DNA from: an uncultured Flavobacteriaceae bacterium
Lineage (GTDB): Bacteria > Bacteroidota > Bacteroidia > Flavobacteriales > Flavobacteriaceae
Length of the DNA stretch: 64,000 nucleotides
NCBI GenBank assembly: GCA_937944485.1
Contig: CALDYU010000012.1
Location: forward strand, 124,001-188,000
Reading direction: 5' to 3'
Shown: positions 1 to 64,000 of the stretch, piece after piece
Layout of the letters: each line of letters begins with the position of its first letter
How positions within the stretch are numbered: position 1 is the stretch's first letter
The notes under the pieces: model-generated
What the model saw: only the letters and a program-made list of their open reading frames with translations
The model's database searches: none
Told to the model about the DNA's origin: nothing
Translations under genes and position numbers: made by a program

Positions 1-1311
1 GTGAACAGCGGCATTAAAAAAGATACGGAAACTAAAGTGGGGCAGGTAGTCGCTGCTACTCCTATTTCTAATTTCAAGTACTTGATTGCAAAGGTATTTA
101 GCAATTATATGTTGCTCTTGACAATTATTGCCGTGCTCATTTTCATGAGCATGATACTTTTTCTATTATACAATGATGGGTATTCGTTCGGGTTTTTTCA
201 ATTTATAAAACCACATCTGTTCATTACGGTACCCGCTATGTTCTCCATTTCTGTTCTTGCAGTCGTTTTTGAGGTATGCTTTGGAAAGTACTCCGTTTTA
301 CAAAATTTGGCCTTCTTTTTTTTATTCACTGTCCTGTTGGTAAGTACCCCCCAAAAGGAAAGTTATTTTGCATTTGACGTCTTAGGAAACAAAATAGTGA
401 TGGCCCAAATAGAGGATGAGGTGCGGGATATTATAAAATCTGATGAACGGATTGCCTTTAACATTGGCTATGTCATTCCTGATAAAAAGGAAACGAAAAA
501 ATTTGAGTTCGACGGGATGAATTTTCCAAAATCGTTTATACTAAGTCGTATCGCGTGGATGCTCTTTGGAATAGCCTTAATAGGAATTATTTCTTTGGTA
601 TTTCATAGATTCGATAGAAGGGAAAGAATACGTATTAAACCATCCTATCAACCAAATAAAAAGCAAATTGGCGCGAACGAAATTCAATTGTCAAACCTGC
701 CAAAACCAAAAGTGAATTATGCTATTTTTTCCCTATTTAGAACAGAATTTTTACTGCTTTTTAGAAAAGGCAAAAGATGGTTATGGATACTAAATATCAT
801 AGGAATGATTTTGCTCATAGTATTCCCATTAACCTTTTCACATCAAATAGTACTTCCTCTTTTATGGTTTTTACAAGTCCATAGATTATCAGATATAACT
901 ACTAAAGAAACAACGCATAATGTGCATTATTTTACCTTCACGGCCTTTAGGCCTATGCGCAGACTATTGGTGTCGCAATTAGCGGCAGCAATTACTTTAA
1001 TGCTATTACTCTCAGTTCCGTTGATTATCCGATTGGCCTTAACATTTAATTTCACAAGTGTTCTTGCAGTAATTTTTGGAGCTGTCTTGCTAGTAGTACT
1101 AGCGGCTACACTTGGAATTTTATCCAATGGAAAAAAACTCTTTGAGGTCTTTTTCTTCATGCTAACATACACCAATATTAATGGAATTAGTCATGCAGAC
1201 TATTTTGGCGGATTTGAACATAGTTCCTTTTATTTAATACTACTCTTAGTACTTATTCTAAGTTTAACGTGCATTACTTTTCTGAAGAGGACCTATACAT
1301 TGAATAAGTAA
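1..1311 (+). CDS. ABC-2 type transporter permease, 5' truncated by window edge
   Basis: Membrane protein whose true start lies upstream of the window; the GTG at base 1 is only the first codon visible. The visible N-terminus (…GQVVAATPISNFKYLIAKV…) resembles the cytosolic segment before the second membrane block of ABC-2 permeases, where 'ATP(V/I)S' is followed by the next helix. At least nine hydrophobic segments follow, grouped around residues 35-135, 180-200 and 260-430, with a polar loop at ~135-175. Such permeases export drugs, lipids or polysaccharides together with an ATPase, which would be encoded upstream out of view. The substrate cannot be told. Family assignment rests on topology and the short motif, so it is moderately certain. 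Confidence 0.6.
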   Translation: MNSGIKKDTETKVGQVVAATPISNFKYLIAKVFSNYMLLLTIIAVLIFMSMILFLLYNDGYSFGFFQFIKPHLFITVPAMFSISVLAVVFEVCFGKYSVLQNLAFFFLFTVLLVSTPQKESYFAFDVLGNKIVMAQIEDEVRDIIKSDERIAFNIGYVIPDKKETKKFEFDGMNFPKSFILSRIAWMLFGIALIGIISLVFHRFDRRERIRIKPSYQPNKKQIGANEIQLSNLPKPKVNYAIFSLFRTEFLLLFRKGKRWLWILNIIGMILLIVFPLTFSHQIVLPLLWFLQVHRLSDITTKETTHNVHYFTFTAFRPMRRLLVSQLAAAITLMLLLSVPLIIRLALTFNFTSVLAVIFGAVLLVVLAATLGILSNGKKLFEVFFFMLTYTNINGISHADYFGGFEHSSFYLILLLVLILSLTCITFLKRTYTLNK

Positions 1312-1490
1312 TTTATGAATCCGATCCTTACTAGCTTTCATGATTTGAAAAAGGTATTGTTTTCTTATAATTCAACCCCTGTATGCATTTAAAAATACTT
1401 AGACCTAGAATTTCTAACTTGAGAACGATCCATTTTCGAAGCTACTTATCTTAGAAAGCGAAATAAGTGTTCGGTGAAAGTGACAAATCA

Positions 1491-1519
1491 TTGCAATTCC
1501 TCATTAAACCGTAAATTTG
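1491..1519 (+). promoter_or_regulatory. Bacteroidota-type promoter for the SulP gene
   Basis: TTG at 1491-1493, an 18-nt spacer, then TAAATTTG at 1512-1519, matching the TANNTTTG -7 box of Bacteroidota. The ATG of the transporter is at 1524, so the transcript would have almost no leader. The rest of the gap 1312-1523 shows nothing else recognisable. Confidence 0.5.
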
Positions 1520-1523
1520 AGCA

Positions 1524-3254
1524 ATGCAAACTTTCTTTCCATTTTTGCGGTGGTTGAAGACCTATAGCAAAGCTGACTTTGTTCCTGATTTGGTGGCAGG
1601 GCTAACGGTAGGGGTTATTTTAATTCCGCAGGCCATGGCCTATGCTATGATTGCTGGTTTACCACCCGTTTATGGTTTGTATGCTTCTATTTTTCCTTTG
1701 CTACTGTATTTGTTTCTTGGTACCTCGAAAAACTTAGCTCTTGGTCCAGTTGCGATGGATTCTCTTTTGGTGGCAGCAGGTTTAGGTACTTTGGCAATCT
1801 CTGGAATGGAACATTATATTGCCATGGCCATTTTCTTAGCCTTTTTAGTGGGTGCTATTCAAATGCTTTTAGGTATAAGTCGCATGGGTTTTCTAGTTAA
1901 TTTTTTATCAAAACCCGTAATCAGTGGTTTTACATCGGCCGCTGCTTTAATTATTATTTTTAGCCAGTTGAAACATTTACTTGGAGCCAATATCGCGAAA
2001 AGCAATAAGTTTCATGAACTGATTGGTAATGCCCTAGAAAAAATTGGAGAGACCAATGCAATCGATTTAGGCATCGGCTTGGCAGGTATTTTAATCATCG
2101 TAGGTTTAAAACGATGGAGTAAAAAATTTCCATCCATACTCTTAGTGGTCATACTGAGTATTCTTGCGGTTTATTTTTTGAATCTTGTCAGCTATGATGT
2201 TAAGATAGTTGGTACAGTGCCTACTGGGTTACCCAGTTTTCAAATGCCTGACATCAGTTTAGAAAACACACTAAGTATCTGGCCTATTGCCTTGACATTA
2301 GCTCTAGTTGGTTACCTAGAAGCTATTTCGATTGGTAAAGCCATGCAAGACAAAGAGGGTACAGATACCATTGATGCGAATCAGGAATTAGTTGCTTTAG
2401 GTGCTTCGAATATGGTGGGTTCCTTTTTTCAGTCATACCCTGGTACAGCAAGTTTTTCTCGCTCTGCAATAAAATATGAAGCAGGGGTACGTACTAATTT
2501 GGCCGCATTATTTGCGGTAGTTTTGGTGGTGTTAACCTTGCTGTTTCTCACACCCTTATTCTATTACCTACCAAATGCCATTTTGGCTAGTATTATTATG
2601 GTCTCCGTATTTGGACTCATCGATTTTCAATACGCAGGTACCTTATGGACAAAAAGGCGTGATGAGTTCTTGGTGCTAGTACTGACCTTTCTAATAACCC
2701 TATTTATTGGTATTCCGCAGGGAATATTAATAGGCGTCCTTTTTTCATTATTGTTGATGGTCTACCGCACTTCGAATCCGCATTTTGCCATTTTAGGAAA
2801 CATTGCTGGTTCTGATTATTATAAAAATATCAAACGTTTTGGCGATGAAGTGGTGATGCGTAATGATTTGCTTATCGTACGTTTTGATGCCCAATTGTAT
2901 TTTGGTAATGCAGCTTTTTTTAAACGTCAAATATTGCAGCATTTAAATGAAAAAGGATCGGAGGTGAAGGGAGTTATTCTCAACGCAGAAGCCATAAATT
3001 ATATTGATAGTACAGCAGCACAAATGTTGACAAAAGTAATTCATGAAGTGCATGCAAAAGGGATACAATTTTTGATAGCAGGTGCTATAGGTCCCACCCG
3101 TGATATTATTTTTAGTAGTGGTATTATAAAAGAATTGGGAAAGGAATTCTTATTTGTAAAGACCAAGGAAGCAGTAGCCTATTTCGAAGACCCAAGTTCT
3201 GTTTCTATTTTACAAGGCAAGGTGGCCAATCAGAATAGAACAAAAAGCAATTAA
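1524..3254 (+). CDS. SulP/SLC26-family anion (sulfate) transporter with STAS domain
   Basis: Inner-membrane anion transporter of the SulP family (576 aa, normal length). Residues ~15-430 hold the transporter core, starting with the family signature around DLVAGLTVGVILIPQAMAYA and GLPPVYGLYAS. A C-terminal cytosolic STAS domain spans ~440-555 (…INYIDSTAAQML…). SulP proteins carry sulfate, bicarbonate or other anions by proton or sodium symport; the sequence does not decide which. The next gene, 82 bp downstream, is an MBL-rhodanese fusion, so a role in uptake or release of sulfate/sulfite linked to persulfide oxidation is a reasonable inference. Family certain, substrate not. Confidence 0.9.
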   Translation: MQTFFPFLRWLKTYSKADFVPDLVAGLTVGVILIPQAMAYAMIAGLPPVYGLYASIFPLLLYLFLGTSKNLALGPVAMDSLLVAAGLGTLAISGMEHYIAMAIFLAFLVGAIQMLLGISRMGFLVNFLSKPVISGFTSAAALIIIFSQLKHLLGANIAKSNKFHELIGNALEKIGETNAIDLGIGLAGILIIVGLKRWSKKFPSILLVVILSILAVYFLNLVSYDVKIVGTVPTGLPSFQMPDISLENTLSIWPIALTLALVGYLEAISIGKAMQDKEGTDTIDANQELVALGASNMVGSFFQSYPGTASFSRSAIKYEAGVRTNLAALFAVVLVVLTLLFLTPLFYYLPNAILASIIMVSVFGLIDFQYAGTLWTKRRDEFLVLVLTFLITLFIGIPQGILIGVLFSLLLMVYRTSNPHFAILGNIAGSDYYKNIKRFGDEVVMRNDLLIVRFDAQLYFGNAAFFKRQILQHLNEKGSEVKGVILNAEAINYIDSTAAQMLTKVIHEVHAKGIQFLIAGAIGPTRDIIFSSGIIKELGKEFLFVKTKEAVAYFEDPSSVSILQGKVANQNRTKSN

Positions 3255-3336
3255 TTAGGAAGGCAAAATTGGAATAAAACGTATTTTTGTAAGGTGTTTT
3301 TTATGCCAGATTAGACTAATGAAGTAACCATATTAT

Positions 3337-4746
3337 ATGCAGATAGAACAAATATATACAGGATGTTTAGCGCAAGGCGCTTATTATATAGAGAGTCAAG
3401 GTGAGGTTGCTATTATTGACCCTTTGCGAGAAGTGCAACCGTATTTAGATCGCGTGAGTCGTGATAAAGCAAAAATCAAATATATCTTCGAAACGCACTT
3501 TCATGCTGATTTTGTAAGTGGTCATGTGACGCTTTCAAAAGAAAGCGGTGCACCTATTGTTTTTGGGCCCAATGCGAACCCTAGCTTTGATACCATTAGC
3601 GCGGTTGACGGACAAGAATTTAAAGTAGGTGCTATAACAATTGTGGCCTTACACACGCCAGGTCATACGATGGAGAGTACCACCTATCTGCTACGTGATG
3701 CTTCAGGTAAAGATCATGCTATTTTCTCTGGTGACACCTTATTTCTAGGTGATGTAGGTCGCCCAGATTTGGCTCAGAAGGCAGCAGATATAACACAAGA
3801 AGATTTGGCAGGTATTTTATATGATAGTCTACGGACTAAAATTATGCCTTTGGCGGATGATGTGATTGTATATCCTGCCCATGGTGCTGGCTCTGCATGC
3901 GGTAAAAATATGATGAAAGAAACTGTTGATACCTTAGGCAATCAAAAAAAAATGAATTATGCCCTGCGTGCTGACATGACGAAGGAAGAATTTATTAAAG
4001 AGGTTACTGACGGATTAGCGCCTCCTCCAAAATATTTTCCTTTGAATGTAAAAATGAACAAAGAAGGCTATGAAGATATTGCCGATGTTATCGATAGAGG
4101 TACAACTGCTCTCTCGGCAGATGCCTTTGAAGATGCAGCGAATAGTTTGGGGGCACTGGTCTTAGATGTTAGACATCAGAGTGAATTTGTAAAAGGGCAT
4201 ATTCCGCGGTCTATTTTTATAGGTTTAAATGGTGATTTTGCGCCATGGGTAGGTGCTTTAATTGCAGATGTGAAACAACCAATTTTATTGGTAACGCCAG
4301 TAGGAAAAGAAGAAGAAACAATTACGCGTTTGTCTCGCGTAGGATTCGATGGAACATTGGGTTATTTAAAAGATGGTTTTGACGCTTGGGTAAAAGCACA
4401 AAAAGAAATCGATACGATTACCTCGCAAACTGCCGAAGAAGTACGATCAAAAGTAGATGCAAAAGAGCATCCTGTTTTTGACGTACGTAAAGACGGCGAA
4501 TTTCAGTCCGAACACCTTACTGATGCTACGCATACGTCATTAAATACGCTCAATGAGCATTTAGGCGTATTTCCTAAAGATCAAACATTTTTTGTGCATT
4601 GTGCAGGCGGTTATCGTTCGGTAATAGCTGCCTCAATACTTAAAAGCAGAGGTATTCATAATTTAATTGATATCGCTGGTGGTTTTGGTGCACTTAAAAA
4701 GGCCGGAGCCGAGGTAACAGATTACGTTTGCCCAACTACCATTTAA
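3337..4746 (+). CDS. MBL-fold hydrolase fused to two rhodanese domains (persulfide dioxygenase-like)
   Basis: 469-aa cytosolic fusion. The N-terminal metallo-beta-lactamase domain has H54-x-H56-x-D58, H110 (TPGH), D133 (SGDTLF) and H182, the ligand pattern of ETHE1-type persulfide dioxygenases, which oxidise glutathione persulfide to sulfite. Two rhodanese modules follow. The first (~265-355) has LLVTPVG where the catalytic loop should be, with no cysteine, and is probably inactive. The second (~370-465) keeps C422 in VHCAGGYRS and should accept sulfane sulfur. TATTTTTG at 3282-3289 is a possible -7 box. With the SulP gene upstream this forms a small sulfur-oxidation module. The MBL domain could instead be a glyoxalase II-like thioesterase, but the fusion argues against that. 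Confidence 0.88.
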   Translation: MQIEQIYTGCLAQGAYYIESQGEVAIIDPLREVQPYLDRVSRDKAKIKYIFETHFHADFVSGHVTLSKESGAPIVFGPNANPSFDTISAVDGQEFKVGAITIVALHTPGHTMESTTYLLRDASGKDHAIFSGDTLFLGDVGRPDLAQKAADITQEDLAGILYDSLRTKIMPLADDVIVYPAHGAGSACGKNMMKETVDTLGNQKKMNYALRADMTKEEFIKEVTDGLAPPPKYFPLNVKMNKEGYEDIADVIDRGTTALSADAFEDAANSLGALVLDVRHQSEFVKGHIPRSIFIGLNGDFAPWVGALIADVKQPILLVTPVGKEEETITRLSRVGFDGTLGYLKDGFDAWVKAQKEIDTITSQTAEEVRSKVDAKEHPVFDVRKDGEFQSEHLTDATHTSLNTLNEHLGVFPKDQTFFVHCAGGYRSVIAASILKSRGIHNLIDIAGGFGALKKAGAEVTDYVCPTTI

Positions 4747-4876
4747 GGCATATCATCTGATTTTAAGTAAAGAGAAAGCAATAAATAGTGTCATTTATTA
4801 CGAATTATTTAAATGTTAAATAAAACTTAAAAAAATTGAGATTTGCTTCTTGTTTTGGCCTATCTTTAATAAGTGA

Positions 4877-4893
4877 ACTATTTATTAAATAGT
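4877..4893. promoter_or_regulatory. perfect palindrome ACTATTTA-T-TAAATAGT, possible operator
   Basis: Two exact 8-nt arms around one base in the 335-bp gap after the MBL-rhodanese gene; the half site CACTATTTAC recurs about 15 bp downstream. The position upstream of the 31-aa ORF would suit a repressor site, but an AT-rich palindrome can also arise by chance. The rest of 4747-4980 is AT-rich with no gene seen. Confidence 0.3.
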
Positions 4894-4980
4894 AAACGTT
4901 GTAAATCACTATTTACCTTCCCATAGATGAGATTTACGTTCCCCCGATCAATAATTATGAACTTCTAGCATACAGTAGAT

Positions 4981-5076
4981 ATGGATGTGGTTTCTTTGTA
5001 TTCGATTTTGGTGGGAGCTATTTTTATGATTTGGCTAGTTTTTGTAATTAGAATGTACAAAAAGCTAAAGAAATAG
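4981..5076 (+). CDS. 31-aa single-pass membrane peptide
   Basis: Short ORF reading MDVVSLYSILVGAIFMIWLV then FVIRMYKKLKK. It has one hydrophobic segment of about 18 residues followed by a basic tail, the usual layout of a small inner-membrane peptide with the tail in the cytosol. No clear Shine-Dalgarno is seen, which is not unusual in Bacteroidota. It sits between the MBL-rhodanese gene and the convergent exonuclease gene, whose stop is 5 bp away. No function can be named. It might be chance, but composition and topology favour a real gene. Confidence 0.45.
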   Translation: MDVVSLYSILVGAIFMIWLVFVIRMYKKLKK

Positions 5077-5081
5077 GAACA

Positions 5082-6464
5082 TTATAAAATAGGGTCGGTT
5101 AGTTTAAATTTTTCCTTTTGCGGATGTTTTATTAGATACGATTGTACGATGCGCTGTGTTTCTAGCGTATTTTTTTTCCGCACTAAAAAGGTGTCAAGGT
5201 CTTCATAAGAATGTATGGTTTCTTCTTTTTGAACAAAACCATAACCCGCGTATCTGCCGTTTTCAATCCAAATAAATGCTTGCTCATCGGGTGTTCTACC
5301 TTTTTCTTGAACCACAAAATTCTGATTTTGCCCTTTGATTGCTGCAATGGCAAGTCGCACCTTCTCATTATACGTTTCAATAGCTTCCTCTCCTTTGCAA
5401 ATTCCCTCGCAGGTTTTAATACTGTAATGAGAGCAATGAGAAACGTTTTCTTGCAAGTGACAATATTTCGGACACAGGTCATAGGTTTCGCAAAGTTCAG
5501 TTATGGCAGTTCTACATTCCGTATTCGTATAATAAATCATGAGTGGATGAGGCACCGCTTTCAATTTGTTTTGAGCTAGGTGAAGAATGCCGTTACGATC
5601 TTCGTAAGCAAAGATGGCATATTGTTGAATTGTTCGTTTTTGGGCACTATTGTAGCTGGGGTAGTGGTGTTTAATCGCATCAGATTCCATCAGCAAGGCC
5701 ACGAGTTCACTTCCTGAAAGCTCAAAGTCAATATCAGCCGTTTCTTGGCACATGGCAATTTCTTTGTTCGACTTGTTATAGAAATGACTCAATACACGCT
5801 TCTTGATGTTAATTGCTTTGCCTATATAGATAATTACGCCCTTGGTATTCTTAAAATAGTAGATACCTGGTACTTCAGGTAATTTTTCATAAACCTCACG
5901 TGATAAGGCAGGCGGCAAGGTCGCCTCTTGAGAACGTGCATTTAGAAAGCTCTTAAATACCTTTTCGGCACCTTTAGCACGCAATAATTTACGGAATAGC
6001 AACACCGTTGCATGCGCATCACCTCTTGCGCGATGTCTATCTGTCAGCGGAATCTCTAATGCTGAGCATAGTTTTCCTAGGCTATATGAATTGTACCCCG
6101 GTAGTAGTTTCCGCGATAGGCGAACTGTACAAAGTTTTTTTCGAACGAAATCAAATGCAATGTTTTTAAATTCATTTTTAATGACATTGTAATCAAAGTT
6201 AACGCTATGTGCTACAAAGATGCAGTCTTTGGTAATTTCAATAATTTTAGGAGCAATTTCTTGAATTGTTGGCGCATCTTGAACCAATTGATTATCAATT
6301 CCCGTGAGGCCTGTAATGAAATAGGGAATTTCGCATTCTGGGTTAACCAAAGAGGTATACTCATCGATAATCTCATGACCATCATATTTGAAAATAGAAA
6401 TCTCCGTGATTTTATTTCCTTTGATACCGTTACCCGTAGTTTCTATATCAACAATGCAGTACAA
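5082..6464 (-). CDS. DnaQ-like 3'-5' exonuclease fused to UvrC-type GIY-YIG nuclease domain
   Basis: 460-aa fusion. Residues 1-165 are a DEDDh exonuclease like the epsilon subunit of DNA polymerase III: D6-x-E8 in IVDIETTG, D91 (NFD), and H144 with D149 (HRARGD). From about residue 197 follows a GIY-YIG nuclease domain (GIYYFKN…IIYIGKA), as in the UvrC N-terminus and Cho, then a cysteine-containing stretch near 325-360 and an unassigned C-terminus. The combination occurs in Bacteroidota and in actinobacterial UvrC-like proteins, and suggests excision or trimming in DNA repair. The start is TTG: TAG lies immediately upstream in frame, and a later start would lose the first exonuclease motif. 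Confidence 0.9.
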   Translation of the reverse strand: MYCIVDIETTGNGIKGNKITEISIFKYDGHEIIDEYTSLVNPECEIPYFITGLTGIDNQLVQDAPTIQEIAPKIIEITKDCIFVAHSVNFDYNVIKNEFKNIAFDFVRKKLCTVRLSRKLLPGYNSYSLGKLCSALEIPLTDRHRARGDAHATVLLFRKLLRAKGAEKVFKSFLNARSQEATLPPALSREVYEKLPEVPGIYYFKNTKGVIIYIGKAINIKKRVLSHFYNKSNKEIAMCQETADIDFELSGSELVALLMESDAIKHHYPSYNSAQKRTIQQYAIFAYEDRNGILHLAQNKLKAVPHPLMIYYTNTECRTAITELCETYDLCPKYCHLQENVSHCSHYSIKTCEGICKGEEAIETYNEKVRLAIAAIKGQNQNFVVQEKGRTPDEQAFIWIENGRYAGYGFVQKEETIHSYEDLDTFLVRKKNTLETQRIVQSYLIKHPQKEKFKLTDPIL

Positions 6465-6617
6465 CTAACTTAACTTCTTTTAATTGTGCAAAAAGTTAAA
6501 GATAGTTTCTTTTAAAGAAATGATACAAATTGATGCCTTGATTTGGTACTAAATCTTAGATATAAACGATTTCATAGCTCGAAAACTATCTGTATTTTTA
6601 GAATTAAAGTAAAACCA

Positions 6618-8171
6618 ATGAAAAAATGGACATCCGTTCTAACATTAGTATTCTTGCTATTGTTTTCCTGCCAACCAGAGGAAATTGAAAGCGCTCCACC
6701 GAATATTATTTTGTTCTTAGTAGATGATATGGGTTGGCAAGATACCTCGGTTCCTTTTTCGACTAAACCAACACGGTTTAATGAGTTGTATAATACCCCT
6801 AATATGGAGCGTATGGCAAAAGAGGGAATGAAATTCACCCAAGCCTATGCAACACCAGTTTGTTCACCTACAAGAATAAGCCTAATGACCGGGATGAATG
6901 CTGCGAGGCACCGTGTTACGAATTGGACGCTTCGCAAAGATTCCATTCAACCCATGGAAAAAAATCATGATTCTTTAACTTTTCCTGAATGGAATGTCAA
7001 TGGTTTGAGTCCTGTTGCAGGTGATTCTCGAGCTGTTCATGCCTTGCCCTTGCCGCAGGCCTTGCAAGATGTTGGTTATTATACAATTCATGCCGGTAAA
7101 GCACATTTGGGAGCGATAGGAACTATAGGTGAAAATCCTTTGAATTTAGGTTTTAACGTAAATATTGCTGGTCACGCTGCTGGTGCGCCCGCCAGTTATT
7201 TCGGAACCGATAATTTCGGAAATGGTATGGCAGGTAAAGAGGTATGGGCCGTACCAGGTTTAGAAAAATATCACGGCAAAGACGTTTATCTAACTGAGGC
7301 CATAACACAAGAAGCCTTAATTGCAATCGATTCTGTCGTATCTGGCCAAGAACCCTTCTTTCTATACATGTCGCATTACGCCATACATACACCCATAATG
7401 GCAGACAAGAGATACTATCAAAAGTACTTGGAAAAAGGAATAGACTCTACAGAAGCCAAATACGCTTCAATGATAGAAGGAATGGACAAAAGTCTTGGGG
7501 ATATTATGGACTATTTAGAAAGGAAGAATATTGAAGATAATACCATTATTTTGTTCATGTCAGATAATGGTGGATTAAGTGTACACGCAAGAGGCGGAAA
7601 GCCTAACACACATAACGCACCCTTATCTAGCGGCAAGGGTTCCATGCATGAAGGTGGTATTCGCGAACCGATGTTGGTAAAATGGCCTGAAGTTATTACG
7701 CCAGCATCAGTGTCTCGGCATCAAGTGATTATTGAAGATTTTTACCCTACAATTCTTGAAATGGCCGGTATTGATAGTTTAGAAACGTTTCAAAAAGTAG
7801 ATGGTCAAAGTTTTGTTCCTATGCTAAAAGGAGAAACTTATGATGGCATTCGCCCATTGTTTTGGCATTACCCCAATGAATGGGGTCCTTCTGGACCTGG
7901 AATTGGAGCTGCGAGTGCTGTTCGAAAAGGTGATTGGAAATACATTTATTATCATGCCGATCGCCGTATGGAGCTTTTTAATTTGAAAGATGATATCGGG
8001 GAAACAAAAAACCTAGCCGAAGAAAACACTGAAAAGCTCAAAGAATTGGCTGTAGTTCTAACGAATCATCTGAAAGCCGTGAATGCGCAGATGCCCAGTT
8101 ATAAAGAAACGGGTGAAAAGGTGCCATTTCCTGATGTGGCTAAGGCAGTTATACGCATAGAGAAAAAATAA
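6618..8171 (+). CDS. lipoprotein sulfatase (formylglycine-dependent)
   Basis: 517-aa sulfatase. The start at 6618 gives a clean lipoprotein signal (MKKWTSVLTLVFLLLFSC, lipid-bearing C18); the longer reading from 6543 would bury it. The N-terminus has the metal site LVDDMG, and C82-S-P-T-R86 is the Cys-type sulfatase motif whose cysteine is converted to formylglycine. A second metal region is at MSDNGG. The protein should be tethered in the periplasm or on the outer membrane and cleave sulfate esters, typically from marine polysaccharides. It stands alone here, with no glycoside hydrolase or SusCD pair beside it, so no substrate can be assigned. Confidence 0.92.
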   Translation: MKKWTSVLTLVFLLLFSCQPEEIESAPPNIILFLVDDMGWQDTSVPFSTKPTRFNELYNTPNMERMAKEGMKFTQAYATPVCSPTRISLMTGMNAARHRVTNWTLRKDSIQPMEKNHDSLTFPEWNVNGLSPVAGDSRAVHALPLPQALQDVGYYTIHAGKAHLGAIGTIGENPLNLGFNVNIAGHAAGAPASYFGTDNFGNGMAGKEVWAVPGLEKYHGKDVYLTEAITQEALIAIDSVVSGQEPFFLYMSHYAIHTPIMADKRYYQKYLEKGIDSTEAKYASMIEGMDKSLGDIMDYLERKNIEDNTIILFMSDNGGLSVHARGGKPNTHNAPLSSGKGSMHEGGIREPMLVKWPEVITPASVSRHQVIIEDFYPTILEMAGIDSLETFQKVDGQSFVPMLKGETYDGIRPLFWHYPNEWGPSGPGIGAASAVRKGDWKYIYYHADRRMELFNLKDDIGETKNLAEENTEKLKELAVVLTNHLKAVNAQMPSYKETGEKVPFPDVAKAVIRIEKK

Positions 8172-8184
8172 TTTAGCATTTTTT

Positions 8185-8313
8185 TTATTGGCTACACGAA
8201 CTTAATTGTTCTCTTATGGTAAATGTAGCCCAGAATGGATTCATGTAGTTCGTTACTTTGAACGAGTTTTTATCGTTCAGTGGTTTCTCCAAAATTCTTA
8301 AGAACGTCTTCAT
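8185..8313 (-). CDS. 42-aa ORF starting inside the left direct repeat
   Basis: Reads MKTFLRILEKPLNDKNSFKV and continues to a TAA at 8185, preceded by the purine-rich stretch CAAAGGAAACG. Its first ~19 codons lie in the 194-bp repeat and recur with unchanged amino acids in the right copy, where the frame stops after 20 codons. The left copy therefore holds the longer version. The peptide includes a small aromatic segment (NYMNPFWATF). I do not recognise it. It could be a remnant of a gene that once lay at the integration site. Confidence 0.35.
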   Translation of the reverse strand: MKTFLRILEKPLNDKNSFKVTNYMNPFWATFTIREQLSSCSQ

Positions 8314-8450
8314 CGTTTCCTTTGTTTGAGTATTAGTATATTAAAAAAGCCTGGGTGTCTAAAAACAAAAATCCCAAACAATCGAGCTTGATGGGATTTT
8401 GTGTTTTTACCCACAACACAGTTGTGAGTGATCGTGGAGCTGGGGGGACT
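8257..8450 (+). repeat. 194-bp direct repeat, left copy, bounding the eCIS island
   Basis: Matches 36248-36441 in the same orientation over 194 bp, with 13 mismatches by hand count and no gaps (about 93%). From left to right it holds the 5' part of a small leftward ORF, a terminator-like hairpin, a second hairpin CACAAC-ACA-GTTGTG, and at its right edge a degraded copy of the tmRNA 3' end. Confidence 0.92.
8366..8400. terminator. bidirectional terminator-like hairpin closing the eCIS operon
   Basis: Arms AAAATCCCA (8368-8376) and TGGGATTTT (8392-8400) with a 15-nt loop. T-rich runs follow on both strands, so it could stop leftward readthrough from the AAA+ gene and rightward readthrough from the sulfatase. 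The right repeat has a slightly weakened version. Confidence 0.55.
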
Positions 8451-8457
8451 AGAACCT
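8431..8457 (-). other. tmRNA 3'-end fragment, distal attachment-site candidate
   Basis: On the minus strand this reads GGTTCTAGTCCCCCCAGCTC then CA, the T-arm and acceptor 3' strand of a tmRNA/tRNA-Ala-like end. It corresponds to the intact ssrA end at 36603-36630 with several substitutions. This is the expected scar at the far end of an element integrated in ssrA. Confidence 0.65.
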
Positions 8458-8627
8458 AACCTTCAAATAGCCTAAATGCAGGGGTTTTAGGAGATGCTAA
8501 ATTTTTTGCTCATCGAATAGACTTTTAACCAGATTTAGAAACCCAAATACTTTTTGATTTGAATATCGAAGAAACAATTTTAAAAGAAATACCCTTTGCA
8601 GTAATTCTCAACTAATTGTTCAAGTCT
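8451..8627. other. gap with no recognisable gene
   Basis: 177 bp between the left repeat and the stop of the AAA+ gene. It is AT-rich with only short open stretches. No integrase fragment could be recognised on either strand. Confidence 0.5.
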
Positions 8628-9959
8628 TTAAAACAATCGACCCTCTTTAATGTATTCTTTTTTTATGCCTTCTAGAAGAATTTCTGGTGTTAATACATCA
8701 CTTTTTAGACTCAATACTTTTAACGAACAATATTGAATGATGTTAATTATGTTAGAGCCACTTACCTCATATTTTTCTGCTATTTCGTTAATATGAATAG
8801 TAGCATCTAATTTTAGTTTATTAGGTAAATTTAACTTCCATAATGCAAGGCGTTCATCCGATGTAGGCATGTGAAACTCGCAAATAGACTGAAACCTTCT
8901 CATAAATGCGTCATCGATGTTATCTTTAAAATTGGTAGCGAGAATCACCAAAGCGGGGTGCGCTTCCAAACGCTGTAACAAATAGGATACTTCTTGATTC
9001 GCATACTTATCGTGCGCGTCTCGAACGTTTGTTCGTTTACCAAAAATGGCATCCGCCTCATCAAAGAATAAAATCCAGTTCTTGTTTGCAGCCTTATCAA
9101 ATAAGTTCGATAGGTTTTTTTCCGTTTCACCAATATATTTTGAGACGACTGTTGACAAATCTATTCTATATACATCTCTATTTGTATACTTCCCGAGTAG
9201 GGAAACCGTCAAAGTTTTACCAGTTCCAGGAGGCCCATGAAATAATACGCGATAACCCGATTTTATTCGGTCCTTCATACCCCAGTCACCTAAAAAAGTA
9301 GCATTATGTTTTAACCAGATTTCTAGTTCTTTTATATCTTCTTTGGTTCGGTCGCTTAAAATAAGGTCTTTCCAGTCTAAGTTGGTCTCTAATTTTTCGG
9401 CAGGAAACTGAGCACTCATTTTAGGTGGTGGAACGACTCCTGTTGTAGCAAGAAAAAATGCTTCTGGATAGAGCAATACTTTACCACTCATTAAAGGTTC
9501 TCCAGGCAATGCTTTATCAAGGAATAAAATCTTGCCTTTCTCAAGTGTTTCGCCTGCTGAAAAAAGCGAAATACAATCTATACGACCCTGTACGTTATTT
9601 CCGCATATTATAAACTGTACGGTTTCACCGGTAGGAATTATGCCGCGATGCTGCTTCCCTTTCACGCCACCAAACTGTGGTAAGTCAGTTCCGCTTGGAA
9701 AAGACTCTGAAACACAGTCAAGCAAAAAACTGGGTTTAATATTCGGACTTAAAGCAATTAGAAAAGTTACAAGTTCTTCCTGTGACAAGTTTCTATTTAA
9801 AAGAAACGAAGTAAAAGTTGTATTAGAAAGTGTATTCAAATTGATCTTTGGTGCTTCTTCATCAAAAGATGCATCGAGATTTGCAAGACGCCATAGAATT
9901 ACTTCTTTCAGATAAGAAAAAAGTACGGTCATATTAGAATGTGTCTTAGTAACAATCAT
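8628..9959 (-). CDS. eCIS AAA+ ATPase (Pvc15/Afp15-like)
   Basis: 443-aa ATPase at the end of the eCIS operon. Residues 1-180 form a variable N-terminal part. The AAA+ module spans ~195-400, with Walker A GPPGTGKT at 242-249, Walker B ILFFDEAD near 296-303, and sensor/arginine-finger region …DDAFMRRFQ…. In PVC and Afp the homologous ATPase is needed for particle assembly and has been linked to cargo handling; it is the usual non-T6SS hallmark of eCIS loci. The gene follows its upstream neighbour by 94 bp, the largest spacing in the cargo module. Family very clear. Confidence 0.93.
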   Translation of the reverse strand: MIVTKTHSNMTVLFSYLKEVILWRLANLDASFDEEAPKINLNTLSNTTFTSFLLNRNLSQEELVTFLIALSPNIKPSFLLDCVSESFPSGTDLPQFGGVKGKQHRGIIPTGETVQFIICGNNVQGRIDCISLFSAGETLEKGKILFLDKALPGEPLMSGKVLLYPEAFFLATTGVVPPPKMSAQFPAEKLETNLDWKDLILSDRTKEDIKELEIWLKHNATFLGDWGMKDRIKSGYRVLFHGPPGTGKTLTVSLLGKYTNRDVYRIDLSTVVSKYIGETEKNLSNLFDKAANKNWILFFDEADAIFGKRTNVRDAHDKYANQEVSYLLQRLEAHPALVILATNFKDNIDDAFMRRFQSICEFHMPTSDERLALWKLNLPNKLKLDATIHINEIAEKYEVSGSNIINIIQYCSLKVLSLKSDVLTPEILLEGIKKEYIKEGRLF

Positions 9960-10053
9960 TGGTGTATCGGTTATAGGTAAGTACTAATTTTGTATGGCAT
10001 CTGTTTTTTTGTATCCCTTTTCATTTGCATAAACTCGGTTATAAACGACTAAT

Positions 10054-10590
10054 TTACAGTTGTCTTCTTCTTCTTGGAATAGATTTTTCAGCTACTAATT
10101 GTAGCCGTAATCCATCATAAGCATACCAAACTTTAAAGTTAAATTCTGGGTATTCGTAGAGAATATGCTCTCTTCCTTTCCGTAGGCTCTTTTCGGTAGG
10201 TTTACCGAATTTTTCAATTAATTCTTTGATTAAGCTTTTGATAAACTTGGTGTACGCTTCATTATAAATTCCATCTCTTGCGTAGTTCAGCCTCAGTTTA
10301 ATAATTTTAATAGGTTCCCTATGAAATGCCCAAAGTAGAAGAGTCAAATCATTTTGATTAATAGCACCACCCATAGGATGACAAATAGGAATAACGTACT
10401 CTGCAGTTTGTTGTGAATCTAATGTATCTAAAAGATGCGTTGGATTTCCTAAAGTTTTTTGCGCATCATGAAGCGTCATACCAGGATGTATTTCATGAAA
10501 ACGAAATCCAATTTTCGGGTCTAATTCGAAATGATCTATAAAGTATTTCTGAAAATGATCAAGGCCCTCAAATTTTTCAATTAAACTCAT
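10054..10590 (-). CDS. unknown eCIS-linked protein, 178 aa
   Basis: Not recognised. A soluble protein without signal peptide or membrane segment. It has mixed alpha/beta character and ends in a highly basic tail, IPRRRRQL. It starts 9 bp after the TPR gene and precedes the AAA+ ATPase, so it is almost certainly part of the eCIS operon. A chaperone, adaptor or assembly role would fit a gene next to cargo and ATPase genes, but nothing in the sequence proves it. Confidence 0.6.
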   Translation of the reverse strand: MSLIEKFEGLDHFQKYFIDHFELDPKIGFRFHEIHPGMTLHDAQKTLGNPTHLLDTLDSQQTAEYVIPICHPMGGAINQNDLTLLLWAFHREPIKIIKLRLNYARDGIYNEAYTKFIKSLIKELIEKFGKPTEKSLRKGREHILYEYPEFNFKVWYAYDGLRLQLVAEKSIPRRRRQL

Positions 10591-10599
10591 TTGCCAGCG

Positions 10600-11577
10600 C
10601 TATTTTTTTGATTTCATTTTTTCTAATATTTCAAAAGCTTTTTTACCGTACATAGTACCCGAAGCCTTGAGTTTTGATAGTAAATTCTGTGCTTCTTTGC
10701 TATTTTCGTTTTTTTCCATCAATGCAATTGCTTTGTAAAATAAGGCTTTTGAATCAGATTTATCTTCTTTTAGGACAGTTTCAATTTCAATTAAACTTGC
10801 ATCAATCTGATGATGCGCTAGTAGTGCTACGGCCTTGTCCATACGAATCTTACGGTTTTGAGGATTCAGCTCGAGTAATGTATCCCAAGCATTTAGTGCA
10901 TTTGATAAATCTGACTTAGCCAGATAAATATTGGCTAATAATATTCTAAATTTATTATTGATAGGTTCAATTGCGACTGCCTGATTAATTGCCTTAAGTG
11001 CCAAACCGTAGTTTGTTTTATGCAATTGAATTTGAGCGATATAGTACCATATAATTTCTTGATGTTTCGTGCGCAATGAAGCTTCATGTAAAACAGCAAG
11101 CGCATGATCAAAACTTTCCAACGCTATTAAATCTTTCGCTAATTGTATTTTATATTCATTGTCATTGTCGAAGTTTTCAATAATATATTTCCAAGTTTGA
11201 GAAGATTTCACGAATTCTTTTTTAAATTGATATAAAGAGGCTAAACTTTTCCATGCCATCAACGAGGCATAATTTAGTTGAATGCTCTCAGAATATGCAG
11301 TTTCCGCCTCATCAAGTTTGTTTTGATTGGCAAGCGCATGCCCTAAGTTTAATAGATATGTAGCACTTGTTTTTTCTTTTAAAGCTTGTCTAAAGTATTT
11401 TTCTGCTTGCTTGTAATCATTTTCCTGAAGACACAACATCCCTAAATTGTTAAGTGTGGTAGCATAAAGAGGTTCCTTCTTTAAAGCCGCTTTGTATTTT
11501 TGTTTTGCTTCGGAAAAGTTCCCTTGCATAAAAAATTGTACGCCTTCGTTGTTTAGTTTTTCTGCTATATCATTCAT
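10600..11577 (-). CDS. TPR-repeat protein of the eCIS operon
   Basis: 325 aa made almost entirely of tetratricopeptide repeats, beginning at residue ~5 (ALNNLGMLCLQENDYKQAEKYFRQAL is one typical unit in register), with about eight 34-residue units to ~310. No signal peptide, so cytosolic. TPR arrays are protein-binding scaffolds. The gene lies 11 bp after the larger DUF4157 gene and just before the unknown 178-aa and AAA+ genes, so a cargo-binding or assembly-chaperone role is an inference from position. TPR assignment itself is secure. Confidence 0.85.
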   Translation of the reverse strand: MNDIAEKLNNEGVQFFMQGNFSEAKQKYKAALKKEPLYATTLNNLGMLCLQENDYKQAEKYFRQALKEKTSATYLLNLGHALANQNKLDEAETAYSESIQLNYASLMAWKSLASLYQFKKEFVKSSQTWKYIIENFDNDNEYKIQLAKDLIALESFDHALAVLHEASLRTKHQEIIWYYIAQIQLHKTNYGLALKAINQAVAIEPINNKFRILLANIYLAKSDLSNALNAWDTLLELNPQNRKIRMDKAVALLAHHQIDASLIEIETVLKEDKSDSKALFYKAIALMEKNENSKEAQNLLSKLKASGTMYGKKAFEILEKMKSKK

Positions 11578-11588
11578 ACTGCGTAGTT

Positions 11589-14500
11589 TTAAAAAATATC
11601 ATCTTTTACATCCCTTGCAAGGCCCGAAGCCATGCTACCGATGTCTAGTTCTGGGTAAATAACTTCGATATCGTCAAAGGACATGTCAAACGGTTCACCT
11701 TCTCGATAATGAATTGGGAATACAATTCCGAATTGAATATCTGGACCCCAGGAGAAGGATGCTAAGTTATAGCGCCAAGTTTCTGAAATTGAAACCAACC
11801 ATAGATCCAAGCTCGCTCTTGCGAATGCATTAATGTCGAAAGTGAATTTTGGATTAACTGTGATGCGTCCAGTGGCGTCTATGGCCAGACCAGTTTGAGG
11901 ACTCCAGTTTACATCAACTTCTGCGGCTGCTTCGCCTTCTAATCCCAGCGTACCTGCTATTTCAATCCCTCCGGTTAAACTGGCAATTCCTACGCTCAAT
12001 CCAAGACCCAAATCGCCTCGTAGGGTTAGTCCTGCATCTGCTGGAATGGCAAATTCACCATGCCCGGTTATCGTAGTCTCGTCTTCTCTATCTGGATTGT
12101 ACGTTACATCGGCATATAAATTGCGCAATTGTCCAGGTCCAAATCCGGCTGAGAAGTCTAAGCCTCCTGTAATACGTGCTACGAGGCCCAAACTTCGTGG
12201 TCCAAGAGGAATGGCGAATATTGGAATCTCAATGGCAGGCATATTGAACAGGTTTCGATCTATTGATTTTCTATCAAAAACATCAACAGAATCCGGTAGT
12301 CCAATACGTCCAGTCACTTCAATTTCACCATTTGGCAAGAATTGTATCCCAGCTGTAGCCTCAAGCCAAGGTGTTAGTCGAAGTGTAAGACTTCCTCCGC
12401 CATAAACACGCATCGTATCATCTGGATCTCCGCCTGGCTGTCCATCATCACCAATTGCACGATTCGTTGCACCTACATTTACTGTACCGCTTAACATTCC
12501 TCGTGCGTATGCGGCAGAACCTGCGATGGTCAAGGCGCCATTGTCGTAAGTGACCGTGAGTGAACTATTAATTCCTGGAATATCGGGTTGGGCGGTTCCA
12601 GTCACCATAATATCGTATGCCTCAGCACCATCTTCCTTAGAAATAGTAGCAGAAACGCTTCCGCCACGTATTCCTGGGATATCATTTTTCAGTTGAAAAG
12701 TTCCTCCTATGGAGAATCCACTTTCTCCATATTCGACGGTCATGGTTCCACGTTCAATGCCAGGAACATCGAGTTCCGCTTCACCCGTCGCTGTAAACGT
12801 GTCTTCAGAATATGAAGCCATAATCGTTGCACTTTTAACCCCTCTAATTTTACCTTCGGGGATGCCTATTCTGCCGCCGATGGTCCATACATTATCGATA
12901 TATTCCACGCTAATTTCGGCTGGATCAAACAATTCGGAATCAAAATTAAAAGCCCCAGCTAATGCAAATCCACTTCCTGTTGATGCGGATGCTTCTATGT
13001 GACCAGTTCCAACACTGTTAATGCCAAAATCAACACGACCGGCAACACCTAATCCATCAGTTCCGAAAGACACTTCTAAGGTAGCTCTGTCAATTACGAA
13101 TGGCGGTGGAAAAGAAAACTCCTCTGCAGAAAACAGCTTACGCATTCGCACGTCACCACCATCAATAACAATATCTATATCAGCATCTGCAATCAAGGGA
13201 ACTGTGGGAAGTACTTTCCCAATCCCTTGAAAACCATTTTCATTTAGGTTGAGTTCGTCAATTCTAATTGGACTCATACCCGGTAAGTTTAAGCTTTGGA
13301 ATACACCAGTTGTACCTTTTTTTGCGTCATCAATGGCGCCTTGTTTATTCACGTAGTAGACATAGGATTGCCCTTTTCTAATGAGCGGCCATGACATATC
13401 GTTATATCGCCCTGATAGTTTTGATCCTTCTGCTTCTCCCGCCTTGAAGCCTTCAATATTCATCACTGGGTTGGGATCATCGAAGTTCGGACGTTGTTTC
13501 AAATAAAGTCTATCCGCAAGTTTTATAGGGTAGGCAGCTGTTGGTGAAGTGTCAATTCTTTCTCCACCATGTGCGGAAAAGAATAGTGCTGGGTCATCTT
13601 GAGATCCCATTTCTCTTACTTCGGCAGGAGTCATGGCTACTAAGGCATTTGTATGTGTTCCAGTTGAAACCAGATTAAATGGCCAAAACCTTGCTGATTG
13701 ACCAGTTGTCTCCAAGTTAAAACTGTAATGATTGTAAGTCAGTTGATATCCTAACTCTATTTTATACTGATTTACATAGCTGTTTTGCCTTGCTGGTCTG
13801 GCTGGTAATTGCGGGCCATCTTGACCCATCGCTTCAAAATAAGGGTGATCTAAATCGTCTATGACCTCTTTAATCATTTTATTCATTTCCCAAGCAAGAA
13901 TGGAGCCTGAACTACTGTTAGCGCCAGATTCTAATAGTTCATAATTCCCGGTGTTATCCTGCCCACCTAGCTGCCGTTCTAAGGCATGGTCAATATCAAA
14001 ACCAGTTGGACGCTGTTCTTGATCCCAAAATGGTTTGTTAAATACATCAAGTAGCTCGTTTCTTGTCCCGAATACTTTCAAGTTTGGGTTTATATTCCCC
14101 TTAAAAAAGTATACCCGAGCATCTCCCGAATTATCATCGTAACCGCCACTCGCTTCAGCTTCGTCAATTTTTGCCGTGAATATTGAAGCTGCTAAAGCGC
14201 TAACTCCAGCTGGCCATTTTGTTCCTTGCTCGCTAGTTGCAAGCGTTGCGGGCAATGTAACAGGCGATAAATAATCACTCGAATGCCGCTCTTTGAATCT
14301 GGGGACCCTTAATACCGGCATTTTTATATAGCTTCCTCTGCTAAATTCATAGTCTAGGTTATTGGCTGTATATTTAAATACTCCATTTGTAACATCAATA
14401 TTCGTCATTCCTGCAGGTGGATCAGGCCCTGTATTTGCGTCATCTGACTCATCTTCATCTCTTTGAATTAATTTCGATTTAATAGAGGCTCCCTGTTGCA

Positions 14501-15176
14501 GTGTATGGGTCAATTCATGGGCAAGCAAGTGCTGACCATCCTTACTGCCTGGATTGTATTTACCTTCGTTAAAATAAATATCATTCCCACTTGCAAAGGC
14601 CTGTGAACCTAATTCCTTATTCATTTGGACCGCGGTGTCATCGTTGTGGACTCGCACATTACTGAAGTCGGTTCCGAAACCGCTTTCCATTTGTTCTTTT
14701 GTTTCAGATGGCAGGGGGGAACCTCCTCCTTTTGAGCTATTTAATGAACTTTCTAAACCTGGACTCGCTTCTTGATTGGAACTGCTATCTGATTTTTGTT
14801 GAACCTCCTTAAATGGCATTTTTTGAATTGCTTCATCGTCATCAGTTGCCATTTGAACAACTGGTGTTATTGATTCTGAAATTGGCTTCTCCTGAATTTC
14901 TTCTGTTTCCTCCTGTTTTTGAACTTCTTCTTGGGAAGATTTCTGCACCATTGGTTTTGAGACGGGAGGGAAGAAGGTGCTATTTTCGCTTGATTTATCA
15001 GGTTGATTGGTTTTTTCAACTACTTTATCGGCTACACTGTCTGCTTCTTTTTCATATTTGTCGTCCGATTTTCCTATGGAGAGCTTTGTCTGAACACCAA
15101 AAAATGAATCCGCTCCTTGCGACCTGCTGGCAGCGGAGTTAGATCTCGAGTCGTTATTTTTTGAAAATGCTCTCAA
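11589..15176 (-). CDS. eCIS DUF4157 protein with HNH-like motif and beta-rich C-terminus (candidate cargo)
   Basis: 1195-aa protein with modular layout. Residues 1-160 are low-complexity, with several VQK/VQM-type repeats. The DUF4157 'eCIS core' domain (~150-230) has the zincin motif H220-E-L-T-H224. Residues ~355-430 contain D396-H397, then E400-x-Q-L-G-G-x-D, N411 and N420-S-S-S-G, a pattern like HNH/ENDO VII-type toxin nucleases. Residues ~690-1100 are a run of glycine-rich beta strands with recurring D(V/I)PGI turns at 803, 832 and 865. The C-terminus (…YREGEPFDMSFDDIEVI…) is of a type I recall from other DUF4157 proteins. DUF4157 proteins sit with eCIS genes and are regarded as candidate payloads. 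The nuclease call is inference from motif only. Confidence 0.8.
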   Translation of the reverse strand: MRAFSKNNDSRSNSAASRSQGADSFFGVQTKLSIGKSDDKYEKEADSVADKVVEKTNQPDKSSENSTFFPPVSKPMVQKSSQEEVQKQEETEEIQEKPISESITPVVQMATDDDEAIQKMPFKEVQQKSDSSSNQEASPGLESSLNSSKGGGSPLPSETKEQMESGFGTDFSNVRVHNDDTAVQMNKELGSQAFASGNDIYFNEGKYNPGSKDGQHLLAHELTHTLQQGASIKSKLIQRDEDESDDANTGPDPPAGMTNIDVTNGVFKYTANNLDYEFSRGSYIKMPVLRVPRFKERHSSDYLSPVTLPATLATSEQGTKWPAGVSALAASIFTAKIDEAEASGGYDDNSGDARVYFFKGNINPNLKVFGTRNELLDVFNKPFWDQEQRPTGFDIDHALERQLGGQDNTGNYELLESGANSSSGSILAWEMNKMIKEVIDDLDHPYFEAMGQDGPQLPARPARQNSYVNQYKIELGYQLTYNHYSFNLETTGQSARFWPFNLVSTGTHTNALVAMTPAEVREMGSQDDPALFFSAHGGERIDTSPTAAYPIKLADRLYLKQRPNFDDPNPVMNIEGFKAGEAEGSKLSGRYNDMSWPLIRKGQSYVYYVNKQGAIDDAKKGTTGVFQSLNLPGMSPIRIDELNLNENGFQGIGKVLPTVPLIADADIDIVIDGGDVRMRKLFSAEEFSFPPPFVIDRATLEVSFGTDGLGVAGRVDFGINSVGTGHIEASASTGSGFALAGAFNFDSELFDPAEISVEYIDNVWTIGGRIGIPEGKIRGVKSATIMASYSEDTFTATGEAELDVPGIERGTMTVEYGESGFSIGGTFQLKNDIPGIRGGSVSATISKEDGAEAYDIMVTGTAQPDIPGINSSLTVTYDNGALTIAGSAAYARGMLSGTVNVGATNRAIGDDGQPGGDPDDTMRVYGGGSLTLRLTPWLEATAGIQFLPNGEIEVTGRIGLPDSVDVFDRKSIDRNLFNMPAIEIPIFAIPLGPRSLGLVARITGGLDFSAGFGPGQLRNLYADVTYNPDREDETTITGHGEFAIPADAGLTLRGDLGLGLSVGIASLTGGIEIAGTLGLEGEAAAEVDVNWSPQTGLAIDATGRITVNPKFTFDINAFARASLDLWLVSISETWRYNLASFSWGPDIQFGIVFPIHYREGEPFDMSFDDIEVIYPELDIGSMASGLARDVKDDIF

Positions 15177-15183
15177 TGATATT

Positions 15184-16755
15184 TTACGTTTTAAGACTTT
15201 CTAATATGGTGGATAGCTGTTCAAAAACTGCTTTGATCAATACTTCTTTTTTCGGACTTATACGTTTCGAATTTTCCTTATCTAGAACTGTTGGGATTAC
15301 CTTCAGAACCTTTTCTATGCCTTCGTTGGTGGCTGTTTGTGCTAGGTAACTAGTAATAAGGTCCATCGAGTGGCTTTTAGTACTTGCATCCGCATCAACG
15401 TATTTTTTGGCCCACTGATATAGTGTGCTTTTTATTTCAAATTCAGAAAAATCAAAAATTCTTTTGAACTGCCGTGTGTATCCCATTACTTCGGCGTCTG
15501 ATTCGCTTCCTGGAACATTATTATAGTTTTGGTACACATGAACACCTTCATGCTCCAACAGAGATAGGGTATGACTTAATGTGTCTTGAACGATGGAAGG
15601 TCCTACAATGATAAAGGCATCTGATTGAACGTTGGTGATCCCTTTGTTGAACTTTATTTCGCCTTCCTCATACACACCTCTTTTCGTTACCGCAGGCCGA
15701 CCAAAATGATATCTCGTTGAAGTTTCAAAATAAACCTCCTTTGGTTGAAATTTATCATCGGTAGGAGACGGAATTATGTTCGGAATTCCAATATTTGGTA
15801 GTTTTATTCCACTAATTAATGGATTAAGTACATTGATGAATTCCGTTTGTTGTACAGCAGTTAATTGAGTAGTATCGTGAATCCCCTTTAATTCTCTTAA
15901 TCTATCAAAACCAGATTTGGTAGTTGGCCCAGATGAACTTGGGTTTTTTTGTAGTTTTTTGTCACTTTTATTTTGCTGAATGGTATGTGTTAACTCATGG
16001 GCCAAAAGATGTTTGCCTTCTTTTGAATTCGGATTGTACTTTCCTTTATTAAAATATACATCATCACCATGCGTAAACGCTTGCGCACCAAGGTTACCAC
16101 TTAATTCTTCTGCCTTGTAATCTGTATGTATATTCACGTTGCTAAAGTCGGCTCCAAAACCCTGTTCCATTTGTTGCTTAGTAGCCGCATCCATTTTAGA
16201 ACCTTTACCTTTTTGCTGTTTCAATTTTGCTTCGGTACCGCCAGATGTATTGTTGGTGGGTGTATTTGCACTTTTTTGCTGAATGGTTTCCTCTTCTTCT
16301 TCAGCTTTTTGAACCGGTTCTTCCTCCTCCATGGCCTGTACAGGTTCCGCTTCTTCCATAGCCTGAACAGCCTCTTCTTCCTCTTCCATTTTTTGTATGG
16401 GCTCTTCCTCTTCTTCTTTTTTCTGAATTGGCTCTTCTTCTTCTGTGGCTTTTTGAACAGTTTCTTCTTCCTCGGCCATTTTTTGGACAGGTTCTTCATC
16501 CGCAGGCATATCTTTTTTCTGAACAGCGCTTATTGATTCCGAAAGTGGCTTTTGCTGTATCTCATTCTCGGCACCCTTTTTTTGCAATGCACCTCCTTCT
16601 GAGCCGTTTACTACGGTATCAGCCATTTTATCGGCCTCCACTTCAAAGGCGTCACCTGGCTTGCCCACAGCAAGTTTCTTTTGCACACCTGGAAAAAACT
16701 GCCCACCTTCTCCAACGGCTGTATTTAATTTCGGTCTTCTCCTTCGCTTTTTCAT
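15184..16755 (-). CDS. eCIS DUF4157 protein with a second HExxH domain (candidate protease cargo)
   Basis: 523 aa. The basic N-terminus (MKKRRRRPK) is followed by an acidic repeat block (89-160). The DUF4157 domain (~180-265) has H253-E-L-T-H257. An unrelated C-terminal domain has its own H402-E-G-V-H406, followed by candidate third ligands E418 and E422 (SESDAEV). Two zinc-peptidase motifs in one chain suggest that the N-terminal one acts in processing or loading while the C-terminal one is the effector; this is inference. The gene is 7 bp upstream of the other DUF4157 gene and 28 bp after the tape measure gene. No signal peptide, consistent with loading into the particle in the cytosol. Confidence 0.82.
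   Translation of the reverse strand: MKKRRRRPKLNTAVGEGGQFFPGVQKKLAVGKPGDAFEVEADKMADTVVNGSEGGALQKKGAENEIQQKPLSESISAVQKKDMPADEEPVQKMAEEEETVQKATEEEEPIQKKEEEEEPIQKMEEEEEAVQAMEEAEPVQAMEEEEPVQKAEEEEETIQQKSANTPTNNTSGGTEAKLKQQKGKGSKMDAATKQQMEQGFGADFSNVNIHTDYKAEELSGNLGAQAFTHGDDVYFNKGKYNPNSKEGKHLLAHELTHTIQQNKSDKKLQKNPSSSGPTTKSGFDRLRELKGIHDTTQLTAVQQTEFINVLNPLISGIKLPNIGIPNIIPSPTDDKFQPKEVYFETSTRYHFGRPAVTKRGVYEEGEIKFNKGITNVQSDAFIIVGPSIVQDTLSHTLSLLEHEGVHVYQNYNNVPGSESDAEVMGYTRQFKRIFDFSEFEIKSTLYQWAKKYVDADASTKSHSMDLITSYLAQTATNEGIEKVLKVIPTVLDKENSKRISPKKEVLIKAVFEQLSTILESLKT
16273..16491 (-). repeat. in-frame acidic (V/I)Q-x-x-EEEE repeats in the DUF4157 gene
   Basis: Encodes about seven imperfect 9-10-residue units such as PVQKMAEEEE, TVQKATEEEE and PIQKKEEEEE (residues 89-160). 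Similar VQ-type repeats precede the core domain in many DUF4157 proteins. GAA/GAG-rich slippage may vary the copy number. Confidence 0.85.
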
Positions 16756-16783
16756 AGCATTTGTGTTAAGTTGATGTCCATAT

Positions 16784-18286
16784 TTACCAATCCAAAAACA
16801 CCATGTTTTTCTTCCATGGAAGTTTCATTATTCCTAAATTCCATGGAAGTTTTTCCAATAGGATGTCTTGGGTCTTACGTTGTATAAACAATTTCTCGTT
16901 TTCTGAATTTGCTGTAATTTTTCCTTCGCGCATTAAAAATTCACTTCGTAGTACATCTATATTGGTCGTTTTTAGAGCAGACCAATGCGATAGTGCAGCG
17001 CTCAACATTTCATCGCAGGCATGTTTTTGTTCTTCTGTAAGATTTTTGGCCGGAAAAACCGCTATCTCAAATGGGATATTACACAAAAATTTCTCACATA
17101 AGAGCTCATGTTCGAGAGGAGACTCTTGTTTTGTTGCTAGAAAGTAAAGGGTCGCTAAAGCTTCTGGCAACCTTTTTCTTAGTAATTTTTTTCCATCGGA
17201 AAGGAACCCTAAGTTTTCAAATAACTGCCTTAAGAAAGGATGAAGCAATACCAGGCCCGCATTTTGAACCAAAATACCTTCTTCTAAAGCTCCATCTGTT
17301 TCAAATGGTTTGGTTTCTTCTATTCTGGCCGTAATGATTTGCTCGCTGTTTTGCTCAAAAACTATTTCCTTGCTCTTCATACGTTGAACAAAAGATTCAT
17401 TATGATTATTTACCTCTAGTGTTGATGTACTGTCAGAGATGCTGAGGCGCACTTTATTTGTATAAGAATTTTCTAGTAGGACAAGATTATTGGTAAGTTG
17501 GTTACTCAAATTGATAAGTGGAACAATACTTTGTTTTACTATTTCCGTTTGAATTGTAATAGGGGTAATCGAGTTTAATGATACGCTAGAAATTCGCTTC
17601 ACCAATGCTGTTAATTTCATAATATAATTGGACGAATTGGGTGCTATTATTTCATTGAAAATTAGTTCCCAAAATGCGATACGTATATCGCCGCTAATCT
17701 TTGAAAATGACGCTTGCTTTATTGTACTTTTTGATGGCTTTGAAAGGGCTAAAACAACCTTACTTATTTCTATATCCGTAAGTTGAAATACAAGTCTTTT
17801 TTGCGCGTTTTTAGATTGTAAAATTGGTCGTGCCTTGGAGGCAAATGAGGGGTCGTTAATTACCCGTTTGAGAAGTGTCGAATCGGATATTTTTTCAGGA
17901 GAAAACCACCATGGGTATCTTCCCTTTTCATAGAAGTGTATTACAGCATTTACCTCATTCTCTATTGGCCTTATCGAAGATTTAACTAGGTGTGTGCTAG
18001 GTTCATTATTTATTCTAATAATATTTTTTAAATCACTTATAATGCATGGTTTAATGTCCTTTAATGAGTCTTTATTTGAAATATTTATTTTAAGAGGAAT
18101 GGTGTCAAAACGTACGATATCATTGGTAGTTTTCAATTGTAATTCTTGCAATAGCGTATCAATTTCAGGGTATATTTCTTCACGAAAAAAGCTGTCCAGA
18201 TGGTCTTTGAAATAGAAAGCATCAGTCAAAGAAGTTGTATCAACTTCAACATGCAATTTCTTTATGATATTTTTCTCTTTAACCAT
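16784..18286 (-). CDS. eCIS tape-measure protein (Pvc14/CIS_TMP family)
   Basis: 500 aa. The N-terminal IIKKLHVEVDTTSL…FFREEIYPEID and the motif VIHFYEKGRYPWWFSP near residue 120 are typical of the contractile-injection-system tape-measure family, as is the C-terminal block VQNAGLVLLHPFLRQLFENL (~350). In eCIS and related tails this protein occupies the tube lumen during assembly and sets its length. It sits 28 bp upstream of the first DUF4157 gene, as in PVC-type clusters, and is separated from the baseplate genes by a 232-bp gap. Assignment is secure from the C-terminal block. Confidence 0.88.
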   Translation of the reverse strand: MVKEKNIIKKLHVEVDTTSLTDAFYFKDHLDSFFREEIYPEIDTLLQELQLKTTNDIVRFDTIPLKINISNKDSLKDIKPCIISDLKNIIRINNEPSTHLVKSSIRPIENEVNAVIHFYEKGRYPWWFSPEKISDSTLLKRVINDPSFASKARPILQSKNAQKRLVFQLTDIEISKVVLALSKPSKSTIKQASFSKISGDIRIAFWELIFNEIIAPNSSNYIMKLTALVKRISSVSLNSITPITIQTEIVKQSIVPLINLSNQLTNNLVLLENSYTNKVRLSISDSTSTLEVNNHNESFVQRMKSKEIVFEQNSEQIITARIEETKPFETDGALEEGILVQNAGLVLLHPFLRQLFENLGFLSDGKKLLRKRLPEALATLYFLATKQESPLEHELLCEKFLCNIPFEIAVFPAKNLTEEQKHACDEMLSAALSHWSALKTTNIDVLRSEFLMREGKITANSENEKLFIQRKTQDILLEKLPWNLGIMKLPWKKNMVFLDW

Positions 18287-18518
18287 TTGATAATTAATTA
18301 AATATTTGTATCTTTAGAGTGTTCAGAAATGAATTACTGGGTTTGTGTTAGTAGAAGCAGACATGTGAAAAATCGTGCAAAGCAGTTGGTCAAACAACAG
18401 TAAAGTGTGATAATAGCAAAGAAGTAGAAATAATTGGACCCATTGGGTATCATTCGTAATGTACAGATTATGCGACTGATACCCTTTTTTATTGCCCAAT
18501 GTTTTCATAGTTCTCATC
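18287..18518 (-). promoter_or_regulatory. 232-bp intra-operon gap with overlapping alternative hairpins
   Basis: The only long gap in the eCIS operon, separating structural genes from the tape measure and cargo genes. In the leftward transcript CATTGGG (18495-18501) can pair with CCCAATG (18441-18447), while GGGTATCA (18477-18484) can pair with TGATACCC (18445-18452). The two stems share the same CCC, so they exclude each other. On the plus strand the second hairpin is followed by six Ts and looks like an intrinsic terminator. A short 64-aa open frame here is not convincing. Confidence 0.4.
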
Positions 18519-21197
18519 TTAGATCTTTATTGCTTTTTCTCCACTTGGACTGCCGAAGTAGAAATCCGCCACGGTCTTGAATGCTGCTATAGGTTCTTCG
18601 AATACGTCACTATAATTAGTACCGGTTATATAGACTGATAATTTGGTTACTCCCGTTTCGTTGTGCAGAAACTTTCTGAGATTTACAAATAATACAATGT
18701 TGTCATGTGTATTCTGTCTATTGTTTCTATGATGCGTAAGCATAAAGTCGTTGACCCATACTCCATTTACCCAGTCTCCATCTAACTGGAAATTTAAATC
18801 TACATCAGGACCAGCCGCATTACTAAACTCGGTTTTCATATCGCTAATAATGCTTGCTATTTCGTCCGGTAGCTCAGACGGGGAGGTAATCATTCTGGTT
18901 AGACCTTCATTTTTTATATCGGTATTGCTGATAAGATTGTCCCGTAGTTTATACCATTTAGCCCATTTGTCATCATAAGTTCCATAATCGTCATCTTTGT
19001 TTATTGGTGCAATTTCTGAATGGAGCTTTTCATAGAAGGCCACGTTGAGGCCTTTCAAATCACGACATCTCATGGCATCTGGTCTAAAGACCAAGTTGTT
19101 TCTATACATACCTGTGTTACTGTAGGTATACGTTGGATTGGCACCTAAGGTGGAATCTCGTAAACGAAGCACAAAAGTGTCGTCTTTAGCACGGGTAATG
19201 ACAAAGCGTTTTTGACTTTCATTAAAATCGAATACCACTCCAGCACCAAATCGGCCATTAAGAGCGTCCGTTATAGCGTGCATTCTACGTAGAAGTATAT
19301 TGCGCAATGGAATACTAATGCGCGTTGTGTTATTTATAAGACGTACCCCATTTATTCTATATTCTACAATATCTAATTGATAAAATTGTGGCATTATAGT
19401 ATTGGTACTCTGAGTGCCATTTAAGCTACGGGCGAGATTATTTAAGTATTTAAGAGAACTTATCCAAGGGAAGGTACACTCCATAAGTGAACAACATCCC
19501 TGCTCTTCACCTTTTGACTTGACTTTATAAGAAAGGCAGAAATCCGCAACCACGGTCTCAGCCTGAGTAAGAATGATAAAGGTGCCTCCGTTATACACAC
19601 CTGACTTATGTGCAATAGAAGGGTGTTCTTTAATGAAAGCTGTGAATTCCTGCGAATCCTGATTGATATCAAATATCAAGCAATCGAAATCCAAACCCCG
19701 GTCATTTTTAATTCCTTCAATAGTGGTTTTAGCCTGGTTCGAATTCTCCCCAAAGTGTCCTTCAATTCTATATAGGTCAGTGCAATCTAGCTCGAAGTTT
19801 AGTGGGTTCTGCACCCAACTTCCTGACGCTAAAAGTGTTTTATGAAAACTCAGATTGTATTGTTGTTTAAAGTTTTCCGTCTTTTCAAAATCCCAAGCTT
19901 TTAGCAACAAATCGTCTACGTCAAAATAAACAGGAATTGCTTTTTTTCCTAAAGGGCCGCAACTCAATGAAGGTGTGATTTCAATGCCCTCTGCATTATT
20001 CAGATTGAAATTATCCAACATAAATTGAACACGACTGAGAAGCGATTTCACTTTTCTTGCAATGTTATTATAATCGTTATTTACCGGTGCATGATAAAAG
20101 CTGTGTCGCAATTCAGGATATTCTTTATCGGATTCCAAACAACCTAGTAGAAGATGTTTCGGGAAGGCATTGATATCTGGGCAGCATTCCGCTTTCAACT
20201 TCAACAATAAATCTGCGATTTCATTAAAGGTATCACTAACGTTCTTGGTTAGGGCGTACCTGTATTGAATACGTTCATTATTCGTAAAGTTATCCAAGTC
20301 GTCAATTTGATTAAGAATGGTGTTACTAACGCCGTTTGGGATATCTAATATTTCAGAAAAACCAAGAAAGAAATCACCATAGGCCGCGTTAAGTACATTT
20401 TTAGCATTTGTAATTTTTGTCTTGTATTCTTCCGCAAGTTTGGTGTAGGTAGAAATATTATTATTTGATCCACCATCACCTTTTAATATAACACGTTGTA
20501 CTGCTGTTCTTGGAAGCCCAAGAATTGCCTCATAAATATTGTGCTTGTTAAAGATAGAGTCGTTACTGTTCACTACATTTTCAACATCATCCTTGTCGAT
20601 AAACAACACCTTGACATTTTGGATATTCGGCTGACCTTGATTATCACAGTTCGTGGTAGTACATAAATCGGCATCCTTTTCGTAGCATTCCAAGTAGAGA
20701 ACAACAACTTTATTTTCTAATACGGCTAGGGTTAATTCGGCTGCGTCTTCATCTTCGAGGGCGTCTTCGTCCGAAACCAATTCGTGTAAGGTGATGACAG
20801 CTCCTCCATCTTGAAAAGGTTGGTATAAAACCTTATCATCAGTAAAGATTTTTGAGTGGGTAAAATTGATACTATCAACCATCTCATTAATATTCTTGAA
20901 AGATTCTCCCGAGACTACTTCTTCTGTCTCTCCAGAAACAGGAATGTCATTCTGAAGTTTTAAAAGATCGCCATCGGTGGTGATACCGCACCCTTGATGC
21001 ACTATAATTTCAGTTTCACCAGGGGTATATTCCACGCGAAAACCACAAGCAATACCAACACCGGTCAGGCATACGCGGGTGAGTCTGTCTTGTTCATCAA
21101 AATATTCCATAAACTCGTTGAGTTTGGCGGAGGTGAGTACCTGGTCATCCACGAAGGAGCTGTACTGCGGCGTAATTTCTAAAAGTCTTCTGCTCAT
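18519..21197 (-). CDS. large eCIS-associated protein of unknown role, baseplate or fibre candidate
   Basis: 892 aa from the start at 21197 (MSRRLLEITPQ…), which begins 10 bp after the upstream stop; the longer reading to 21269 would overlap that gene and adds no conserved sequence. The N-terminal region (VDDQVLTSAKLNEFMEYFDE…RLTRVCLTGVGIACGF, then HQGCGITTDGD) resembles the start of large proteins I have seen only in Bacteroidota eCIS loci, but I cannot name a domain. No signal or membrane segment. Its place after the Pvc12-like gene suggests an outer baseplate, spike-cage or fibre component. Function uncertain. Confidence 0.65.
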   Translation of the reverse strand: MSRRLLEITPQYSSFVDDQVLTSAKLNEFMEYFDEQDRLTRVCLTGVGIACGFRVEYTPGETEIIVHQGCGITTDGDLLKLQNDIPVSGETEEVVSGESFKNINEMVDSINFTHSKIFTDDKVLYQPFQDGGAVITLHELVSDEDALEDEDAAELTLAVLENKVVVLYLECYEKDADLCTTTNCDNQGQPNIQNVKVLFIDKDDVENVVNSNDSIFNKHNIYEAILGLPRTAVQRVILKGDGGSNNNISTYTKLAEEYKTKITNAKNVLNAAYGDFFLGFSEILDIPNGVSNTILNQIDDLDNFTNNERIQYRYALTKNVSDTFNEIADLLLKLKAECCPDINAFPKHLLLGCLESDKEYPELRHSFYHAPVNNDYNNIARKVKSLLSRVQFMLDNFNLNNAEGIEITPSLSCGPLGKKAIPVYFDVDDLLLKAWDFEKTENFKQQYNLSFHKTLLASGSWVQNPLNFELDCTDLYRIEGHFGENSNQAKTTIEGIKNDRGLDFDCLIFDINQDSQEFTAFIKEHPSIAHKSGVYNGGTFIILTQAETVVADFCLSYKVKSKGEEQGCCSLMECTFPWISSLKYLNNLARSLNGTQSTNTIMPQFYQLDIVEYRINGVRLINNTTRISIPLRNILLRRMHAITDALNGRFGAGVVFDFNESQKRFVITRAKDDTFVLRLRDSTLGANPTYTYSNTGMYRNNLVFRPDAMRCRDLKGLNVAFYEKLHSEIAPINKDDDYGTYDDKWAKWYKLRDNLISNTDIKNEGLTRMITSPSELPDEIASIISDMKTEFSNAAGPDVDLNFQLDGDWVNGVWVNDFMLTHHRNNRQNTHDNIVLFVNLRKFLHNETGVTKLSVYITGTNYSDVFEEPIAAFKTVADFYFGSPSGEKAIKI

Positions 21198-21207
21198 AAC
21201 GTATGCA

Positions 21208-24141
21208 TTAAAGTTTACCCAAATTTGTGCGTCCCAGAATGACGCTCTGTTGTGCGTCATTATTATCACAATTGTGCAATCTACCCTGTGTATAGATCGT
21301 ATGTAGACTGCTCATAATGGAAATAAGATTTTTCATTTTTGTAATGGGTTGATTTTGACCCATATTCCTTTTGGCCAATAGCCATGATCTGTAAGCATCT
21401 TCCAGAACCATCATTTCATTTTCTTCGGCTCCGGTATCATAACTAGCTGGATATCCTATCCAGCATATTTTTGCCAGGATATGTGATGGTAGTTCATTCT
21501 GAATGAGATCTTCCATAAATCGTCTAAAGTCCACGTTGGAATAGCGTTCCGTCCAGCCAGGTAATACAATGGAAACCCTAAAAGAGTAAGGGTCAACGCT
21601 TTCACAGCTCTCACAGTCTTCTGTGCAAATTGGCATGAAGTGCGGAAGTAACGAAGGCTTATGCACATTGGGCCTAAGTAGTATATGCTCAATAACATAC
21701 ATTCCTTCGTTAGGCTTTAGCTCGTTCATAAAAACAACGACTTCAGCAATCGCTGTTTCGGCTTCAGCTAGGGTGTCCAAAGCTGGAATTCTCCGTGCAA
21801 TTACGTGGCGCTCATCAGTTGGATCTGGATATAACGGATTGGTTAGATTGAAATAGAATTTGCCAGCAATAGTAGTTTTGATTTCATAATTTTCGGCAAA
21901 GCGACCGTAATTCTTTACATCGAGTATTTCAGTAAAGAGTGCTGCTAGAGTATGATAATGCTTGCTCGAAGAAGAAAGTATTTCATCCGCGCCATTCGTA
22001 AATCTGAAACGATATTCAATTTTGCCATCCGTGTCGATTTCTTCGTAAATCTCTAATGGGTCATCCGAAAAATCCCTTCGGAAGTAATTGGTATTACCCG
22101 TGAGGAGAGCAATTCGTTTTTGAAAAGATGAAATATTATCTGTATCCCATAAATGTTCTGGAGCTTGCCTCCAGTAGTTAAAACTCAACGGGCGTTCACA
22201 TCCAATGTCTTTATAATTTTGTAGAAAACGCTCTTTCGTTTTTAAAACTTCTTCATCAGAATACGGTCCGTATAATTGCTTCATTAAAAAGGCGTAATCA
22301 CTAAAGTTTTCTGCAAAACGAGCTAATAAATGATCTAAAGTTTCATTTCTTCTGGTAACCTTATCATCTAATTCCTTGAAAAGTACAGAGGTAAGATTTT
22401 CTTTTGTACTATATTCAGAAGAAACTAACTCTGTCCTATCTTTGACGTTTTCTACCAATTGCGTGAAGTAGGTGTCTCTAAGTTCACCATTTAAAGACAG
22501 TATTTCATTGACCTTTTGTAGATGTGCAAAATAGGACGCCAGTATTTGATCAAAGAAAAGGAGGTAGGCTTTAAGCTGTTTCGCTTTTGCTGTTTCCGCA
22601 GTGGTAGCACGAGGTTTTACACCTAGTTGACCAATTCCATATACCTCTGGAAAATCATTCATGATGGTGCTATATGCTCCGGTATTTAAATAGCTTCCCG
22701 TAGGTAATTCCAACTCCTTAGACGCTGAAGAAATCAAACTTGCGGCGGCATCGTCTATAGCTTCTAACGCTTCTAAGTGATTATCAACTGTATCTTGATT
22801 TAGGTTAAGTGGAAGGTACCCTTTGAAATAGCTAAAGGCACTTTTATCACATAGTACGGGCTTCATGTTTTCTGTAACGCAGATATTCCATATCTGGCTC
22901 TCTGAAGTATTACCGTCACACCTATTTATAGTGATGTCTCGAATTACATCTACGCCTTCAATTTTTTGAATAATTTGAATCAGGTCACTAAGTCTCACTT
23001 CTTTGGTTAATTCTGAAGCATATAGTTCAGAATTATCGAGAAAACCATTAAATAGGAAAGGTTCTTCCAAGATTTTTTCGATACCATATCCTTTATCCCT
23101 CAACGTTTTGAATTGGATTTTGAAAATTGGTGCTTTGAAGATTTCATCTATTGTACCACTATTTTCAAGTTTATTATTAATAGCAGTACTCAAAAGCTCT
23201 CCTTTGAATATTTCTTGAATGGAATGGCCATCATCTAATATCTCCTGTATGACATCGTTTAAAAACGATTCTGTAAATATCTGTTTTATTGTATACCCTT
23301 TATCGATTGCATCTCTAAATGTACTGTTAAGAAAGGGTCCGTTAAATATTTGATCTGTAGTATATCCCTTATCAAGCATTTCCTTCAGGGAATAGAACCG
23401 AAGCGTAGGAGAGAAGTATTGTTGAATAGCGCGAAGAATTAAGGCATGAATCAACTCTTCATCAGCGTCAGGCAATAATTCAACGTGTGCACAAACCGCC
23501 ACTGGAAATTCACCTACTTCTTCAATGTCAATAAGATCTTCGCAAAGGTTTCTATTTGAATGATAGGTTTTGCGAACCAGTTTTTTTAAACGGGTTAATT
23601 CTGCTTCTCGCTTCATTGCAGTGTCAAATTCGTCTTCATCTAAAGGGTCAATTTCAATGAGGATATCATATAACCCATTAAGCACAAATTCATGTTGATC
23701 ATTGGTATCAATTTCAAATGGCTGATAAGATAATTTATCCGCTTTGCAATCAACGTAGATGGTCTTTTCGTGTTTCCGAAGCCAAGCATTTTTAATACCG
23801 TTTAAATTGATAAACAGTTTTCTGTAGTCTTTTGCTGTGACTGGTTTAATGGGTAAGGCGCCTTCAGTGGTCAAAAATTGTTCTTTGAGATAATCAAAAT
23901 TACTTTCCTCCGCCAATAGGGTTTCCATGGGGAGTGCCATACGAGCACCTAAATCTGTAATTGCATAGCAAATTGCCTCTAGAGATGTTATACCTGGGTC
24001 ATGCGAATTGTAGTCTGTCCATAATTTGCTTCCTAAGGCTTCGATATACGCAATCCCCTCAGTTCTTAGAAAATCGAAATCAAGATCGTCTAGGCTCTTC
24101 GTGCTTTTAGCTATGGTGATATTATCTGTTAGGGTAGACAT
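21208..24141 (-). CDS. Pvc12-like baseplate wedge protein with expanded internal repeats
   Basis: 977 aa. The N-terminus has the family signature WTDYNSHDPGITSLEAICYA (residues 41-60), shared with Afp12/Pvc12-type wedge proteins. Residues 252-366 are five contiguous 23-residue repeats (consensus D-K-G-Y-T-I-x-x-I-F-x-x-x-F-L). From ~367 the baseplate-type region resumes, including EQLL-type helices (KAYLLFFDQILASYFAHLQK begins near 550) and a C-terminal cysteine cluster CTEDCESCE. The gene overlaps the J-like gene by 13 bp, so their translation is probably coupled. The protein should form, with the J-like protein, the wedge ring around the spike. Confidence 0.82.
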   Translation of the reverse strand: MSTLTDNITIAKSTKSLDDLDFDFLRTEGIAYIEALGSKLWTDYNSHDPGITSLEAICYAITDLGARMALPMETLLAEESNFDYLKEQFLTTEGALPIKPVTAKDYRKLFINLNGIKNAWLRKHEKTIYVDCKADKLSYQPFEIDTNDQHEFVLNGLYDILIEIDPLDEDEFDTAMKREAELTRLKKLVRKTYHSNRNLCEDLIDIEEVGEFPVAVCAHVELLPDADEELIHALILRAIQQYFSPTLRFYSLKEMLDKGYTTDQIFNGPFLNSTFRDAIDKGYTIKQIFTESFLNDVIQEILDDGHSIQEIFKGELLSTAINNKLENSGTIDEIFKAPIFKIQFKTLRDKGYGIEKILEEPFLFNGFLDNSELYASELTKEVRLSDLIQIIQKIEGVDVIRDITINRCDGNTSESQIWNICVTENMKPVLCDKSAFSYFKGYLPLNLNQDTVDNHLEALEAIDDAAASLISSASKELELPTGSYLNTGAYSTIMNDFPEVYGIGQLGVKPRATTAETAKAKQLKAYLLFFDQILASYFAHLQKVNEILSLNGELRDTYFTQLVENVKDRTELVSSEYSTKENLTSVLFKELDDKVTRRNETLDHLLARFAENFSDYAFLMKQLYGPYSDEEVLKTKERFLQNYKDIGCERPLSFNYWRQAPEHLWDTDNISSFQKRIALLTGNTNYFRRDFSDDPLEIYEEIDTDGKIEYRFRFTNGADEILSSSSKHYHTLAALFTEILDVKNYGRFAENYEIKTTIAGKFYFNLTNPLYPDPTDERHVIARRIPALDTLAEAETAIAEVVVFMNELKPNEGMYVIEHILLRPNVHKPSLLPHFMPICTEDCESCESVDPYSFRVSIVLPGWTERYSNVDFRRFMEDLIQNELPSHILAKICWIGYPASYDTGAEENEMMVLEDAYRSWLLAKRNMGQNQPITKMKNLISIMSSLHTIYTQGRLHNCDNNDAQQSVILGRTNLGKL
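23044..23388 (-). repeat. five tandem 23-residue repeats within the Pvc12-like gene
   Basis: Units at residues 252-274, 275-297, 298-320, 321-343 and 344-366. Aligned cores are DKGYTTDQIF, DKGYTIKQIF, DDGHSIQEIF, ENSGTIDEIF and DKGYGIEKIL. All five are exactly 23 residues with no gap between them. They have diverged in sequence, so the expansion is not recent slippage. Confidence 0.85.
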
Positions 24142-27100
24142 TCAAGTTCAATTATTGGTTCAGGTGATTTACAATCTGATATAATAGCTGTAACGCTATG
24201 TTCTTTGGTAGAAACCAAAATGGCTTTTGCACTTGACGGAATGATATTGGTCTTAGCGGTACCAATGGTACCAGGAATCTTGATATGTCTTAAGACTACA
24301 CTATCTAAGTAGTCTACATATTCAAGTTGTTCCAAATATGCGATGAGCTTGCTTTTGTGGACGGTTATGCCAAAATGTAAGCTGGCTGTTTCCTTATAGG
24401 CCCATGGTGATAAATACTTCTTTATATCTTCTTCGAGTTGTTTTTTATAATAGTTTGGATCATAGCCTGTGTTAAATTGGACGTTCAGCGTTACTTTTAC
24501 CTCTTCGTAATCCGGATTAATAATTTGGGCTTCTACAAACAAGGTGTTAAGCTTGTTTATATAGGCTTGTATTTCGTTTCTCTTTGCTGTGCTTAACCGA
24601 GGTTGAAAAATATCAAAGGCGTTTTGATTTACAGTGTTAGGAATGACTACCACGGCAACATGGCCTGGAGCGTGAAAATTATCATCTTTCGTGTGGTTAA
24701 GGCATTTTACTTTATATACCTCGTTGAACTCCTCTAATATTAAATGTTCATAGTCCCATAGATTTATAGCGCGATCACGATGCCTGATTCGCTCCGAAAT
24801 GCGTTGATAGTAACTTTCGTCCCTTTCCTCTGGGCTACCCCCAAAAGTTCCGTATGGCTGTGTTACACTCTTAATATGTGCGTTTCTTACGGTAAGCTTG
24901 CTTAAGGTGCCAGCTGCAAGACCATTTTCAAGATGGGAAAGTTCGTTATCATCATTTCTGAAAGTGGCTTTAATTACCTGCGCATGTATCGCTTTAAAAC
25001 GGCAAACCACATCAAAACTCCTTCTTGTTTTAGCTCTGAGCCACACCATTCCGGGTGGGAGGAGTGAATGTTCTGTAGTTGCTTCCGATGGAATTGTAAT
25101 AGAAACAATACCCGTTTTTAAAAAGTTACCAGTGCTATCACCTAATAAATAGTCACTATTTAAATCTTGCCATTTGTTGCCTTGCAAAACTGACCAAGTG
25201 ATTTTTTCATTGGTCGCAAATGAATCCGCTAGCGGATTTTCAGTGCCTTCAATTAATTGAAACAGAAGTTGAACTTGTTGTAAAGCAACGGTATTCGTAA
25301 GGCCAATATATAATTCTCCACCCTGGCAATATTTTGGGGCCATGAAGTCTGTGTTTTCGGTTTGGCCAAAAGGATGCTCATGGAATAGCTGAATTTGTTC
25401 TAATTCAGCTGTTGTTGTTAATGAAAGACTTGAAATGTTAAGCACCTGTTCCGCAGTATAATCTACTGTTAGTTTTTCGATTAATGGTGTATACGGCTCA
25501 TTCGGTAAAATGGTGTCTGTTTCACTGGTTAAAGCCAATGCATATACCTGCGGAAATATGGAATGTAGAAAAGACTGATTGAGTGAAAGCTTAACTGGGC
25601 CTGTTTTGCCAATTATATAACCCTTTCCTACCGAGCTAATTGGAAGCTGCAGTTCAAAACCGTCTACTCCATTAGTAAAAAGGGTATGGGCAGAATTTAC
25701 CGTAGCTGTGGTTTGGTTGTTATTGATAGTGACTTTGGCTTTAAAGTAATTTTTATCAGGAACATATAATTTATCTTCTGAGCTTAAGGAACTTTGATAA
25801 CTAACAGGTGAGAGGTTTCTAGCATGCGAGAAGTTATCGCTATTAGTATCATCTTTTCTATAGGCTATGTAATGTTCTTTGAAATCTGATGGCGTATTAA
25901 GCCATGGTGCTTTTAAAGTCATTGTTTTCCAATTCTTACCGAATGCTTCTGGAACATCTACGTAAAAAGCGGAACGTTCTATCGGCCTCGTAGTGAAAGG
26001 GTTAAAGGGTTTGTCCTCGGCTAAATCACCTAAATCATTTCTAAGACTCACTTTTTCCGCTCCAACAACTTCAACTTTAATAGCTACGGCGAGAAGACGC
26101 TTCTTGAAGAGCTGCGTATATAATTTATATCCTTCATTAAAATCCGGTTGCTTCGTTTTAAGGAAAAATCGAAGAACTGGATGTATTGTTTCAAAATGCT
26201 CACCGTGGATTTCTTTATCGTAAGCTAAAATAGCTTCATCACTTTTATCTAAAGCTAGATAGAGCTGTAAATTATTTCCTGATACTTGTGTGGCAAAACC
26301 AGGTTTCGTAGTGGTTTCTAATTTGAATGGTCCTAACCAACCTTTTTCTCCGGTTGCATAGACTTCGAAGATATTTGACAGATCATTAGCTGATATTGAA
26401 TCAATTGATGTGTTTGTAGTATATTTTATTAGGATATCCCGACCACCTCCTTGGAGATTTAAAGTGGGCGCGGCAATAGCAAAACCCAATTTTGGCGTTT
26501 CTAATGCGGTGATAGGCTTATGGTGGGCGGGATAACCGAACGGCAGCCATTGAGGATCATCTTTAAAAGCTTCTCCGTTTCCATCCAATGAATCTACCTG
26601 ACTGGCGGCATACAGAGCACTTTCTTCTACAGGCCTCTGTTTTATATGATGGTACACGCTCTTTAAAGAACTTACAGCAATCTTGTTAATCACAACTTCG
26701 CTGTCTGTAGTATATTGAAGCTTTTTACCATCTAAATCTTTACCTGCTTCAAGCAAGGTATTTTCTTTAACGAGGGCTGGCGGAATATTTTTTGCAAGTT
26801 CAAAAATGAGGTGCACACTATCCTCAATAGGAGCTTTCTTCTCTATTTGAAGAATTTCTTTGTAATAAAATTCTAGGTGTCGTTTGGTGATGCCATTAAA
26901 TCGAGCTTTAGAATGTTCTAGAAGTTTCAGAAAACAAATAAATAATGTAAGATGGGGGGTGAGGTTGGATTGTGTTTCAATTTCTGCTATGAAACTAGCA
27001 ATATCTTCTTTTTTTACAAAAAAGTTTTGCCAGTTGCCTACAGGGTAATTAGCATCTTGGGCCCCAAAGTAATTTATCTCCTTGGCGAAGGTATATGCAA

Positions 27101-27230
27101 ATTCCATCCATTCCGAAAGGGTAAATTCGTTCAGTTTGAGATTTTCAGGAACCAAGGTGCTCTTAACACGTTCGGCCTGTCCGGTCCCGCCATGTTTTAG
27201 TAAAAAGGTATGTTCGCAATTCTTCGCCAT
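24129..27230 (-). CDS. baseplate J/gp6-like wedge protein (Pvc11/Afp11-like)
   Basis: 1033 aa. The C-terminal third carries the baseplate_J signature PYGTFGGSPEERDESYYQRI (near residue 795) followed by RHRDRAINLWDYEHLIL, and then beta-strand sequence typical of gp6/J proteins (YEEVKVTLNVQFNTGYDP). The long N-terminal extension is normal for eCIS Pvc11 homologues. It forms the main ring of the baseplate, joined by the gp25-like protein and the Pvc12-like protein, whose genes flank it (2-bp gap and 13-bp overlap). Assignment from motif and synteny is strong. Confidence 0.88.
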   Translation of the reverse strand: MAKNCEHTFLLKHGGTGQAERVKSTLVPENLKLNEFTLSEWMEFAYTFAKEINYFGAQDANYPVGNWQNFFVKKEDIASFIAEIETQSNLTPHLTLFICFLKLLEHSKARFNGITKRHLEFYYKEILQIEKKAPIEDSVHLIFELAKNIPPALVKENTLLEAGKDLDGKKLQYTTDSEVVINKIAVSSLKSVYHHIKQRPVEESALYAASQVDSLDGNGEAFKDDPQWLPFGYPAHHKPITALETPKLGFAIAAPTLNLQGGGRDILIKYTTNTSIDSISANDLSNIFEVYATGEKGWLGPFKLETTTKPGFATQVSGNNLQLYLALDKSDEAILAYDKEIHGEHFETIHPVLRFFLKTKQPDFNEGYKLYTQLFKKRLLAVAIKVEVVGAEKVSLRNDLGDLAEDKPFNPFTTRPIERSAFYVDVPEAFGKNWKTMTLKAPWLNTPSDFKEHYIAYRKDDTNSDNFSHARNLSPVSYQSSLSSEDKLYVPDKNYFKAKVTINNNQTTATVNSAHTLFTNGVDGFELQLPISSVGKGYIIGKTGPVKLSLNQSFLHSIFPQVYALALTSETDTILPNEPYTPLIEKLTVDYTAEQVLNISSLSLTTTAELEQIQLFHEHPFGQTENTDFMAPKYCQGGELYIGLTNTVALQQVQLLFQLIEGTENPLADSFATNEKITWSVLQGNKWQDLNSDYLLGDSTGNFLKTGIVSITIPSEATTEHSLLPPGMVWLRAKTRRSFDVVCRFKAIHAQVIKATFRNDDNELSHLENGLAAGTLSKLTVRNAHIKSVTQPYGTFGGSPEERDESYYQRISERIRHRDRAINLWDYEHLILEEFNEVYKVKCLNHTKDDNFHAPGHVAVVVIPNTVNQNAFDIFQPRLSTAKRNEIQAYINKLNTLFVEAQIINPDYEEVKVTLNVQFNTGYDPNYYKKQLEEDIKKYLSPWAYKETASLHFGITVHKSKLIAYLEQLEYVDYLDSVVLRHIKIPGTIGTAKTNIIPSSAKAILVSTKEHSVTAIISDCKSPEPIIELECLP

Positions 27231-27232
27231 AG

Positions 27233-27643
27233 TTAAACTTCAGTTCCCTCGACCTTGTAAAATGGAAATACCATATTTGCCCTAGAGTTAGTGCTTCGAA
27301 TTAAATATTCTATTATAATTTGAATTTCGCCCTCCAATTCGTTTGTTGTATCTAATTCAATTTTCAGAACATCTATTCTAGGTTCATGATATAGGATAGC
27401 CGTTTTTATAAGATCTTTTACATAAGTTTTTAAGGTTATATCCAAGGTTTCAAACATCATATCATCCAAATTACAACCGTAGTTAGGCAGCATAATTCGT
27501 TCTCCCAATCGGGTGGATAATAGTATCTCCAAACTTTTATTTATATCGATTACTCCACTGCTAGTTATCAAAGCAGCAGCATTTCGATCAAAATGAGGAG
27601 GAAAACTCCAACCTTCGCCTAGAAATGTTTCTTCGTTTGTCAT
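27233..27643 (-). CDS. gp25-like baseplate protein (Pvc9/Afp9-like)
   Basis: 136 aa, matching the GPW/gp25 family. N-terminal GEGWSFPPHFD, the SLEILLSTRLGERIMLPNYG core, and a short beta-rich C-terminus. In T4, T6SS and eCIS particles gp25 links the wedge to the first sheath ring and starts sheath polymerisation. It is followed 2 bp later by the J-like gene and preceded by PAAR, the usual order. Confidence 0.92.
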   Translation of the reverse strand: MTNEETFLGEGWSFPPHFDRNAAALITSSGVIDINKSLEILLSTRLGERIMLPNYGCNLDDMMFETLDITLKTYVKDLIKTAILYHEPRIDVLKIELDTTNELEGEIQIIIEYLIRSTNSRANMVFPFYKVEGTEV

Positions 27644-27660
27644 TTTATATCTTCTCTTTC

Positions 27661-27951
27661 TTATCCAATTAATACTGTAAACTCGCCTAAGACAATGGTG
27701 CCACCATGTGCGGTACTATCACCCATCCTCGCAGCGGGCATGCCACCAATTGAGACCGTTGTTGATCCCATGATAATTGAATCTGGTGGTCCCGTACATA
27801 CTGCCATATCACCAACTCTGGCTGCTGGCATTCCACCAATTAATACAGTTGTATCACCCGGAGGGAGAATGGGTCCACCAACATGTGGTCCGGTGGGCGT
27901 AACTATCGGACAAACATGCATGTCATTTATTCTTGCGGCAGGTGTTCCCAT
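27661..27951 (-). CDS. PAAR-repeat spike tip protein
   Basis: 96 aa consisting of a PAAR domain. PAAR appears three times: MGTPAARIND at the N-terminus, GGMPAARVGD at ~39 and GGMPAARMGD at ~69, with TTVLIGG-type strands between. It should cap the VgrG-like trimer with a sharp cone, using His/Cys ligands for metal (H12, C14 visible early). No C-terminal toxin extension. It lies 3 bp after the spike gene. Confidence 0.95.
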   Translation of the reverse strand: MGTPAARINDMHVCPIVTPTGPHVGGPILPPGDTTVLIGGMPAARVGDMAVCTGPPDSIIMGSTTVSIGGMPAARMGDSTAHGGTIVLGEFTVLIG

Positions 27952-27954
27952 GTT

Positions 27955-29700
27955 CTAATTTATCTGAACCAATGATCCCTTTAATACTGCAACTGCGCTT
28001 GTTGAAACTTCCGCTCCGGCGCTTCCTTCAGCCTTAAAGTTGGCATTCGCTTTTAGTTCTATGTTTGTACCTTCTAATTTGACATCACCAGAAGCTTTGA
28101 TATTGAAATCCCTGCCGCTTACCGCCGAAATACCGTCACTATCTAGCGTAATGCTATTACTGTTGTCATCCTCAATCACAATGGAACCTGCATCTTCATC
28201 AATTGTCACTTTTTTACCACCGGGAGTTTCAATAGTGATTGATTTCTTATCGTCGTCAAAGAGTAATTTCATTTCGCTTCGAGTTACAAAACCTTTTTCG
28301 TGATTGTCATCGGTGGCAGAAATCGGCGCTGGTTTTGCACTGCTGTGAAGCATGCCTAAAATTACAGCGTGATTAGGGTCATCATTGATAAAACCAACGA
28401 TGACTTCGTCCCCAATTTCAGGTCTGAAAAATGCACCTCGGTTTTCTCCGGCGTCTAGAGAGGCTACCCGCGACCAAATTCCCTGCTCTTCGCTGTTAAT
28501 GATAGGTATTTGCACTAGTATTCTGTCTTCTCCGTCGGGATCTTCTTCTAATTGTGAAACCACTCCAACTTGTAAACCGCTCACAGCCGAAAGTAATCCT
28601 CCAGCCGGATTTTCGTGAATGTCATAAGTTTCACTAAACCACTTCTGGTTAATTCCGAATTCAGCATTAACAGTCCAGTTTCCATCTGAAATTTCATGCC
28701 TTACCGCACTGACGTAAACATTCCCATTAAAGCGATCACCAACACCTTCTAAGGTTACCACAACCCCTGGCTTGATTTCGGGAATCCCTTGGAACTTAAT
28801 TCTGCCTCTTGTTTTAGATGCCTGTTGAAATAATGCATTCGCGTCCGACCAATCTTGCAGTATTGCTGAATTGTAGTTTCCTCCATGTTTTAACTCCAAA
28901 TTTTCTACTGCTAAGACATCCGCCAACTCAGAAACGCTTAGATTTCCATTTAAACTCAGTGCCGGATCATTCGCTTCTGTCTCAACAATTTCCTGATCCG
29001 AGGGGTTCCAACCATAACACGTTGTTTTACTGAATTGATTTCGAGCATCCATTTCGGCATCGAAAGCAAGCAATGTTGCCCCGTAGGCAATGGTTTGAAT
29101 AGACTCAGAAGTAAAATCGGGTTTGGAAATTTTTACAGAACCGTTTTCAACAATGCATACTTGACCATTAGCCTGGGCTCTAGTCATCATGAAATCCCAA
29201 TCTGAAGTACGATACTGCACTAATTCCTTATGTGCATACGATGTTGGCTCCACATCGGCTTGAAGGCTGTGATTTGATAAGATTTCATCAATGATATCAC
29301 TATCGGTACTATCATAGAAATAGCTGCTTTTTCGGCCTAGCGTAGTCTTAACCGCTTCGTCTTTAACTTCGACAATTAGCAAGGAGTTGTTTTCTCTAAT
29401 TTTTATGCTTTGTTTGATGATGATTCCTTTAAATATGCTTTCCTCATCGTTGTGATATCCCGCTTTTATTTCTACTTCATTACCTGGAATTAATATATCT
29501 TCATTACCAAGTGTAAAATCCTGGGCCGCTGCTTCTCCATCATAAAAGACGAGCTGAGCGAATGGAATTCTATTGATTTCATAATCAACTGATATACTGG
29601 CAACCTGATATACTTCAGACAATGCGGCGCCATCCACTAAAATTGTAAAAGTGGTTAAATCTGCACTTTGTGATGTGTTTATTGTTCTGCTGTTGTCCAT
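27955..29700 (-). CDS. VgrG-like central spike protein (Pvc8/Afp8-like)
   Basis: 581 aa with the gp27-like N-terminal region, the OB-fold of gp5 near ~375-460 (VVSQLEEDPDGEDRILVQI then IGDEVIVGFINDDPNHAVIL), and a C-terminal beta-helix needle (ITLDSDGISAVSGRDFNIKA onward). There is no effector extension after the needle. The protein forms a trimer at the centre of the baseplate. The start codon overlaps the stop of the LysM gene by 1 bp. Assignment is clear from the domain order. Confidence 0.93.
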   Translation of the reverse strand: MDNSRTINTSQSADLTTFTILVDGAALSEVYQVASISVDYEINRIPFAQLVFYDGEAAAQDFTLGNEDILIPGNEVEIKAGYHNDEESIFKGIIIKQSIKIRENNSLLIVEVKDEAVKTTLGRKSSYFYDSTDSDIIDEILSNHSLQADVEPTSYAHKELVQYRTSDWDFMMTRAQANGQVCIVENGSVKISKPDFTSESIQTIAYGATLLAFDAEMDARNQFSKTTCYGWNPSDQEIVETEANDPALSLNGNLSVSELADVLAVENLELKHGGNYNSAILQDWSDANALFQQASKTRGRIKFQGIPEIKPGVVVTLEGVGDRFNGNVYVSAVRHEISDGNWTVNAEFGINQKWFSETYDIHENPAGGLLSAVSGLQVGVVSQLEEDPDGEDRILVQIPIINSEEQGIWSRVASLDAGENRGAFFRPEIGDEVIVGFINDDPNHAVILGMLHSSAKPAPISATDDNHEKGFVTRSEMKLLFDDDKKSITIETPGGKKVTIDEDAGSIVIEDDNSNSITLDSDGISAVSGRDFNIKASGDVKLEGTNIELKANANFKAEGSAGAEVSTSAVAVLKGSLVQIN

Positions 29701-30389
29701 TAGGATACTTTTTCAATAGGGGGGAATTTAATTTTTTGCCCCGTCGTCAGTGTTCTAAAGTTGGTTAGATTATTTACCTGAGCTACCTGTAGGTAATATT
29801 TACTGTCTCCGTAGATTTTGAAAGTCATAAGGGGTAAAGTGTCTCCTTCTTTTACCGTTCTTATATGCGTCAAGTCTGGTGAGTTGTTGTTTTCCTTCGC
29901 GACACGAAGATCATCTTCAACCGTACCTTTAAATTTTGCTTTGGCTACTGCTCTTAGTGGCGTTCCGTCTGATGCGAATAGTTTAAAGTCTATCGACATT
30001 TCCAGCAGAGAACCCTTGAACAAAAGTGTTCCCCAGCCAATCATCACATAATTTGGTTTATGTTCGTCACCGTTATAATCGAAAACAATTTTTTTAAATT
30101 TTTCGATGTCATCAATGATACCATCACCGGTTTCGTCATCTTGTCCCTTAATAACGCCAGTTCTGTCGAATAGAAAATCAAGTTCAAAATCTTCTGGAGG
30201 TGTTCGTACAAATTTTGGGGCGGATGCGCTGGTTCCTTGGCCCTGTGCCTCTGTATATTCAACTTTGTATTTGAACGTATACTTTTCTGGATTGAGCAAA
30301 GTGGTAAATTCGCCATCACCGATTTTCTCAGTGAATTTATCATCCCTGTATCCTACAAGCTTCAGTTTTTTTAATTCTCCGGTACTCAT
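29700..30389 (-). CDS. LysM-containing tube-baseplate connector (Pvc7/Afp7-like)
   Basis: 229 aa with the N-terminal region typical of gp53/Pvc7 proteins and a C-terminal LysM module (VKEGDTLPLMTFKIYGDSKYY begins near 175; ending IKFPPI). In eCIS this protein sits between the spike hub and the tube; its LysM fold binds other baseplate subunits rather than necessarily peptidoglycan. The gene directly abuts DUF5908 and overlaps the spike gene by 1 bp. Well supported by sequence and order. Confidence 0.9.
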   Translation of the reverse strand: MSTGELKKLKLVGYRDDKFTEKIGDGEFTTLLNPEKYTFKYKVEYTEAQGQGTSASAPKFVRTPPEDFELDFLFDRTGVIKGQDDETGDGIIDDIEKFKKIVFDYNGDEHKPNYVMIGWGTLLFKGSLLEMSIDFKLFASDGTPLRAVAKAKFKGTVEDDLRVAKENNNSPDLTHIRTVKEGDTLPLMTFKIYGDSKYYLQVAQVNNLTNFRTLTTGQKIKFPPIEKVS

Positions 30390-30551
30390 TTAGCGTTCGT
30401 TTTTACGATCCTGAATTTCAAATACCTTTTCAATACAACTGGATATTACGTTCGCATTATTACCTCCTGATGTTTTATTCGGTGCGGAGTTGCTTTGACC
30501 ACTGTCGTTGACATTAATTTTAATGTGCAATTCTTTGATTTCAATAGGCAT
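30390..30551 (-). CDS. DUF5908-family small eCIS protein
   Basis: 53 aa starting MPIEIKELHIKINVND, the hallmark N-terminus of DUF5908 proteins, which occur between the tube and LysM genes of Bacteroidota eCIS loci. The start at 30551 lies 1 bp after the tube stop; the open frame extends further upstream but that part lies inside the tube gene. Low-complexity middle (SNSAPNKTSGGNN) and a short C-terminal helix. Its place in the particle is unknown to me. Confidence 0.8.
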   Translation of the reverse strand: MPIEIKELHIKINVNDSGQSNSAPNKTSGGNNANVISSCIEKVFEIQDRKNER

Positions 30552-30552
30552 C

Positions 30553-30993
30553 TTATACGAGTGTAAAATAGTTATAGGCCAGTTCGATAGTTTCCAGCGT
30601 GAGTTTGTTTTCTTCGGCATTTAAATCCCCCACTGCCCATTTAACCGGATAGGCATGAACCACATTCCAGGTAACAAGTGGTTCGTGTTCTTCATTAAGC
30701 AGTTTCACAGTAAGGTCAATAGGTTGAAACTGAAAACTCTCAATGGCATCTCTGCACCAGTCAATGAGTTTTGAGTCTGTTACCATACCTCGCTTTAGCA
30801 CGAGATTTGGAAATTTTGTCCTTACTGGAAATTTGTGCTTAAATCTGTTCTCGCCACCTTCAGCAAATTCTTCGGTTTCGATATCAACGGAAAGTCCGGC
30901 CACAGATTGAAATTGTGTATCTGTTTCTTGAGACTCTATTCCGTTGAATTCGACCTTAAAATGAAAGCCAACAGGCGGATAGTAGGTCGCCAT
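30553..30993 (-). CDS. tail tube protein, second copy (Pvc5/Afp5-like)
   Basis: 146 aa of the gp19-like/CIS tube family: MATYYPPVGFHFKVEFNG, a central KRGMV loop, and LLNEEHEPLVTWNVVHAYPVKW. It is about as long as the adjacent tube protein and shares its C-terminal motif. In PVC the special tube paralogue forms the ring that joins tube to baseplate; being the copy nearest the baseplate genes, this one is the better candidate for that role. Its start overlaps the preceding stop by 1 bp. Confidence 0.9.
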   Translation of the reverse strand: MATYYPPVGFHFKVEFNGIESQETDTQFQSVAGLSVDIETEEFAEGGENRFKHKFPVRTKFPNLVLKRGMVTDSKLIDWCRDAIESFQFQPIDLTVKLLNEEHEPLVTWNVVHAYPVKWAVGDLNAEENKLTLETIELAYNYFTLV

Positions 30994-31430
30994 TAATCAC
31001 CATTTTGTATGGTTAGACCCTCATGAGCTATTTCCATCGACTCAATTGCGGTTTCATTACCATCTCCTTTCAGATCTGTGGATTGTACTTTCACCGGAAA
31101 GGCATTTTTCACCTTCCAGACAATTACCGGTTCATGCTCTTCATTTAAGAGCTTGATAGTAATATCTCTGCGCTCAATGGTATTCAGTTTTACAGTGTTC
31201 CACCATTGATAAAACTCATTGTCGTTTTTAAACGATCCTCGTTTTAGGGTAATATTGCTGTACTTCTGCATTCCGGGCATTTTGATTTTGCTGTATTCCG
31301 GGCTCGCACCATGACGATATTCGATTAATTCGGTTTCTACATCAAGTCCTGAGACTTCTGTAAAACCTATGTTCGTTCCAGCCCAATCTACTGTGAAATG
31401 GAACTTTACTAATGGATATGTTTCGGCCAT
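30993..31430 (-). CDS. tail tube protein, main copy (Pvc1/Afp1-like)
   Basis: 145 aa, gp19-like family: ETYPLVKFHFTVDWAGTNIG, FTEVSGLDVE, LKRGSFKND and IKLLNEEHEPVIVWKVKNAF. The matching segments in the next gene (FHFKVEFNG, VAGLSVD, LKRGM, VKLLNEEHEPLVTW) show the two are paralogues. Position directly after the sheath gene suggests it is the stacked hexamer that builds the bulk of the tube. The lumen would hold cargo. Confidence 0.92.
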   Translation of the reverse strand: MAETYPLVKFHFTVDWAGTNIGFTEVSGLDVETELIEYRHGASPEYSKIKMPGMQKYSNITLKRGSFKNDNEFYQWWNTVKLNTIERRDITIKLLNEEHEPVIVWKVKNAFPVKVQSTDLKGDGNETAIESMEIAHEGLTIQNGD

Positions 31431-31463
31431 CTTATATTTTTTTTAGGGTTATATTATTATCTA

Positions 31464-33401
31464 TTATGATTCTTGCATTTTGTGAGAGAATTTCAATACT
31501 ATGAATTCTGCCGGGCGAACCACTGCCATTCCTATCTCAACATTCATAAGACCATTTAGGATATCATCGGCCGTCATCGTTTCGCCCAATCCTACACGCA
31601 CATAAAATGCATCGTCCGCTTTGGCTCCTGCTAGCGCACCAGCTCTCCATTGCAGGATTAAAAAGTTCTCAATCATCGCACGTACTTTTACCCAGGTATT
31701 GGCATCGTTTGGTTCAAATACAAACTGCTCCGATGCCTTTTTAATCGACTCTTCTGCCATATTAAAGAATCGTCTAACCGGTACATATCGCCATTCATTA
31801 TCATTTCCTGCCAGAGTCCTGGCTCCCCAAACCATAGTTCCTTTTCCTTTGAACGGACGAATGGCATTGACTGATTTACCGGCTACGACATCTACATTGA
31901 GACCTTCTTGTTCTTCGTGAGAAATGTTCACGGTAGGTCCGTTAACTGCGGTTACACTAACATTGGCTGGGGCTTTCCATACACCTCGGTTGTCGTCAAC
32001 ATATGCATAAATTCCTACCATTGCCCCGCTAGGAGGTAGTATTACATTCTGAAGACCGATTGCAGTTACAATCCCTTTATACACAGCATCTACTTCTCCT
32101 AGGGTATCCGTTGTATGGGATCGTGCCGCGGTCAATTCGCTATTAAATATTTGCACTAAGGCATTCAATTTGTCATGTAATATCTCAAAGAAGGGTGCTG
32201 CTGCGACTGCGGTACCTGTAGCCGGAAAAATATTGTTCCCCGTACTGGATGGAATCCCAAAAGTCAATGCGGGAAATGCAGTTGCAGGGTCCATTGGCGC
32301 TACACTAATATCTCCTAAACCAGCTGCCCAAGGTGATGGCCCACCATTCGTAGTATCACTATAATGCATATAGTCATAGAAGGTTTTGAGCAGATTGTGG
32401 AAATCTGAACCATCCCCAATGTATCTCGCGTGTATTGCTGTAGAACTTGTCGCTACCAAAGGATCGTTATCTGTAAAGGTTAAATCGAAGAACTCCTTGA
32501 AATAATCAAAAATGGCCGATGCGTACGCAGGTAGATTTGCCAAGGTAGGTGTTGCAGGAACCGTTGGAACAACCGTAGGGACGGCCGCTGCAGTGGTTAT
32601 ATCCGCATCTTTGGTATCAATTGTGTTTACCAATTCAGCATTGAAGAATGACTTAATTGATGCCACTGGTGCACCATCTTTTGTAAATGTACCCGCTATA
32701 ATGGCGTCATAATCTATTTTAAATGGAAGCGTTGTTTTTATCCAAGGATAATAAGCGGCGCCATACTTTAAATTATTCATGCCTACGTTGTTTCTGAAAA
32801 CATCGACGGGGTCCAAAGTAGGGGTTGCTTCCTTGTCACCATCCACTATGTCCAAAACAGCAAATCGATCTTGTAATTTGTTGCACTGAGCTAGCATTGT
32901 GGCATGCACTTCACCTGCATTTGCGTCAGAAAGATGTACGGATTCTGGAATTACCAAGAGTGTAGGTTCATCAACCTTTTCCAAGGAATTTAGACCCTCA
33001 ATGAGTTTGGCCTTATCGACTGTGGCGGAAGATGCATTATAAGCACCCACTGAGACGATAAAACAATCCCCTCCACCATTGATATAAAACATTCTAATAG
33101 AATCGTACAGAAGATTTATTCCGTTGATATTAGCAGAGTTGACGGAATTGTCACTCTTAAGATCTATCTCGATAGTGGTTGGGTCAGGTGCGTCACCAAA
33201 TAAAAATTCATAGTCTGGTAATGAACTAATTTTAATAGGTTTAATGATACCCGCTCCTGCGTGATAATCTGTTCCATCAATAAAGGCCTTTTCCGTGTAG
33301 CCTATAAAAGCAGGAATTGCTGTTTCTACCTGTGCCACCGAGGGTGGAAATGTTGAGATTTCCTCTACGTAGACTCCTGGTGTTTTGAACGATGTTGCCA
33401 T
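31464..33401 (-). CDS. contractile sheath protein with large inserted region
   Basis: 645-aa sheath. N-terminus FKTPGVYVEEISTFPPSVAQ and C-terminal domain (VWGARTLAGNDNEWRYVPVR onward, ending VRPAEFIVLKFSHKM) are canonical Pvc2/T4 gp18-type sequences forming the contractile core. Between about residues 215 and 430 is a long segment rich in A, P and T (…TVVPTVPATPTLANLPAY…), expected as an outward-facing insertion. It is the only sheath gene, whereas PVC and Afp have three. The insertion makes it longer than simple sheaths. Identity certain; the role of the insert is inference. Confidence 0.95.
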   Translation of the reverse strand: MATSFKTPGVYVEEISTFPPSVAQVETAIPAFIGYTEKAFIDGTDYHAGAGIIKPIKISSLPDYEFLFGDAPDPTTIEIDLKSDNSVNSANINGINLLYDSIRMFYINGGGDCFIVSVGAYNASSATVDKAKLIEGLNSLEKVDEPTLLVIPESVHLSDANAGEVHATMLAQCNKLQDRFAVLDIVDGDKEATPTLDPVDVFRNNVGMNNLKYGAAYYPWIKTTLPFKIDYDAIIAGTFTKDGAPVASIKSFFNAELVNTIDTKDADITTAAAVPTVVPTVPATPTLANLPAYASAIFDYFKEFFDLTFTDNDPLVATSSTAIHARYIGDGSDFHNLLKTFYDYMHYSDTTNGGPSPWAAGLGDISVAPMDPATAFPALTFGIPSSTGNNIFPATGTAVAAAPFFEILHDKLNALVQIFNSELTAARSHTTDTLGEVDAVYKGIVTAIGLQNVILPPSGAMVGIYAYVDDNRGVWKAPANVSVTAVNGPTVNISHEEQEGLNVDVVAGKSVNAIRPFKGKGTMVWGARTLAGNDNEWRYVPVRRFFNMAEESIKKASEQFVFEPNDANTWVKVRAMIENFLILQWRAGALAGAKADDAFYVRVGLGETMTADDILNGLMNVEIGMAVVRPAEFIVLKFSHKMQES

Positions 33402-33419
33402 AATTTTTAGATTTAATTT

Positions 33420-34280
33420 TTATATGAATATTTCCGAAATTGTTTCTATTATGGTACCACTACTATCTTTGATAAAAACCAATCTATTCGGTGCTGCTGA
33501 AGCGCGTTTAGCTGTGGTACTAAATGTGTGTCTAACGATTCCGTTTTTAACCAGTGGCAAAACCGTGGGCGATTTGTGAATTAGCGTACCGTCTGTTGCG
33601 TCTAAATAGCTCCAAAAAGTCTCTCTATTTCTTAACTGAACCTTAAAAACTGGAGTGTTGACTTGGGTTAAGCCTCCTATATCTAGAAGGCTATTTACCG
33701 GAGTATCTGCTTGAACGCTTAGTGAAATTATCCCGAAGAGCCTCCGTCTCTCTGGCATTGTGAGCAATTCTGAAATTGTTTTAAAAGTGACCTCAGTTAT
33801 ATCATAATTTTCAACAGGAGTTTGTGGTATATCTGTTTCAATATTGATTTCGCTGAAGGCACCCAGCTCGGTAGCGGGTTTCTTATTAGAAAAGAAAAAG
33901 GGGATTGTTGGAACACCAACCACGGTTGAATAATTCTCGAATAATGGATCTACGGCATACAGTAGAAAATGAAATTCTTCGTTCTGAGCCAGGTTAATTT
34001 TCGGTTGATAAACTCCGTCAGTTAAGGTATCTGTGGCCTGAATCAATAGCAATAAGCCAGTTTTAGTCACTTTGGCAATTATTTTTTGACCTGAGCATAG
34101 TTTTTTTGTTCGCTCAGAAGGAACGATTCGCATAAATGATTGAAAATCGTATTTCTCTAACTGTTCACCTTTTAGCTCAGGAAAAGCAGGATTGTCAAAA
34201 CTTTCCCTTCCATCATTCAAAAAATAATGATGATATAAATTGACACTGCAAAGAGTGCGATATGTGTGACTAAAACTCAT
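33420..34280 (-). CDS. unknown eCIS protein, cap-adaptor candidate
   Basis: 286 aa, soluble, mostly beta by composition. Starts MSFSHTYRTLCSVNLYHHYF and ends IIETISEIFI. I do not recognise a family beyond its position between the DUF4255 cap gene (4-bp ATGA overlap) and the sheath gene (18 bp). The marine eCIS of Algoriphagus has an extra cap-adaptor protein at the top of the particle, and a gene in this slot could encode such a protein. That is inference from synteny, not from sequence match. Confidence 0.6.
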   Translation of the reverse strand: MSFSHTYRTLCSVNLYHHYFLNDGRESFDNPAFPELKGEQLEKYDFQSFMRIVPSERTKKLCSGQKIIAKVTKTGLLLLIQATDTLTDGVYQPKINLAQNEEFHFLLYAVDPLFENYSTVVGVPTIPFFFSNKKPATELGAFSEINIETDIPQTPVENYDITEVTFKTISELLTMPERRRLFGIISLSVQADTPVNSLLDIGGLTQVNTPVFKVQLRNRETFWSYLDATDGTLIHKSPTVLPLVKNGIVRHTFSTTAKRASAAPNRLVFIKDSSGTIIETISEIFI

Positions 34281-34867
34281 AGCGTGCTATCTATTAATTC
34301 TCCGACAATATTTGTAATTGGCTGTCCGGTATCATTAATATTGTCGCTTTCAATTTCTATGATACTGATTTTGTAGAGTACGCTTGGAACAGATTTACCC
34401 CCAAGAGTACCCCAGATATAATTGAGTTGCTCGAAGGTTGGTGTGTATAATTCAACAATAAATTTGAACTCTTTAATTTTATCAATTATGCTACTTCTAT
34501 TGGGTAAAGGAGTATTAACTTGGGTGAAGACCTTTTTAGATTGAAAAAACTCAACAATATTACTGATAGAAATGAGGGCTTGATCATACGCCTTTGTATT
34601 GGCGGCAAATAACACATACAAGTTCAGGTTTATTTTGTTGTTTTTATAAATGGTTTTACCATTCTTGAAAGTTGTATTCGGAATGTTTTTCAGTGTTACT
34701 TCTTCCTCCATATTTAATAGAGAAACTGCCACTTTGTCTTTTAATCTTAATACATTAGTATCGTCTAACTTCGCAATGTTTTCTAAGACGAGCTGACTGC
34801 TATCTAATTTGGATTCTAAATACTTCGCAGTTTGATCCATCATTATCTCTAGCGTTTCGTATATCAT
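34277..34867 (-). CDS. DUF4255 tail terminator/cap protein (Pvc16/Afp16-like)
   Basis: 196 aa. The N-terminal helix (MIYETLEIMMDQTAKYLES), then LLNMEEEVTLKN and the block LNLYVLFAANTKAYDQAL, fit DUF4255, the family of Afp16/Pvc16 that caps tube and sheath and fixes length. C-terminal VLYKISIIEIESDNI is also typical. It lies 19 bp after the small unknown gene and overlaps the next by 4 bp, so these are co-translated. Confidence 0.85.
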   Translation of the reverse strand: MIYETLEIMMDQTAKYLESKLDSSQLVLENIAKLDDTNVLRLKDKVAVSLLNMEEEVTLKNIPNTTFKNGKTIYKNNKINLNLYVLFAANTKAYDQALISISNIVEFFQSKKVFTQVNTPLPNRSSIIDKIKEFKFIVELYTPTFEQLNYIWGTLGGKSVPSVLYKISIIEIESDNINDTGQPITNIVGELIDSTL

Positions 34868-34886
34868 GGCATCTAATTTTTGTCAG

Positions 34887-35231
34887 CTATAACTTCTCAA
34901 AGATTAATTGAAAGTCCCCCTCCTCAATCATATATTCAATCATGAGGTATAGATCTTTTTCTTCAATATCATTTACAATTACCATACTTTTTGACCAGAA
35001 ATATTTTTTGGCAAGGCCAAACACTTTTTTTTGATTTGACTGAAATTCATTAATCAGCTTTTTCAAGGTTATAAAATTTGCTTTATATGATTGACCATTT
35101 TCTAGCTGAACGATAATGTCGGTGTTTAATAGGCTATAGTCAAGTTCTTCTTTTCCAACAGGTTTTTTTCTAGATATGCTTGTGTCTACTGTTGGTAAGT
35201 CTTCCGCTAAATATATTTTTTTGATGCGCAT
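34887..35231 (-). CDS. small unknown protein opening the eCIS operon
   Basis: 114 aa from MRIKKIYLAEDLPTVD; an upstream ATG at 35276 would add 15 residues of weakly plausible sequence. Charged, soluble, no signal; the C-terminus (YLMIEYMIEEGDFQLIFEKL) looks alpha-helical. Not recognised. As first gene of the long operon, 19 bp before DUF4255, it could be a regulator, chaperone or minor cap part. Confidence 0.55.
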   Translation of the reverse strand: MRIKKIYLAEDLPTVDTSISRKKPVGKEELDYSLLNTDIIVQLENGQSYKANFITLKKLINEFQSNQKKVFGLAKKYFWSKSMVIVNDIEEKDLYLMIEYMIEEGDFQLIFEKL

Positions 35232-35276
35232 GTACTTATTTGACCTATTTCGGTTGAAGGTAGTTGCAATCAACAT

Positions 35277-35509
35277 TATAGTTCAACTGCTATTTGAGCA
35301 AGTAGAGCTAATTAAGAATTAACGGTATTGAAATTGGAATAGGCGGTAAAAAGAAGCTTATTAAGCCTTTATTTGCATTAAAAACCTAATTGAAAGAAAT
35401 TATTATAATGACGAAATAACTAAGGCATTCAAATTTGAACAGGTAATTGTTTCAAGCCTAGCTAAAATCATTACTGGGTTTGTAAAATATAAGAATCAAA
35501 AAATTGAAT
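35277..35509 (-). other. eCIS operon leader, promoter not identified
   Basis: 233 bp between the LytTR gene and the first eCIS gene. This is where an operon promoter would lie if not shared with LytTR. No exact TANNTTTG box is present on the minus strand. Short AT-rich repeats such as AAATTGG and AATTGAA occur but do not form a clear paired LytTR site. Confidence 0.35.
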
Positions 35510-35968
35510 TCATAAGTGCCTCATCTCACTTAGAAATGCACATTTTTTTCTTCGTGCTAAGGGAACAGGTTTAGAATCAACACTAAAGAAAATGTAGCCT
35601 TCCCTAGTGTATTTTTTAACAAATTGTAGATTTATAAGATGAGAGCGATGACAGCTGAAGAAACCACTTTTCTTAAGAAGCTCCGCAAACCTGCCGATGT
35701 TGTAAGAACTAATGATATCTGACTTTTCTAGGGTTACTATCAAGGTGCATTTTTGCAGCCCCTCGCAGCGTATTATTTTTTCCGTATTTATAAATTCCAT
35801 GCCCTCAATGGTAGGGATACCAATGAGCTTGGTATGTGGCAAAGGATATGAGTTTTGAAATTTTTGAGATTCCTTTGGTTCGTGGTTTTTTTTAGTGGAA
35901 AGCGTTTCTGGCTCTCCGAAATCAATACGTTTGGAAGTGTTTTTTCGAGTTGTAGGGTTAAGTTCCAT
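35510..35968 (-). CDS. LytTR-domain DNA-binding protein, probable eCIS regulator
   Basis: 152 aa. A ~45-residue polar N-terminal stretch is followed by a LytTR domain (~50-150), with its typical GRFAELLKKSGFFSCHRSHL and NLQFVKKYTREGY elements. There is no receiver domain and no membrane segment, so it is a stand-alone LytTR regulator rather than a classical response regulator. It lies immediately upstream of and co-directional with the eCIS genes, the natural place for a cluster activator. Target sites are not visible to me. Confidence 0.85.
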   Translation of the reverse strand: MELNPTTRKNTSKRIDFGEPETLSTKKNHEPKESQKFQNSYPLPHTKLIGIPTIEGMEFINTEKIIRCEGLQKCTLIVTLEKSDIISSYNIGRFAELLKKSGFFSCHRSHLINLQFVKKYTREGYIFFSVDSKPVPLARRKKCAFLSEMRHL

Positions 35969-36247
35969 GTTATGTCCGTTTTTGCGAGGAACTAAGGAAT
36001 AGACATATGTTTGATATATGATATTTCCTTCAATTTATAGAAATATTATGTACCTTCTTGTAGTATTTGTACGGATGGTATTATATCGTGTATAGATGGG
36101 GATGACCTTGTTGTTTCACTACCTACTTGCTTTTGCTGATGTCAATTACACCCGTTTATTCTGTCGAAAAAGAGAAACGCTCAGGAAAGAGAGTTGTAAT
36201 TTCTTTTACTTGAATTTGATACTGTTTAAAGGGAGGAACGTTTACTT
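35969..36247. other. non-coding gap upstream of the LytTR gene
   Basis: AT-rich sequence with no convincing gene; a short rightward frame at 36096-36320 runs through the direct repeat and looks accidental. The LytTR promoter should be in 35969-36060, but no standard box stands out. The gap up to the tmRNA continues with the right direct repeat, the second tmRNA-end copy and a terminator. Confidence 0.45.
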
Positions 36248-36304
36248 TTTGAACGAGTTTTTATCGTTCAGTGGTTTCTCCAAAATTCTTAAGAACGTCT
36301 TCAT
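36242..36304 (-). pseudogene. truncated copy of the 42-aa repeat-borne ORF
   Basis: Same start and same first 19 residues (MKTFLRILEKPLNDKNSFK) as the ORF at 8185-8313, but the frame ends after 20 codons where the repeat stops matching. The junction therefore lies inside the reading frame. Confidence 0.5.
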
Positions 36305-36441
36305 CTTTTCCTTTGTTTGAGTGTTAGTATATTAAAAAAGACTTGGTGTCTAAAAACAAAAACCCCAAACAAGCGAACTTGATGGGATTTTATGTTTTTA
36401 CCCACAACTCAGTTGTGAGTGTTCGTGGAGCCGGAGGGATT
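36248..36441 (+). repeat. 194-bp direct repeat, right copy, bounding the eCIS island
   Basis: Partner of 8257-8450 in the same orientation with no gaps. Its right edge carries TCGTGGAGCCGGAGGGATT (36423-36441), identical to the end of the tmRNA gene at 36603-36621. It also keeps the hairpin CACAAC-TCA-GTTGTG. Confidence 0.92.
36423..36441 (-). other. second tmRNA 3'-end copy, attachment-site candidate
   Basis: A 19-bp exact duplicate of the ssrA 3' end lies 180 bp from the intact gene, at the edge of the right repeat. With the copy at ~8431 this gives three attachment-like cores, as in tandem integrations. Confidence 0.7.
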
Positions 36442-36498
36442 AACTTCGTTGTTCTCTGAAACTCGCAATGTTGCAAACCAGCCTGACGGCAGGCAGGT

Positions 36499-36525
36499 AA
36501 AAATACCCATCACTTAGGCGATGGG
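36499..36525 (-). terminator. intrinsic terminator downstream of tmRNA
   Basis: Arms CCCATC (36506-36511) and GATGGG (36520-36525) with an 8-nt loop. Read leftward, the hairpin is followed by TATTTTTACC. It sits 80 bp past the tmRNA 3' end. The upstream GCCTGACGGCAGGCAGG is a short palindromic element of a kind common in flavobacteria. Confidence 0.65.
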
Positions 36526-36605
36526 CATCTTGACTTTTAAGAAAATACTCAAGCTAGCTTGGCATTTTATTAAAATCCAATCTGCTGCGTATTTTTGAGT
36601 GATCG

Positions 36606-36999
36606 TGGAGCCGGAGGGATTCGAACCCTCGTCCAAACAAGCAACGCCAGTGCTTTCTACATGTTTATTTTCTGATTAATTTTCGACGTAGGCCTGACCA
36701 GAAACAGCCTAACCAACGCTTATCTCCTAAAGTTTTAGTGCCACTATCGAAGTACTAGTAGCCTTATATCGACTTTTATGGTGCTCCGAATTGAATCGCC
36801 GTCGACAGAGGCTATTCAGGAACATCTCGCTTCGCTACCTTGTAGCGACGAGGCTAATCTTACTATAATTCAGATTAAGCGGCAAGAGCGTAGTTATTAT
36901 CGCCAATTAAAAGTGTGAAATATGAGATTTACGAGCTATACATCAGCGCTCGACATGCTTACAATGCCATTGGTCTCGCTGTCAAAACCAGTCGGCCCC
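36606..36999 (-). ncRNA. ssrA: transfer-messenger RNA (tmRNA)
   Basis: 394-nt tmRNA on the minus strand that frees stalled ribosomes and tags the nascent chain. The 5' end GGGGCCG (36993-36999) pairs with CGGCTCC at the 3' end to close a tRNA-Ala-like acceptor stem; the discriminator is A and CCA is not encoded. The T-arm reads GGGTTCGAATCCC. The tag frame at 36875-36904 reads G-D-N-N-Y-A-L-A-A-stop, the proteolysis tag type of Bacteroidota (normally preceded by the alanine carried by the RNA). Its 3' end is the duplicated sequence at the edges of the eCIS island. Confidence 0.95.
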
Positions 37000-37040
37000 A
37001 AAATGAGATAGGTAAGTTTCACTTACCGTAATCGAATTAT

Positions 37041-37267
37041 GTCCTGAACTTGTTTCAGGACCGAACTCTACTCATCTTTTTTTTCAAAGAACATATCCCT
37101 GCCCCGATGCTTCGGGGGTTTCAGGGTCTATTGAAATTTTCCAATAGTTTTCTATCTGGGCGTTCCCTTCGCCAAAATGTTCAGGTCGGGCTATCCGCTC
37201 ATACTACTCAACTTTCTTCGCAAAAAAGCGAACAAAGCCATCGGGGTAAACGCTACTATCCCTAACG
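37041..37267. repeat. cluster of palindromic intergenic elements
   Basis: Between tmRNA and the next gene: GTCCTGA-n7-TCAGGAC (37041-37061), a nested hairpin around CCCCGATGCTTCGGGG (37102-37117) flanked by CCCTG/CAGGG, and a longer element with ends GGGCTATCCGCT and AGCGAACAAAG…GCTACTATCCC to ~37267. These resemble dispersed REP-like elements of flavobacteria. No open frame in the region is convincing. Confidence 0.5.
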
Positions 37268-37308
37268 CAGCCGCCAAAGATACCCCAAAAAGTATTCCAA
37301 AAAAAGTT

Positions 37309-37338
37309 TTGACATAGCCCTGTCATCCGTTAAATTTG
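37309..37338 (+). promoter_or_regulatory. Bacteroidota-type promoter for the Lys1-like gene
   Basis: TTG at 37309-37311, 19-nt spacer, TAAATTTG at 37331-37338: a full match to the TTG-N19-TANNTTTG pattern, 38 bp before the start codon. Confidence 0.65.
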
Positions 37339-37376
37339 AAACTGTTACCACACTAAAGTTACAAACCCAAGAATAT

Positions 37377-38579
37377 ATGAAGTTCGGAATCATCAGAGAG
37401 CGCAAAAATCCACCCGATCGTCGGGTAGTTTTATCACCAGGTGCCTGTCAAAAAGTGCTCAAAAATCATCCTAAAGCTGAGATTATTGTTGAACCTTCTC
37501 CTATTCGTGTTTTCAAAGATGCAGAGTACAAAAATAAGGGACTCGAAGTGGCCTTTAAGATGAATGAATGTGATGTACTTCTCGGTGTTAAAGAAGTACC
37601 TATTGAAGCTTTGATTCCCAATAAAAAATACTTCTTCTTTTCCCACACCATAAAAAAACAGCCGTATAATCGGAAGTTGCTCAAAGCTATCTTAGCTAAG
37701 AATATAGAACTCTACGATCACGAAGTAATCACGAATCAAAAGGAACAACGCGTAGTAGCCTTTGGAAGATACGCTGGTATCGTCGGTGCCTACAACGGCT
37801 TTAGAGCTTACGGACTTAAATACGGAACCTTTGAACTTCCTAAAGCAGAAACCTTGTCCGACCAACGAGCGTTAATTTCTGAATTAAAAAAAATCCAGCT
37901 GCCGAATATTAAAATAATACTCACCGGAAGAGGTAGAGTAGGCAATGGGGCTCGTGAAATGCTAGATGCTATGGGACTTCGAAAAGTCAATGTTGGAGAA
38001 TATTTAGAAGAAGCATTCAATGAACCAGTCTACTGTCAAATTGATGCCTCTGATTATAACAAACGAAAAGATGGGGAGCGGGGTAACAAAGCAGATTTTT
38101 TTGCAAACCCTGAAACTTATAAAACCAATTTTTCTCGATTTACTCGAGTTAGCGATTTATATATTGCCGGTCATTTTTACGGAGATGGTGCTCCTTATTT
38201 ATTTACTCGAGAAGACGTCAAGCACCCCGATTTTAAAATTAAAGTAGTGGCCGATATAAGCTGTGATATTGATGGCCCTGTTGCGACTACGATTCGCGCA
38301 TCGACCATTGCAAAGCCCATTTATGGTTATGACCCAAAAACAGAAAAGGAAACGAATTTTAAAAACAAGTCGGCCATTGCAGTAATGGCTGTAGACAACT
38401 TACCCTGTGAGTTGCCAAATGATGCTAGTGTTGGTTTTGGGGCTGCTTTTATGAAACATGTCATTCCCGCTTTTTTCAATAAAGATGTAGACGGAGTTCT
38501 TCTGCGCGCCCGTATGACCAAAAATGGAAAATTGACAAATCGGTATTCGTATCTTCAAGATTATGTTGATGGGCCGTAA
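37377..38579 (+). CDS. saccharopine dehydrogenase (Lys1)-like / alanine dehydrogenase-PNT family oxidoreductase
   Basis: 400 aa with the AlaDH/PNT N-terminal fold (GIIRERKNPPDRRVVLSP) and a Rossmann nucleotide site G184-R-G-R-V-G189. K72 (GVKEVP) and H90 (FSHT) sit where lysine-forming saccharopine dehydrogenase has its catalytic Lys and His. It should be a cytosolic NAD(P)-dependent dehydrogenase acting on an amino-acid adduct such as saccharopine. The real substrate in Bacteroidota is not established, and an opine-type reaction is possible. The gene is monocistronic by spacing. Confidence 0.8.
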   Translation: MKFGIIRERKNPPDRRVVLSPGACQKVLKNHPKAEIIVEPSPIRVFKDAEYKNKGLEVAFKMNECDVLLGVKEVPIEALIPNKKYFFFSHTIKKQPYNRKLLKAILAKNIELYDHEVITNQKEQRVVAFGRYAGIVGAYNGFRAYGLKYGTFELPKAETLSDQRALISELKKIQLPNIKIILTGRGRVGNGAREMLDAMGLRKVNVGEYLEEAFNEPVYCQIDASDYNKRKDGERGNKADFFANPETYKTNFSRFTRVSDLYIAGHFYGDGAPYLFTREDVKHPDFKIKVVADISCDIDGPVATTIRASTIAKPIYGYDPKTEKETNFKNKSAIAVMAVDNLPCELPNDASVGFGAAFMKHVIPAFFNKDVDGVLLRARMTKNGKLTNRYSYLQDYVDGP

Positions 38580-38649
38580 TTAAAATATTTGAACACTTTT
38601 TAAGTACGCCAACTTAATTTTCAACGTTTATACAATAGCGAGTAGTCTT

Positions 38650-39372
38650 ATGATAAATGCAACTATTGATTTCGTTTTCTCCAAATGGTGGCTGACTTTT
38701 TTATTCACTTTCGTATTCTTTCTTTGCCTATATTTTGGAGGAATATTCTTAATGAAATCCATATTAATATACTTAAAGAGAAAGAACAAAGTGTTTGAAA
38801 TTGTTGATTTCAAGAGTAAAGGACAAGAACAAACAGAGATTAAAAACTCAATTTCGAGCATATTAGTTTTTGCTTTGCAGGCGATACCGCTGCAATGGCT
38901 TTACATCAATAAGTACTTTTATTTTGGTCAAAACGGAATTATAAATTGTTTATGGGAAATTCCAGTATTGTTTCTTTGGAATGAGATTTATTTTTATTTA
39001 ACTCATTGGCTATTACACCAACCCCCTTTTTTTATGAAGGTTCATTATAAACACCATGCTTCACGTGAGCCCACTTTATATTCAGTATATAGTTTTCATT
39101 GGTTTGAGGCTTTTCTATTAGGTGCTGTTATTTTTATACCTGTTCTAATATACCCTTTTCACATCTTATCAATTTTAAGTTTACCTATTATGAGTATTCT
39201 ATTGAATTTTTTAGGACATTGGAACCACGAAAGAGCAACAACAAAGAAGCCTAACTATATAGGTAGGTTTACTTTTAGGCATACCATGCATCATAAATAT
39301 AGCAAAGGGAACTTCGGATTTATGTTGCCGTATTTTGATATGCTTTTTAACACGTCGTACCCAAAAAAATAA
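38650..39372 (+). CDS. sterol desaturase/fatty acid hydroxylase superfamily protein
   Basis: 240-aa membrane enzyme. Histidine boxes H119-WLL-H123, H132-YK-HH136, H190-WN-H193 and H211-TM-HH215 supply the diiron ligands of this superfamily; four to five hydrophobic segments surround them. Such enzymes hydroxylate or desaturate lipid acyl chains, sterols or carotenoids. It lies 9 bp before the ketosynthase-oxidase fusion, suggesting that it modifies the product of that enzyme or its acyl precursor. Family certain, substrate unknown. Confidence 0.88.
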   Translation: MINATIDFVFSKWWLTFLFTFVFFLCLYFGGIFLMKSILIYLKRKNKVFEIVDFKSKGQEQTEIKNSISSILVFALQAIPLQWLYINKYFYFGQNGIINCLWEIPVLFLWNEIYFYLTHWLLHQPPFFMKVHYKHHASREPTLYSVYSFHWFEAFLLGAVIFIPVLIYPFHILSILSLPIMSILLNFLGHWNHERATTKKPNYIGRFTFRHTMHHKYSKGNFGFMLPYFDMLFNTSYPKK

Positions 39373-39381
39373 CTTAAACAA

Positions 39382-41262
39382 ATGAGTAAAGCTGTTTACA
39401 TCAATGCGATCGGAAAATATTTACCGGGTGAACCTATACCTAATGATAAGATGGAAGATTATCTGGGTATGATAAATAAAAAACCCTCACGGACTAAAAC
39501 AAGAATACTCAAGCAGAATGGTATTCGAAATCGTTATTATGCATTAGATACGCATCAAAATACTACCGAAACAGTTGCTGGCATGACTGTCAAAGCGATT
39601 GATTCTTGTTTGAAGAAAAATAATACCTCAAAAGAAGTTGTTCAATTTTTGAGTGCAGCTACAACGCAAGGTGATTTGCCGATTCCAGGTTTTGCTAGCA
39701 TGGTGCATGGTGAATCTGGATTGCCTGTTTGTGGTATATCAAGTCATCAAAGTGTATGTGCGGCGGGAATGATGGCTATCAAAAATGGCTTCATGCATGT
39801 ACAATCTGGGGAAGTTGATAATGCGGTTGCCTGCGCTGGTGAATTGCCCAGCAGAATGTTCAAAGCGCAACGTTTTGAAAATCAAAAGACGATATCTGAA
39901 AAGGGAGATCTTCCTTTAGAAACTGATTTTTTACGATGGATGCTTTCTGATGGGGCTGGGGCTTTTTTGTTAGAAAATAAGCCTAAAACCAACGGAATTA
40001 GCCTTAAAATTGAATGGATCGAATTAAAGTCGCATGCCAATAATTTTGAAACTTGTATGTATACAGGCATGAACAAAGGGGCAAGTGGAGAAAATGGAAA
40101 GTCGTGGATAGATTACGAGAGTTTTTCCGCCGCTGATAAGGCCGGAGCCATTAATTTGAAGCAAGATATTCGCTTGGTGAATAATATTGTGAGTTTAGGC
40201 GTGCAGCATTTTTTTCAACTGATGGAAAGCGGAAAAATAAATGCTAAACATATTGATTGGTTTTTATGCCATTACTCGTCTGAATATTTTAAACAACCTA
40301 TTCTTGACTTATTGCATAAGGGTGGTGCGTCGATCGCAGAAGAAAAATGGTTTACGAACTTACATTCGAAAGGAAATACTGGTTCTGCTTCCATCTTTAT
40401 TATGCTTGAAGAATTACTGTATCATAGAGATTTAAAAGATGGACAAAAAATTTTATGCATGGTACCTGAGAGTGGTCGTTTTATTACATCGTTTATGATG
40501 TTGACCGTTGTGGGTTCAAAAAAAGAAAAGAAAGAACTACCCTTGACATTGGAAGATGATATTTTGGCCCCAACAATTTCAACACAAGGGAAACCCATTC
40601 AAGAGGGTCTAGTTCGAGAGTTGACAAATATATGGGTTGATTTTGAGAAAGGCTTGCGTACGGTGCCCACTATCGGAAAAATATACAATGGAACAATCAG
40701 TATCGATGAATATCGATTATTGCTTCTAAACCTTCGCCAACAAGTTGTTGACGGTTCTCAATGGATTGCTCGTGCCGCTTCGAACGTTTCAATGGAATAT
40801 TTTGATGTTCGCTCGTCTTTCATTTCGCATTCGCGTGATGAGCATCGCGATTATCAAATGCTTGAAAAAAATTATATCAATTGTGGCGGTAATAGAGAAG
40901 ATCTTTATAGTGGTAAAAAGAACCTTGGTAGCGAGGCATTGAGTGCCTTTATGTTTCATACAGCGAGTAAGCCAAATCCGTTTGATTTGTTGGGAGCTAT
41001 GTTCATAATCGAAGGTCTGGGTAATAGAATTGCCGGCAAATGGGGTAGGGCAGTACAACAATTACTAAATTTGAATGATGATCAGGTTTCCTTTTTTATC
41101 TATCATGAAATAAGTGATAGTAATGAAAATCATTTCGAACGATTTGAAAATGCAATCAATTCAGAGGCCTTAACCCAAGAATTAGCAGATAGAATAGTTA
41201 AAACTGCCAAGGTGGTTGCCAAATTGTATCGTATGCAATTAATGGAAATAGGTAATTATTAA
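39382..41262 (+). CDS. ketosynthase III fused to haem-oxygenase-like diiron oxidase domain
   Basis: 626 aa, about twice a normal FabH. Residues 1-380 form a thiolase-fold ketosynthase III with catalytic C126 (SHQSVCAAG), H297 (FLCHYSS) and N332 (GNTGSA), so it should be an active condensing enzyme. Residues ~405-625 are an all-helical domain with E487-H488, E544 (FIIEGLG), H575 and D579/H584, a ligand spacing like haem-oxygenase-like diiron oxidases such as UndA. One chain could thus condense acyl units and then oxidise or decarboxylate the product. It lies between a lipid hydroxylase and an unknown gene 12 bp downstream. The oxidase call is from motif and helix content. Confidence 0.8.
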   Translation: MSKAVYINAIGKYLPGEPIPNDKMEDYLGMINKKPSRTKTRILKQNGIRNRYYALDTHQNTTETVAGMTVKAIDSCLKKNNTSKEVVQFLSAATTQGDLPIPGFASMVHGESGLPVCGISSHQSVCAAGMMAIKNGFMHVQSGEVDNAVACAGELPSRMFKAQRFENQKTISEKGDLPLETDFLRWMLSDGAGAFLLENKPKTNGISLKIEWIELKSHANNFETCMYTGMNKGASGENGKSWIDYESFSAADKAGAINLKQDIRLVNNIVSLGVQHFFQLMESGKINAKHIDWFLCHYSSEYFKQPILDLLHKGGASIAEEKWFTNLHSKGNTGSASIFIMLEELLYHRDLKDGQKILCMVPESGRFITSFMMLTVVGSKKEKKELPLTLEDDILAPTISTQGKPIQEGLVRELTNIWVDFEKGLRTVPTIGKIYNGTISIDEYRLLLLNLRQQVVDGSQWIARAASNVSMEYFDVRSSFISHSRDEHRDYQMLEKNYINCGGNREDLYSGKKNLGSEALSAFMFHTASKPNPFDLLGAMFIIEGLGNRIAGKWGRAVQQLLNLNDDQVSFFIYHEISDSNENHFERFENAINSEALTQELADRIVKTAKVVAKLYRMQLMEIGNY

Positions 41263-41274
41263 AGTATTATAGTC

Positions 41275-42159
41275 ATGCTGCACACAAGTGAATATTTTGA
41301 CACCTTAGAAAATGACCCGAAAGATCCGAGTCATTGGCATACTCTGTATTTAGATAAAAGTATTCCATTTAGTGACGATGCGAAAGCAGCTTTTTTATAT
41401 GATTCTAGTAGGAAGTCACGACAGTACTTATTGCCTTTTGTTAGGGTCTTTGCACGTTTTTTTATCATTGTAATGCAACTGTTTAAGGCTATATCTCCGA
41501 ACTTGATAAATGCCCCGAAAATGCTGCATAAGTCACTCTACTTGGGCATGAAATATTTCATAAGCCCTGAAGCTAATTTTTTGATTTTAAGGCATTTCTA
41601 TCTGGGTTCTGAAGTGTTGAAATTTATCAAAGACAATGTTAAAGGGGCGGAGGAAATTCCCATGAACCCCTTAAAACCAATATCGGTTAATGATGTGCGA
41701 AACAATTTATTTTTAGACCATGATTTAAATCTTTATAATTTTATCATAAATCTAAATAAGGCCATCGCCGAAAAGGGACTTAAAGTAACGAATGTAGATC
41801 AACCGAATTTTAGTGCCTTAACAGAAGGTAAAATTCCGTTTGAAGAATTTCGAGATAAATGGTCAAATTTTATGGATTTGTCAACAGCCATTGAAATCTT
41901 TACGCCAGTATATCAATTTTTCTTGACAGATAATGATTTTTGGCGGGCTAGTAATTCTTTACAATTAGATGAGGTAATAGGTATCTACGCAACTACGATT
42001 ATGAATTGCCCTGAAAAACTCGTTGGCCTTAATAACAAGCACCCAATGATACCATTGCCAACTTATGGTGCAGCATTTCGTCTTACACTTCACGGGTTAT
42101 CAACAGAAATATTACATGCGCTTTTGGTTAGCGCTAAAAAGGACATGAGCATGGCGTAA
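41275..42159 (+). CDS. unknown helical protein of the ketosynthase-oxidase cassette
   Basis: 294 aa, helix-rich and aromatic-rich, with a possible membrane-associated segment at ~45-75 (FARFFIIVMQLFKAI). No signal peptide. I do not recognise the family; visible His residues (H105 in ILRHFYLGSE, H149 in FLDHDLN) might be ligands but form no known motif. Only 12 bp after the fusion gene, so surely co-transcribed and probably working on the same product. Confidence 0.55.
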   Translation: MLHTSEYFDTLENDPKDPSHWHTLYLDKSIPFSDDAKAAFLYDSSRKSRQYLLPFVRVFARFFIIVMQLFKAISPNLINAPKMLHKSLYLGMKYFISPEANFLILRHFYLGSEVLKFIKDNVKGAEEIPMNPLKPISVNDVRNNLFLDHDLNLYNFIINLNKAIAEKGLKVTNVDQPNFSALTEGKIPFEEFRDKWSNFMDLSTAIEIFTPVYQFFLTDNDFWRASNSLQLDEVIGIYATTIMNCPEKLVGLNNKHPMIPLPTYGAAFRLTLHGLSTEILHALLVSAKKDMSMA

Positions 42160-42171
42160 GCATAGATATTT

Positions 42172-42549
42172 TCATACGAGCTTCTTTGAATAGTGATCAA
42201 TTAATAGCACTATAACAATTCCCAAAGTGTACGCTACCAAATCTTGGATACTAAAACTATTTCCAAAAATAAGATTCGCCCATTTGTTCTGTTGAAGTCC
42301 GAGGGCTTCAAGAAATGGAGTCAATTGCAAAAATTCAACGCTATAAGCGATGCCTAATGTTACTATTCCAAGAATTATTGCATATGCTTTTAAGAAACTT
42401 CTAAAAAAACAATAGATTAAGATGACCACAAGAAAGTCGCCCACAGTGTGCCTAATGAATCCGGATTTTAAATAGTAAGCTATCCCCGCTTCCATTAAGA
42501 AGAGCAGAATGAAAAGGATGAAATAGTTTTTTTTGAATTTTAGTTTCAT
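42172..42549 (-). CDS. DUF2809-family membrane protein
   Basis: 125 aa from MKLKFKKNYF; the longer start at 42570 is less likely. Four hydrophobic segments with short basic loops and the FIRHTVGDFLVVILIYCF segment characteristic of DUF2809. Inner membrane; function unknown in the family. It is the last gene of the leftward membrane-protein cluster, 48 bp after DUF1361. Confidence 0.8.
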   Translation of the reverse strand: MKLKFKKNYFILFILLFLMEAGIAYYLKSGFIRHTVGDFLVVILIYCFFRSFLKAYAIILGIVTLGIAYSVEFLQLTPFLEALGLQQNKWANLIFGNSFSIQDLVAYTLGIVIVLLIDHYSKKLV

Positions 42550-42597
42550 GATGTTTGATGTATGAGACAAGAGACAAGATGTTCTTTTCTCTCTTTT

Positions 42598-43278
42598 CTA
42601 TCTTCTTTTTTCTGCCACTGGCGCTTCCCGAAAACTCAATACCGATTGAAATACCGAAAACAAAATCCATAGAAAACCACCAAAGGCGAAGGTGATGAGC
42701 CATACCCTAGGTTCTTTAAGACTATGGGCAATTTGATAGAATAATGTCGCTGGTTTCGTGGCAATGTCCCAAGAATTGAATCGTAGAAAACGCCCTAAGT
42801 AGATTCCATATCCGCTTAACAAGCAAACTTTGAATAGGGTGTATTTGGCAATCCTATTTCCGTAGCGTTGCCTGATTAATGAATACATATCCAACATTGA
42901 TAGCAGGCCTAAAAGCAATCCGTTAAAGGCAAATACAAAAACTATGAATAAGTCAAGCCACATATGATTTGATAGATCATTATGCAAATGGACTAAATCT
43001 GTGATAATATACGGACTATTGGGTAAAAATAATAACCAAGATATAAAGCCCAAGAAACTAACAAATTTTAGAGAATGTAAAGAGGTAAATTGCTTTAAGA
43101 GCTGGGTAATACCAAAGGGAACCCCTGCTAAAAACAAATTCCAAACCAAAAAGAGGTAGAACCTACTACCTGTAAGTTGAATTCTGAAAAATAGTAATAG
43201 CAGAGCGAACCCAATAGATAAGCATAGGTTAACGTACAAAATGTTGTAAGGTGAGAGTTTTATTCTTTGAAATTTCAT
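42598..43278 (-). CDS. DUF1361-family membrane protein
   Basis: 226 aa, six to seven hydrophobic segments. The DUF1361 core WLLFLPNSPYIITDLVHL (near 80-98) and a C-terminal FAFGGFLWILF are visible. Integral inner-membrane protein of unknown function. It begins 4 bp after the upstream small membrane gene, so it belongs to the same operon. Confidence 0.85.
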   Translation of the reverse strand: MKFQRIKLSPYNILYVNLCLSIGFALLLLFFRIQLTGSRFYLFLVWNLFLAGVPFGITQLLKQFTSLHSLKFVSFLGFISWLLFLPNSPYIITDLVHLHNDLSNHMWLDLFIVFVFAFNGLLLGLLSMLDMYSLIRQRYGNRIAKYTLFKVCLLSGYGIYLGRFLRFNSWDIATKPATLFYQIAHSLKEPRVWLITFAFGGFLWILFSVFQSVLSFREAPVAEKRR

Positions 43279-43282
43279 AATA

Positions 43283-43579
43283 TCACGTTGTTATAAAGTT
43301 GATATATAGTAAGGCTATTGGAAAATTCATAAGCACTATTATTACGGTCATTACATGTTCATGTATGTCTTTTAAATGGGTCACTGAATTGATGAATAGT
43401 ATAAACAGACTAATCAAGGTTATGGGTATGTAGCATACTAAAAAAACAATGCCAATAGTATTAATGATGTCATTTTCAGCCATCAATGCAGTCAACATCA
43501 GCAAGGTGCCTATGAGGAAACTCGCTGTAGCTATACGAACTGCTATGCGGTTCCATTTATGTTTAAAAAGCGCTGTCAT
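43283..43579 (-). CDS. 98-aa membrane protein, paralogue of the gene at 45117-45407
   Basis: Starts MTALFKHKWNRIAVRIATAS, with ATG overlapping the TGA of the upstream DUF4173-like gene (ATGA), which decides the start against the longer 113-aa reading. Three hydrophobic segments. It aligns over its length with the 96-aa protein encoded 1.6 kb upstream (FKHKWNRIAV… / FKHSINYIAV…, and ILMNFPIALLYINF / ILVNIPVSAIYLEI). Function unknown. Confidence 0.7.
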   Translation of the reverse strand: MTALFKHKWNRIAVRIATASFLIGTLLMLTALMAENDIINTIGIVFLVCYIPITLISLFILFINSVTHLKDIHEHVMTVIIVLMNFPIALLYINFITT

Positions 43580-44988
43580 TTGTTTTCGTTTTTTATGAAT
43601 TGATAGAGCGTATATTCTTGCCATGTTTTTTGAGATTCCTGATCTAAAAAATCGGTATACTTTTCGCCTATCCTTTTTTTAGTTTCGCTATTCACTTTAC
43701 TTTTATTGTTCTTAGCATAATTGTATAGTTGTTCACTATTACGATCTCCGAGGCTAATTAAATAATCGATATCAGGTTGATCTATTTTGTTCAGATTTTG
43801 CCAGGTCACAGTTTTATCCCAAGGAATGGCCGCGCTGACTATTAAAAAGGCAAAAACAGTTGCAATATTGGTTCGTACGAGATAAATGAAGTTCTTTAAT
43901 TGAGCAACTTTGATATAGGCAGTGAGCAAGCCAGTAAGGGTGAGTAGGAGGTATATAAATACGCCGATTCGCTTGTAGGTAAGCCCTAAGGTTTCGACAT
44001 AGGTGTAATTTTTGTACGTCGTAAAGGCTACAAGGAGTACATTGAGACCCACCCAAATATAGGTTAACACTTTGATACGCCTGTTCCCTTTCAAATAATT
44101 GAGATTTCCTCGGAAGAAATACAGAATAAGGGCAATCGCACATACAATAGAAAACATTAATGCATAAACCCCTTGATGAACCGATTGTGATAAACCAGAA
44201 TTAGTTATTTCCGTATGCTGTAATAAATAAATAATATCAGTAATCAGAAAAATGAGGAGAAGAAAGTTTAAAGCAATAAAAATCATGCTTCCTAAGGTAT
44301 GCTCGCCTTCTAGTTTTTTCTTTTCGCTTATGAGAACAATTTCAGTTGGTTTTTGCAATTCGTTGTTTTGTGCTAAATCGTAAGTAATAAGCTCTTGAGC
44401 ATTGAGTGGACGCAGTAAGTGAAGAAAAATGATATAGCCCAATAGCGTAAAAAATAGCCATGGAATACTTATTATATCTAGATTAACCTGTCCGATAAGA
44501 TTTCCGAATACAGGATTGGCATTGCGATAAAGCATTCCGAAAAGAAAGAGAAGTGCGATAGCGGCCAAGGCTCCTTTAATTCTGTTGTATAATTTCGGAC
44601 TGTTTTCTAGCTTTTTTTTCTCCGTCTGGTTCGCTTTATTTTCTTTTTGCTCCATATAATTTGCGATGGACGCTATAATCATATTGCTCGACCCTAAAAA
44701 CCAGGTGAGATACAGTGAGCTTTTTTTAGAAATTGATTTCCCAACAAATACCATGAAAGTCATAAAATGGACGAAGATGGTAAAGTCCGAAGGGTTTAGG
44801 AATACAAAAATTGCCGTTCCGATATAGGCCATTGTGTAAGACCAAGAAAGAGAGCGTTCATTTCTTAAAGTGGATACAAGTACCACCACTAAGATGGATA
44901 TGAGAAAAAGATTCAGTCCAAAACTCTTGCTATAAAACAAGAGGCTAAAGACTAAGGCTGACACAATTGCTTTGATATGAATGTTCAT
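43576..44988 (-). CDS. DUF4173-like polytopic membrane protein
   Basis: 470 aa with about ten hydrophobic segments in the first 400 residues and a soluble C-terminal tail (DIDYLISLGDRNSEQLYNYA onward) of helical character. The layout fits DUF4153/DUF4173 proteins. Its ATG overlaps the stop of the 42-aa peptide gene upstream, and its stop overlaps the next start, both as ATGA. Function unknown; likely a partner of the small membrane proteins made from the same mRNA. Confidence 0.75.
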   Translation of the reverse strand: MNIHIKAIVSALVFSLLFYSKSFGLNLFLISILVVVLVSTLRNERSLSWSYTMAYIGTAIFVFLNPSDFTIFVHFMTFMVFVGKSISKKSSLYLTWFLGSSNMIIASIANYMEQKENKANQTEKKKLENSPKLYNRIKGALAAIALLFLFGMLYRNANPVFGNLIGQVNLDIISIPWLFFTLLGYIIFLHLLRPLNAQELITYDLAQNNELQKPTEIVLISEKKKLEGEHTLGSMIFIALNFLLLIFLITDIIYLLQHTEITNSGLSQSVHQGVYALMFSIVCAIALILYFFRGNLNYLKGNRRIKVLTYIWVGLNVLLVAFTTYKNYTYVETLGLTYKRIGVFIYLLLTLTGLLTAYIKVAQLKNFIYLVRTNIATVFAFLIVSAAIPWDKTVTWQNLNKIDQPDIDYLISLGDRNSEQLYNYAKNNKSKVNSETKKRIGEKYTDFLDQESQKTWQEYTLYQFIKNENK

Positions 44989-45113
44989 AGTTTGATGTTT
45001 TTAAAAATTGATAAAAAGGATTTAATACGAACCATCAGTAGTAGGACTACAAAGCCTATACTTAAATAGAATTGCTGATAAAAGGATTGATTTTTTAAAC
45101 GTTTCAATTTCAT
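44985..45113 (-). CDS. 42-aa membrane peptide, overlooked by length cut-offs
   Basis: Reads MKLKRLKNQSFYQQFYLSIG, then a hydrophobic segment FVVLLLMVRI and a basic tail ending FKNIKL. It starts 3 bp after the upstream stop and its TGA overlaps the ATG of the DUF4173-like gene. That exact translational coupling, with a basic N-terminus and one membrane segment, makes it convincing as a gene. It might recruit or regulate the large membrane protein. Confidence 0.7.
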   Translation of the reverse strand: MKLKRLKNQSFYQQFYLSIGFVVLLLMVRIKSFLSIFKNIKL

Positions 45114-45116
45114 GGG

Positions 45117-45407
45117 TTACAGTATTTCTAAATAAATTGCTGACACAGGAATGTTTACGAGTATTAGAAAAAGTGCCTTAAAGTGTTCTGAATAATCTTT
45201 TGCTCTGCGTATAGTATTAATCACTAAAGGAAGTAGCAGAACACTATTGACAATGCCAATACAGATATTGAGGAAATAGCCGATACCAACTAGGCCGGTA
45301 TTACTATTATTCTTAAATGCTAGCAGACAAAGAGCACCTATTATGATGCTAGGTAAGGCTATTTGTACTGCGATATAGTTAATAGAATGTTTGAATTTAC
45401 TTTTCAT
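45117..45407 (-). CDS. 96-aa membrane protein, paralogue of the gene at 43283-43579
   Basis: Three hydrophobic segments; begins MKSKFKHSINYIAVQIALPS. It shares its N-terminal FKH-x3-IAV-x-IA pattern and C-terminal ILVN-x-P-x-x-A-x-Y motif with the downstream 98-aa protein, pointing to a duplication inside the operon. It lies 11 bp after the Coq4-like gene. Function unknown. Confidence 0.7.
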   Translation of the reverse strand: MKSKFKHSINYIAVQIALPSIIIGALCLLAFKNNSNTGLVGIGYFLNICIGIVNSVLLLPLVINTIRRAKDYSEHFKALFLILVNIPVSAIYLEIL

Positions 45408-45418
45408 TTTTGTACGTA

Positions 45419-45871
45419 TTATTGAATTAAAAAAGTCGCTTTAAGTCGCGCAAGGGGTTGGTCCAATAGTTTCTTAAAATCTAATTGATGAAAGGGCAAA
45501 GAAGCTTTCCCTATACGGTATTTTGACACAAACATTTTCAGATAATCAGGAAAGAGTAGGCCTCCTAAAAAGATAACTGTGAGTAGGTATATGCTTCGTT
45601 TTCCATTTCCGAGCAAGTAGAATTGCATGCTAATTTCTTCAGGTACTGAAGTGCCTGTTCCTGTAAGAACATGAAAGACATCATGGCTCTCGAGTTTTTC
45701 TTGTAGGTCAAAGTTATTATTGAGTAAAAAGCGACCCATTTCATAGCCCAGGGTATTTTTAGAATATTGAAGTAAGTCTTCAATACCCATATCCCAAGCT
45801 TGATTTTTTTTGAAGGACTGATATGGAATCAAACTCCACTCGTATAGTTTTTCTAAGATTATCGCTCTCAT
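45419..45871 (-). CDS. Coq4-family protein
   Basis: 150 aa with the Coq4 signature H63-D-V-F-H67, eleven residues, E79, which binds metal. In ubiquinone-making organisms Coq4 acts in quinone ring processing and scaffolds the synthesis complex. Flavobacteria use menaquinone, so the substrate here must differ or the family has another role. It heads an operon of small membrane proteins and has a perfect palindrome 18 bp upstream of its start. No signal or membrane helix. Family call is firm by motif; function open. Confidence 0.82.
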   Translation of the reverse strand: MRAIILEKLYEWSLIPYQSFKKNQAWDMGIEDLLQYSKNTLGYEMGRFLLNNNFDLQEKLESHDVFHVLTGTGTSVPEEISMQFYLLGNGKRSIYLLTVIFLGGLLFPDYLKMFVSKYRIGKASLPFHQLDFKKLLDQPLARLKATFLIQ

Positions 45872-45888
45872 TTTTAAATTTATAAAGT

Positions 45889-45905
45889 ACTTTGAATTTC
45901 AAAGT
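45889..45905. promoter_or_regulatory. palindromic operator candidate upstream of Coq4 operon
   Basis: ACTTTGAATTTCAAAGT: perfect 8-nt arms around one base, 18 bp from the Coq4-like start. Nearly the same sequence precedes the 210-aa membrane gene at 46981, and the winged-helix regulator gene lies between them. Confidence 0.6.
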
Positions 45906-45928
45906 AAAATAATAAAAAAATATATTGT

Positions 45929-46219
45929 TTACTTTCCGATTAACTTTTCAAGGGCATCAATATGCCTTTTGAACTGTAATTTTCCCAATTTGGTTACCGA
46001 ATACCGCGTATTTGGTTTTCTTCCAATAAATTGCTTTTCTACCAAAATATATTCCTCTTTTTCTAATGCCTTTGTATGACTCGCTAAATTTCCGTCCGTG
46101 GCACCCAACAGCTCTTTTAACATTTTAAAATCTGCATAGTCGTTCACCATAAGAACGGACATGATGCCCAACCGAATACGGTGGTCGAATGCTTTATTGA
46201 TGTTGTTAATAATGCTCAT
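45929..46219 (-). CDS. winged-helix transcriptional regulator (HTH_34-type)
   Basis: 96 aa. INKAFDHRIRLGIMSVLMVN, then the DNA-reading segment DGNLASHTKALEKEEYI and the wing FIGRKPNTRYSVTKLGK, are typical of small MarR/ArsR-like regulators common in Bacteroidota. No ligand domain. It is placed between a membrane gene and the Coq4 operon, both with the ACTTTGAA palindrome, so it is the obvious candidate to bind those sites. Such proteins are usually repressors; this is inference. Confidence 0.85.
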   Translation of the reverse strand: MSIINNINKAFDHRIRLGIMSVLMVNDYADFKMLKELLGATDGNLASHTKALEKEEYILVEKQFIGRKPNTRYSVTKLGKLQFKRHIDALEKLIGK

Positions 46220-46294
46220 TTGTTTTCAAGTGTCTAGTAATTGGTAATAAGTACTTAGTAAATAGTACTTTTTATATACTGGAAAAACTAATTT

Positions 46295-46350
46295 CTTTAC
46301 TCTTTACTCTTTACTCTTTACTCTTTACTCTTTACTCTTTACTCTTTACT
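46295..46350 (+). repeat. eight exact 7-bp tandem repeats (CTTTACT)
   Basis: 56 bp of perfect heptamers in the gap between the regulator and the 210-aa membrane gene, running 12 bp into the 3' end of that gene (stop at 46339). Perfect copies imply recent slippage. On the coding strand the repeat supplies the last codons (…KSKE-stop). Confidence 0.95.
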
Positions 46351-46971
46351 CTTTTTCCAATCATATTTAAAATGCATCAGAGCTCCGTATACAATATGGC
46401 ATACACCGAAACCAAGGGCCCAAAAATATAATCCATAACCCGTAAAATAGGCCGAAATTAGCCCTAAAGTAATAACGGTAATACCCAAGTAACGAACATC
46501 TCTAACAGTATATTTACTTGCATTCAAACATGCCATTCCGTAAAAAATGAGGGTGGACGGTGCTATGTATTCAAATACCCCGTTATTCAACATTGCAAAA
46601 CAAAAAATGCCCCCCGTTAATAATGGAATTAAAAAATTAGTAAGCAGCCTTTTCGCGGAGACATCCCAGAGTTTATCTCCATTTTTTTTAGATTTATAGT
46701 AGGTTAAAACGATTCCGGTAATTACCGCTGAAGTAATTACAATTAGAGCAATAAGCATTAACTTTTCTACGGAATTAAGAGCTGTTAAAAATCGTTTTAC
46801 GCCAAATTGATTTTCTATGTTTTGAATAATACCATGAGCCAAATAAGCTCCAATTAGGGCATAGGTACCAGCAAGAATTCCTGATAGTCCACTTAAAGAG
46901 ATAAACCGTGACGAGCGGCTCATCATATTTTTGATTTCGGAGATGTCGTCTAAGTATTTATTTGAATCCAT
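46339..46971 (-). CDS. 210-aa polytopic membrane protein preceding the regulator
   Basis: N-terminal soluble helix (MDSNKYLDDISEIKNMMSRS) followed by five to six hydrophobic segments. Not recognised beyond being a Bacteroidota membrane protein often met next to small winged-helix regulators. Its last residues KKSKE are encoded within the CTTTACT repeat, so repeat-length change could alter its C-terminus. An ACTTTGAA palindrome lies 9 bp upstream of its start. Confidence 0.65.
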   Translation of the reverse strand: MDSNKYLDDISEIKNMMSRSSRFISLSGLSGILAGTYALIGAYLAHGIIQNIENQFGVKRFLTALNSVEKLMLIALIVITSAVITGIVLTYYKSKKNGDKLWDVSAKRLLTNFLIPLLTGGIFCFAMLNNGVFEYIAPSTLIFYGMACLNASKYTVRDVRYLGITVITLGLISAYFTGYGLYFWALGFGVCHIVYGALMHFKYDWKKSKE

Positions 46972-46980
46972 ATTAAAAGT

Positions 46981-46997
46981 ACTTTGAAATACAAAGT
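46981..46997. promoter_or_regulatory. second ACTTTGAA palindrome, operator candidate
   Basis: ACTTTGAAATACAAAGT, seven of eight arm positions paired, just upstream of the 210-aa gene. It shares 15 of 17 bases with the site at 45889-45905. Confidence 0.55.
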
Positions 46998-47048
46998 TAA
47001 AATAAATTATTTAAAGAATAACAATAAAGTTTCAAAAAAGTAGTGATT

Positions 47049-48164
47049 TTACTTTTCAACGGAAATATTCCACGAAACAACGGGTGATTCTTTCGGTGCC
47101 GTAAAAGTACCAATAGCTTGTAGCTTCAAATCGACATTCTCTTTTTCTTCCAAAGTTTTGATGCGCAATGTATAGGTGCCTAAAGCTGGAATTTCAAAAA
47201 CAGGCGAACTGCTATATAGCCCATAATCCATGGCATTTTTAAACAATAATGGACTACTAGAAACATTCTTTAATTGTACTTCTAGTACTTCGGTTTTAGG
47301 AATGTATTTTGCGGAAGTCACTTCAATGCTAGACTGAATAAGCGGGATAAGAAACTCAGGTTTTCCTACCAAGAGCGAATTGTAAACTGCAACTGTTTTA
47401 CCTGCAAATAGAGCCTCTCGCATGCTTTCCAAACTCTTTTCTTTTGCAAAAACCAATGTGATAGGGCGATCGCTTCCTTTTTCGGTATAATCCCAATCAA
47501 TGAGTCCGTGAATATCACTTGTACCTAAAATCGTCAAATTCTGCTCTAAAGCTAATGCCAACGAAGCTTCATTGTAATCAATTGTATTGATTACCTCAAT
47601 ACCGTGCAATTCTCCTTTTTTAATACGGTCTTTTTGAAAATCACTTAAGACGGGATTTCCATCTGAATTTTGCGCATACCAAGCGGGGTGATTCCAGAAT
47701 ACAAAAGCATTTTGCTTTTTAGCTTCTGAGAAAGCATTTTCAGCTTTATCAGTCAGTAAGGGATTGGCATCTTTTATAAAAACGGCATTACTATGTCCAA
47801 CGGGGGCAGCACGGGTAATTTCCGAACCGTGAATAATGAGAAGATCATGTTCTTTGGCTTCTGCTAAGGCCAGATCATAAGATCGGTTTCTATCTGGGTG
47901 AGGTATATCGGCTGCATGTGGTTGGTATTCTAAATGTTCGGTCAGCGATATGGCATCTAAATTCTCACGAAGTGCTTCTTGAACACGTATGGTTGGCCAT
48001 ACATTGCCATCTGAAAATACGGTATGAATGTGTAAATCTGTTTTTAAAGTAACATATCCTTCAATGTTTGGATAGGTGAGGGCGTGGTCACTGTTATGCG
48101 AATGTTGCGCGTTTCCATATTGAAAAACGGAAAGGACAAATAGTAGAAAAGTAGTTTTTTTCAT
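47049..48164 (-). CDS. exported PHP-domain phosphoesterase-like protein
   Basis: 371 aa. Signal peptide MKKTTFLLFVLSVFQYGNAQ, then a PHP domain with H45-I-H47, E76-H77 (SLTEHLEY) and later HGSE and TSDIHG, the four-motif metal site of the family. The C-terminal ~100 residues form a beta-rich extra domain. Being exported, it is not a polymerase- or histidinol-type PHP enzyme and more likely hydrolyses a periplasmic phosphoester. Substrate unknown. Confidence 0.85.
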   Translation of the reverse strand: MKKTTFLLFVLSVFQYGNAQHSHNSDHALTYPNIEGYVTLKTDLHIHTVFSDGNVWPTIRVQEALRENLDAISLTEHLEYQPHAADIPHPDRNRSYDLALAEAKEHDLLIIHGSEITRAAPVGHSNAVFIKDANPLLTDKAENAFSEAKKQNAFVFWNHPAWYAQNSDGNPVLSDFQKDRIKKGELHGIEVINTIDYNEASLALALEQNLTILGTSDIHGLIDWDYTEKGSDRPITLVFAKEKSLESMREALFAGKTVAVYNSLLVGKPEFLIPLIQSSIEVTSAKYIPKTEVLEVQLKNVSSSPLLFKNAMDYGLYSSSPVFEIPALGTYTLRIKTLEEKENVDLKLQAIGTFTAPKESPVVSWNISVEK

Positions 48165-48350
48165 TTTTAAGTTTTTATTTACTTAAAAATAAGGAATTAT
48201 GGCATCGAGTGATTGGAAAAATTGGGACTTATAATTTAAATAGGACAAGTAATGCAGTTTGACGCTTTTTATCTAAAATTTGAAAGAAAAGTTATATGAA
48301 ATTTGTTTTGATTTCGTTAATTGCATATTGTCAACCTAACCGAGTTTATA

Positions 48351-50357
48351 ATGAACACCAGAAAATTTTACTTTTTTAGTTTTCTAGTCTTATTACTTCT
48401 TCCTCTTAAAATTTTTGGCCAAGAAGTAACGAAAACAGATTCCGTATTACCCAAATTACCTGCAGAATTACTATTTGCTAAATCACTTCAAAGTAATTAT
48501 CGCATATCGCCCAATGGTAAATTTTTCTTAGAAATTCTTAAAAATAGTTTTGAATATGAAATCGTTGTTATTGATATAGATGGATATAAGTTAAAGCATA
48601 AGTTTAAAGTAGGTTCTGGAGAGATAGATGAGGTTCATTGGTTATCGAATAAAAGACTCATTTATGAGAAAAGGGGTAGAATATATGGCATTGATATCGA
48701 TGGAGAAAATAGTTCAAAATTAGTAGAAAACATTGTCGGGAAACCTACTAAAGATATATATAGGCAATATAGAAATTATCGGTATAATTCGGTTTTATCA
48801 CTTTATAAAGAAGTTGAAGATGAGATTTTGATTCAATCTTTCGACTCGAAAGGTTATGCCTATGTGCACAGTGTAAATGTATTTACTGGTGAACGGGAAC
48901 TGATTCAAGACGGTAAAAAAGCTAAAATGAATATGTGGATTCTTGATAAAAATAGTAACATACTCTTGGGTGCAAGAGTTAAAAATCAAGTCCTACAGTT
49001 TTATGAGAAAGCTTCTAGTGAAGAATGGGTGCCATTAGAAGTAGTAATTAATGAAAATTTGTATCCTTTAAAAGTTGAAGGCTCTTCGTTTTTGGATCAA
49101 AATTTAGTTTTGGTTGAGACAGATTATGATCCTGACGTAATTTATTTGGCTGAAAATATCACGGTAGATAAGAGAAGATTAATCAAGTATGATTTAAAGC
49201 AAAAAAAAATAATTGAAGAAGTATTATCTGATATTAATTGTGATATATCGACACCTGAAGCAGATAATTTAACCTTACTTTTTGATGAAACTACAAACAC
49301 TTTAGGGGGAATTCGATATGAGGGCATTTTGCCAGAGTTTAGGCCATTAAATGCTAATTATGTCAAAATACACGAATCGTTAAGAGCTAAATTTGGTAAT
49401 TACGTGAATGATATACTTGATGTAGATGAAACTGGTAATAGATTTGTGATTTACCAATGGAATGATACCTATTCGGGAAACATAGGAATTTATGAATTAT
49501 CGACCGATAGTTACTCTATAATGTTTTCTTTTAATGATGAGCTGGATAAGTATAAGCTCTCGAAAACACGTGTTATAACTTTTAAGAGTCGCGATGGTCA
49601 CCCATTATCTGGTTATCTTAATTTGCCTGATAACTATCAAAAAAATGAAAAGACCCCAATTGTTGTTATACCACACGGAGGTCCTTGGGCTAGAGATTAT
49701 TGGGAGCTTGATGGATTTTCTCAGTATTTTGCAACTTATGGTTATGCCGTGTTGCGGGTGAATTATAGAGGTTCTGACGGATTCGGTAAAAATCACATTC
49801 TAGCTGGAGTTCAAGCACTGAACACAACTATGATTGATGATATTGTCGATGCTACTAGGTATACCACGAAAACCTATAAATTAGATAAAAGCATGATATT
49901 TATATTTGGACATAGTTATGGAGGCTATGCCACATACTTATCACTTGCTAGATATTCGGCACTTTTTAAAGCTGGTGTTGCACTTGCTGCACCAACAAAT
50001 ATTAAAAAATGGATGAAAGGTCAAAAAGAACAGGGGAGAAAATTCTCATATGATTATTGGCAAACAGCTTTAGGTAATCGTAAATCCAGTTACTACGAAG
50101 AAATTTCTCCTATAAAATACGCGAGTCTAATTAATTCTCCGCTACTAGTATTCCACGGGAATTATGATAAAATTGTGCCAGCTGAACAAGCTGAAGATAT
50201 GAAAAACGAGTTTATGAAATTGAAAAAAGGGAATGCTAAATTTCGTTTTCTTAAATTTCAAGGCCATAGTTTTCGAAATAGCAATAGTATTGGATATGTA
50301 CTAGAACAAGCGTTGAAATTTTTTAATAAAAATAAGTCTCAAAACGAGAAACATTGA
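48351..50357 (+). CDS. S9 prolyl oligopeptidase-family peptidase, exported
   Basis: 668 aa from MNTRKFYFFSFLVLLLLP, which gives a proper signal peptide; the upstream ATG at 48321 would not. N-terminal beta-propeller region, then an alpha/beta-hydrolase domain with serine in GHSYGGY (~residue 521), aspartate in HGNYDK (~605) and histidine in QGHSF (~639). It should cleave oligopeptides in the periplasm, like DPP/AAP-type enzymes. It overlaps the next gene by 4 bp. Confidence 0.9.
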   Translation: MNTRKFYFFSFLVLLLLPLKIFGQEVTKTDSVLPKLPAELLFAKSLQSNYRISPNGKFFLEILKNSFEYEIVVIDIDGYKLKHKFKVGSGEIDEVHWLSNKRLIYEKRGRIYGIDIDGENSSKLVENIVGKPTKDIYRQYRNYRYNSVLSLYKEVEDEILIQSFDSKGYAYVHSVNVFTGERELIQDGKKAKMNMWILDKNSNILLGARVKNQVLQFYEKASSEEWVPLEVVINENLYPLKVEGSSFLDQNLVLVETDYDPDVIYLAENITVDKRRLIKYDLKQKKIIEEVLSDINCDISTPEADNLTLLFDETTNTLGGIRYEGILPEFRPLNANYVKIHESLRAKFGNYVNDILDVDETGNRFVIYQWNDTYSGNIGIYELSTDSYSIMFSFNDELDKYKLSKTRVITFKSRDGHPLSGYLNLPDNYQKNEKTPIVVIPHGGPWARDYWELDGFSQYFATYGYAVLRVNYRGSDGFGKNHILAGVQALNTTMIDDIVDATRYTTKTYKLDKSMIFIFGHSYGGYATYLSLARYSALFKAGVALAAPTNIKKWMKGQKEQGRKFSYDYWQTALGNRKSSYYEEISPIKYASLINSPLLVFHGNYDKIVPAEQAEDMKNEFMKLKKGNAKFRFLKFQGHSFRNSNSIGYVLEQALKFFNKNKSQNEKH

Positions 50358-50713
50358 ATCCTGCAGAAAACTACATTCTAAAGCAATCTGAACCTTTCAG
50401 AAGTGTTTTATTGCACTTGCAGTCTGTTATTGAGCATACAATTAGCAATGTTGATTTAAAATACAAGTACCGAATTCCGTTTTATTACATCAATGGAAAA
50501 CCCTTCTGTTATTTGAATCAAAGTAAAGATTACGTGGATTTAGGATTTTGGAACGCTTCATCTTTGACCAAACATGTAGAACTTATGGTTACGGAAAAAC
50601 GGAAGATCATGAAATCACTTCGCTACAAATCTCTGGAAGAAATCAATAATACTATTTTGATTGAAGTGCTTCAAGACGCCTACTCGGTAAGAAATGAGAA
50701 GTTCTATAAATAA
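50354..50713 (+). CDS. DUF1801-family protein
   Basis: 119 aa starting with TTG that overlaps the upstream TGA by 4 bp. The YRIPFYYINGKPFCYLN segment and GFWNAS are typical of DUF1801 (YdhG-like) proteins, small soluble proteins of unknown function. Coupled to the peptidase gene by overlap, although no functional link is known. Confidence 0.8.
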   Translation: MNPAENYILKQSEPFRSVLLHLQSVIEHTISNVDLKYKYRIPFYYINGKPFCYLNQSKDYVDLGFWNASSLTKHVELMVTEKRKIMKSLRYKSLEEINNTILIEVLQDAYSVRNEKFYK

Positions 50714-52318
50714 CTACTCGATCCATCCATTATCTTTATAAATTTGGATATAGTTATTCGTTAGTGAATCAGTATCCTTGTATTTTAGTCGTAGCCCTTC
50801 TAATTTTTGCTTTAGCTCTTTCACGACATTAATATAATCTGGATTTTCGTAGATATTATTGATTTCGTTCGGATCTTTCATACGATCATATAGTTCCCAT
50901 TCATCTACGTCATAATAAAAATGCATTAATTTATATTCCTCCGTCGCAATACCATAATGCCTTTTAACAGCATGTACTCCAGGGTATTCGTAATAATGAT
51001 AATATATCGCATCGCGATTCCATTTTTCACCTTCTTGAGTTAATAAGGGCACTATACTTTCACCCTGCATATCTTCAGGAGGCACGAGGCCTGCCAGTTC
51101 TAAAAAAGTCTGCGCGAAATCAAGATTTTGAACCATTTCCGTTTCGGTGGTTTCTGGGGTAATAACATTTGGCCATCGAATTAGCAAGGGCGTTTTAAAA
51201 GATTCATTGTACATAAATCGTTTGTCGAACCAACCGTGCTCACCTAGATAAAATCCTTGATCAGAGGTGTAGACTACCACCGTATTTTCGGTCAGTCCGG
51301 TTTCATCCAAATAATCTAATACTCGCCCCACATTTTCGTCAACGGCTGCAATACTGGCGAGATAGTCTTGCATATAGCGCTGATACTTCCAGATGGTTAA
51401 AGTAGAATCGTTCATGTTGGGGTAAGTCTTCTTAAAACTTTCACTTATGGGGTTGTAAACGGCATCCCACGCTGCTTTTTGTTCTTCGGTCATGCGATCA
51501 TAGGCACCGCGCTTATATCGTTCTTCTAAACGAAGCTCATTGACCACTTTTTGTGACAGTTTATTATCGTAACCTAATTGCATTTCCTTAAGTAGTGTCA
51601 TTTCTGCGGTGTGCGCCGCGGTTCCTCTAGTTTCATAGTTGTCAAAAAGAGTTTCGGGTAAGGGAAAGGTCTTTTTGGTATATTCTTTATAATGCCTTTC
51701 AGCGGGCATCCAAGTACGGTGCGATGCCTTATGTAAATACATCAAAAGAAATGGTTTTGCAGTATCTCTTCGTTTTTCAAGCCAATCCATAGTAAAGTCT
51801 GTAATAATATCGGTTACATAACCCGTTACAGTAGTATCGCCTTCAGAGGTAATGAATTTAGGATTGTAATAATCTCCTTGTCCTGGTAAAATTTTGAATT
51901 CATCAAAACCCTTAGGATTGTTACCAAAATGTAGTTTGCCAAACATGGCCGTTTGATAACCTGATTTTTGAAGTAACTGCGGAAAAGTAACATTCGTTGT
52001 ATCAAAGGGCATATGATTATCGATTTTGCCGTTGAGGTGTGAATGTTTACCTGTAAGGATGACTGCTCGTGATGGGGCACAAATTGAATTGGTTACAGAT
52101 GCATTAGTGAATAGCATTCCCTCTGCAGCGATTCTATCAATATTAGGAGTCTGAATGAGTTTGTCACTATAAGCACTTATTGCCTGATAAGCGTGATCAT
52201 CAGACATGATAAAGACGATGTTCGGGCGAAGCGGTAGCGCTTTAGGAGTTTTTTTCTTATGGCAAGAAAATAAAAAAAAAGCAATAGCAAACGGAATAAA
52301 TAGTCTTTTGAATTTCAT
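50714..52318 (-). CDS. lipoprotein sulfatase (arylsulfatase A-like)
   Basis: 534 aa. Lipoprotein signal with C19 (FFLFSC), metal site FIMSDDHAYQ, and C80-A-P-S-R84 as the formylglycine motif. Later YTSDQGFYLGEHGW is the second active-site region. It converges tail to tail with the DUF1801 gene, with no gap. Related to but clearly different from the sulfatase at 6618 (CAPSR versus CSPTR, longer loops), so the two probably act on different sulfate esters. No sulfatase-maturing enzyme is in the window. Confidence 0.92.
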   Translation of the reverse strand: MKFKRLFIPFAIAFFLFSCHKKKTPKALPLRPNIVFIMSDDHAYQAISAYSDKLIQTPNIDRIAAEGMLFTNASVTNSICAPSRAVILTGKHSHLNGKIDNHMPFDTTNVTFPQLLQKSGYQTAMFGKLHFGNNPKGFDEFKILPGQGDYYNPKFITSEGDTTVTGYVTDIITDFTMDWLEKRRDTAKPFLLMYLHKASHRTWMPAERHYKEYTKKTFPLPETLFDNYETRGTAAHTAEMTLLKEMQLGYDNKLSQKVVNELRLEERYKRGAYDRMTEEQKAAWDAVYNPISESFKKTYPNMNDSTLTIWKYQRYMQDYLASIAAVDENVGRVLDYLDETGLTENTVVVYTSDQGFYLGEHGWFDKRFMYNESFKTPLLIRWPNVITPETTETEMVQNLDFAQTFLELAGLVPPEDMQGESIVPLLTQEGEKWNRDAIYYHYYEYPGVHAVKRHYGIATEEYKLMHFYYDVDEWELYDRMKDPNEINNIYENPDYINVVKELKQKLEGLRLKYKDTDSLTNNYIQIYKDNGWIE

Positions 52319-52381
52319 CTTTGAACGGAGATACTTGAAATTCTAAAGTACGAAAAAATAAGGCTTATTAAAAAGGCAATA

Positions 52382-53203
52382 CTATTGCAAATTATTCACC
52401 GTTTTCCCTAAAACTACCAAATTCGTCAACAATTTTTCTAAATGGTTCAAATGAAGCATATTAGCACCATCACTTTTGGCAATTGACGGGTCGAAATGTG
52501 TTTCCATGAAAAGCCCATCTACGCCTGTTGCAATTCCTGCTCTGGCAATCGTTTCGATCATATCGGGTCTTCCTCCCGTAACTCCTGAGCTTTGGTTAGG
52601 CTGTTGCAAGGAATGGGTAACATCAAGGACCACTGGGGCGTATGCTTTCATGGTAGGAATTCCACGAAAATCAACTACCATGTCTTGATAGCCAAACATC
52701 GTACCACGATCGGTAACCATAACTTGACTGTTATCAGAATCAGTTACTTTTTTAACCGCGTGTTGCATGCTCTCAGGACTCATAAATTGTCCTTTTTTTA
52801 AGTTGATCACCTTTCCCGTTTTTGCTGCTGCTACAACTAAATCGGTTTGTCGTACTAAAAAAGCCGGAATCTGAAGTACATCAACATATTCAGCAGCTTT
52901 AGCAGCATCAGATACTTCATGAATATCGGTTACCGTCGGCACCTTGAAAGTTTCCGAAACTTTTCTGAGAATTTTTAAGGCTTTTTCATCACCGATACCT
53001 GTAAAAGAATCGACACGACTTCGATTGGCCTTTTTAAAACTTCCTTTAAAAATATAGGGTATTTCAAGCTTATCTGTTATAGAAACAATCTTTTCTGCAA
53101 TGCGCAAAGCCATATCTTCTCCTTCAATAGCACAAGGTCCTGAGAGTAAGAAAAAGTTATCGCTAGTAGTATATTTAAGTTGAGGGATAAGATCTAACTG
53201 CAT
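52382..53203 (-). CDS. kdsA: 3-deoxy-8-phosphooctulonate synthase
   Basis: 273 aa, full length. FLLSGPCAIEGEDMALRIAE, FKGSFKKANRSR, TDIHEVSDA and GVDGLFMETHFDPSIAKSDG are classic KdsA signatures. It condenses phosphoenolpyruvate with arabinose 5-phosphate to make Kdo 8-phosphate for lipopolysaccharide, in the cytosol. Being a single gene with its own spacing, it looks monocistronic. Assignment is secure. Confidence 0.97.
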   Translation of the reverse strand: MQLDLIPQLKYTTSDNFFLLSGPCAIEGEDMALRIAEKIVSITDKLEIPYIFKGSFKKANRSRVDSFTGIGDEKALKILRKVSETFKVPTVTDIHEVSDAAKAAEYVDVLQIPAFLVRQTDLVVAAAKTGKVINLKKGQFMSPESMQHAVKKVTDSDNSQVMVTDRGTMFGYQDMVVDFRGIPTMKAYAPVVLDVTHSLQQPNQSSGVTGGRPDMIETIARAGIATGVDGLFMETHFDPSIAKSDGANMLHLNHLEKLLTNLVVLGKTVNNLQ

Positions 53204-53355
53204 TCCTATTAATTTTCTACAAAGATACTATTTTGACTTGTGCTCGGTTATATAAAGAATGGTCTTGTTATCAATGTCCTTTGTAAGGAGCTATGCACTT
53301 AAAAGACTAAGTATTGTCAAGTGAGTAAATAATATTGATCCCAAATCAATCTACT

Positions 53356-53913
53356 ATGCAAAGAATACTACTTATGATCTTGTTGCTATGTAGCACAGGT
53401 ATTGCTGCCCAATTTGGTAAAAATTGCGAATTGCGTCAGTTCAAAATTAATTTGCTGAACCCGAGTTTGGAGTATGAAATGGCCTTAGGCGTCAACACTA
53501 CTTTTGACATAAAGGTCGGTGTGCAAATTGCAATAGATCCTGCTGAGTCCGATGTTTATAATAATTTGGATTTTTTTCCGACAATAGCCGCACAATATCG
53601 TTATTACTATAATTTCGAAAAACGGCAGAAAAATAGGCGGCAGATTTACGGTAATTCTGCTAATTACGTAGCACCAGCTGTAGCAATGTTTTTTCCCGGC
53701 ACACGAACCATAGACAACCAAGTTACCAAAAACAATTTAAGCTATGCGGGTGTTGTTACAGGATTACAGCGTAGCTATGATTCAGGCATTAATTTTTCTT
53801 TTGATGCTGGGGCAGCATACTATTTAGGCACTTCAAATGATGGTATATATCCTGTTGTGAACCTGAGCATAGGGTGGATTTTTAGTGAAAAACGCTGGTG
53901 TGTAGGGCGGTAA
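53356..53913 (+). CDS. exported protein, first of three tandem paralogues
   Basis: 185 aa from MQRILLMILLLCSTGIAAQ; an in-frame TTG at 53335 is less likely. After the signal peptide come FKINLLNPSLEYEMALG, RYYYNFEKRQ and SLGW-type terminal strands. Short amphipathic beta segments and a final aromatic strand (VNLSIGWIF) suggest a small outer-membrane barrel. Shares all blocks with the next two genes. Function unknown. Confidence 0.7.
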   Translation: MQRILLMILLLCSTGIAAQFGKNCELRQFKINLLNPSLEYEMALGVNTTFDIKVGVQIAIDPAESDVYNNLDFFPTIAAQYRYYYNFEKRQKNRRQIYGNSANYVAPAVAMFFPGTRTIDNQVTKNNLSYAGVVTGLQRSYDSGINFSFDAGAAYYLGTSNDGIYPVVNLSIGWIFSEKRWCVGR

Positions 53914-53998
53914 TTCACGTCATATTTCATAAAATTTATTTAAAAAGTAGCGGTATAGTACTTAATGGTGTTAGTTTTAAAAAATCAAACAACACCGT

Positions 53999-54589
53999 AT
54001 GACTAAAAAAATACTATTTTGCACCTATTGCATTCTTTCAATCTTCTCTGCTTGGTCGCAACAGAAAGAAACAAATTCTGGTAATACCTTTGCTTTGGTA
54101 AATCTTGAACGGCATCAGTTTAAATTTAATTTTCTGAGCCCCGGATTTACTTACGAATTTGCGATTGCCAAAAACGTAACAGCTTCAACCAGCTTGGGTT
54201 TGGGTGCTGCAACTTATCAAGAAGGTTATGCTTTAGGGCTTGCAATGAACAATAGAGCGCGTTATTATTATAATTTTAATAGGAGAATTGATAAAGGAAA
54301 AAATGTATCTGGTAATTCAGGAAATTACATCTCAGGTGCGCAAGCTATTTTTTTCTCACAATTGCGGTTAGCCACAAATATAGAAGGACCAAAAGATTTT
54401 AATGTTGGTTTTTATGGTTTGGTTCATGGTATTCAGCGCACGTATCCAAAAGGTTTTAATTTTACTGCTGAGCTAGGTGCAGGATATTACCAAGGAGACG
54501 GAGTAGATTCGGGTTACGGTCCGTTAATCAATTTTACCTTTGGTTGGGTAGCTACTAAGAGGCGTTCAAGAAAACCTGTATTTGATTGA
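53999..54589 (+). CDS. exported protein, second of three tandem paralogues
   Basis: 196 aa with signal peptide (MTKKILFCTYCILSIFSAWS). Shared blocks: FKFNFLSPGFTYEFAIAKN, RYYYNFNRR, GNSGNYISGAQ, GIQRTYPKGFNF and a C-terminal FTFGWV strand. Separated from its neighbours by 85 and 57 bp and probably co-transcribed. Likely a small beta-barrel; function not recognised. Confidence 0.7.
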   Translation: MTKKILFCTYCILSIFSAWSQQKETNSGNTFALVNLERHQFKFNFLSPGFTYEFAIAKNVTASTSLGLGAATYQEGYALGLAMNNRARYYYNFNRRIDKGKNVSGNSGNYISGAQAIFFSQLRLATNIEGPKDFNVGFYGLVHGIQRTYPKGFNFTAELGAGYYQGDGVDSGYGPLINFTFGWVATKRRSRKPVFD

Positions 54590-54646
54590 TTATTTGGCTT
54601 AGTTTTTGATAATTAGAGGCATTGATCTAATTCTTGCATACAAACT

Positions 54647-55204
54647 ATGAAAAACTACATTTTTTTATGTTCAATTTTTTTAATTGGCCTCAATTTGAAA
54701 GGTCAATCTGTTAAAAATGTTGCTGAAAATCAATTTAAAATCAATTTTATTAATCCGGGAATTGAATATGAATTTGCTGTTGGAAACGATGCTACCTTAG
54801 ACTTCGGTGCTGGTCTTCAATTTGTGGCCGCGGGTAGTGGGGCTAATTTCTACTACGCTTTTATACCTGCTTTGAATGCCCAATATAGGTATTACTATAA
54901 TATGGAAAGAAGGCTTGAAAAAAATAAAAGAATAGAAGGTAATACAGGTAATTATTTGGCATTATCGGGTAACCTTTTTACAGCTGATGTAATCATAGGT
55001 AATGTAGAATCTGGAACTGGAACTGCTGGATTTGTCGGCCCTATTTACGGAATACAACGAACCTACCCCAAAGGATTTAATTTTGGAATGGAATTTGGTG
55101 CCGGCGTTTATTTTCAAAGCGATCAAAATTTCAGGTCTATAGATAGCGGATTTGCCCCGATAATTAGTTTTAGTATTGGATGGGTGCTAGGAATGAATAA
55201 ATAA
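54647..55204 (+). CDS. exported protein, third of three tandem paralogues
   Basis: 185 aa with signal peptide (MKNYIFLCSIFLIGLNLKGQ). Repeats the same blocks: FKINFINPGIEYEFAVGND, RYYYNMERR, GNTGNYLALSG, GIQRTYPKGFNF and FSIGWV. It is closer to the second copy than to the first at the GIQRTYPKGFNF motif. Tandem duplication with divergence; function unknown. Confidence 0.7.
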   Translation: MKNYIFLCSIFLIGLNLKGQSVKNVAENQFKINFINPGIEYEFAVGNDATLDFGAGLQFVAAGSGANFYYAFIPALNAQYRYYYNMERRLEKNKRIEGNTGNYLALSGNLFTADVIIGNVESGTGTAGFVGPIYGIQRTYPKGFNFGMEFGAGVYFQSDQNFRSIDSGFAPIISFSIGWVLGMNK

Positions 55205-55254
55205 GATCAAACGTACTCTAAATCAGCACAATAAAAATACTCCAACTTTATCTT

Positions 55255-55281
55255 TTGAAGTCAAAAATAGCAGTATCTTTG
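55255..55281 (+). promoter_or_regulatory. promoter of typA
   Basis: TTG (55255-55257), 16-nt spacer, TATCTTTG (55274-55281) followed by CGCGC. The -7 box fits TANNTTTG; the spacer is slightly short. 44 bp before the start codon. Confidence 0.5.
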
Positions 55282-55325
55282 CGCGCTTAAAATGGCAAGA
55301 GCTTTGCTGTTAATTTTTTGAATTT

Positions 55326-57125
55326 ATGTCAACAACAAAAAATATTGCGATTATCGCGCACGTAGATCATGGTAAAACAACCTTGGTTGATAAGATTATG
55401 TATCACTGCCAATTATTTCGTGATAACGAAAATACGGGTGATTTAATTTTAGACAATAATGATTTAGAACGTGAGCGCGGCATTACGATAACTTCTAAGA
55501 ATGTTTCTGTAGTTTATAAGGATACCAAAATTAATATTATTGACACTCCTGGTCACGCAGATTTTGGCGGAGAAGTTGAGCGCGTATTAAATATGGCAGA
55601 TGGTGTTTTGTTATTGGTAGATGCTTTTGAAGGACCCATGCCACAAACCCGTTTTGTATTGCAGAAAGCAATTGATTTGGGTTTAAAGCCTTGTGTTGTT
55701 ATTAATAAAGTAGATAAAGAAAACTGTACGCCTGAAGAAGTACACGAAAAGGTATTCGATTTAATGTTTGAGCTAGGCGCCGAAGAATGGCAATTAGATT
55801 TTCCTACGGTTTATGGTTCGGCAAAGCATAATTGGATGAGTGATGATTGGCAGAATGAAACGGAGAATATTGAACCCCTTTTAGATATGGTCATCGAGCA
55901 TATACCGACATTTAAACCAACCGAAGGGAATACCCAAATGCTCATTACGTCTTTAGATTTCTCTTCGTTTACCGGTAGAATTGCGATCGGTAGACTTACG
56001 AGGGGTACTTTAAAGGAAGGACAACAAATTTCTTTGGTGAAAAGAGATAGTAGCATTGTTAAATCAAAAATCAAAGAACTTTTTGTATTTGAAGGGTTGG
56101 GCCGTAAAAAAGTGCAAGAAGTTGTTACGGGCGATATTTGTGCTTTGGTAGGTGTTGAAGGCTTTGAAATAGGAGATACCGTAGCCGATTTAGAAAATCC
56201 GGAAGGCTTGAAAACCATTGCTATTGATGAGCCAACAATGAGTATGCTTTTCACGATAAATGATAGCCCTTTCTTTGGGCAAGATGGAAAATTTGTGACC
56301 TCGCGTCATATTAAGGAACGCTTAGAACGAGAATTAGAAAAAAACCTAGCACTGCGGGTAAATGAAACAGATAGTGCAGATAAGTTTTTAGTTTTTGGTC
56401 GCGGAGTTTTACACCTTTCCGTATTAATTGAAACCATGCGTAGAGAGGGCTATGAATTACAAATAGGCCAACCCCAAGTGATTATCAAAGAAATTGATGG
56501 TGTTAAATGTGAGCCTGTTGAAAGCTTGACGATAGATTTACCGGAAGAAGTTTCTGGCAAGGCTGTAGAAATGGTGTCTATTCGTAAAGGTGAAATGACC
56601 AGTATGGAAGCCAAAGGTGAACGAATGATATGCGAATTCTTAATTCCTTCAAGAGGAATTATTGGCTTGCGTAATCAGCTGTTGACGGCGACAGCGGGCG
56701 AAGCAATTATGGCACATCGTTTTCTAGAATACCAGCCAATGAAAGGTGATATTCCCCAACGACAAAATGGGTCGTTAGTATCTATGGAGAAAGGAAAAGC
56801 AATTCCTTATTCAATTGATAAACTGCAAGACCGAGGAAAGTTTTTTGTTGACCCAGGAGAAGATATCTATGAAGGCCAAGTTATTGGAGAAAATTCGCGA
56901 GGTGATGATATGACTATAAATATTACCAAAACCAAAAAACTGTCGAATGTTCGTTCTTCTGGCGCAGATGATAAGGCTAAAATCGTTCCAGCGATTAAGT
57001 TTTCGTTAGAAGAGGCTTTGGAATATATTCAAAAAGATGAGTATGTTGAGGTAACCCCGTCTCATTTACGCTTGCGTAAAATACATTTAACAGAGGTTGA
57101 ACGTAAACGAAATAAAATAGCGTAG
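55326..57125 (+). CDS. typA: ribosome-associated GTPase TypA/BipA
   Basis: 599 aa, full length. G1 AHVDHGKTTLVDK, G2/G3 region ERERGITI and DTPGHADFGGEVERV, and G4 NKVD are intact, and the EF-G-like domains and TypA-specific C-terminus follow (RGIIGLRNQLLTATAGEAIM). It binds the ribosome and affects assembly and stress responses. Own promoter and terminator, so monocistronic. Confidence 0.97.
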   Translation: MSTTKNIAIIAHVDHGKTTLVDKIMYHCQLFRDNENTGDLILDNNDLERERGITITSKNVSVVYKDTKINIIDTPGHADFGGEVERVLNMADGVLLLVDAFEGPMPQTRFVLQKAIDLGLKPCVVINKVDKENCTPEEVHEKVFDLMFELGAEEWQLDFPTVYGSAKHNWMSDDWQNETENIEPLLDMVIEHIPTFKPTEGNTQMLITSLDFSSFTGRIAIGRLTRGTLKEGQQISLVKRDSSIVKSKIKELFVFEGLGRKKVQEVVTGDICALVGVEGFEIGDTVADLENPEGLKTIAIDEPTMSMLFTINDSPFFGQDGKFVTSRHIKERLERELEKNLALRVNETDSADKFLVFGRGVLHLSVLIETMRREGYELQIGQPQVIIKEIDGVKCEPVESLTIDLPEEVSGKAVEMVSIRKGEMTSMEAKGERMICEFLIPSRGIIGLRNQLLTATAGEAIMAHRFLEYQPMKGDIPQRQNGSLVSMEKGKAIPYSIDKLQDRGKFFVDPGEDIYEGQVIGENSRGDDMTINITKTKKLSNVRSSGADDKAKIVPAIKFSLEEALEYIQKDEYVEVTPSHLRLRKIHLTEVERKRNKIA

Positions 57126-57148
57126 CGAATTATTTAAAGTGATACTTA

Positions 57149-57184
57149 ATCTCCATATTGAATTTCATTATGGAGATTTTTTTT
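57149..57184 (+). terminator. intrinsic terminator of typA
   Basis: Arms AATCTCCATA and TATGGAGATT around an 11-nt loop, followed by T8. It starts 24 bp after the typA stop. Confidence 0.8.
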
Positions 57185-57202
57185 GTCATTCCCGTTCTTC
57201 TT

Positions 57203-57360
57203 GTCATTCCGAATGAAATGAGGAATCTAACCATTAGTGTTATTAACAACAGGTGTTTCTATAAGGATAAAAAGTGAAGTAAGCAGAAAATATACGCATT
57301 ACATTACTCATTTAGATGACTTCAATTTTTTAGAAGATTCCTCACGTTGTTCGGAATGAC
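57203..57360. repeat. 26-bp inverted repeat flanking 106 bp
   Basis: GTCATTCCGAA…TGAGGAATCT at 57203-57228 recurs inverted at 57335-57360, matching at 21 of 26 positions with all mismatches in the middle. This GTCATTCCGAA/GAGGAATCT element is of a dispersed kind seen in flavobacterial gaps. The intervening sequence holds no gene. Confidence 0.7.
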
Positions 57361-57372
57361 AAATGCAAAAAA

Positions 57373-58107
57373 CTACCGCATAGCCGCCGCAGCTGCACCA
57401 ATAATGCCGGCATGGTTTTTTAATTGAGCAGGTACTACGGGGGTATCTATTTTTAGACAGCTTTCGAATTCACTGAAGTCTTTGGAAGCACCACCACCAA
57501 GAATGATAAAATCGGGAGCGATGATCAATTCAATATAACTCAAAAATTTATTGAATCGCTTACCCCATTGACGATAGGTCAAACCCTCACGTTCTTTGGC
57601 AGAATCTGCCGCCCACAGTTCAATCTTCTTATATTTCTTATACGGAATTTGTCCTAACTCAAAATTTGGAATTAATTCACCATTTAAAAAGGCACCACTT
57701 CCTAAACCTGTACCGATTGTAATCATGAGAACTAAACCTTTTTTGCCTTTTCCAACACCATAATTCATGGAGGCGTAACCAGCAGCATCGGCATCATTGA
57801 CAACAGTAACAGGTAATCCTGTCGCTTTACTAAAGAGTTCTTTTACATTGAGGTTTAACCACTTTTTATGAAGGTTACCAGGAGATTTGCAAACTCCGCC
57901 CTTGATAATGGTGGGGAAACCAACACCAATAGGGCCTTTATGCTCAAAGTGTTTTGCAATTTCAGCAACCACAAGAGCCATATCTTTAGGTTTGCGACCT
58001 TCAGGAGTTGGTATTCGATGTCGTTTGGTCAACATTTTACCTGTTTCAGAGTCTACTAGAGCACCTTTTATGCCTGAGCCTCCTATATCGATTCCAAGTA
58101 CTTTCAT
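57373..58107 (-). CDS. ppgK: polyphosphate glucokinase-like ROK kinase
   Basis: 244 aa. ROK-type N-terminal phosphate motif [15 protein letters not shown], substrate region [11 protein letters not shown], catalytic VVNDADAAG and GTGLGSGAF. The length and [17 protein letters not shown] segment fit polyphosphate-glucose phosphotransferases, which phosphorylate glucose from polyphosphate or ATP. The ROK zinc-cysteine motif is absent, as expected for PpgK. Cytosolic. Confidence 0.88.
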
Positions 58108-58160
58108 GTATTAGTTGGATGGTTTGCGAACAAAAATAACAAAAACTTTTGCAGTAATAC

Positions 58161-58475
58161 TTATCCTAATTCTACCGCCGTACCAACAACGGATATCACT
58201 GTGTATGCTCCAGCTGAAATAGATTCAATATCCAAATTGATTCCAATAATGGCGTTTGCATTTAAGCGCTTGGCATGGGCATTTAATTTTTGAAAAGCCT
58301 CTTCTTTGGCTTCTTCAAGATTTCTTTCATATGCTTCAAAGTATTTTTTTTGCTTGAACATATCTTTAAAGCTCAATTGGGTATTACCGTAAGTTACATA
58401 TGTAGTTGTTGATACAATACCTAAATATTTAACTATTGATTTTCCTTCAATACTGTTTGTGGTTGTTATAGTCAT
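58161..58475 (-). CDS. YbjQ/UPF0145-family protein
   Basis: 104 aa, shorter lead-in than E. coli YbjQ but with the family blocks YEAYERNLEEAKEEAFQKL, ANAIIGINLDIES and YTVISVVGTAVEL. The family forms decameric rings; its function is not settled. Between ppgK and ftsE, co-directional with both. Confidence 0.88.
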   Translation of the reverse strand: MTITTTNSIEGKSIVKYLGIVSTTTYVTYGNTQLSFKDMFKQKKYFEAYERNLEEAKEEAFQKLNAHAKRLNANAIIGINLDIESISAGAYTVISVVGTAVELG

Positions 58476-58513
58476 TTTTTATGGGTCGTATGTTACATTC
58501 ATTTTGTATCATA

Positions 58514-59227
58514 TTAAACGGCACGTTGAACCACTTCAAAGACTTTGTTGCCATCACACTTTAAGGTTTTAGAGGGGTACTTTAAAATGAGTGCATAGTC
58601 ATGTGTTGCCATTAAAATAGTACGGCCCGCTTTATTGATATCTTGTAAGACCTTCATTACCTCTACACTAGTTTGTGGATCTAGATTTCCTGTGGGCTCA
58701 TCTGCAAGGATTAATTCAGGGTCATTTAATAAAGCTCTGGCTATAGCAACTCGTTGTTGCTCTCCACCCGAAAGTTCATGGGGAAATTTAAAACCCTTGG
58801 TTTTCATACCTACTTTTTCAAGTACATCTTGAATTTGCAGATCCATTTTAGCTTGATCACGCCAGCCTGTAGCCTTTAAAACGAAGTTCAAATTTTTATG
58901 AATAGTACGATCTGGTAGTAGTTTAAAATCTTGAAAAACAATACCTAACTTTCTTCGTAAAAACGGAATGTCTTTTTCACGCAGTTTTTTTAAATCAAAA
59001 CCTACAATATGACCAGTTCCCTTTTTAAGGGGTAAATCTCCATAAAGCGTTTTCATGAAACTGCTCTTGCCACTTCCCGTTTTACCGATAAGGTAGACAA
59101 ACTCTCCATTTTTAACATCTAAACTAACATGATTTAAGACTAAACTTTGTTTTTGAAAAATAGAAACATCTTGAAGCTCAAGGATGGTTTCAGTTGATTT
59201 TTCAGATTGATCTTCAGTTATTATCAT
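58514..59227 (-). CDS. ftsE: FtsE-like cell-division ABC ATPase
   Basis: 237 aa. Walker [13 protein letters not shown]-loop [12 protein letters not shown], signature [16 protein letters not shown] and Walker [14 protein letters not shown]. The [12 protein letters not shown] stretch and D-loop are characteristic of FtsE, which with FtsX regulates peptidoglycan hydrolases at the septum. No ftsX is adjacent; YbjQ follows 38 bp later. Related MacB/LolD ATPases share these motifs, so ftsE is very likely but not absolute. Confidence 0.85.
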
Positions 59228-59455
59228 GTAAATTGTTGTTGATATAAAAGTAATAAGTTCAAGTGGATAACGAATTACCTCATCTCAAAATCTTTTTAAT
59301 TTTGATTTGAATTAGGTTGCTAAAAAGACCTTAAGATCTAGGTTAAGGAGTCTTTAATACAAGAAATTATTTGTTATACATAACCTAAAGCGATAATCGA
59401 ATATACTTTGGCGTAATAATTGCCGTTATCTAAAATAGTTAATAGTTAGAACACT

Positions 59456-62400
59456 ATGATAAAAAAAGCAACCGCGTTATTGCCCTTTTTTATAGGGATG
59501 GTTTTCTTAGGTACTTCACAAGAAACCGAAATTTATACCCATCAAGACAAAGATTATCAAGATGCTTTAGCCTTATATAATAATGAGCAATACCAAGCAG
59601 CTCAAACGATTTTTGCTAGAGTTAAAAACACTACGAATAACCTTGAAACTAAAGCAAATAGCGCTTATTACGAAGCCAATGCTGCGGTACGACTTAATCA
59701 ACTAGGGGCTGATAATTTAATGGAAGATTTTGTAGAAAAGTACCCTACTTCTACGAAGCGGAATTCAGCTTTTGCCGATGTTGCTGAATACTATTTTGAG
59801 ACTGGTAAATACCCTTACGCATTGAAATGGTATAATAAAGTAGACCAGAAAGCACTATCACGTGGTGAAATGGACAAGTTTAATTTTAACTATGGCTATT
59901 CGCTTTTTGCTTCAAAAAAAACCAATCAGGCTGAATCTTATTTGCAAAAGGTCACCGACTCACCTGTATACGGTTCTCAGGCCAAGTATTATTTGGGATA
60001 TATATCTTATCAAGAAGACGATTATGAGGAAGCGAATGAACGTTTTGATGAAATAACAGATCCGGATATTCTTGAAGAGAAAATGAACTACTATCAAGCT
60101 GATATGAATTTCAAGCTTGGTAATTTTGAAAAGGCCATTGCCTTGGCAAAAAAACAAATGACTAAGGGTGATCGCAAAGAAAAGTCAGAGCTTAGTAAGA
60201 TCATCGGTGAGAGTTACTTCAATTTAGGACAATACGAGAATGCTATAACTTATTTAAAAGACTACAAAGGCAAAAGAGGTCGGTGGAATAATACTGACTA
60301 TTATCTATTAGGCTATTCTTATTACAAGCAAGGAGATTTTATCAATGCCATACAACAGTTTAATAAAATTATTGGAGGTACAAATAGCGTTTCTCAAAAT
60401 GCCTATTACCATTTAGCAGAATGTTATCTTAAACAAGATAAAAAGCAAGAAGCGTTAAATGCTTTTCGAAATGCTTCACAGATGCAGTTCTCACCAGAAA
60501 TTCAAAAAGATGCCTATTTGAATTATGCGAGGCTGAGTTATGAAATTGGTAATGCTTATGAGCCCGTACCTCAGGTAATAGCTACTTATTTAGATCGATA
60601 CCCCAATGATAGCAATGCCTCTCAAATGAAAGAGCTTTTAGTAGATTCTTACATTACCTCTAAAAATTTCAAAGGTGCTATGGAATTGTTGGAGAAAAAT
60701 AGAGATTTTGCGAGTAAAGCTACTTATCAAAAGGTGGCATTCTATTACGGTATTGAACAATTTGTAGATGCTGATTATTCTGGTGCTTCTGAGAGTTTTG
60801 ACAAATCTTTAAAGAATGCTGAAGATGCTCTTTTTAAGTCAAGAGCGAACTATTGGAATGGAGAATCGCTATATCTTTTAAATCGTTTCGATGAAGCTTT
60901 AACAAATTATAACATGTTTCGGCAAAATGGAGTTTCAAGAACTACTGATGAATATGCTGAGATTAATTATAATATGGCTTATGCGTATTTCAAACTTAGA
61001 GATTATGAGAATGCCATAAGTCACTTTAGTAGTTTCGCAAGTTCTGGCTCAAAAGATATTGAGAAGCTAAATGATGCTTATTTGCGATTAGGAGATAGTT
61101 ACTTTGTCACCAGTAAATATTGGCCGGCGATAGAAACGTATAACAAGTCTTTAGCACTTACTGGTCCAGAAAAGGATTATGCTGTCTTTCAAAAAGCTTT
61201 GAGTTATGGTTTTGTAGGTAAAACAGATTCAAAAATAGAATCCCTAGAACAATTCGTTTCTAAATACCCAAGATCTACCTTAAAAGACGATGCTCTTTTT
61301 GAATTAGGGAATACGCTAATAAGTATTGGACAACAAAATAGAGGCTTACAAGCCTATGATCAACTAATTAGCGGCTATAGAGGTAGTTCATTTATACCAC
61401 AAGCTATGATGCGACAAGGATTGGTGCATTATAACAACAGTCATAATGAAAAGGCTTTAGCTAAGTTTAAGGCAGTTGTACGCGATTATCCTAAAACACA
61501 AGAAGCTATTCAAGCTGTTGCAACGGCCAAGTTGGTCTATGTTGATATGGGACGTGTTAATGAATATGCCGCATGGGTGCGCGATTTAGATTTTGTTGAG
61601 GTTACCGATACAGAATTAGATAATGCCACCTTTGAATCAGCTGACAAGCAGTACGCTCAAGGTAAAAAAGATGCAGCCATTCGTGGTTATACCAATTATA
61701 TAGAACAGTTTCCAAACGGCCTGCACGCTGTAAAGGCAAATTTTAATTTGGCTCAACTTTATTTTGCTAAAGATCAAAGAGATCAGGCCTTACCTTATTA
61801 CAAGTACGTTGCTGATCGGGCTGCAAGCGAATATGCAGAGCAAGCTTTAACTCGAGTTTGCGAAATCTATATTGGAACAAAAAATTATACTGCAGCCTTA
61901 CCTTATCTAGAACGTTTAGAAGATCAGGCCGACATTCAGCAAAATCGAACTTTTGCGCAGTCGAATCTTATGAAAGGGTATTATGAAAGGCAGAATTATT
62001 CAAAGACCATTGCGTATGCAGAAAAAGTATTAGCAACCCCTACGATTGATGACCGTATTAAAAGTGATGCCAAGACAATGATTGCGAGGTCGGCAATTAA
62101 AACTGGTGATGAGCCTCGAGCGAAAGTAGCTTATAACGAGGTGTTGAAGATTGCTACAGGGGCTTTGGCCGCTGAAGCTTTGTATTATGATGCTTATTTT
62201 AAGAATCAAGAACAGGCTTATGAGGCGTCTAGCACCGCGGTTCAAAAACTCGCTAAAGATTATTCTAGTTACAAAGAATGGGGTGGTAAAGGTTTAATTA
62301 TAATGGCCAAGAACTTTTATGCCTTAGGCGATGCCTATCAGACAACTTATATTTTAGAAAGTGTTACTATCAATTTCGAGCAATACCCAGATATTATTGC

Positions 62401-62479
62401 GGATGCTAAGTCAGCATTGGCGGTGATAAAAGCAAAAGAAGCCAAGAGTAATTCCTCGGTGAATTTGAATGATAATTAA
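59456..62479 (+). CDS. large exported TPR-repeat protein
   Basis: 1007 aa. Signal peptide MIKKATALLPFFIGMVFLGT, then tetratricopeptide/Sel1-like helical repeats over the whole length (for example QAKYYLGYISYQEDDYEEAN near 178 and FELGNTLISIGQQNRGLQAY near 620). Periplasmic or outer-membrane associated. It ends 22 bp before the outer-membrane barrel gene, so the two form an operon, a pairing familiar in flavobacteria. Possible role in protein assembly or export; unproven. Confidence 0.82.
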   Translation: MIKKATALLPFFIGMVFLGTSQETEIYTHQDKDYQDALALYNNEQYQAAQTIFARVKNTTNNLETKANSAYYEANAAVRLNQLGADNLMEDFVEKYPTSTKRNSAFADVAEYYFETGKYPYALKWYNKVDQKALSRGEMDKFNFNYGYSLFASKKTNQAESYLQKVTDSPVYGSQAKYYLGYISYQEDDYEEANERFDEITDPDILEEKMNYYQADMNFKLGNFEKAIALAKKQMTKGDRKEKSELSKIIGESYFNLGQYENAITYLKDYKGKRGRWNNTDYYLLGYSYYKQGDFINAIQQFNKIIGGTNSVSQNAYYHLAECYLKQDKKQEALNAFRNASQMQFSPEIQKDAYLNYARLSYEIGNAYEPVPQVIATYLDRYPNDSNASQMKELLVDSYITSKNFKGAMELLEKNRDFASKATYQKVAFYYGIEQFVDADYSGASESFDKSLKNAEDALFKSRANYWNGESLYLLNRFDEALTNYNMFRQNGVSRTTDEYAEINYNMAYAYFKLRDYENAISHFSSFASSGSKDIEKLNDAYLRLGDSYFVTSKYWPAIETYNKSLALTGPEKDYAVFQKALSYGFVGKTDSKIESLEQFVSKYPRSTLKDDALFELGNTLISIGQQNRGLQAYDQLISGYRGSSFIPQAMMRQGLVHYNNSHNEKALAKFKAVVRDYPKTQEAIQAVATAKLVYVDMGRVNEYAAWVRDLDFVEVTDTELDNATFESADKQYAQGKKDAAIRGYTNYIEQFPNGLHAVKANFNLAQLYFAKDQRDQALPYYKYVADRAASEYAEQALTRVCEIYIGTKNYTAALPYLERLEDQADIQQNRTFAQSNLMKGYYERQNYSKTIAYAEKVLATPTIDDRIKSDAKTMIARSAIKTGDEPRAKVAYNEVLKIATGALAAEALYYDAYFKNQEQAYEASSTAVQKLAKDYSSYKEWGGKGLIIMAKNFYALGDAYQTTYILESVTINFEQYPDIIADAKSALAVIKAKEAKSNSSVNLNDN

Positions 62480-62501
62480 AATGCAAACCAAAGAACACAA
62501 T

Positions 62502-64000
62502 ATGCAACAACGACTTATAGCATTCCTTTTGGTTTTAGGAATTAGCTCGCTAAGCTGGGCGCAAGATGAAGAAAAAGAAGATATTGGTACTGAAACGGTC
62601 ACCGTTACCAAAGCCTATACACCTACTATAGCTGATGCGTTTAAGATTAAGACAATGCCCAAAATGAACGATTCGATCGTTCTGCAAAAAAAGAAAATCA
62701 ATTATAGTATATTTTCGGTTCCGGTGGCATCAACATTCACACCAGCGAAAGGGGCAGCTTCCAAAGTAAAAAAAATACCGCCTCCCACTTTATATAATTC
62801 GTATGCCTCCGCTGGGGGTGGCAATCCTGCAAATTTAATGGCTAAGTTTTATACGAGTCGATCTATTGATAGAGAATCAGGTTATACGATCAGCTTAAGA
62901 CATAATTCATCAATGGCTGATATAGCAGCAGCTGATATTACGGGTTTTGATTTAGATAACTCCTATTCAAATAGTGAATTAGAAGGTTCTTATAAAAAAA
63001 GAGGTCGTGATTATGATTGGGGAGTAGATCTCGGATTAGAACATCAACGTTATAATTGGTATGGATTGCCTGAAAATGCATTCGAAGGAATACCAGTTGA
63101 TGCTATTTTTATAACTGATTTCGGAGAAACTCAGAACTATTACATGGGCGAAGTAGAAGCTCATGTCAACTTCGAAGACACTTACTTTAAAGGCGCTAAT
63201 TTGCGCTATCGTCGCTTTTTTGATGCGGTTAAATCTGGTGAAAATAGGATAGTTTTCAGTCCGGCATTTGAGTTTCCAATTGCTGATGAAACTTTTGCTC
63301 TTAAATTCAAGGCTGACTATGTGAACGGAAGCTTTGAAAACGCTAGTTTAAACAATACCGAAAATACAGTGGGAATAAACTATAGCCATTTTCAAGTTGG
63401 GGTCAACCCTAGTATAACTATGCTGCGCGATGATTTGACTTTAAACCTTGGGGTGAATTTGGTTTACGCCTTAGATGGAGAGCGTAGTGATAGTAACTTT
63501 TTCGCTTATCCTGCAATAACTGCATCGTATCGTTTGTTAGATCAAGTAGCGATAGCTTATGGGGGTATAGAAGGCGAATTGCAGCAAAATTCATATTATG
63601 GTTTTGTTGAAGAAAATCCTTACGTGTCTCCTACATTAACGATAGCGCCAACAGATAAACAATATGACGCCTATTTAGGCTTGAGAGGTCAATTATTTCC
63701 TAATTTAAGTTACAATGTAAGGGCATCGTATAAAGCGGAGAACAGAAAGCCGTTATTTAAGTTGAATGCTCGGCATGAAACTCGTAGGGATGATAGGTTG
63801 TATTATGTCGGTAATTCATTCGAAATATTTTCTATTGATGGGGTAACAATTGGTGATGATGTGCGAACCTTCTCGGTATTTGGAGAATTGAATATTGATG
63901 TTAATCGTAATTTCACTTTAGGCATGAATGCGGAATTTTTCACCTATAATACGGAGACTAATCTACCTGCTTGGAATTTGCCAGATGCCCAAGGCTCTTT
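62502..64000 (+). CDS. outer-membrane beta-barrel protein, TonB-dependent receptor-like, 3' truncated by window
   Basis: 499 codons visible and still open at the window edge. ATG at 62502 gives signal peptide MQQRLIAFLLVLGISSLSWA-Q; an in-frame ATG seven codons earlier (62481) is possible. After the signal comes DIGTETVTVTKAYTPTIADA, a plug/TonB-box-like start, then long runs of alternating aromatic beta strands (…YDWGVDLGLEHQRYNWYG…). No SusC-type carboxypeptidase-like domain. Likely a barrel receptor or transporter partnered by the TPR protein. Confidence 0.75.
   Translation, partial: MQQRLIAFLLVLGISSLSWAQDEEKEDIGTETVTVTKAYTPTIADAFKIKTMPKMNDSIVLQKKKINYSIFSVPVASTFTPAKGAASKVKKIPPPTLYNSYASAGGGNPANLMAKFYTSRSIDRESGYTISLRHNSSMADIAAADITGFDLDNSYSNSELEGSYKKRGRDYDWGVDLGLEHQRYNWYGLPENAFEGIPVDAIFITDFGETQNYYMGEVEAHVNFEDTYFKGANLRYRRFFDAVKSGENRIVFSPAFEFPIADETFALKFKADYVNGSFENASLNNTENTVGINYSHFQVGVNPSITMLRDDLTLNLGVNLVYALDGERSDSNFFAYPAITASYRLLDQVAIAYGGIEGELQQNSYYGFVEENPYVSPTLTIAPTDKQYDAYLGLRGQLFPNLSYNVRASYKAENRKPLFKLNARHETRRDDRLYYVGNSFEIFSIDGVTIGDDVRTFSVFGELNIDVNRNFTLGMNAEFFTYNTETNLPAWNLPDAQGS

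Follow-up and report, generated by a model that had tools for sequence, protein, structure and literature searches.

An eCIS locus as probable cargo of an island inserted at ssrA in a Flavobacteriaceae bacterium

The eCIS locus described here, from an uncultured Flavobacteriaceae bacterium (G000 in our genome numbering; the window is the whole analysed stretch of 64,000 nucleotides), is very probably the cargo of an island for which the 3' end of ssrA served as the specific insertion site, the integration being the work of a tyrosine integrase from a family associated with ssrA in Flavobacteriaceae. Directly seen are the ssrA scars, a conserved right arm shared with relatives, an empty site in a congener, the ssrA-adjacent integrase family, and different, distantly related eCIS at the same place in congeners; on this evidence, the proposal of a sequence-only reading that the eCIS lies on an ssrA-targeted island is supported. 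Close relatives have repeatedly installed different injection particles in one chromosomal slot, and ssrA appears to be a docking site that such particles use again and again in spreading.

Direct repeats and att cores around the eCIS locus

The features of the locus, from the right flank to the left, are as follows.

37377..38579, + strand: conserved right flank gene (AlaDH/PNT-like)
36605..36999, - strand: ssrA, the one tmRNA found (ARAGORN, Rfam), intact, with the attachment site at its 3' end
36605..36620, - strand: 16-bp att core within the intact ssrA 3' end
36441..36604, - strand: trailer module of ssrA, lying between the gene and the second core; it has a terminator-like hairpin of its own, recognised by eye
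36425..36440, - strand: second att core, no difference from the ssrA core
36248..36442, - strand: repeat copy E1, comprising an ssrA 3' scar, a terminator-like hairpin and the first 19 codons of a truncated ORF
36141..36262, no strand given: stretch matching G006 (74%) and the G007 element (69%) behind ssrA, probably a relic of an element
35510..35968, - strand: LytTR regulator at the head of the cargo
34887..35276, - strand: small gene beside the LytTR gene
8628..34867, - strand: eCIS structural locus (Pfam)
8434..8542, - strand: right arm (attP'-type) conserved in the family of ssrA elements, its end being the third att core
8434..8449, - strand: third att core, differing from that of ssrA at 3 positions
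8257..8451, - strand: repeat copy E2, the left boundary of the island, running on into a 42-codon ORF remnant
6543..8171, + strand: sulfatase adjoining the left boundary, itself perhaps in a variable region (no match in the G005 region compared)
5082..6464, - strand: conserved left flank gene (exonuclease/GIY-YIG), our yardstick for the interval in relatives

The 28-kb locus is bounded on both sides by copies of a direct repeat (family D2; 8257-8451 and 36248-36442; 195 bp, 93%, spacing 27,991). As the sequence-only reading had it, the two copies share one orientation and align without gaps, at 182/195 with 13 mismatches on recount (6.7% divergence), over 195 bp rather than the 194 first given; chance is out of the question as the origin of this match. 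The whole repeat occurs at these two places only in its own genome, where three further short matches (E<=1) were seen, one of 27 bp at ssrA and the remaining two, each of 18 bp, on different contigs, and it is thus not the widespread sequence that would argue against an island. Each copy opens, in the ssrA sense, with a displaced ssrA 3' end, as had been claimed for their right edges: the tmRNA 3' end recurs there as repeat family D3 (8422-8456, 36413-36447 and 36593-36627) and in the 16-bp cores. The gap to the tmRNA measures 162 bp, where about 160 bp had been noted, and the trailer module that lies in it belongs to a family of modules of 128-180 bp stacked behind ssrA in relatives. An intact ssrA and a displaced 3' fragment in the same orientation, the pair by which ssrA islands are recognised, are therefore both present. 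GC content was considered as a further sign of an island and deviates only slightly (0.385 against 0.378 and 0.362 in the flanks).

Because the repeat is far longer than an att core (~16-25 bp), the two copies are not simply the attL and attR of one element. Of the earlier view that the far copy is the expected scar, the displaced ssrA 3' end stands and the simple attL/attR pair does not: the repeat is made up of core, terminator and truncated gene start, and stems either from a homologous duplication or from two stacked elements whose ends it marks. Our preferred reading, held at even chances, is that two related elements are stacked here and each copy is the left end of one, E1 heading the eCIS unit and E2 being the stump of an older one. 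The length of 195 bp thus needs an extra step in a site-specific model. A rival is a Campbell-type homologous insertion, in which a circular DNA with E and the eCIS crossed with a chromosomal E and so duplicated the 195 bp, ssrA mattering only as the site of E. The duplication indeed far exceeds the core, both copies stop within the same truncated ORF (no convincing relative of which was found among the loci compared), and the 13 mismatches all fall within the first 137 bp in the ssrA sense, the last 58 bp being identical and the ATG inside the repeat beginning at base 139; likely homologous recombination between identical tRNA genes is reported for one eCIS by Geller et al. (PMC8213781). Such an insertion accounts neither for the conserved right arm that immediately precedes the far scar nor for the congener eCIS that lie at ssrA with other trailers, and we regard it as a rather unlikely alternative.

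Under site-specific insertion, each event would rebuild ssrA from the 3' end and terminator that the element brings along, and the older ssrA 3' end would be displaced outward, behind the element's right arm. We infer the recombination itself and the order of these events, and the integrase would have acted in trans or have been lost later.

A right arm and an integrase family behind ssrA

The arm of ~100 bp at the far-left scar is conserved, and also ends elements at ssrA in relatives. It matches G007 (E 1e-11), G006 (2e-10), G013 (2e-7) and G216 (6e-4) at identities of ~65-75%. A model of the arm (R1), searched against 68 genomes, gave 31 matches at E<=0.001, 17 of them at E<=2e-7. Fourteen of these 17 lie on the ssrA contig, all downstream on the ssrA strand and within ~66 kb, and half of the 14 come from outside the model-building set; the preference for one strand is in part trivial, since ssrA 3' ends themselves account for many of the weaker nhmmer matches on that strand. 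The remaining three strong matches (one in G010, two in G315) are on contigs without ssrA, the 14 weaker matches have mixed locations, and the single match in G000 is the far scar.

The arrangement is clearest in the congener G007, where an ssrA-adjacent tyrosine integrase (at +234) precedes two arms, ~3.0 kb and ~11.9 kb behind ssrA; the second ends in a perfect 25-bp copy of the ssrA 3' end, followed by an E module. In G002, E (78%) and the same following sequence lie ~140 bp behind ssrA. Among ten ssrA-linked eCIS, an arm or scar lies within ~2.2 kb of the eCIS in five (G000, G006, G013, G216 and G046) and none was found at that distance in G054, G422 and G236; in G238 the one arm seen is weak and lies 28 kb ahead of its eCIS, and the sequence of L122 was covered up to a point short of its far end. 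Second arms past the eCIS are weak (E 0.004 in G216, 0.06 in G013).

These arms bear on another origin for the repeats, as locally duplicated tandem ssrA trailer modules between which the eCIS came by an unrelated route. Stacked modules are indeed frequent, a further core within 420 bp behind ssrA being present at 20/100 ssrA loci against 25/1700 control windows further downstream. The scar adjoining the eCIS, however, bears the right arm of an element, as do the eCIS units of G006, G013, G216 and G046, and we consider local duplication very unlikely.

The integrases of ssrA elements in relatives have the domains Arm-DNA-bind_5, Phage_int_SAM_5 and Phage_integrase (tyrosine integrase). In 24 of the 80 named loci from relatives (the best 80 of 532), such an integrase follows ssrA at a distance of 234-243 bp, and all 80 have ssrA next to the AlaDH/PNT-like right flank gene. 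The search of the 68 genomes returned seven integrase matches of at least 64% identity, the query included, all starting 235-244 bp behind ssrA. The integrase is also found at ssrA in the eCIS-bearing G046, G216 and G236, the copy in G236 carrying an in-frame stop. In a 40-sequence trailer cluster (72 of the 80 named loci were used, eight being left out as presumed duplicates of G genomes), the ssrA-proximal ends of the eCIS-bearing G006 and L122 group with those of integrase loci; that of G000 falls outside the cluster. Searches for the integrase or eCIS on plasmids and phages gave only matches below 60% identity.

As had been noted from the sequence, no integrase lies between the repeats: the genome has six PF00589 matches, none of them on this contig. 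A search elsewhere in the genome for a matching tyrosine integrase, suggested in the sequence-only reading, was negative, no ssrA-type integrase being found in this assembly (93% complete). A supply in trans was considered for the best homologue of the G007 integrase; it is 47% identical, starts ~234 bp from a tRNA-Lys gene and probably serves that site. With no integrase inside and the family integrase in relatives, the island would be degraded or non-autonomous. Thus, of the suggestion of a mobile, possibly excisable module, the ssrA-inserted island is retained; its present excisability is now doubtful because no ssrA-type integrase was found, and the 3 mismatches of the far core and the divergence of the copies weaken it further. 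The island looks fixed in this genome.

eCIS at ssrA in the genus and family

An empty ssrA site in a related genome, proposed earlier as a check, is present in G005: only 789 bp separate ssrA from the left flank gene there, and no CIS_tube was found in the genome; relatives thus do not always carry the eCIS here. Three of 14 genus genomes (G000, G006 and G013) have an eCIS, in each case behind ssrA; five of the 14 are less than 90% complete, and CIS_tube is present in three of the other nine. L122, counted as a near relative by one protein (92%), also has its eCIS behind ssrA. In a quick tree without bootstrap (48 of 49 rows, G106 being dropped as too short; long branches are flagged for G140, G013, G054, G238 and G183), these four genus-group eCIS occupy four separate places, three with out-of-genus partners and G013 alone, and a single clade is rejected (p-AU 2e-8). 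Therefore, different eCIS were installed repeatedly at one chromosomal address.

The same data bear on the reading that the eCIS is ancestral at this place and was passed down vertically, most lineages having since lost it. An eCIS near ssrA does occur in several genera of the family, and in G422 and G054 the eCIS lies between ssrA and the same left flank. Against this stand the four tree positions with the rejected clade, and the orientation of the eCIS, which is that of ssrA in G000, G013, G046 and L122 and opposite in G006, G216, G422, G054 and G236. Vertical inheritance is strongly disfavoured, and we hold it to be extremely improbable.

Outside the genus, 5 of 15 eCIS on the same contig as ssrA lie within 100 kb downstream of it and none within 100 kb upstream, against an expectation of 0.68 (P 3e-4, uncorrected for kinship, G046 and G422 sharing a genus code); the other ten lie far from ssrA. 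The test covers same-contig loci, with the contig size of G195 rounded. Of 59 eCIS loci in the family draw, 43 could not be placed relative to ssrA, and ten, beyond those already in the tree set, were neither added to it nor counted. The linkage of G238 to ssrA rests on its eCIS contig end repeating the ssrA trailer.

The ssrA element of G216 carries TssC, and T6SS was considered as a second regular passenger. TssC is present in 17 of the 68 genomes, on the ssrA contig in three and unplaceable in 14; it lies within 100 kb downstream of ssrA in G216 only (~208 kb in G286, far in G422). As a general rule this is not supported, though it may yet apply.

Comparison with known systems, and the eCIS cargo

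CIMEs are integrase-less units between attachment sites, which by accretion are stacked beside an integrase-bearing element. The unit described here likewise has an att core at each end (36425-36440 and, with 3 mismatches, 8434-8449) and no integrase of its own, its mobilisation being putative. The ssrA-specific islands of Dehalococcoides (vcr-GIs) are arranged in tandem downstream of ssrA and bounded by ssrA or its 20-bp repeats, with the integration module adjoining ssrA in 16 of 31 islands and all repeats within 100 kb (PMC3146451). The tandem arrangement and variable cargo are alike; however, those islands use the serine recombinase DsiB and carry, among other things, reductive dehalogenases (PMC3146451), whereas the related elements here have a tyrosine recombinase with an arm-binding domain, and the cargo is eCIS and others. 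No recombinase domain was found among the 19 island ORFs scanned. As in the tRNA and tmRNA islands catalogued by Islander (PMC4383910), a regenerated target gene and a displaced fragment mark the two ends, but the present unit has lost any integrase, includes a duplication of 195 bp and shows more than one fragment in a stack.

The movement of eCIS has so far been explained only in part: the passages seen of Geller et al. (2021; PMC8213781) report plasmid-borne eCIS, likely integration at tRNA genes, and an eCIS tree that disagrees with the species tree, as is also the case here, and name no ssrA, integrase family or conserved attachment arm. Tandem ssrA islands and eCIS transfer are each known already, and no report joining them was found in the open-access literature searched; among the matches listed, the whole words 'eCIS' and 'tmRNA' occur together in PMC8213781 only, tmRNA being seen there in a reference title. 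For the movement of eCIS, the finding now offers a definite site in the chromosome, together with an attachment arm and a candidate integrase family. Excision, exchange and shared regulation of eCIS become directly testable, and the surroundings of ssrA are worth searching for further eCIS and their cargo.

By its Pfam matches, the cargo is an eCIS locus, with Pvc16_N, sheath, two gp19-type tubes, CIS_tube, hub/spike, gp25, baseplate J, the tape measure CIS_TMP, two eCIS_core proteins, a TPR protein and an AAA ATPase, besides ORFs without a Pfam match. The LytTR regulator at its head is 80% identical to that of G013 and 60% over 103 residues to that of the G007 element, and is limited to G000, G013 and G238 among the 49 eCIS loci examined, 40 of which are stretches of up to 20 kb round the tube gene, several ending at contig ends, so that absence of the LytTR pair is weak there. 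Its small companion is present in G013 and G238, with a distant copy (26%) in the G007 element. A tentative reading, less likely than not, is that ssrA in these Flavobacteriaceae anchors an integron-like array, in which an ssrA-adjacent integrase would be followed by very large integrase-less units, all facing one way and each ending in a common right arm, some of them starting with the LytTR pair before swapped cargoes. The pair is absent from 7 of the 10 ssrA-linked eCIS; it heads the other three and the eCIS-free G007 element, and the cargoes behind it differ widely, being several eCIS lineages or a subtilase/Ig-like set.

Repeats framing the eCIS locus

The eCIS locus of the window lies between two copies of a repeat, E, one beside the tmRNA gene (E1) and one at the left boundary of the island (E2):

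36605-36999, minus strand: tmRNA (ssrA)
8257-8451 (E2) and 36248-36442 (E1): the E copies, identical at 182 of 195 positions in a gap-free alignment

The sequence-only reading had described ungapped direct repeats with 13 mismatches and a copy of the ssrA 3' end at their edges, and both points were borne out at a repeat length of 195 bp. In the ssrA sense, each copy opens with a 16-bp core of the ssrA 3' end, followed by a hairpin with a T-run (terminator-like in the intrinsic manner, as judged by eye) and the start (19 codons) of an ORF cut short in either copy; all 13 mismatches precede its ATG. The repeat is not widespread in the genome, where whole-length matches occur at these two places only and the three others at E ≤ 1 are short (18-27 bp), one being ssrA itself.

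A further 164-bp module with its own hairpin separates the second core from ssrA. Trailer modules of this type (window 36441-36604; 128-180 bp, att core plus terminator-like hairpin) are stacked behind ssrA in 20 of 100 ssrA loci, compared with 25 of 1700 control windows. Two families of them (19 and 16 sequences) are spread over different genera and stack positions, as mobile mini-elements might be.

Integrases and occupancy of the ssrA site

In the genus relative G007, a tyrosine integrase with Arm-DNA-bind_5, SAM_5 and Phage_integrase domains adjoins ssrA at +234 (positive distances run downstream of ssrA). Behind it are two right arms, conserved sequences that precede a displaced ssrA 3' end, at about +3.0 kb and +11.9 kb; the latter closes with 25 bp identical to the genome's own ssrA 3' end, after which comes the window's E module. 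In G002, E (78%), with the same sequence after it, lies ~140 bp behind ssrA, i.e. without a G007-type element. E1 may be where the eCIS unit has its left end, with E2 as the remnant of an older unit; alternatively, E may have been duplicated by homologous (Campbell-type) recombination, in which case the copies would not be two stacked unit ends.

Among 80 named loci (the best 80 of 532, from Maribacter, Zobellia, Flagellimonas and kin), an integrase of this family begins 234-243 bp behind ssrA in 24, or in 21 of the 71 with at least 1.5 kb there. A search of 68 genomes returned seven integrases of at least 64% identity, including the query's own, all 235-244 bp behind ssrA. The family is also found at ssrA in the eCIS-bearing genomes G046, G216 and G236 (the last copy with an internal stop), and G006 and L122, a locus of a named near relative, retain the left end of the integrase element behind ssrA; PF00589 had no match in the G006 island, nor did the G007 integrase in the 9.3 kb of L122.

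The empty ssrA site sought in relatives is present among the 13 genus relatives compared: in G005 the left flank gene (exonuclease/GIY-YIG; window 5082-6464) lies at +789 bp. It lies at +10.7 kb in G004, +12.4 kb in G008, +30.1 kb in the window's genome (G000), +40.9 kb in G002 and +53.7 kb in G006; in the remaining genomes the gene either fell outside the sequence fetched or did not neighbour ssrA.

The observations comprise displaced ssrA ends, the arm, an empty site, different cargo and, in relatives, an integrase at ssrA. The window eCIS is very probably cargo of an island inserted at the ssrA 3' end by a tyrosine integrase, each newcomer presumably restoring ssrA. The integrase had been proposed to be lost or to act in trans: no ssrA-type integrase was found in the G000 genome, nor was a source in trans there. 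With no matching integrase and an outer core that has decayed, the island now looks resident. The earlier claim is supported for the island; present mobility is doubtful. Recombination of one repeat with the other might delete the 28 kb.

G000 has an integrase (L242; G000:C31:1377-2579) with 47% identity to the ssrA type, ~234 bp from a tRNA-Lys. This equals the spacing at ssrA, which suggests one integrase family with several RNA-gene targets.

Right arms, stacked units and the LytTR pair

The ~100 bp directly ahead of the far scar in the window (8434-8542) match the arms of G007, G006, G013 and G216. With a profile of five arms, more copies came up in the ssrA sense and a single marginal match on the opposite strand; many weak same-strand matches were ssrA 3' ends, which also contain the core. 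When a ten-arm model was searched against 68 genomes, 17 matches reached E ≤ 2e-7. Three of them are on contigs without ssrA; the other 14 share a contig with ssrA, all downstream on the ssrA strand, and seven of these 14 were absent from the model. Fourteen weaker matches were mixed in location. The one match in G000 is at the window's far scar.

In G216 the eCIS stands directly behind an arm at +51.6 kb, with a weak second arm (E 0.004) past its far end; in G046 arms at +28.7, +38.4, +45.5 and +66.3 kb precede the eCIS. These series represent stacking of units. The G216 stretch from ssrA and integrase to the +51.6-kb arm (L096-L098; 9 of 36 listed ORFs scanned) encodes T6SS proteins (TssC, ClpV-like ATPase, VgrG-like) and CHAT, TIR, Ig-like and subtilase proteins.

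The first gene on the ssrA side of the window eCIS locus encodes a LytTR protein. It and a small neighbour occur in three of 49 eCIS loci (G000, G013, G238), all ssrA-linked (G238 by inference) yet from different eCIS branches, and also in the G007 element, which matched no eCIS gene besides the pair. Between G000 and G013, LytTR is 80% identical and CIS_tube 36%. We infer that the regulator is part of the island platform and not of the eCIS. Two CCATCYRTACA motifs (window 36068-36099, minus strand), ~100-130 bp upstream of the LytTR gene, are possibly a regulator site; one lies upstream of the G013 LytTR gene, and single copies occur somewhere in three of 47 other loci.

That ssrA anchors an integron-like array of large integrase-less cargo units, each closed by a right arm and some with the LytTR pair, is a tentative and rather unlikely reading. 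The pair is missing from seven of the ten ssrA-linked eCIS and the second arms are weak, which slightly lowers our confidence in both the island and the array readings.

Different eCIS at one address

Pfam confirmed the identity of the window eCIS (sheath, gp19-type tubes, CIS_tube, spike/hub, gp25, baseplate J), with further matches to CIS_TMP tape measure, two eCIS_core proteins, AAA ATPase and Pvc16_N. One eCIS_core protein contains tandem coding repeats (16273-16503) spaced 27-57 bp, mostly 30.

CIS_tube occurs in three of 14 genus genomes (G000, G006, G013), behind ssrA in each, and in L122 (uncultured Flavobacteriaceae, right flank gene 92%) the eCIS begins ~1.6 kb behind ssrA. A tree built on 48 of the family's eCIS loci groups G000 with G090/G180, G006 with G216/G422/G352 and L122 with G315, and leaves G013 by itself on a long branch. 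Constraining the four genus-group eCIS together was rejected (p-AU 2e-8), as was constraining the ten ssrA-linked eCIS (p-AU 2e-6).

Tandem ssrA islands are described for Dehalococcoides (PMC3146451), with a serine recombinase there, whereas the related elements here have a tyrosine integrase; eCIS transfer and a likely tRNA integration are described by Geller et al. (PMC8213781). Each is already known, and no report joining eCIS with ssrA was found in the open-access literature searched.

Outside the genus, five of 15 eCIS on an ssrA contig lie within 100 kb downstream (0.68 expected, P 3e-4, kinship ignored) and none within 100 kb upstream. The other ten are elsewhere on the contig, and 43 of the 59 eCIS loci drawn from the family do not share a contig with ssrA; ssrA is therefore a favoured eCIS address, not the only one. 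G238 was counted as ssrA-linked through an eCIS contig whose end repeats its ssrA trailer; the trailer is repeated in tandem there (L246 and L247), and these repeats are the probable cause of the assembly break that separates ssrA from the eCIS.
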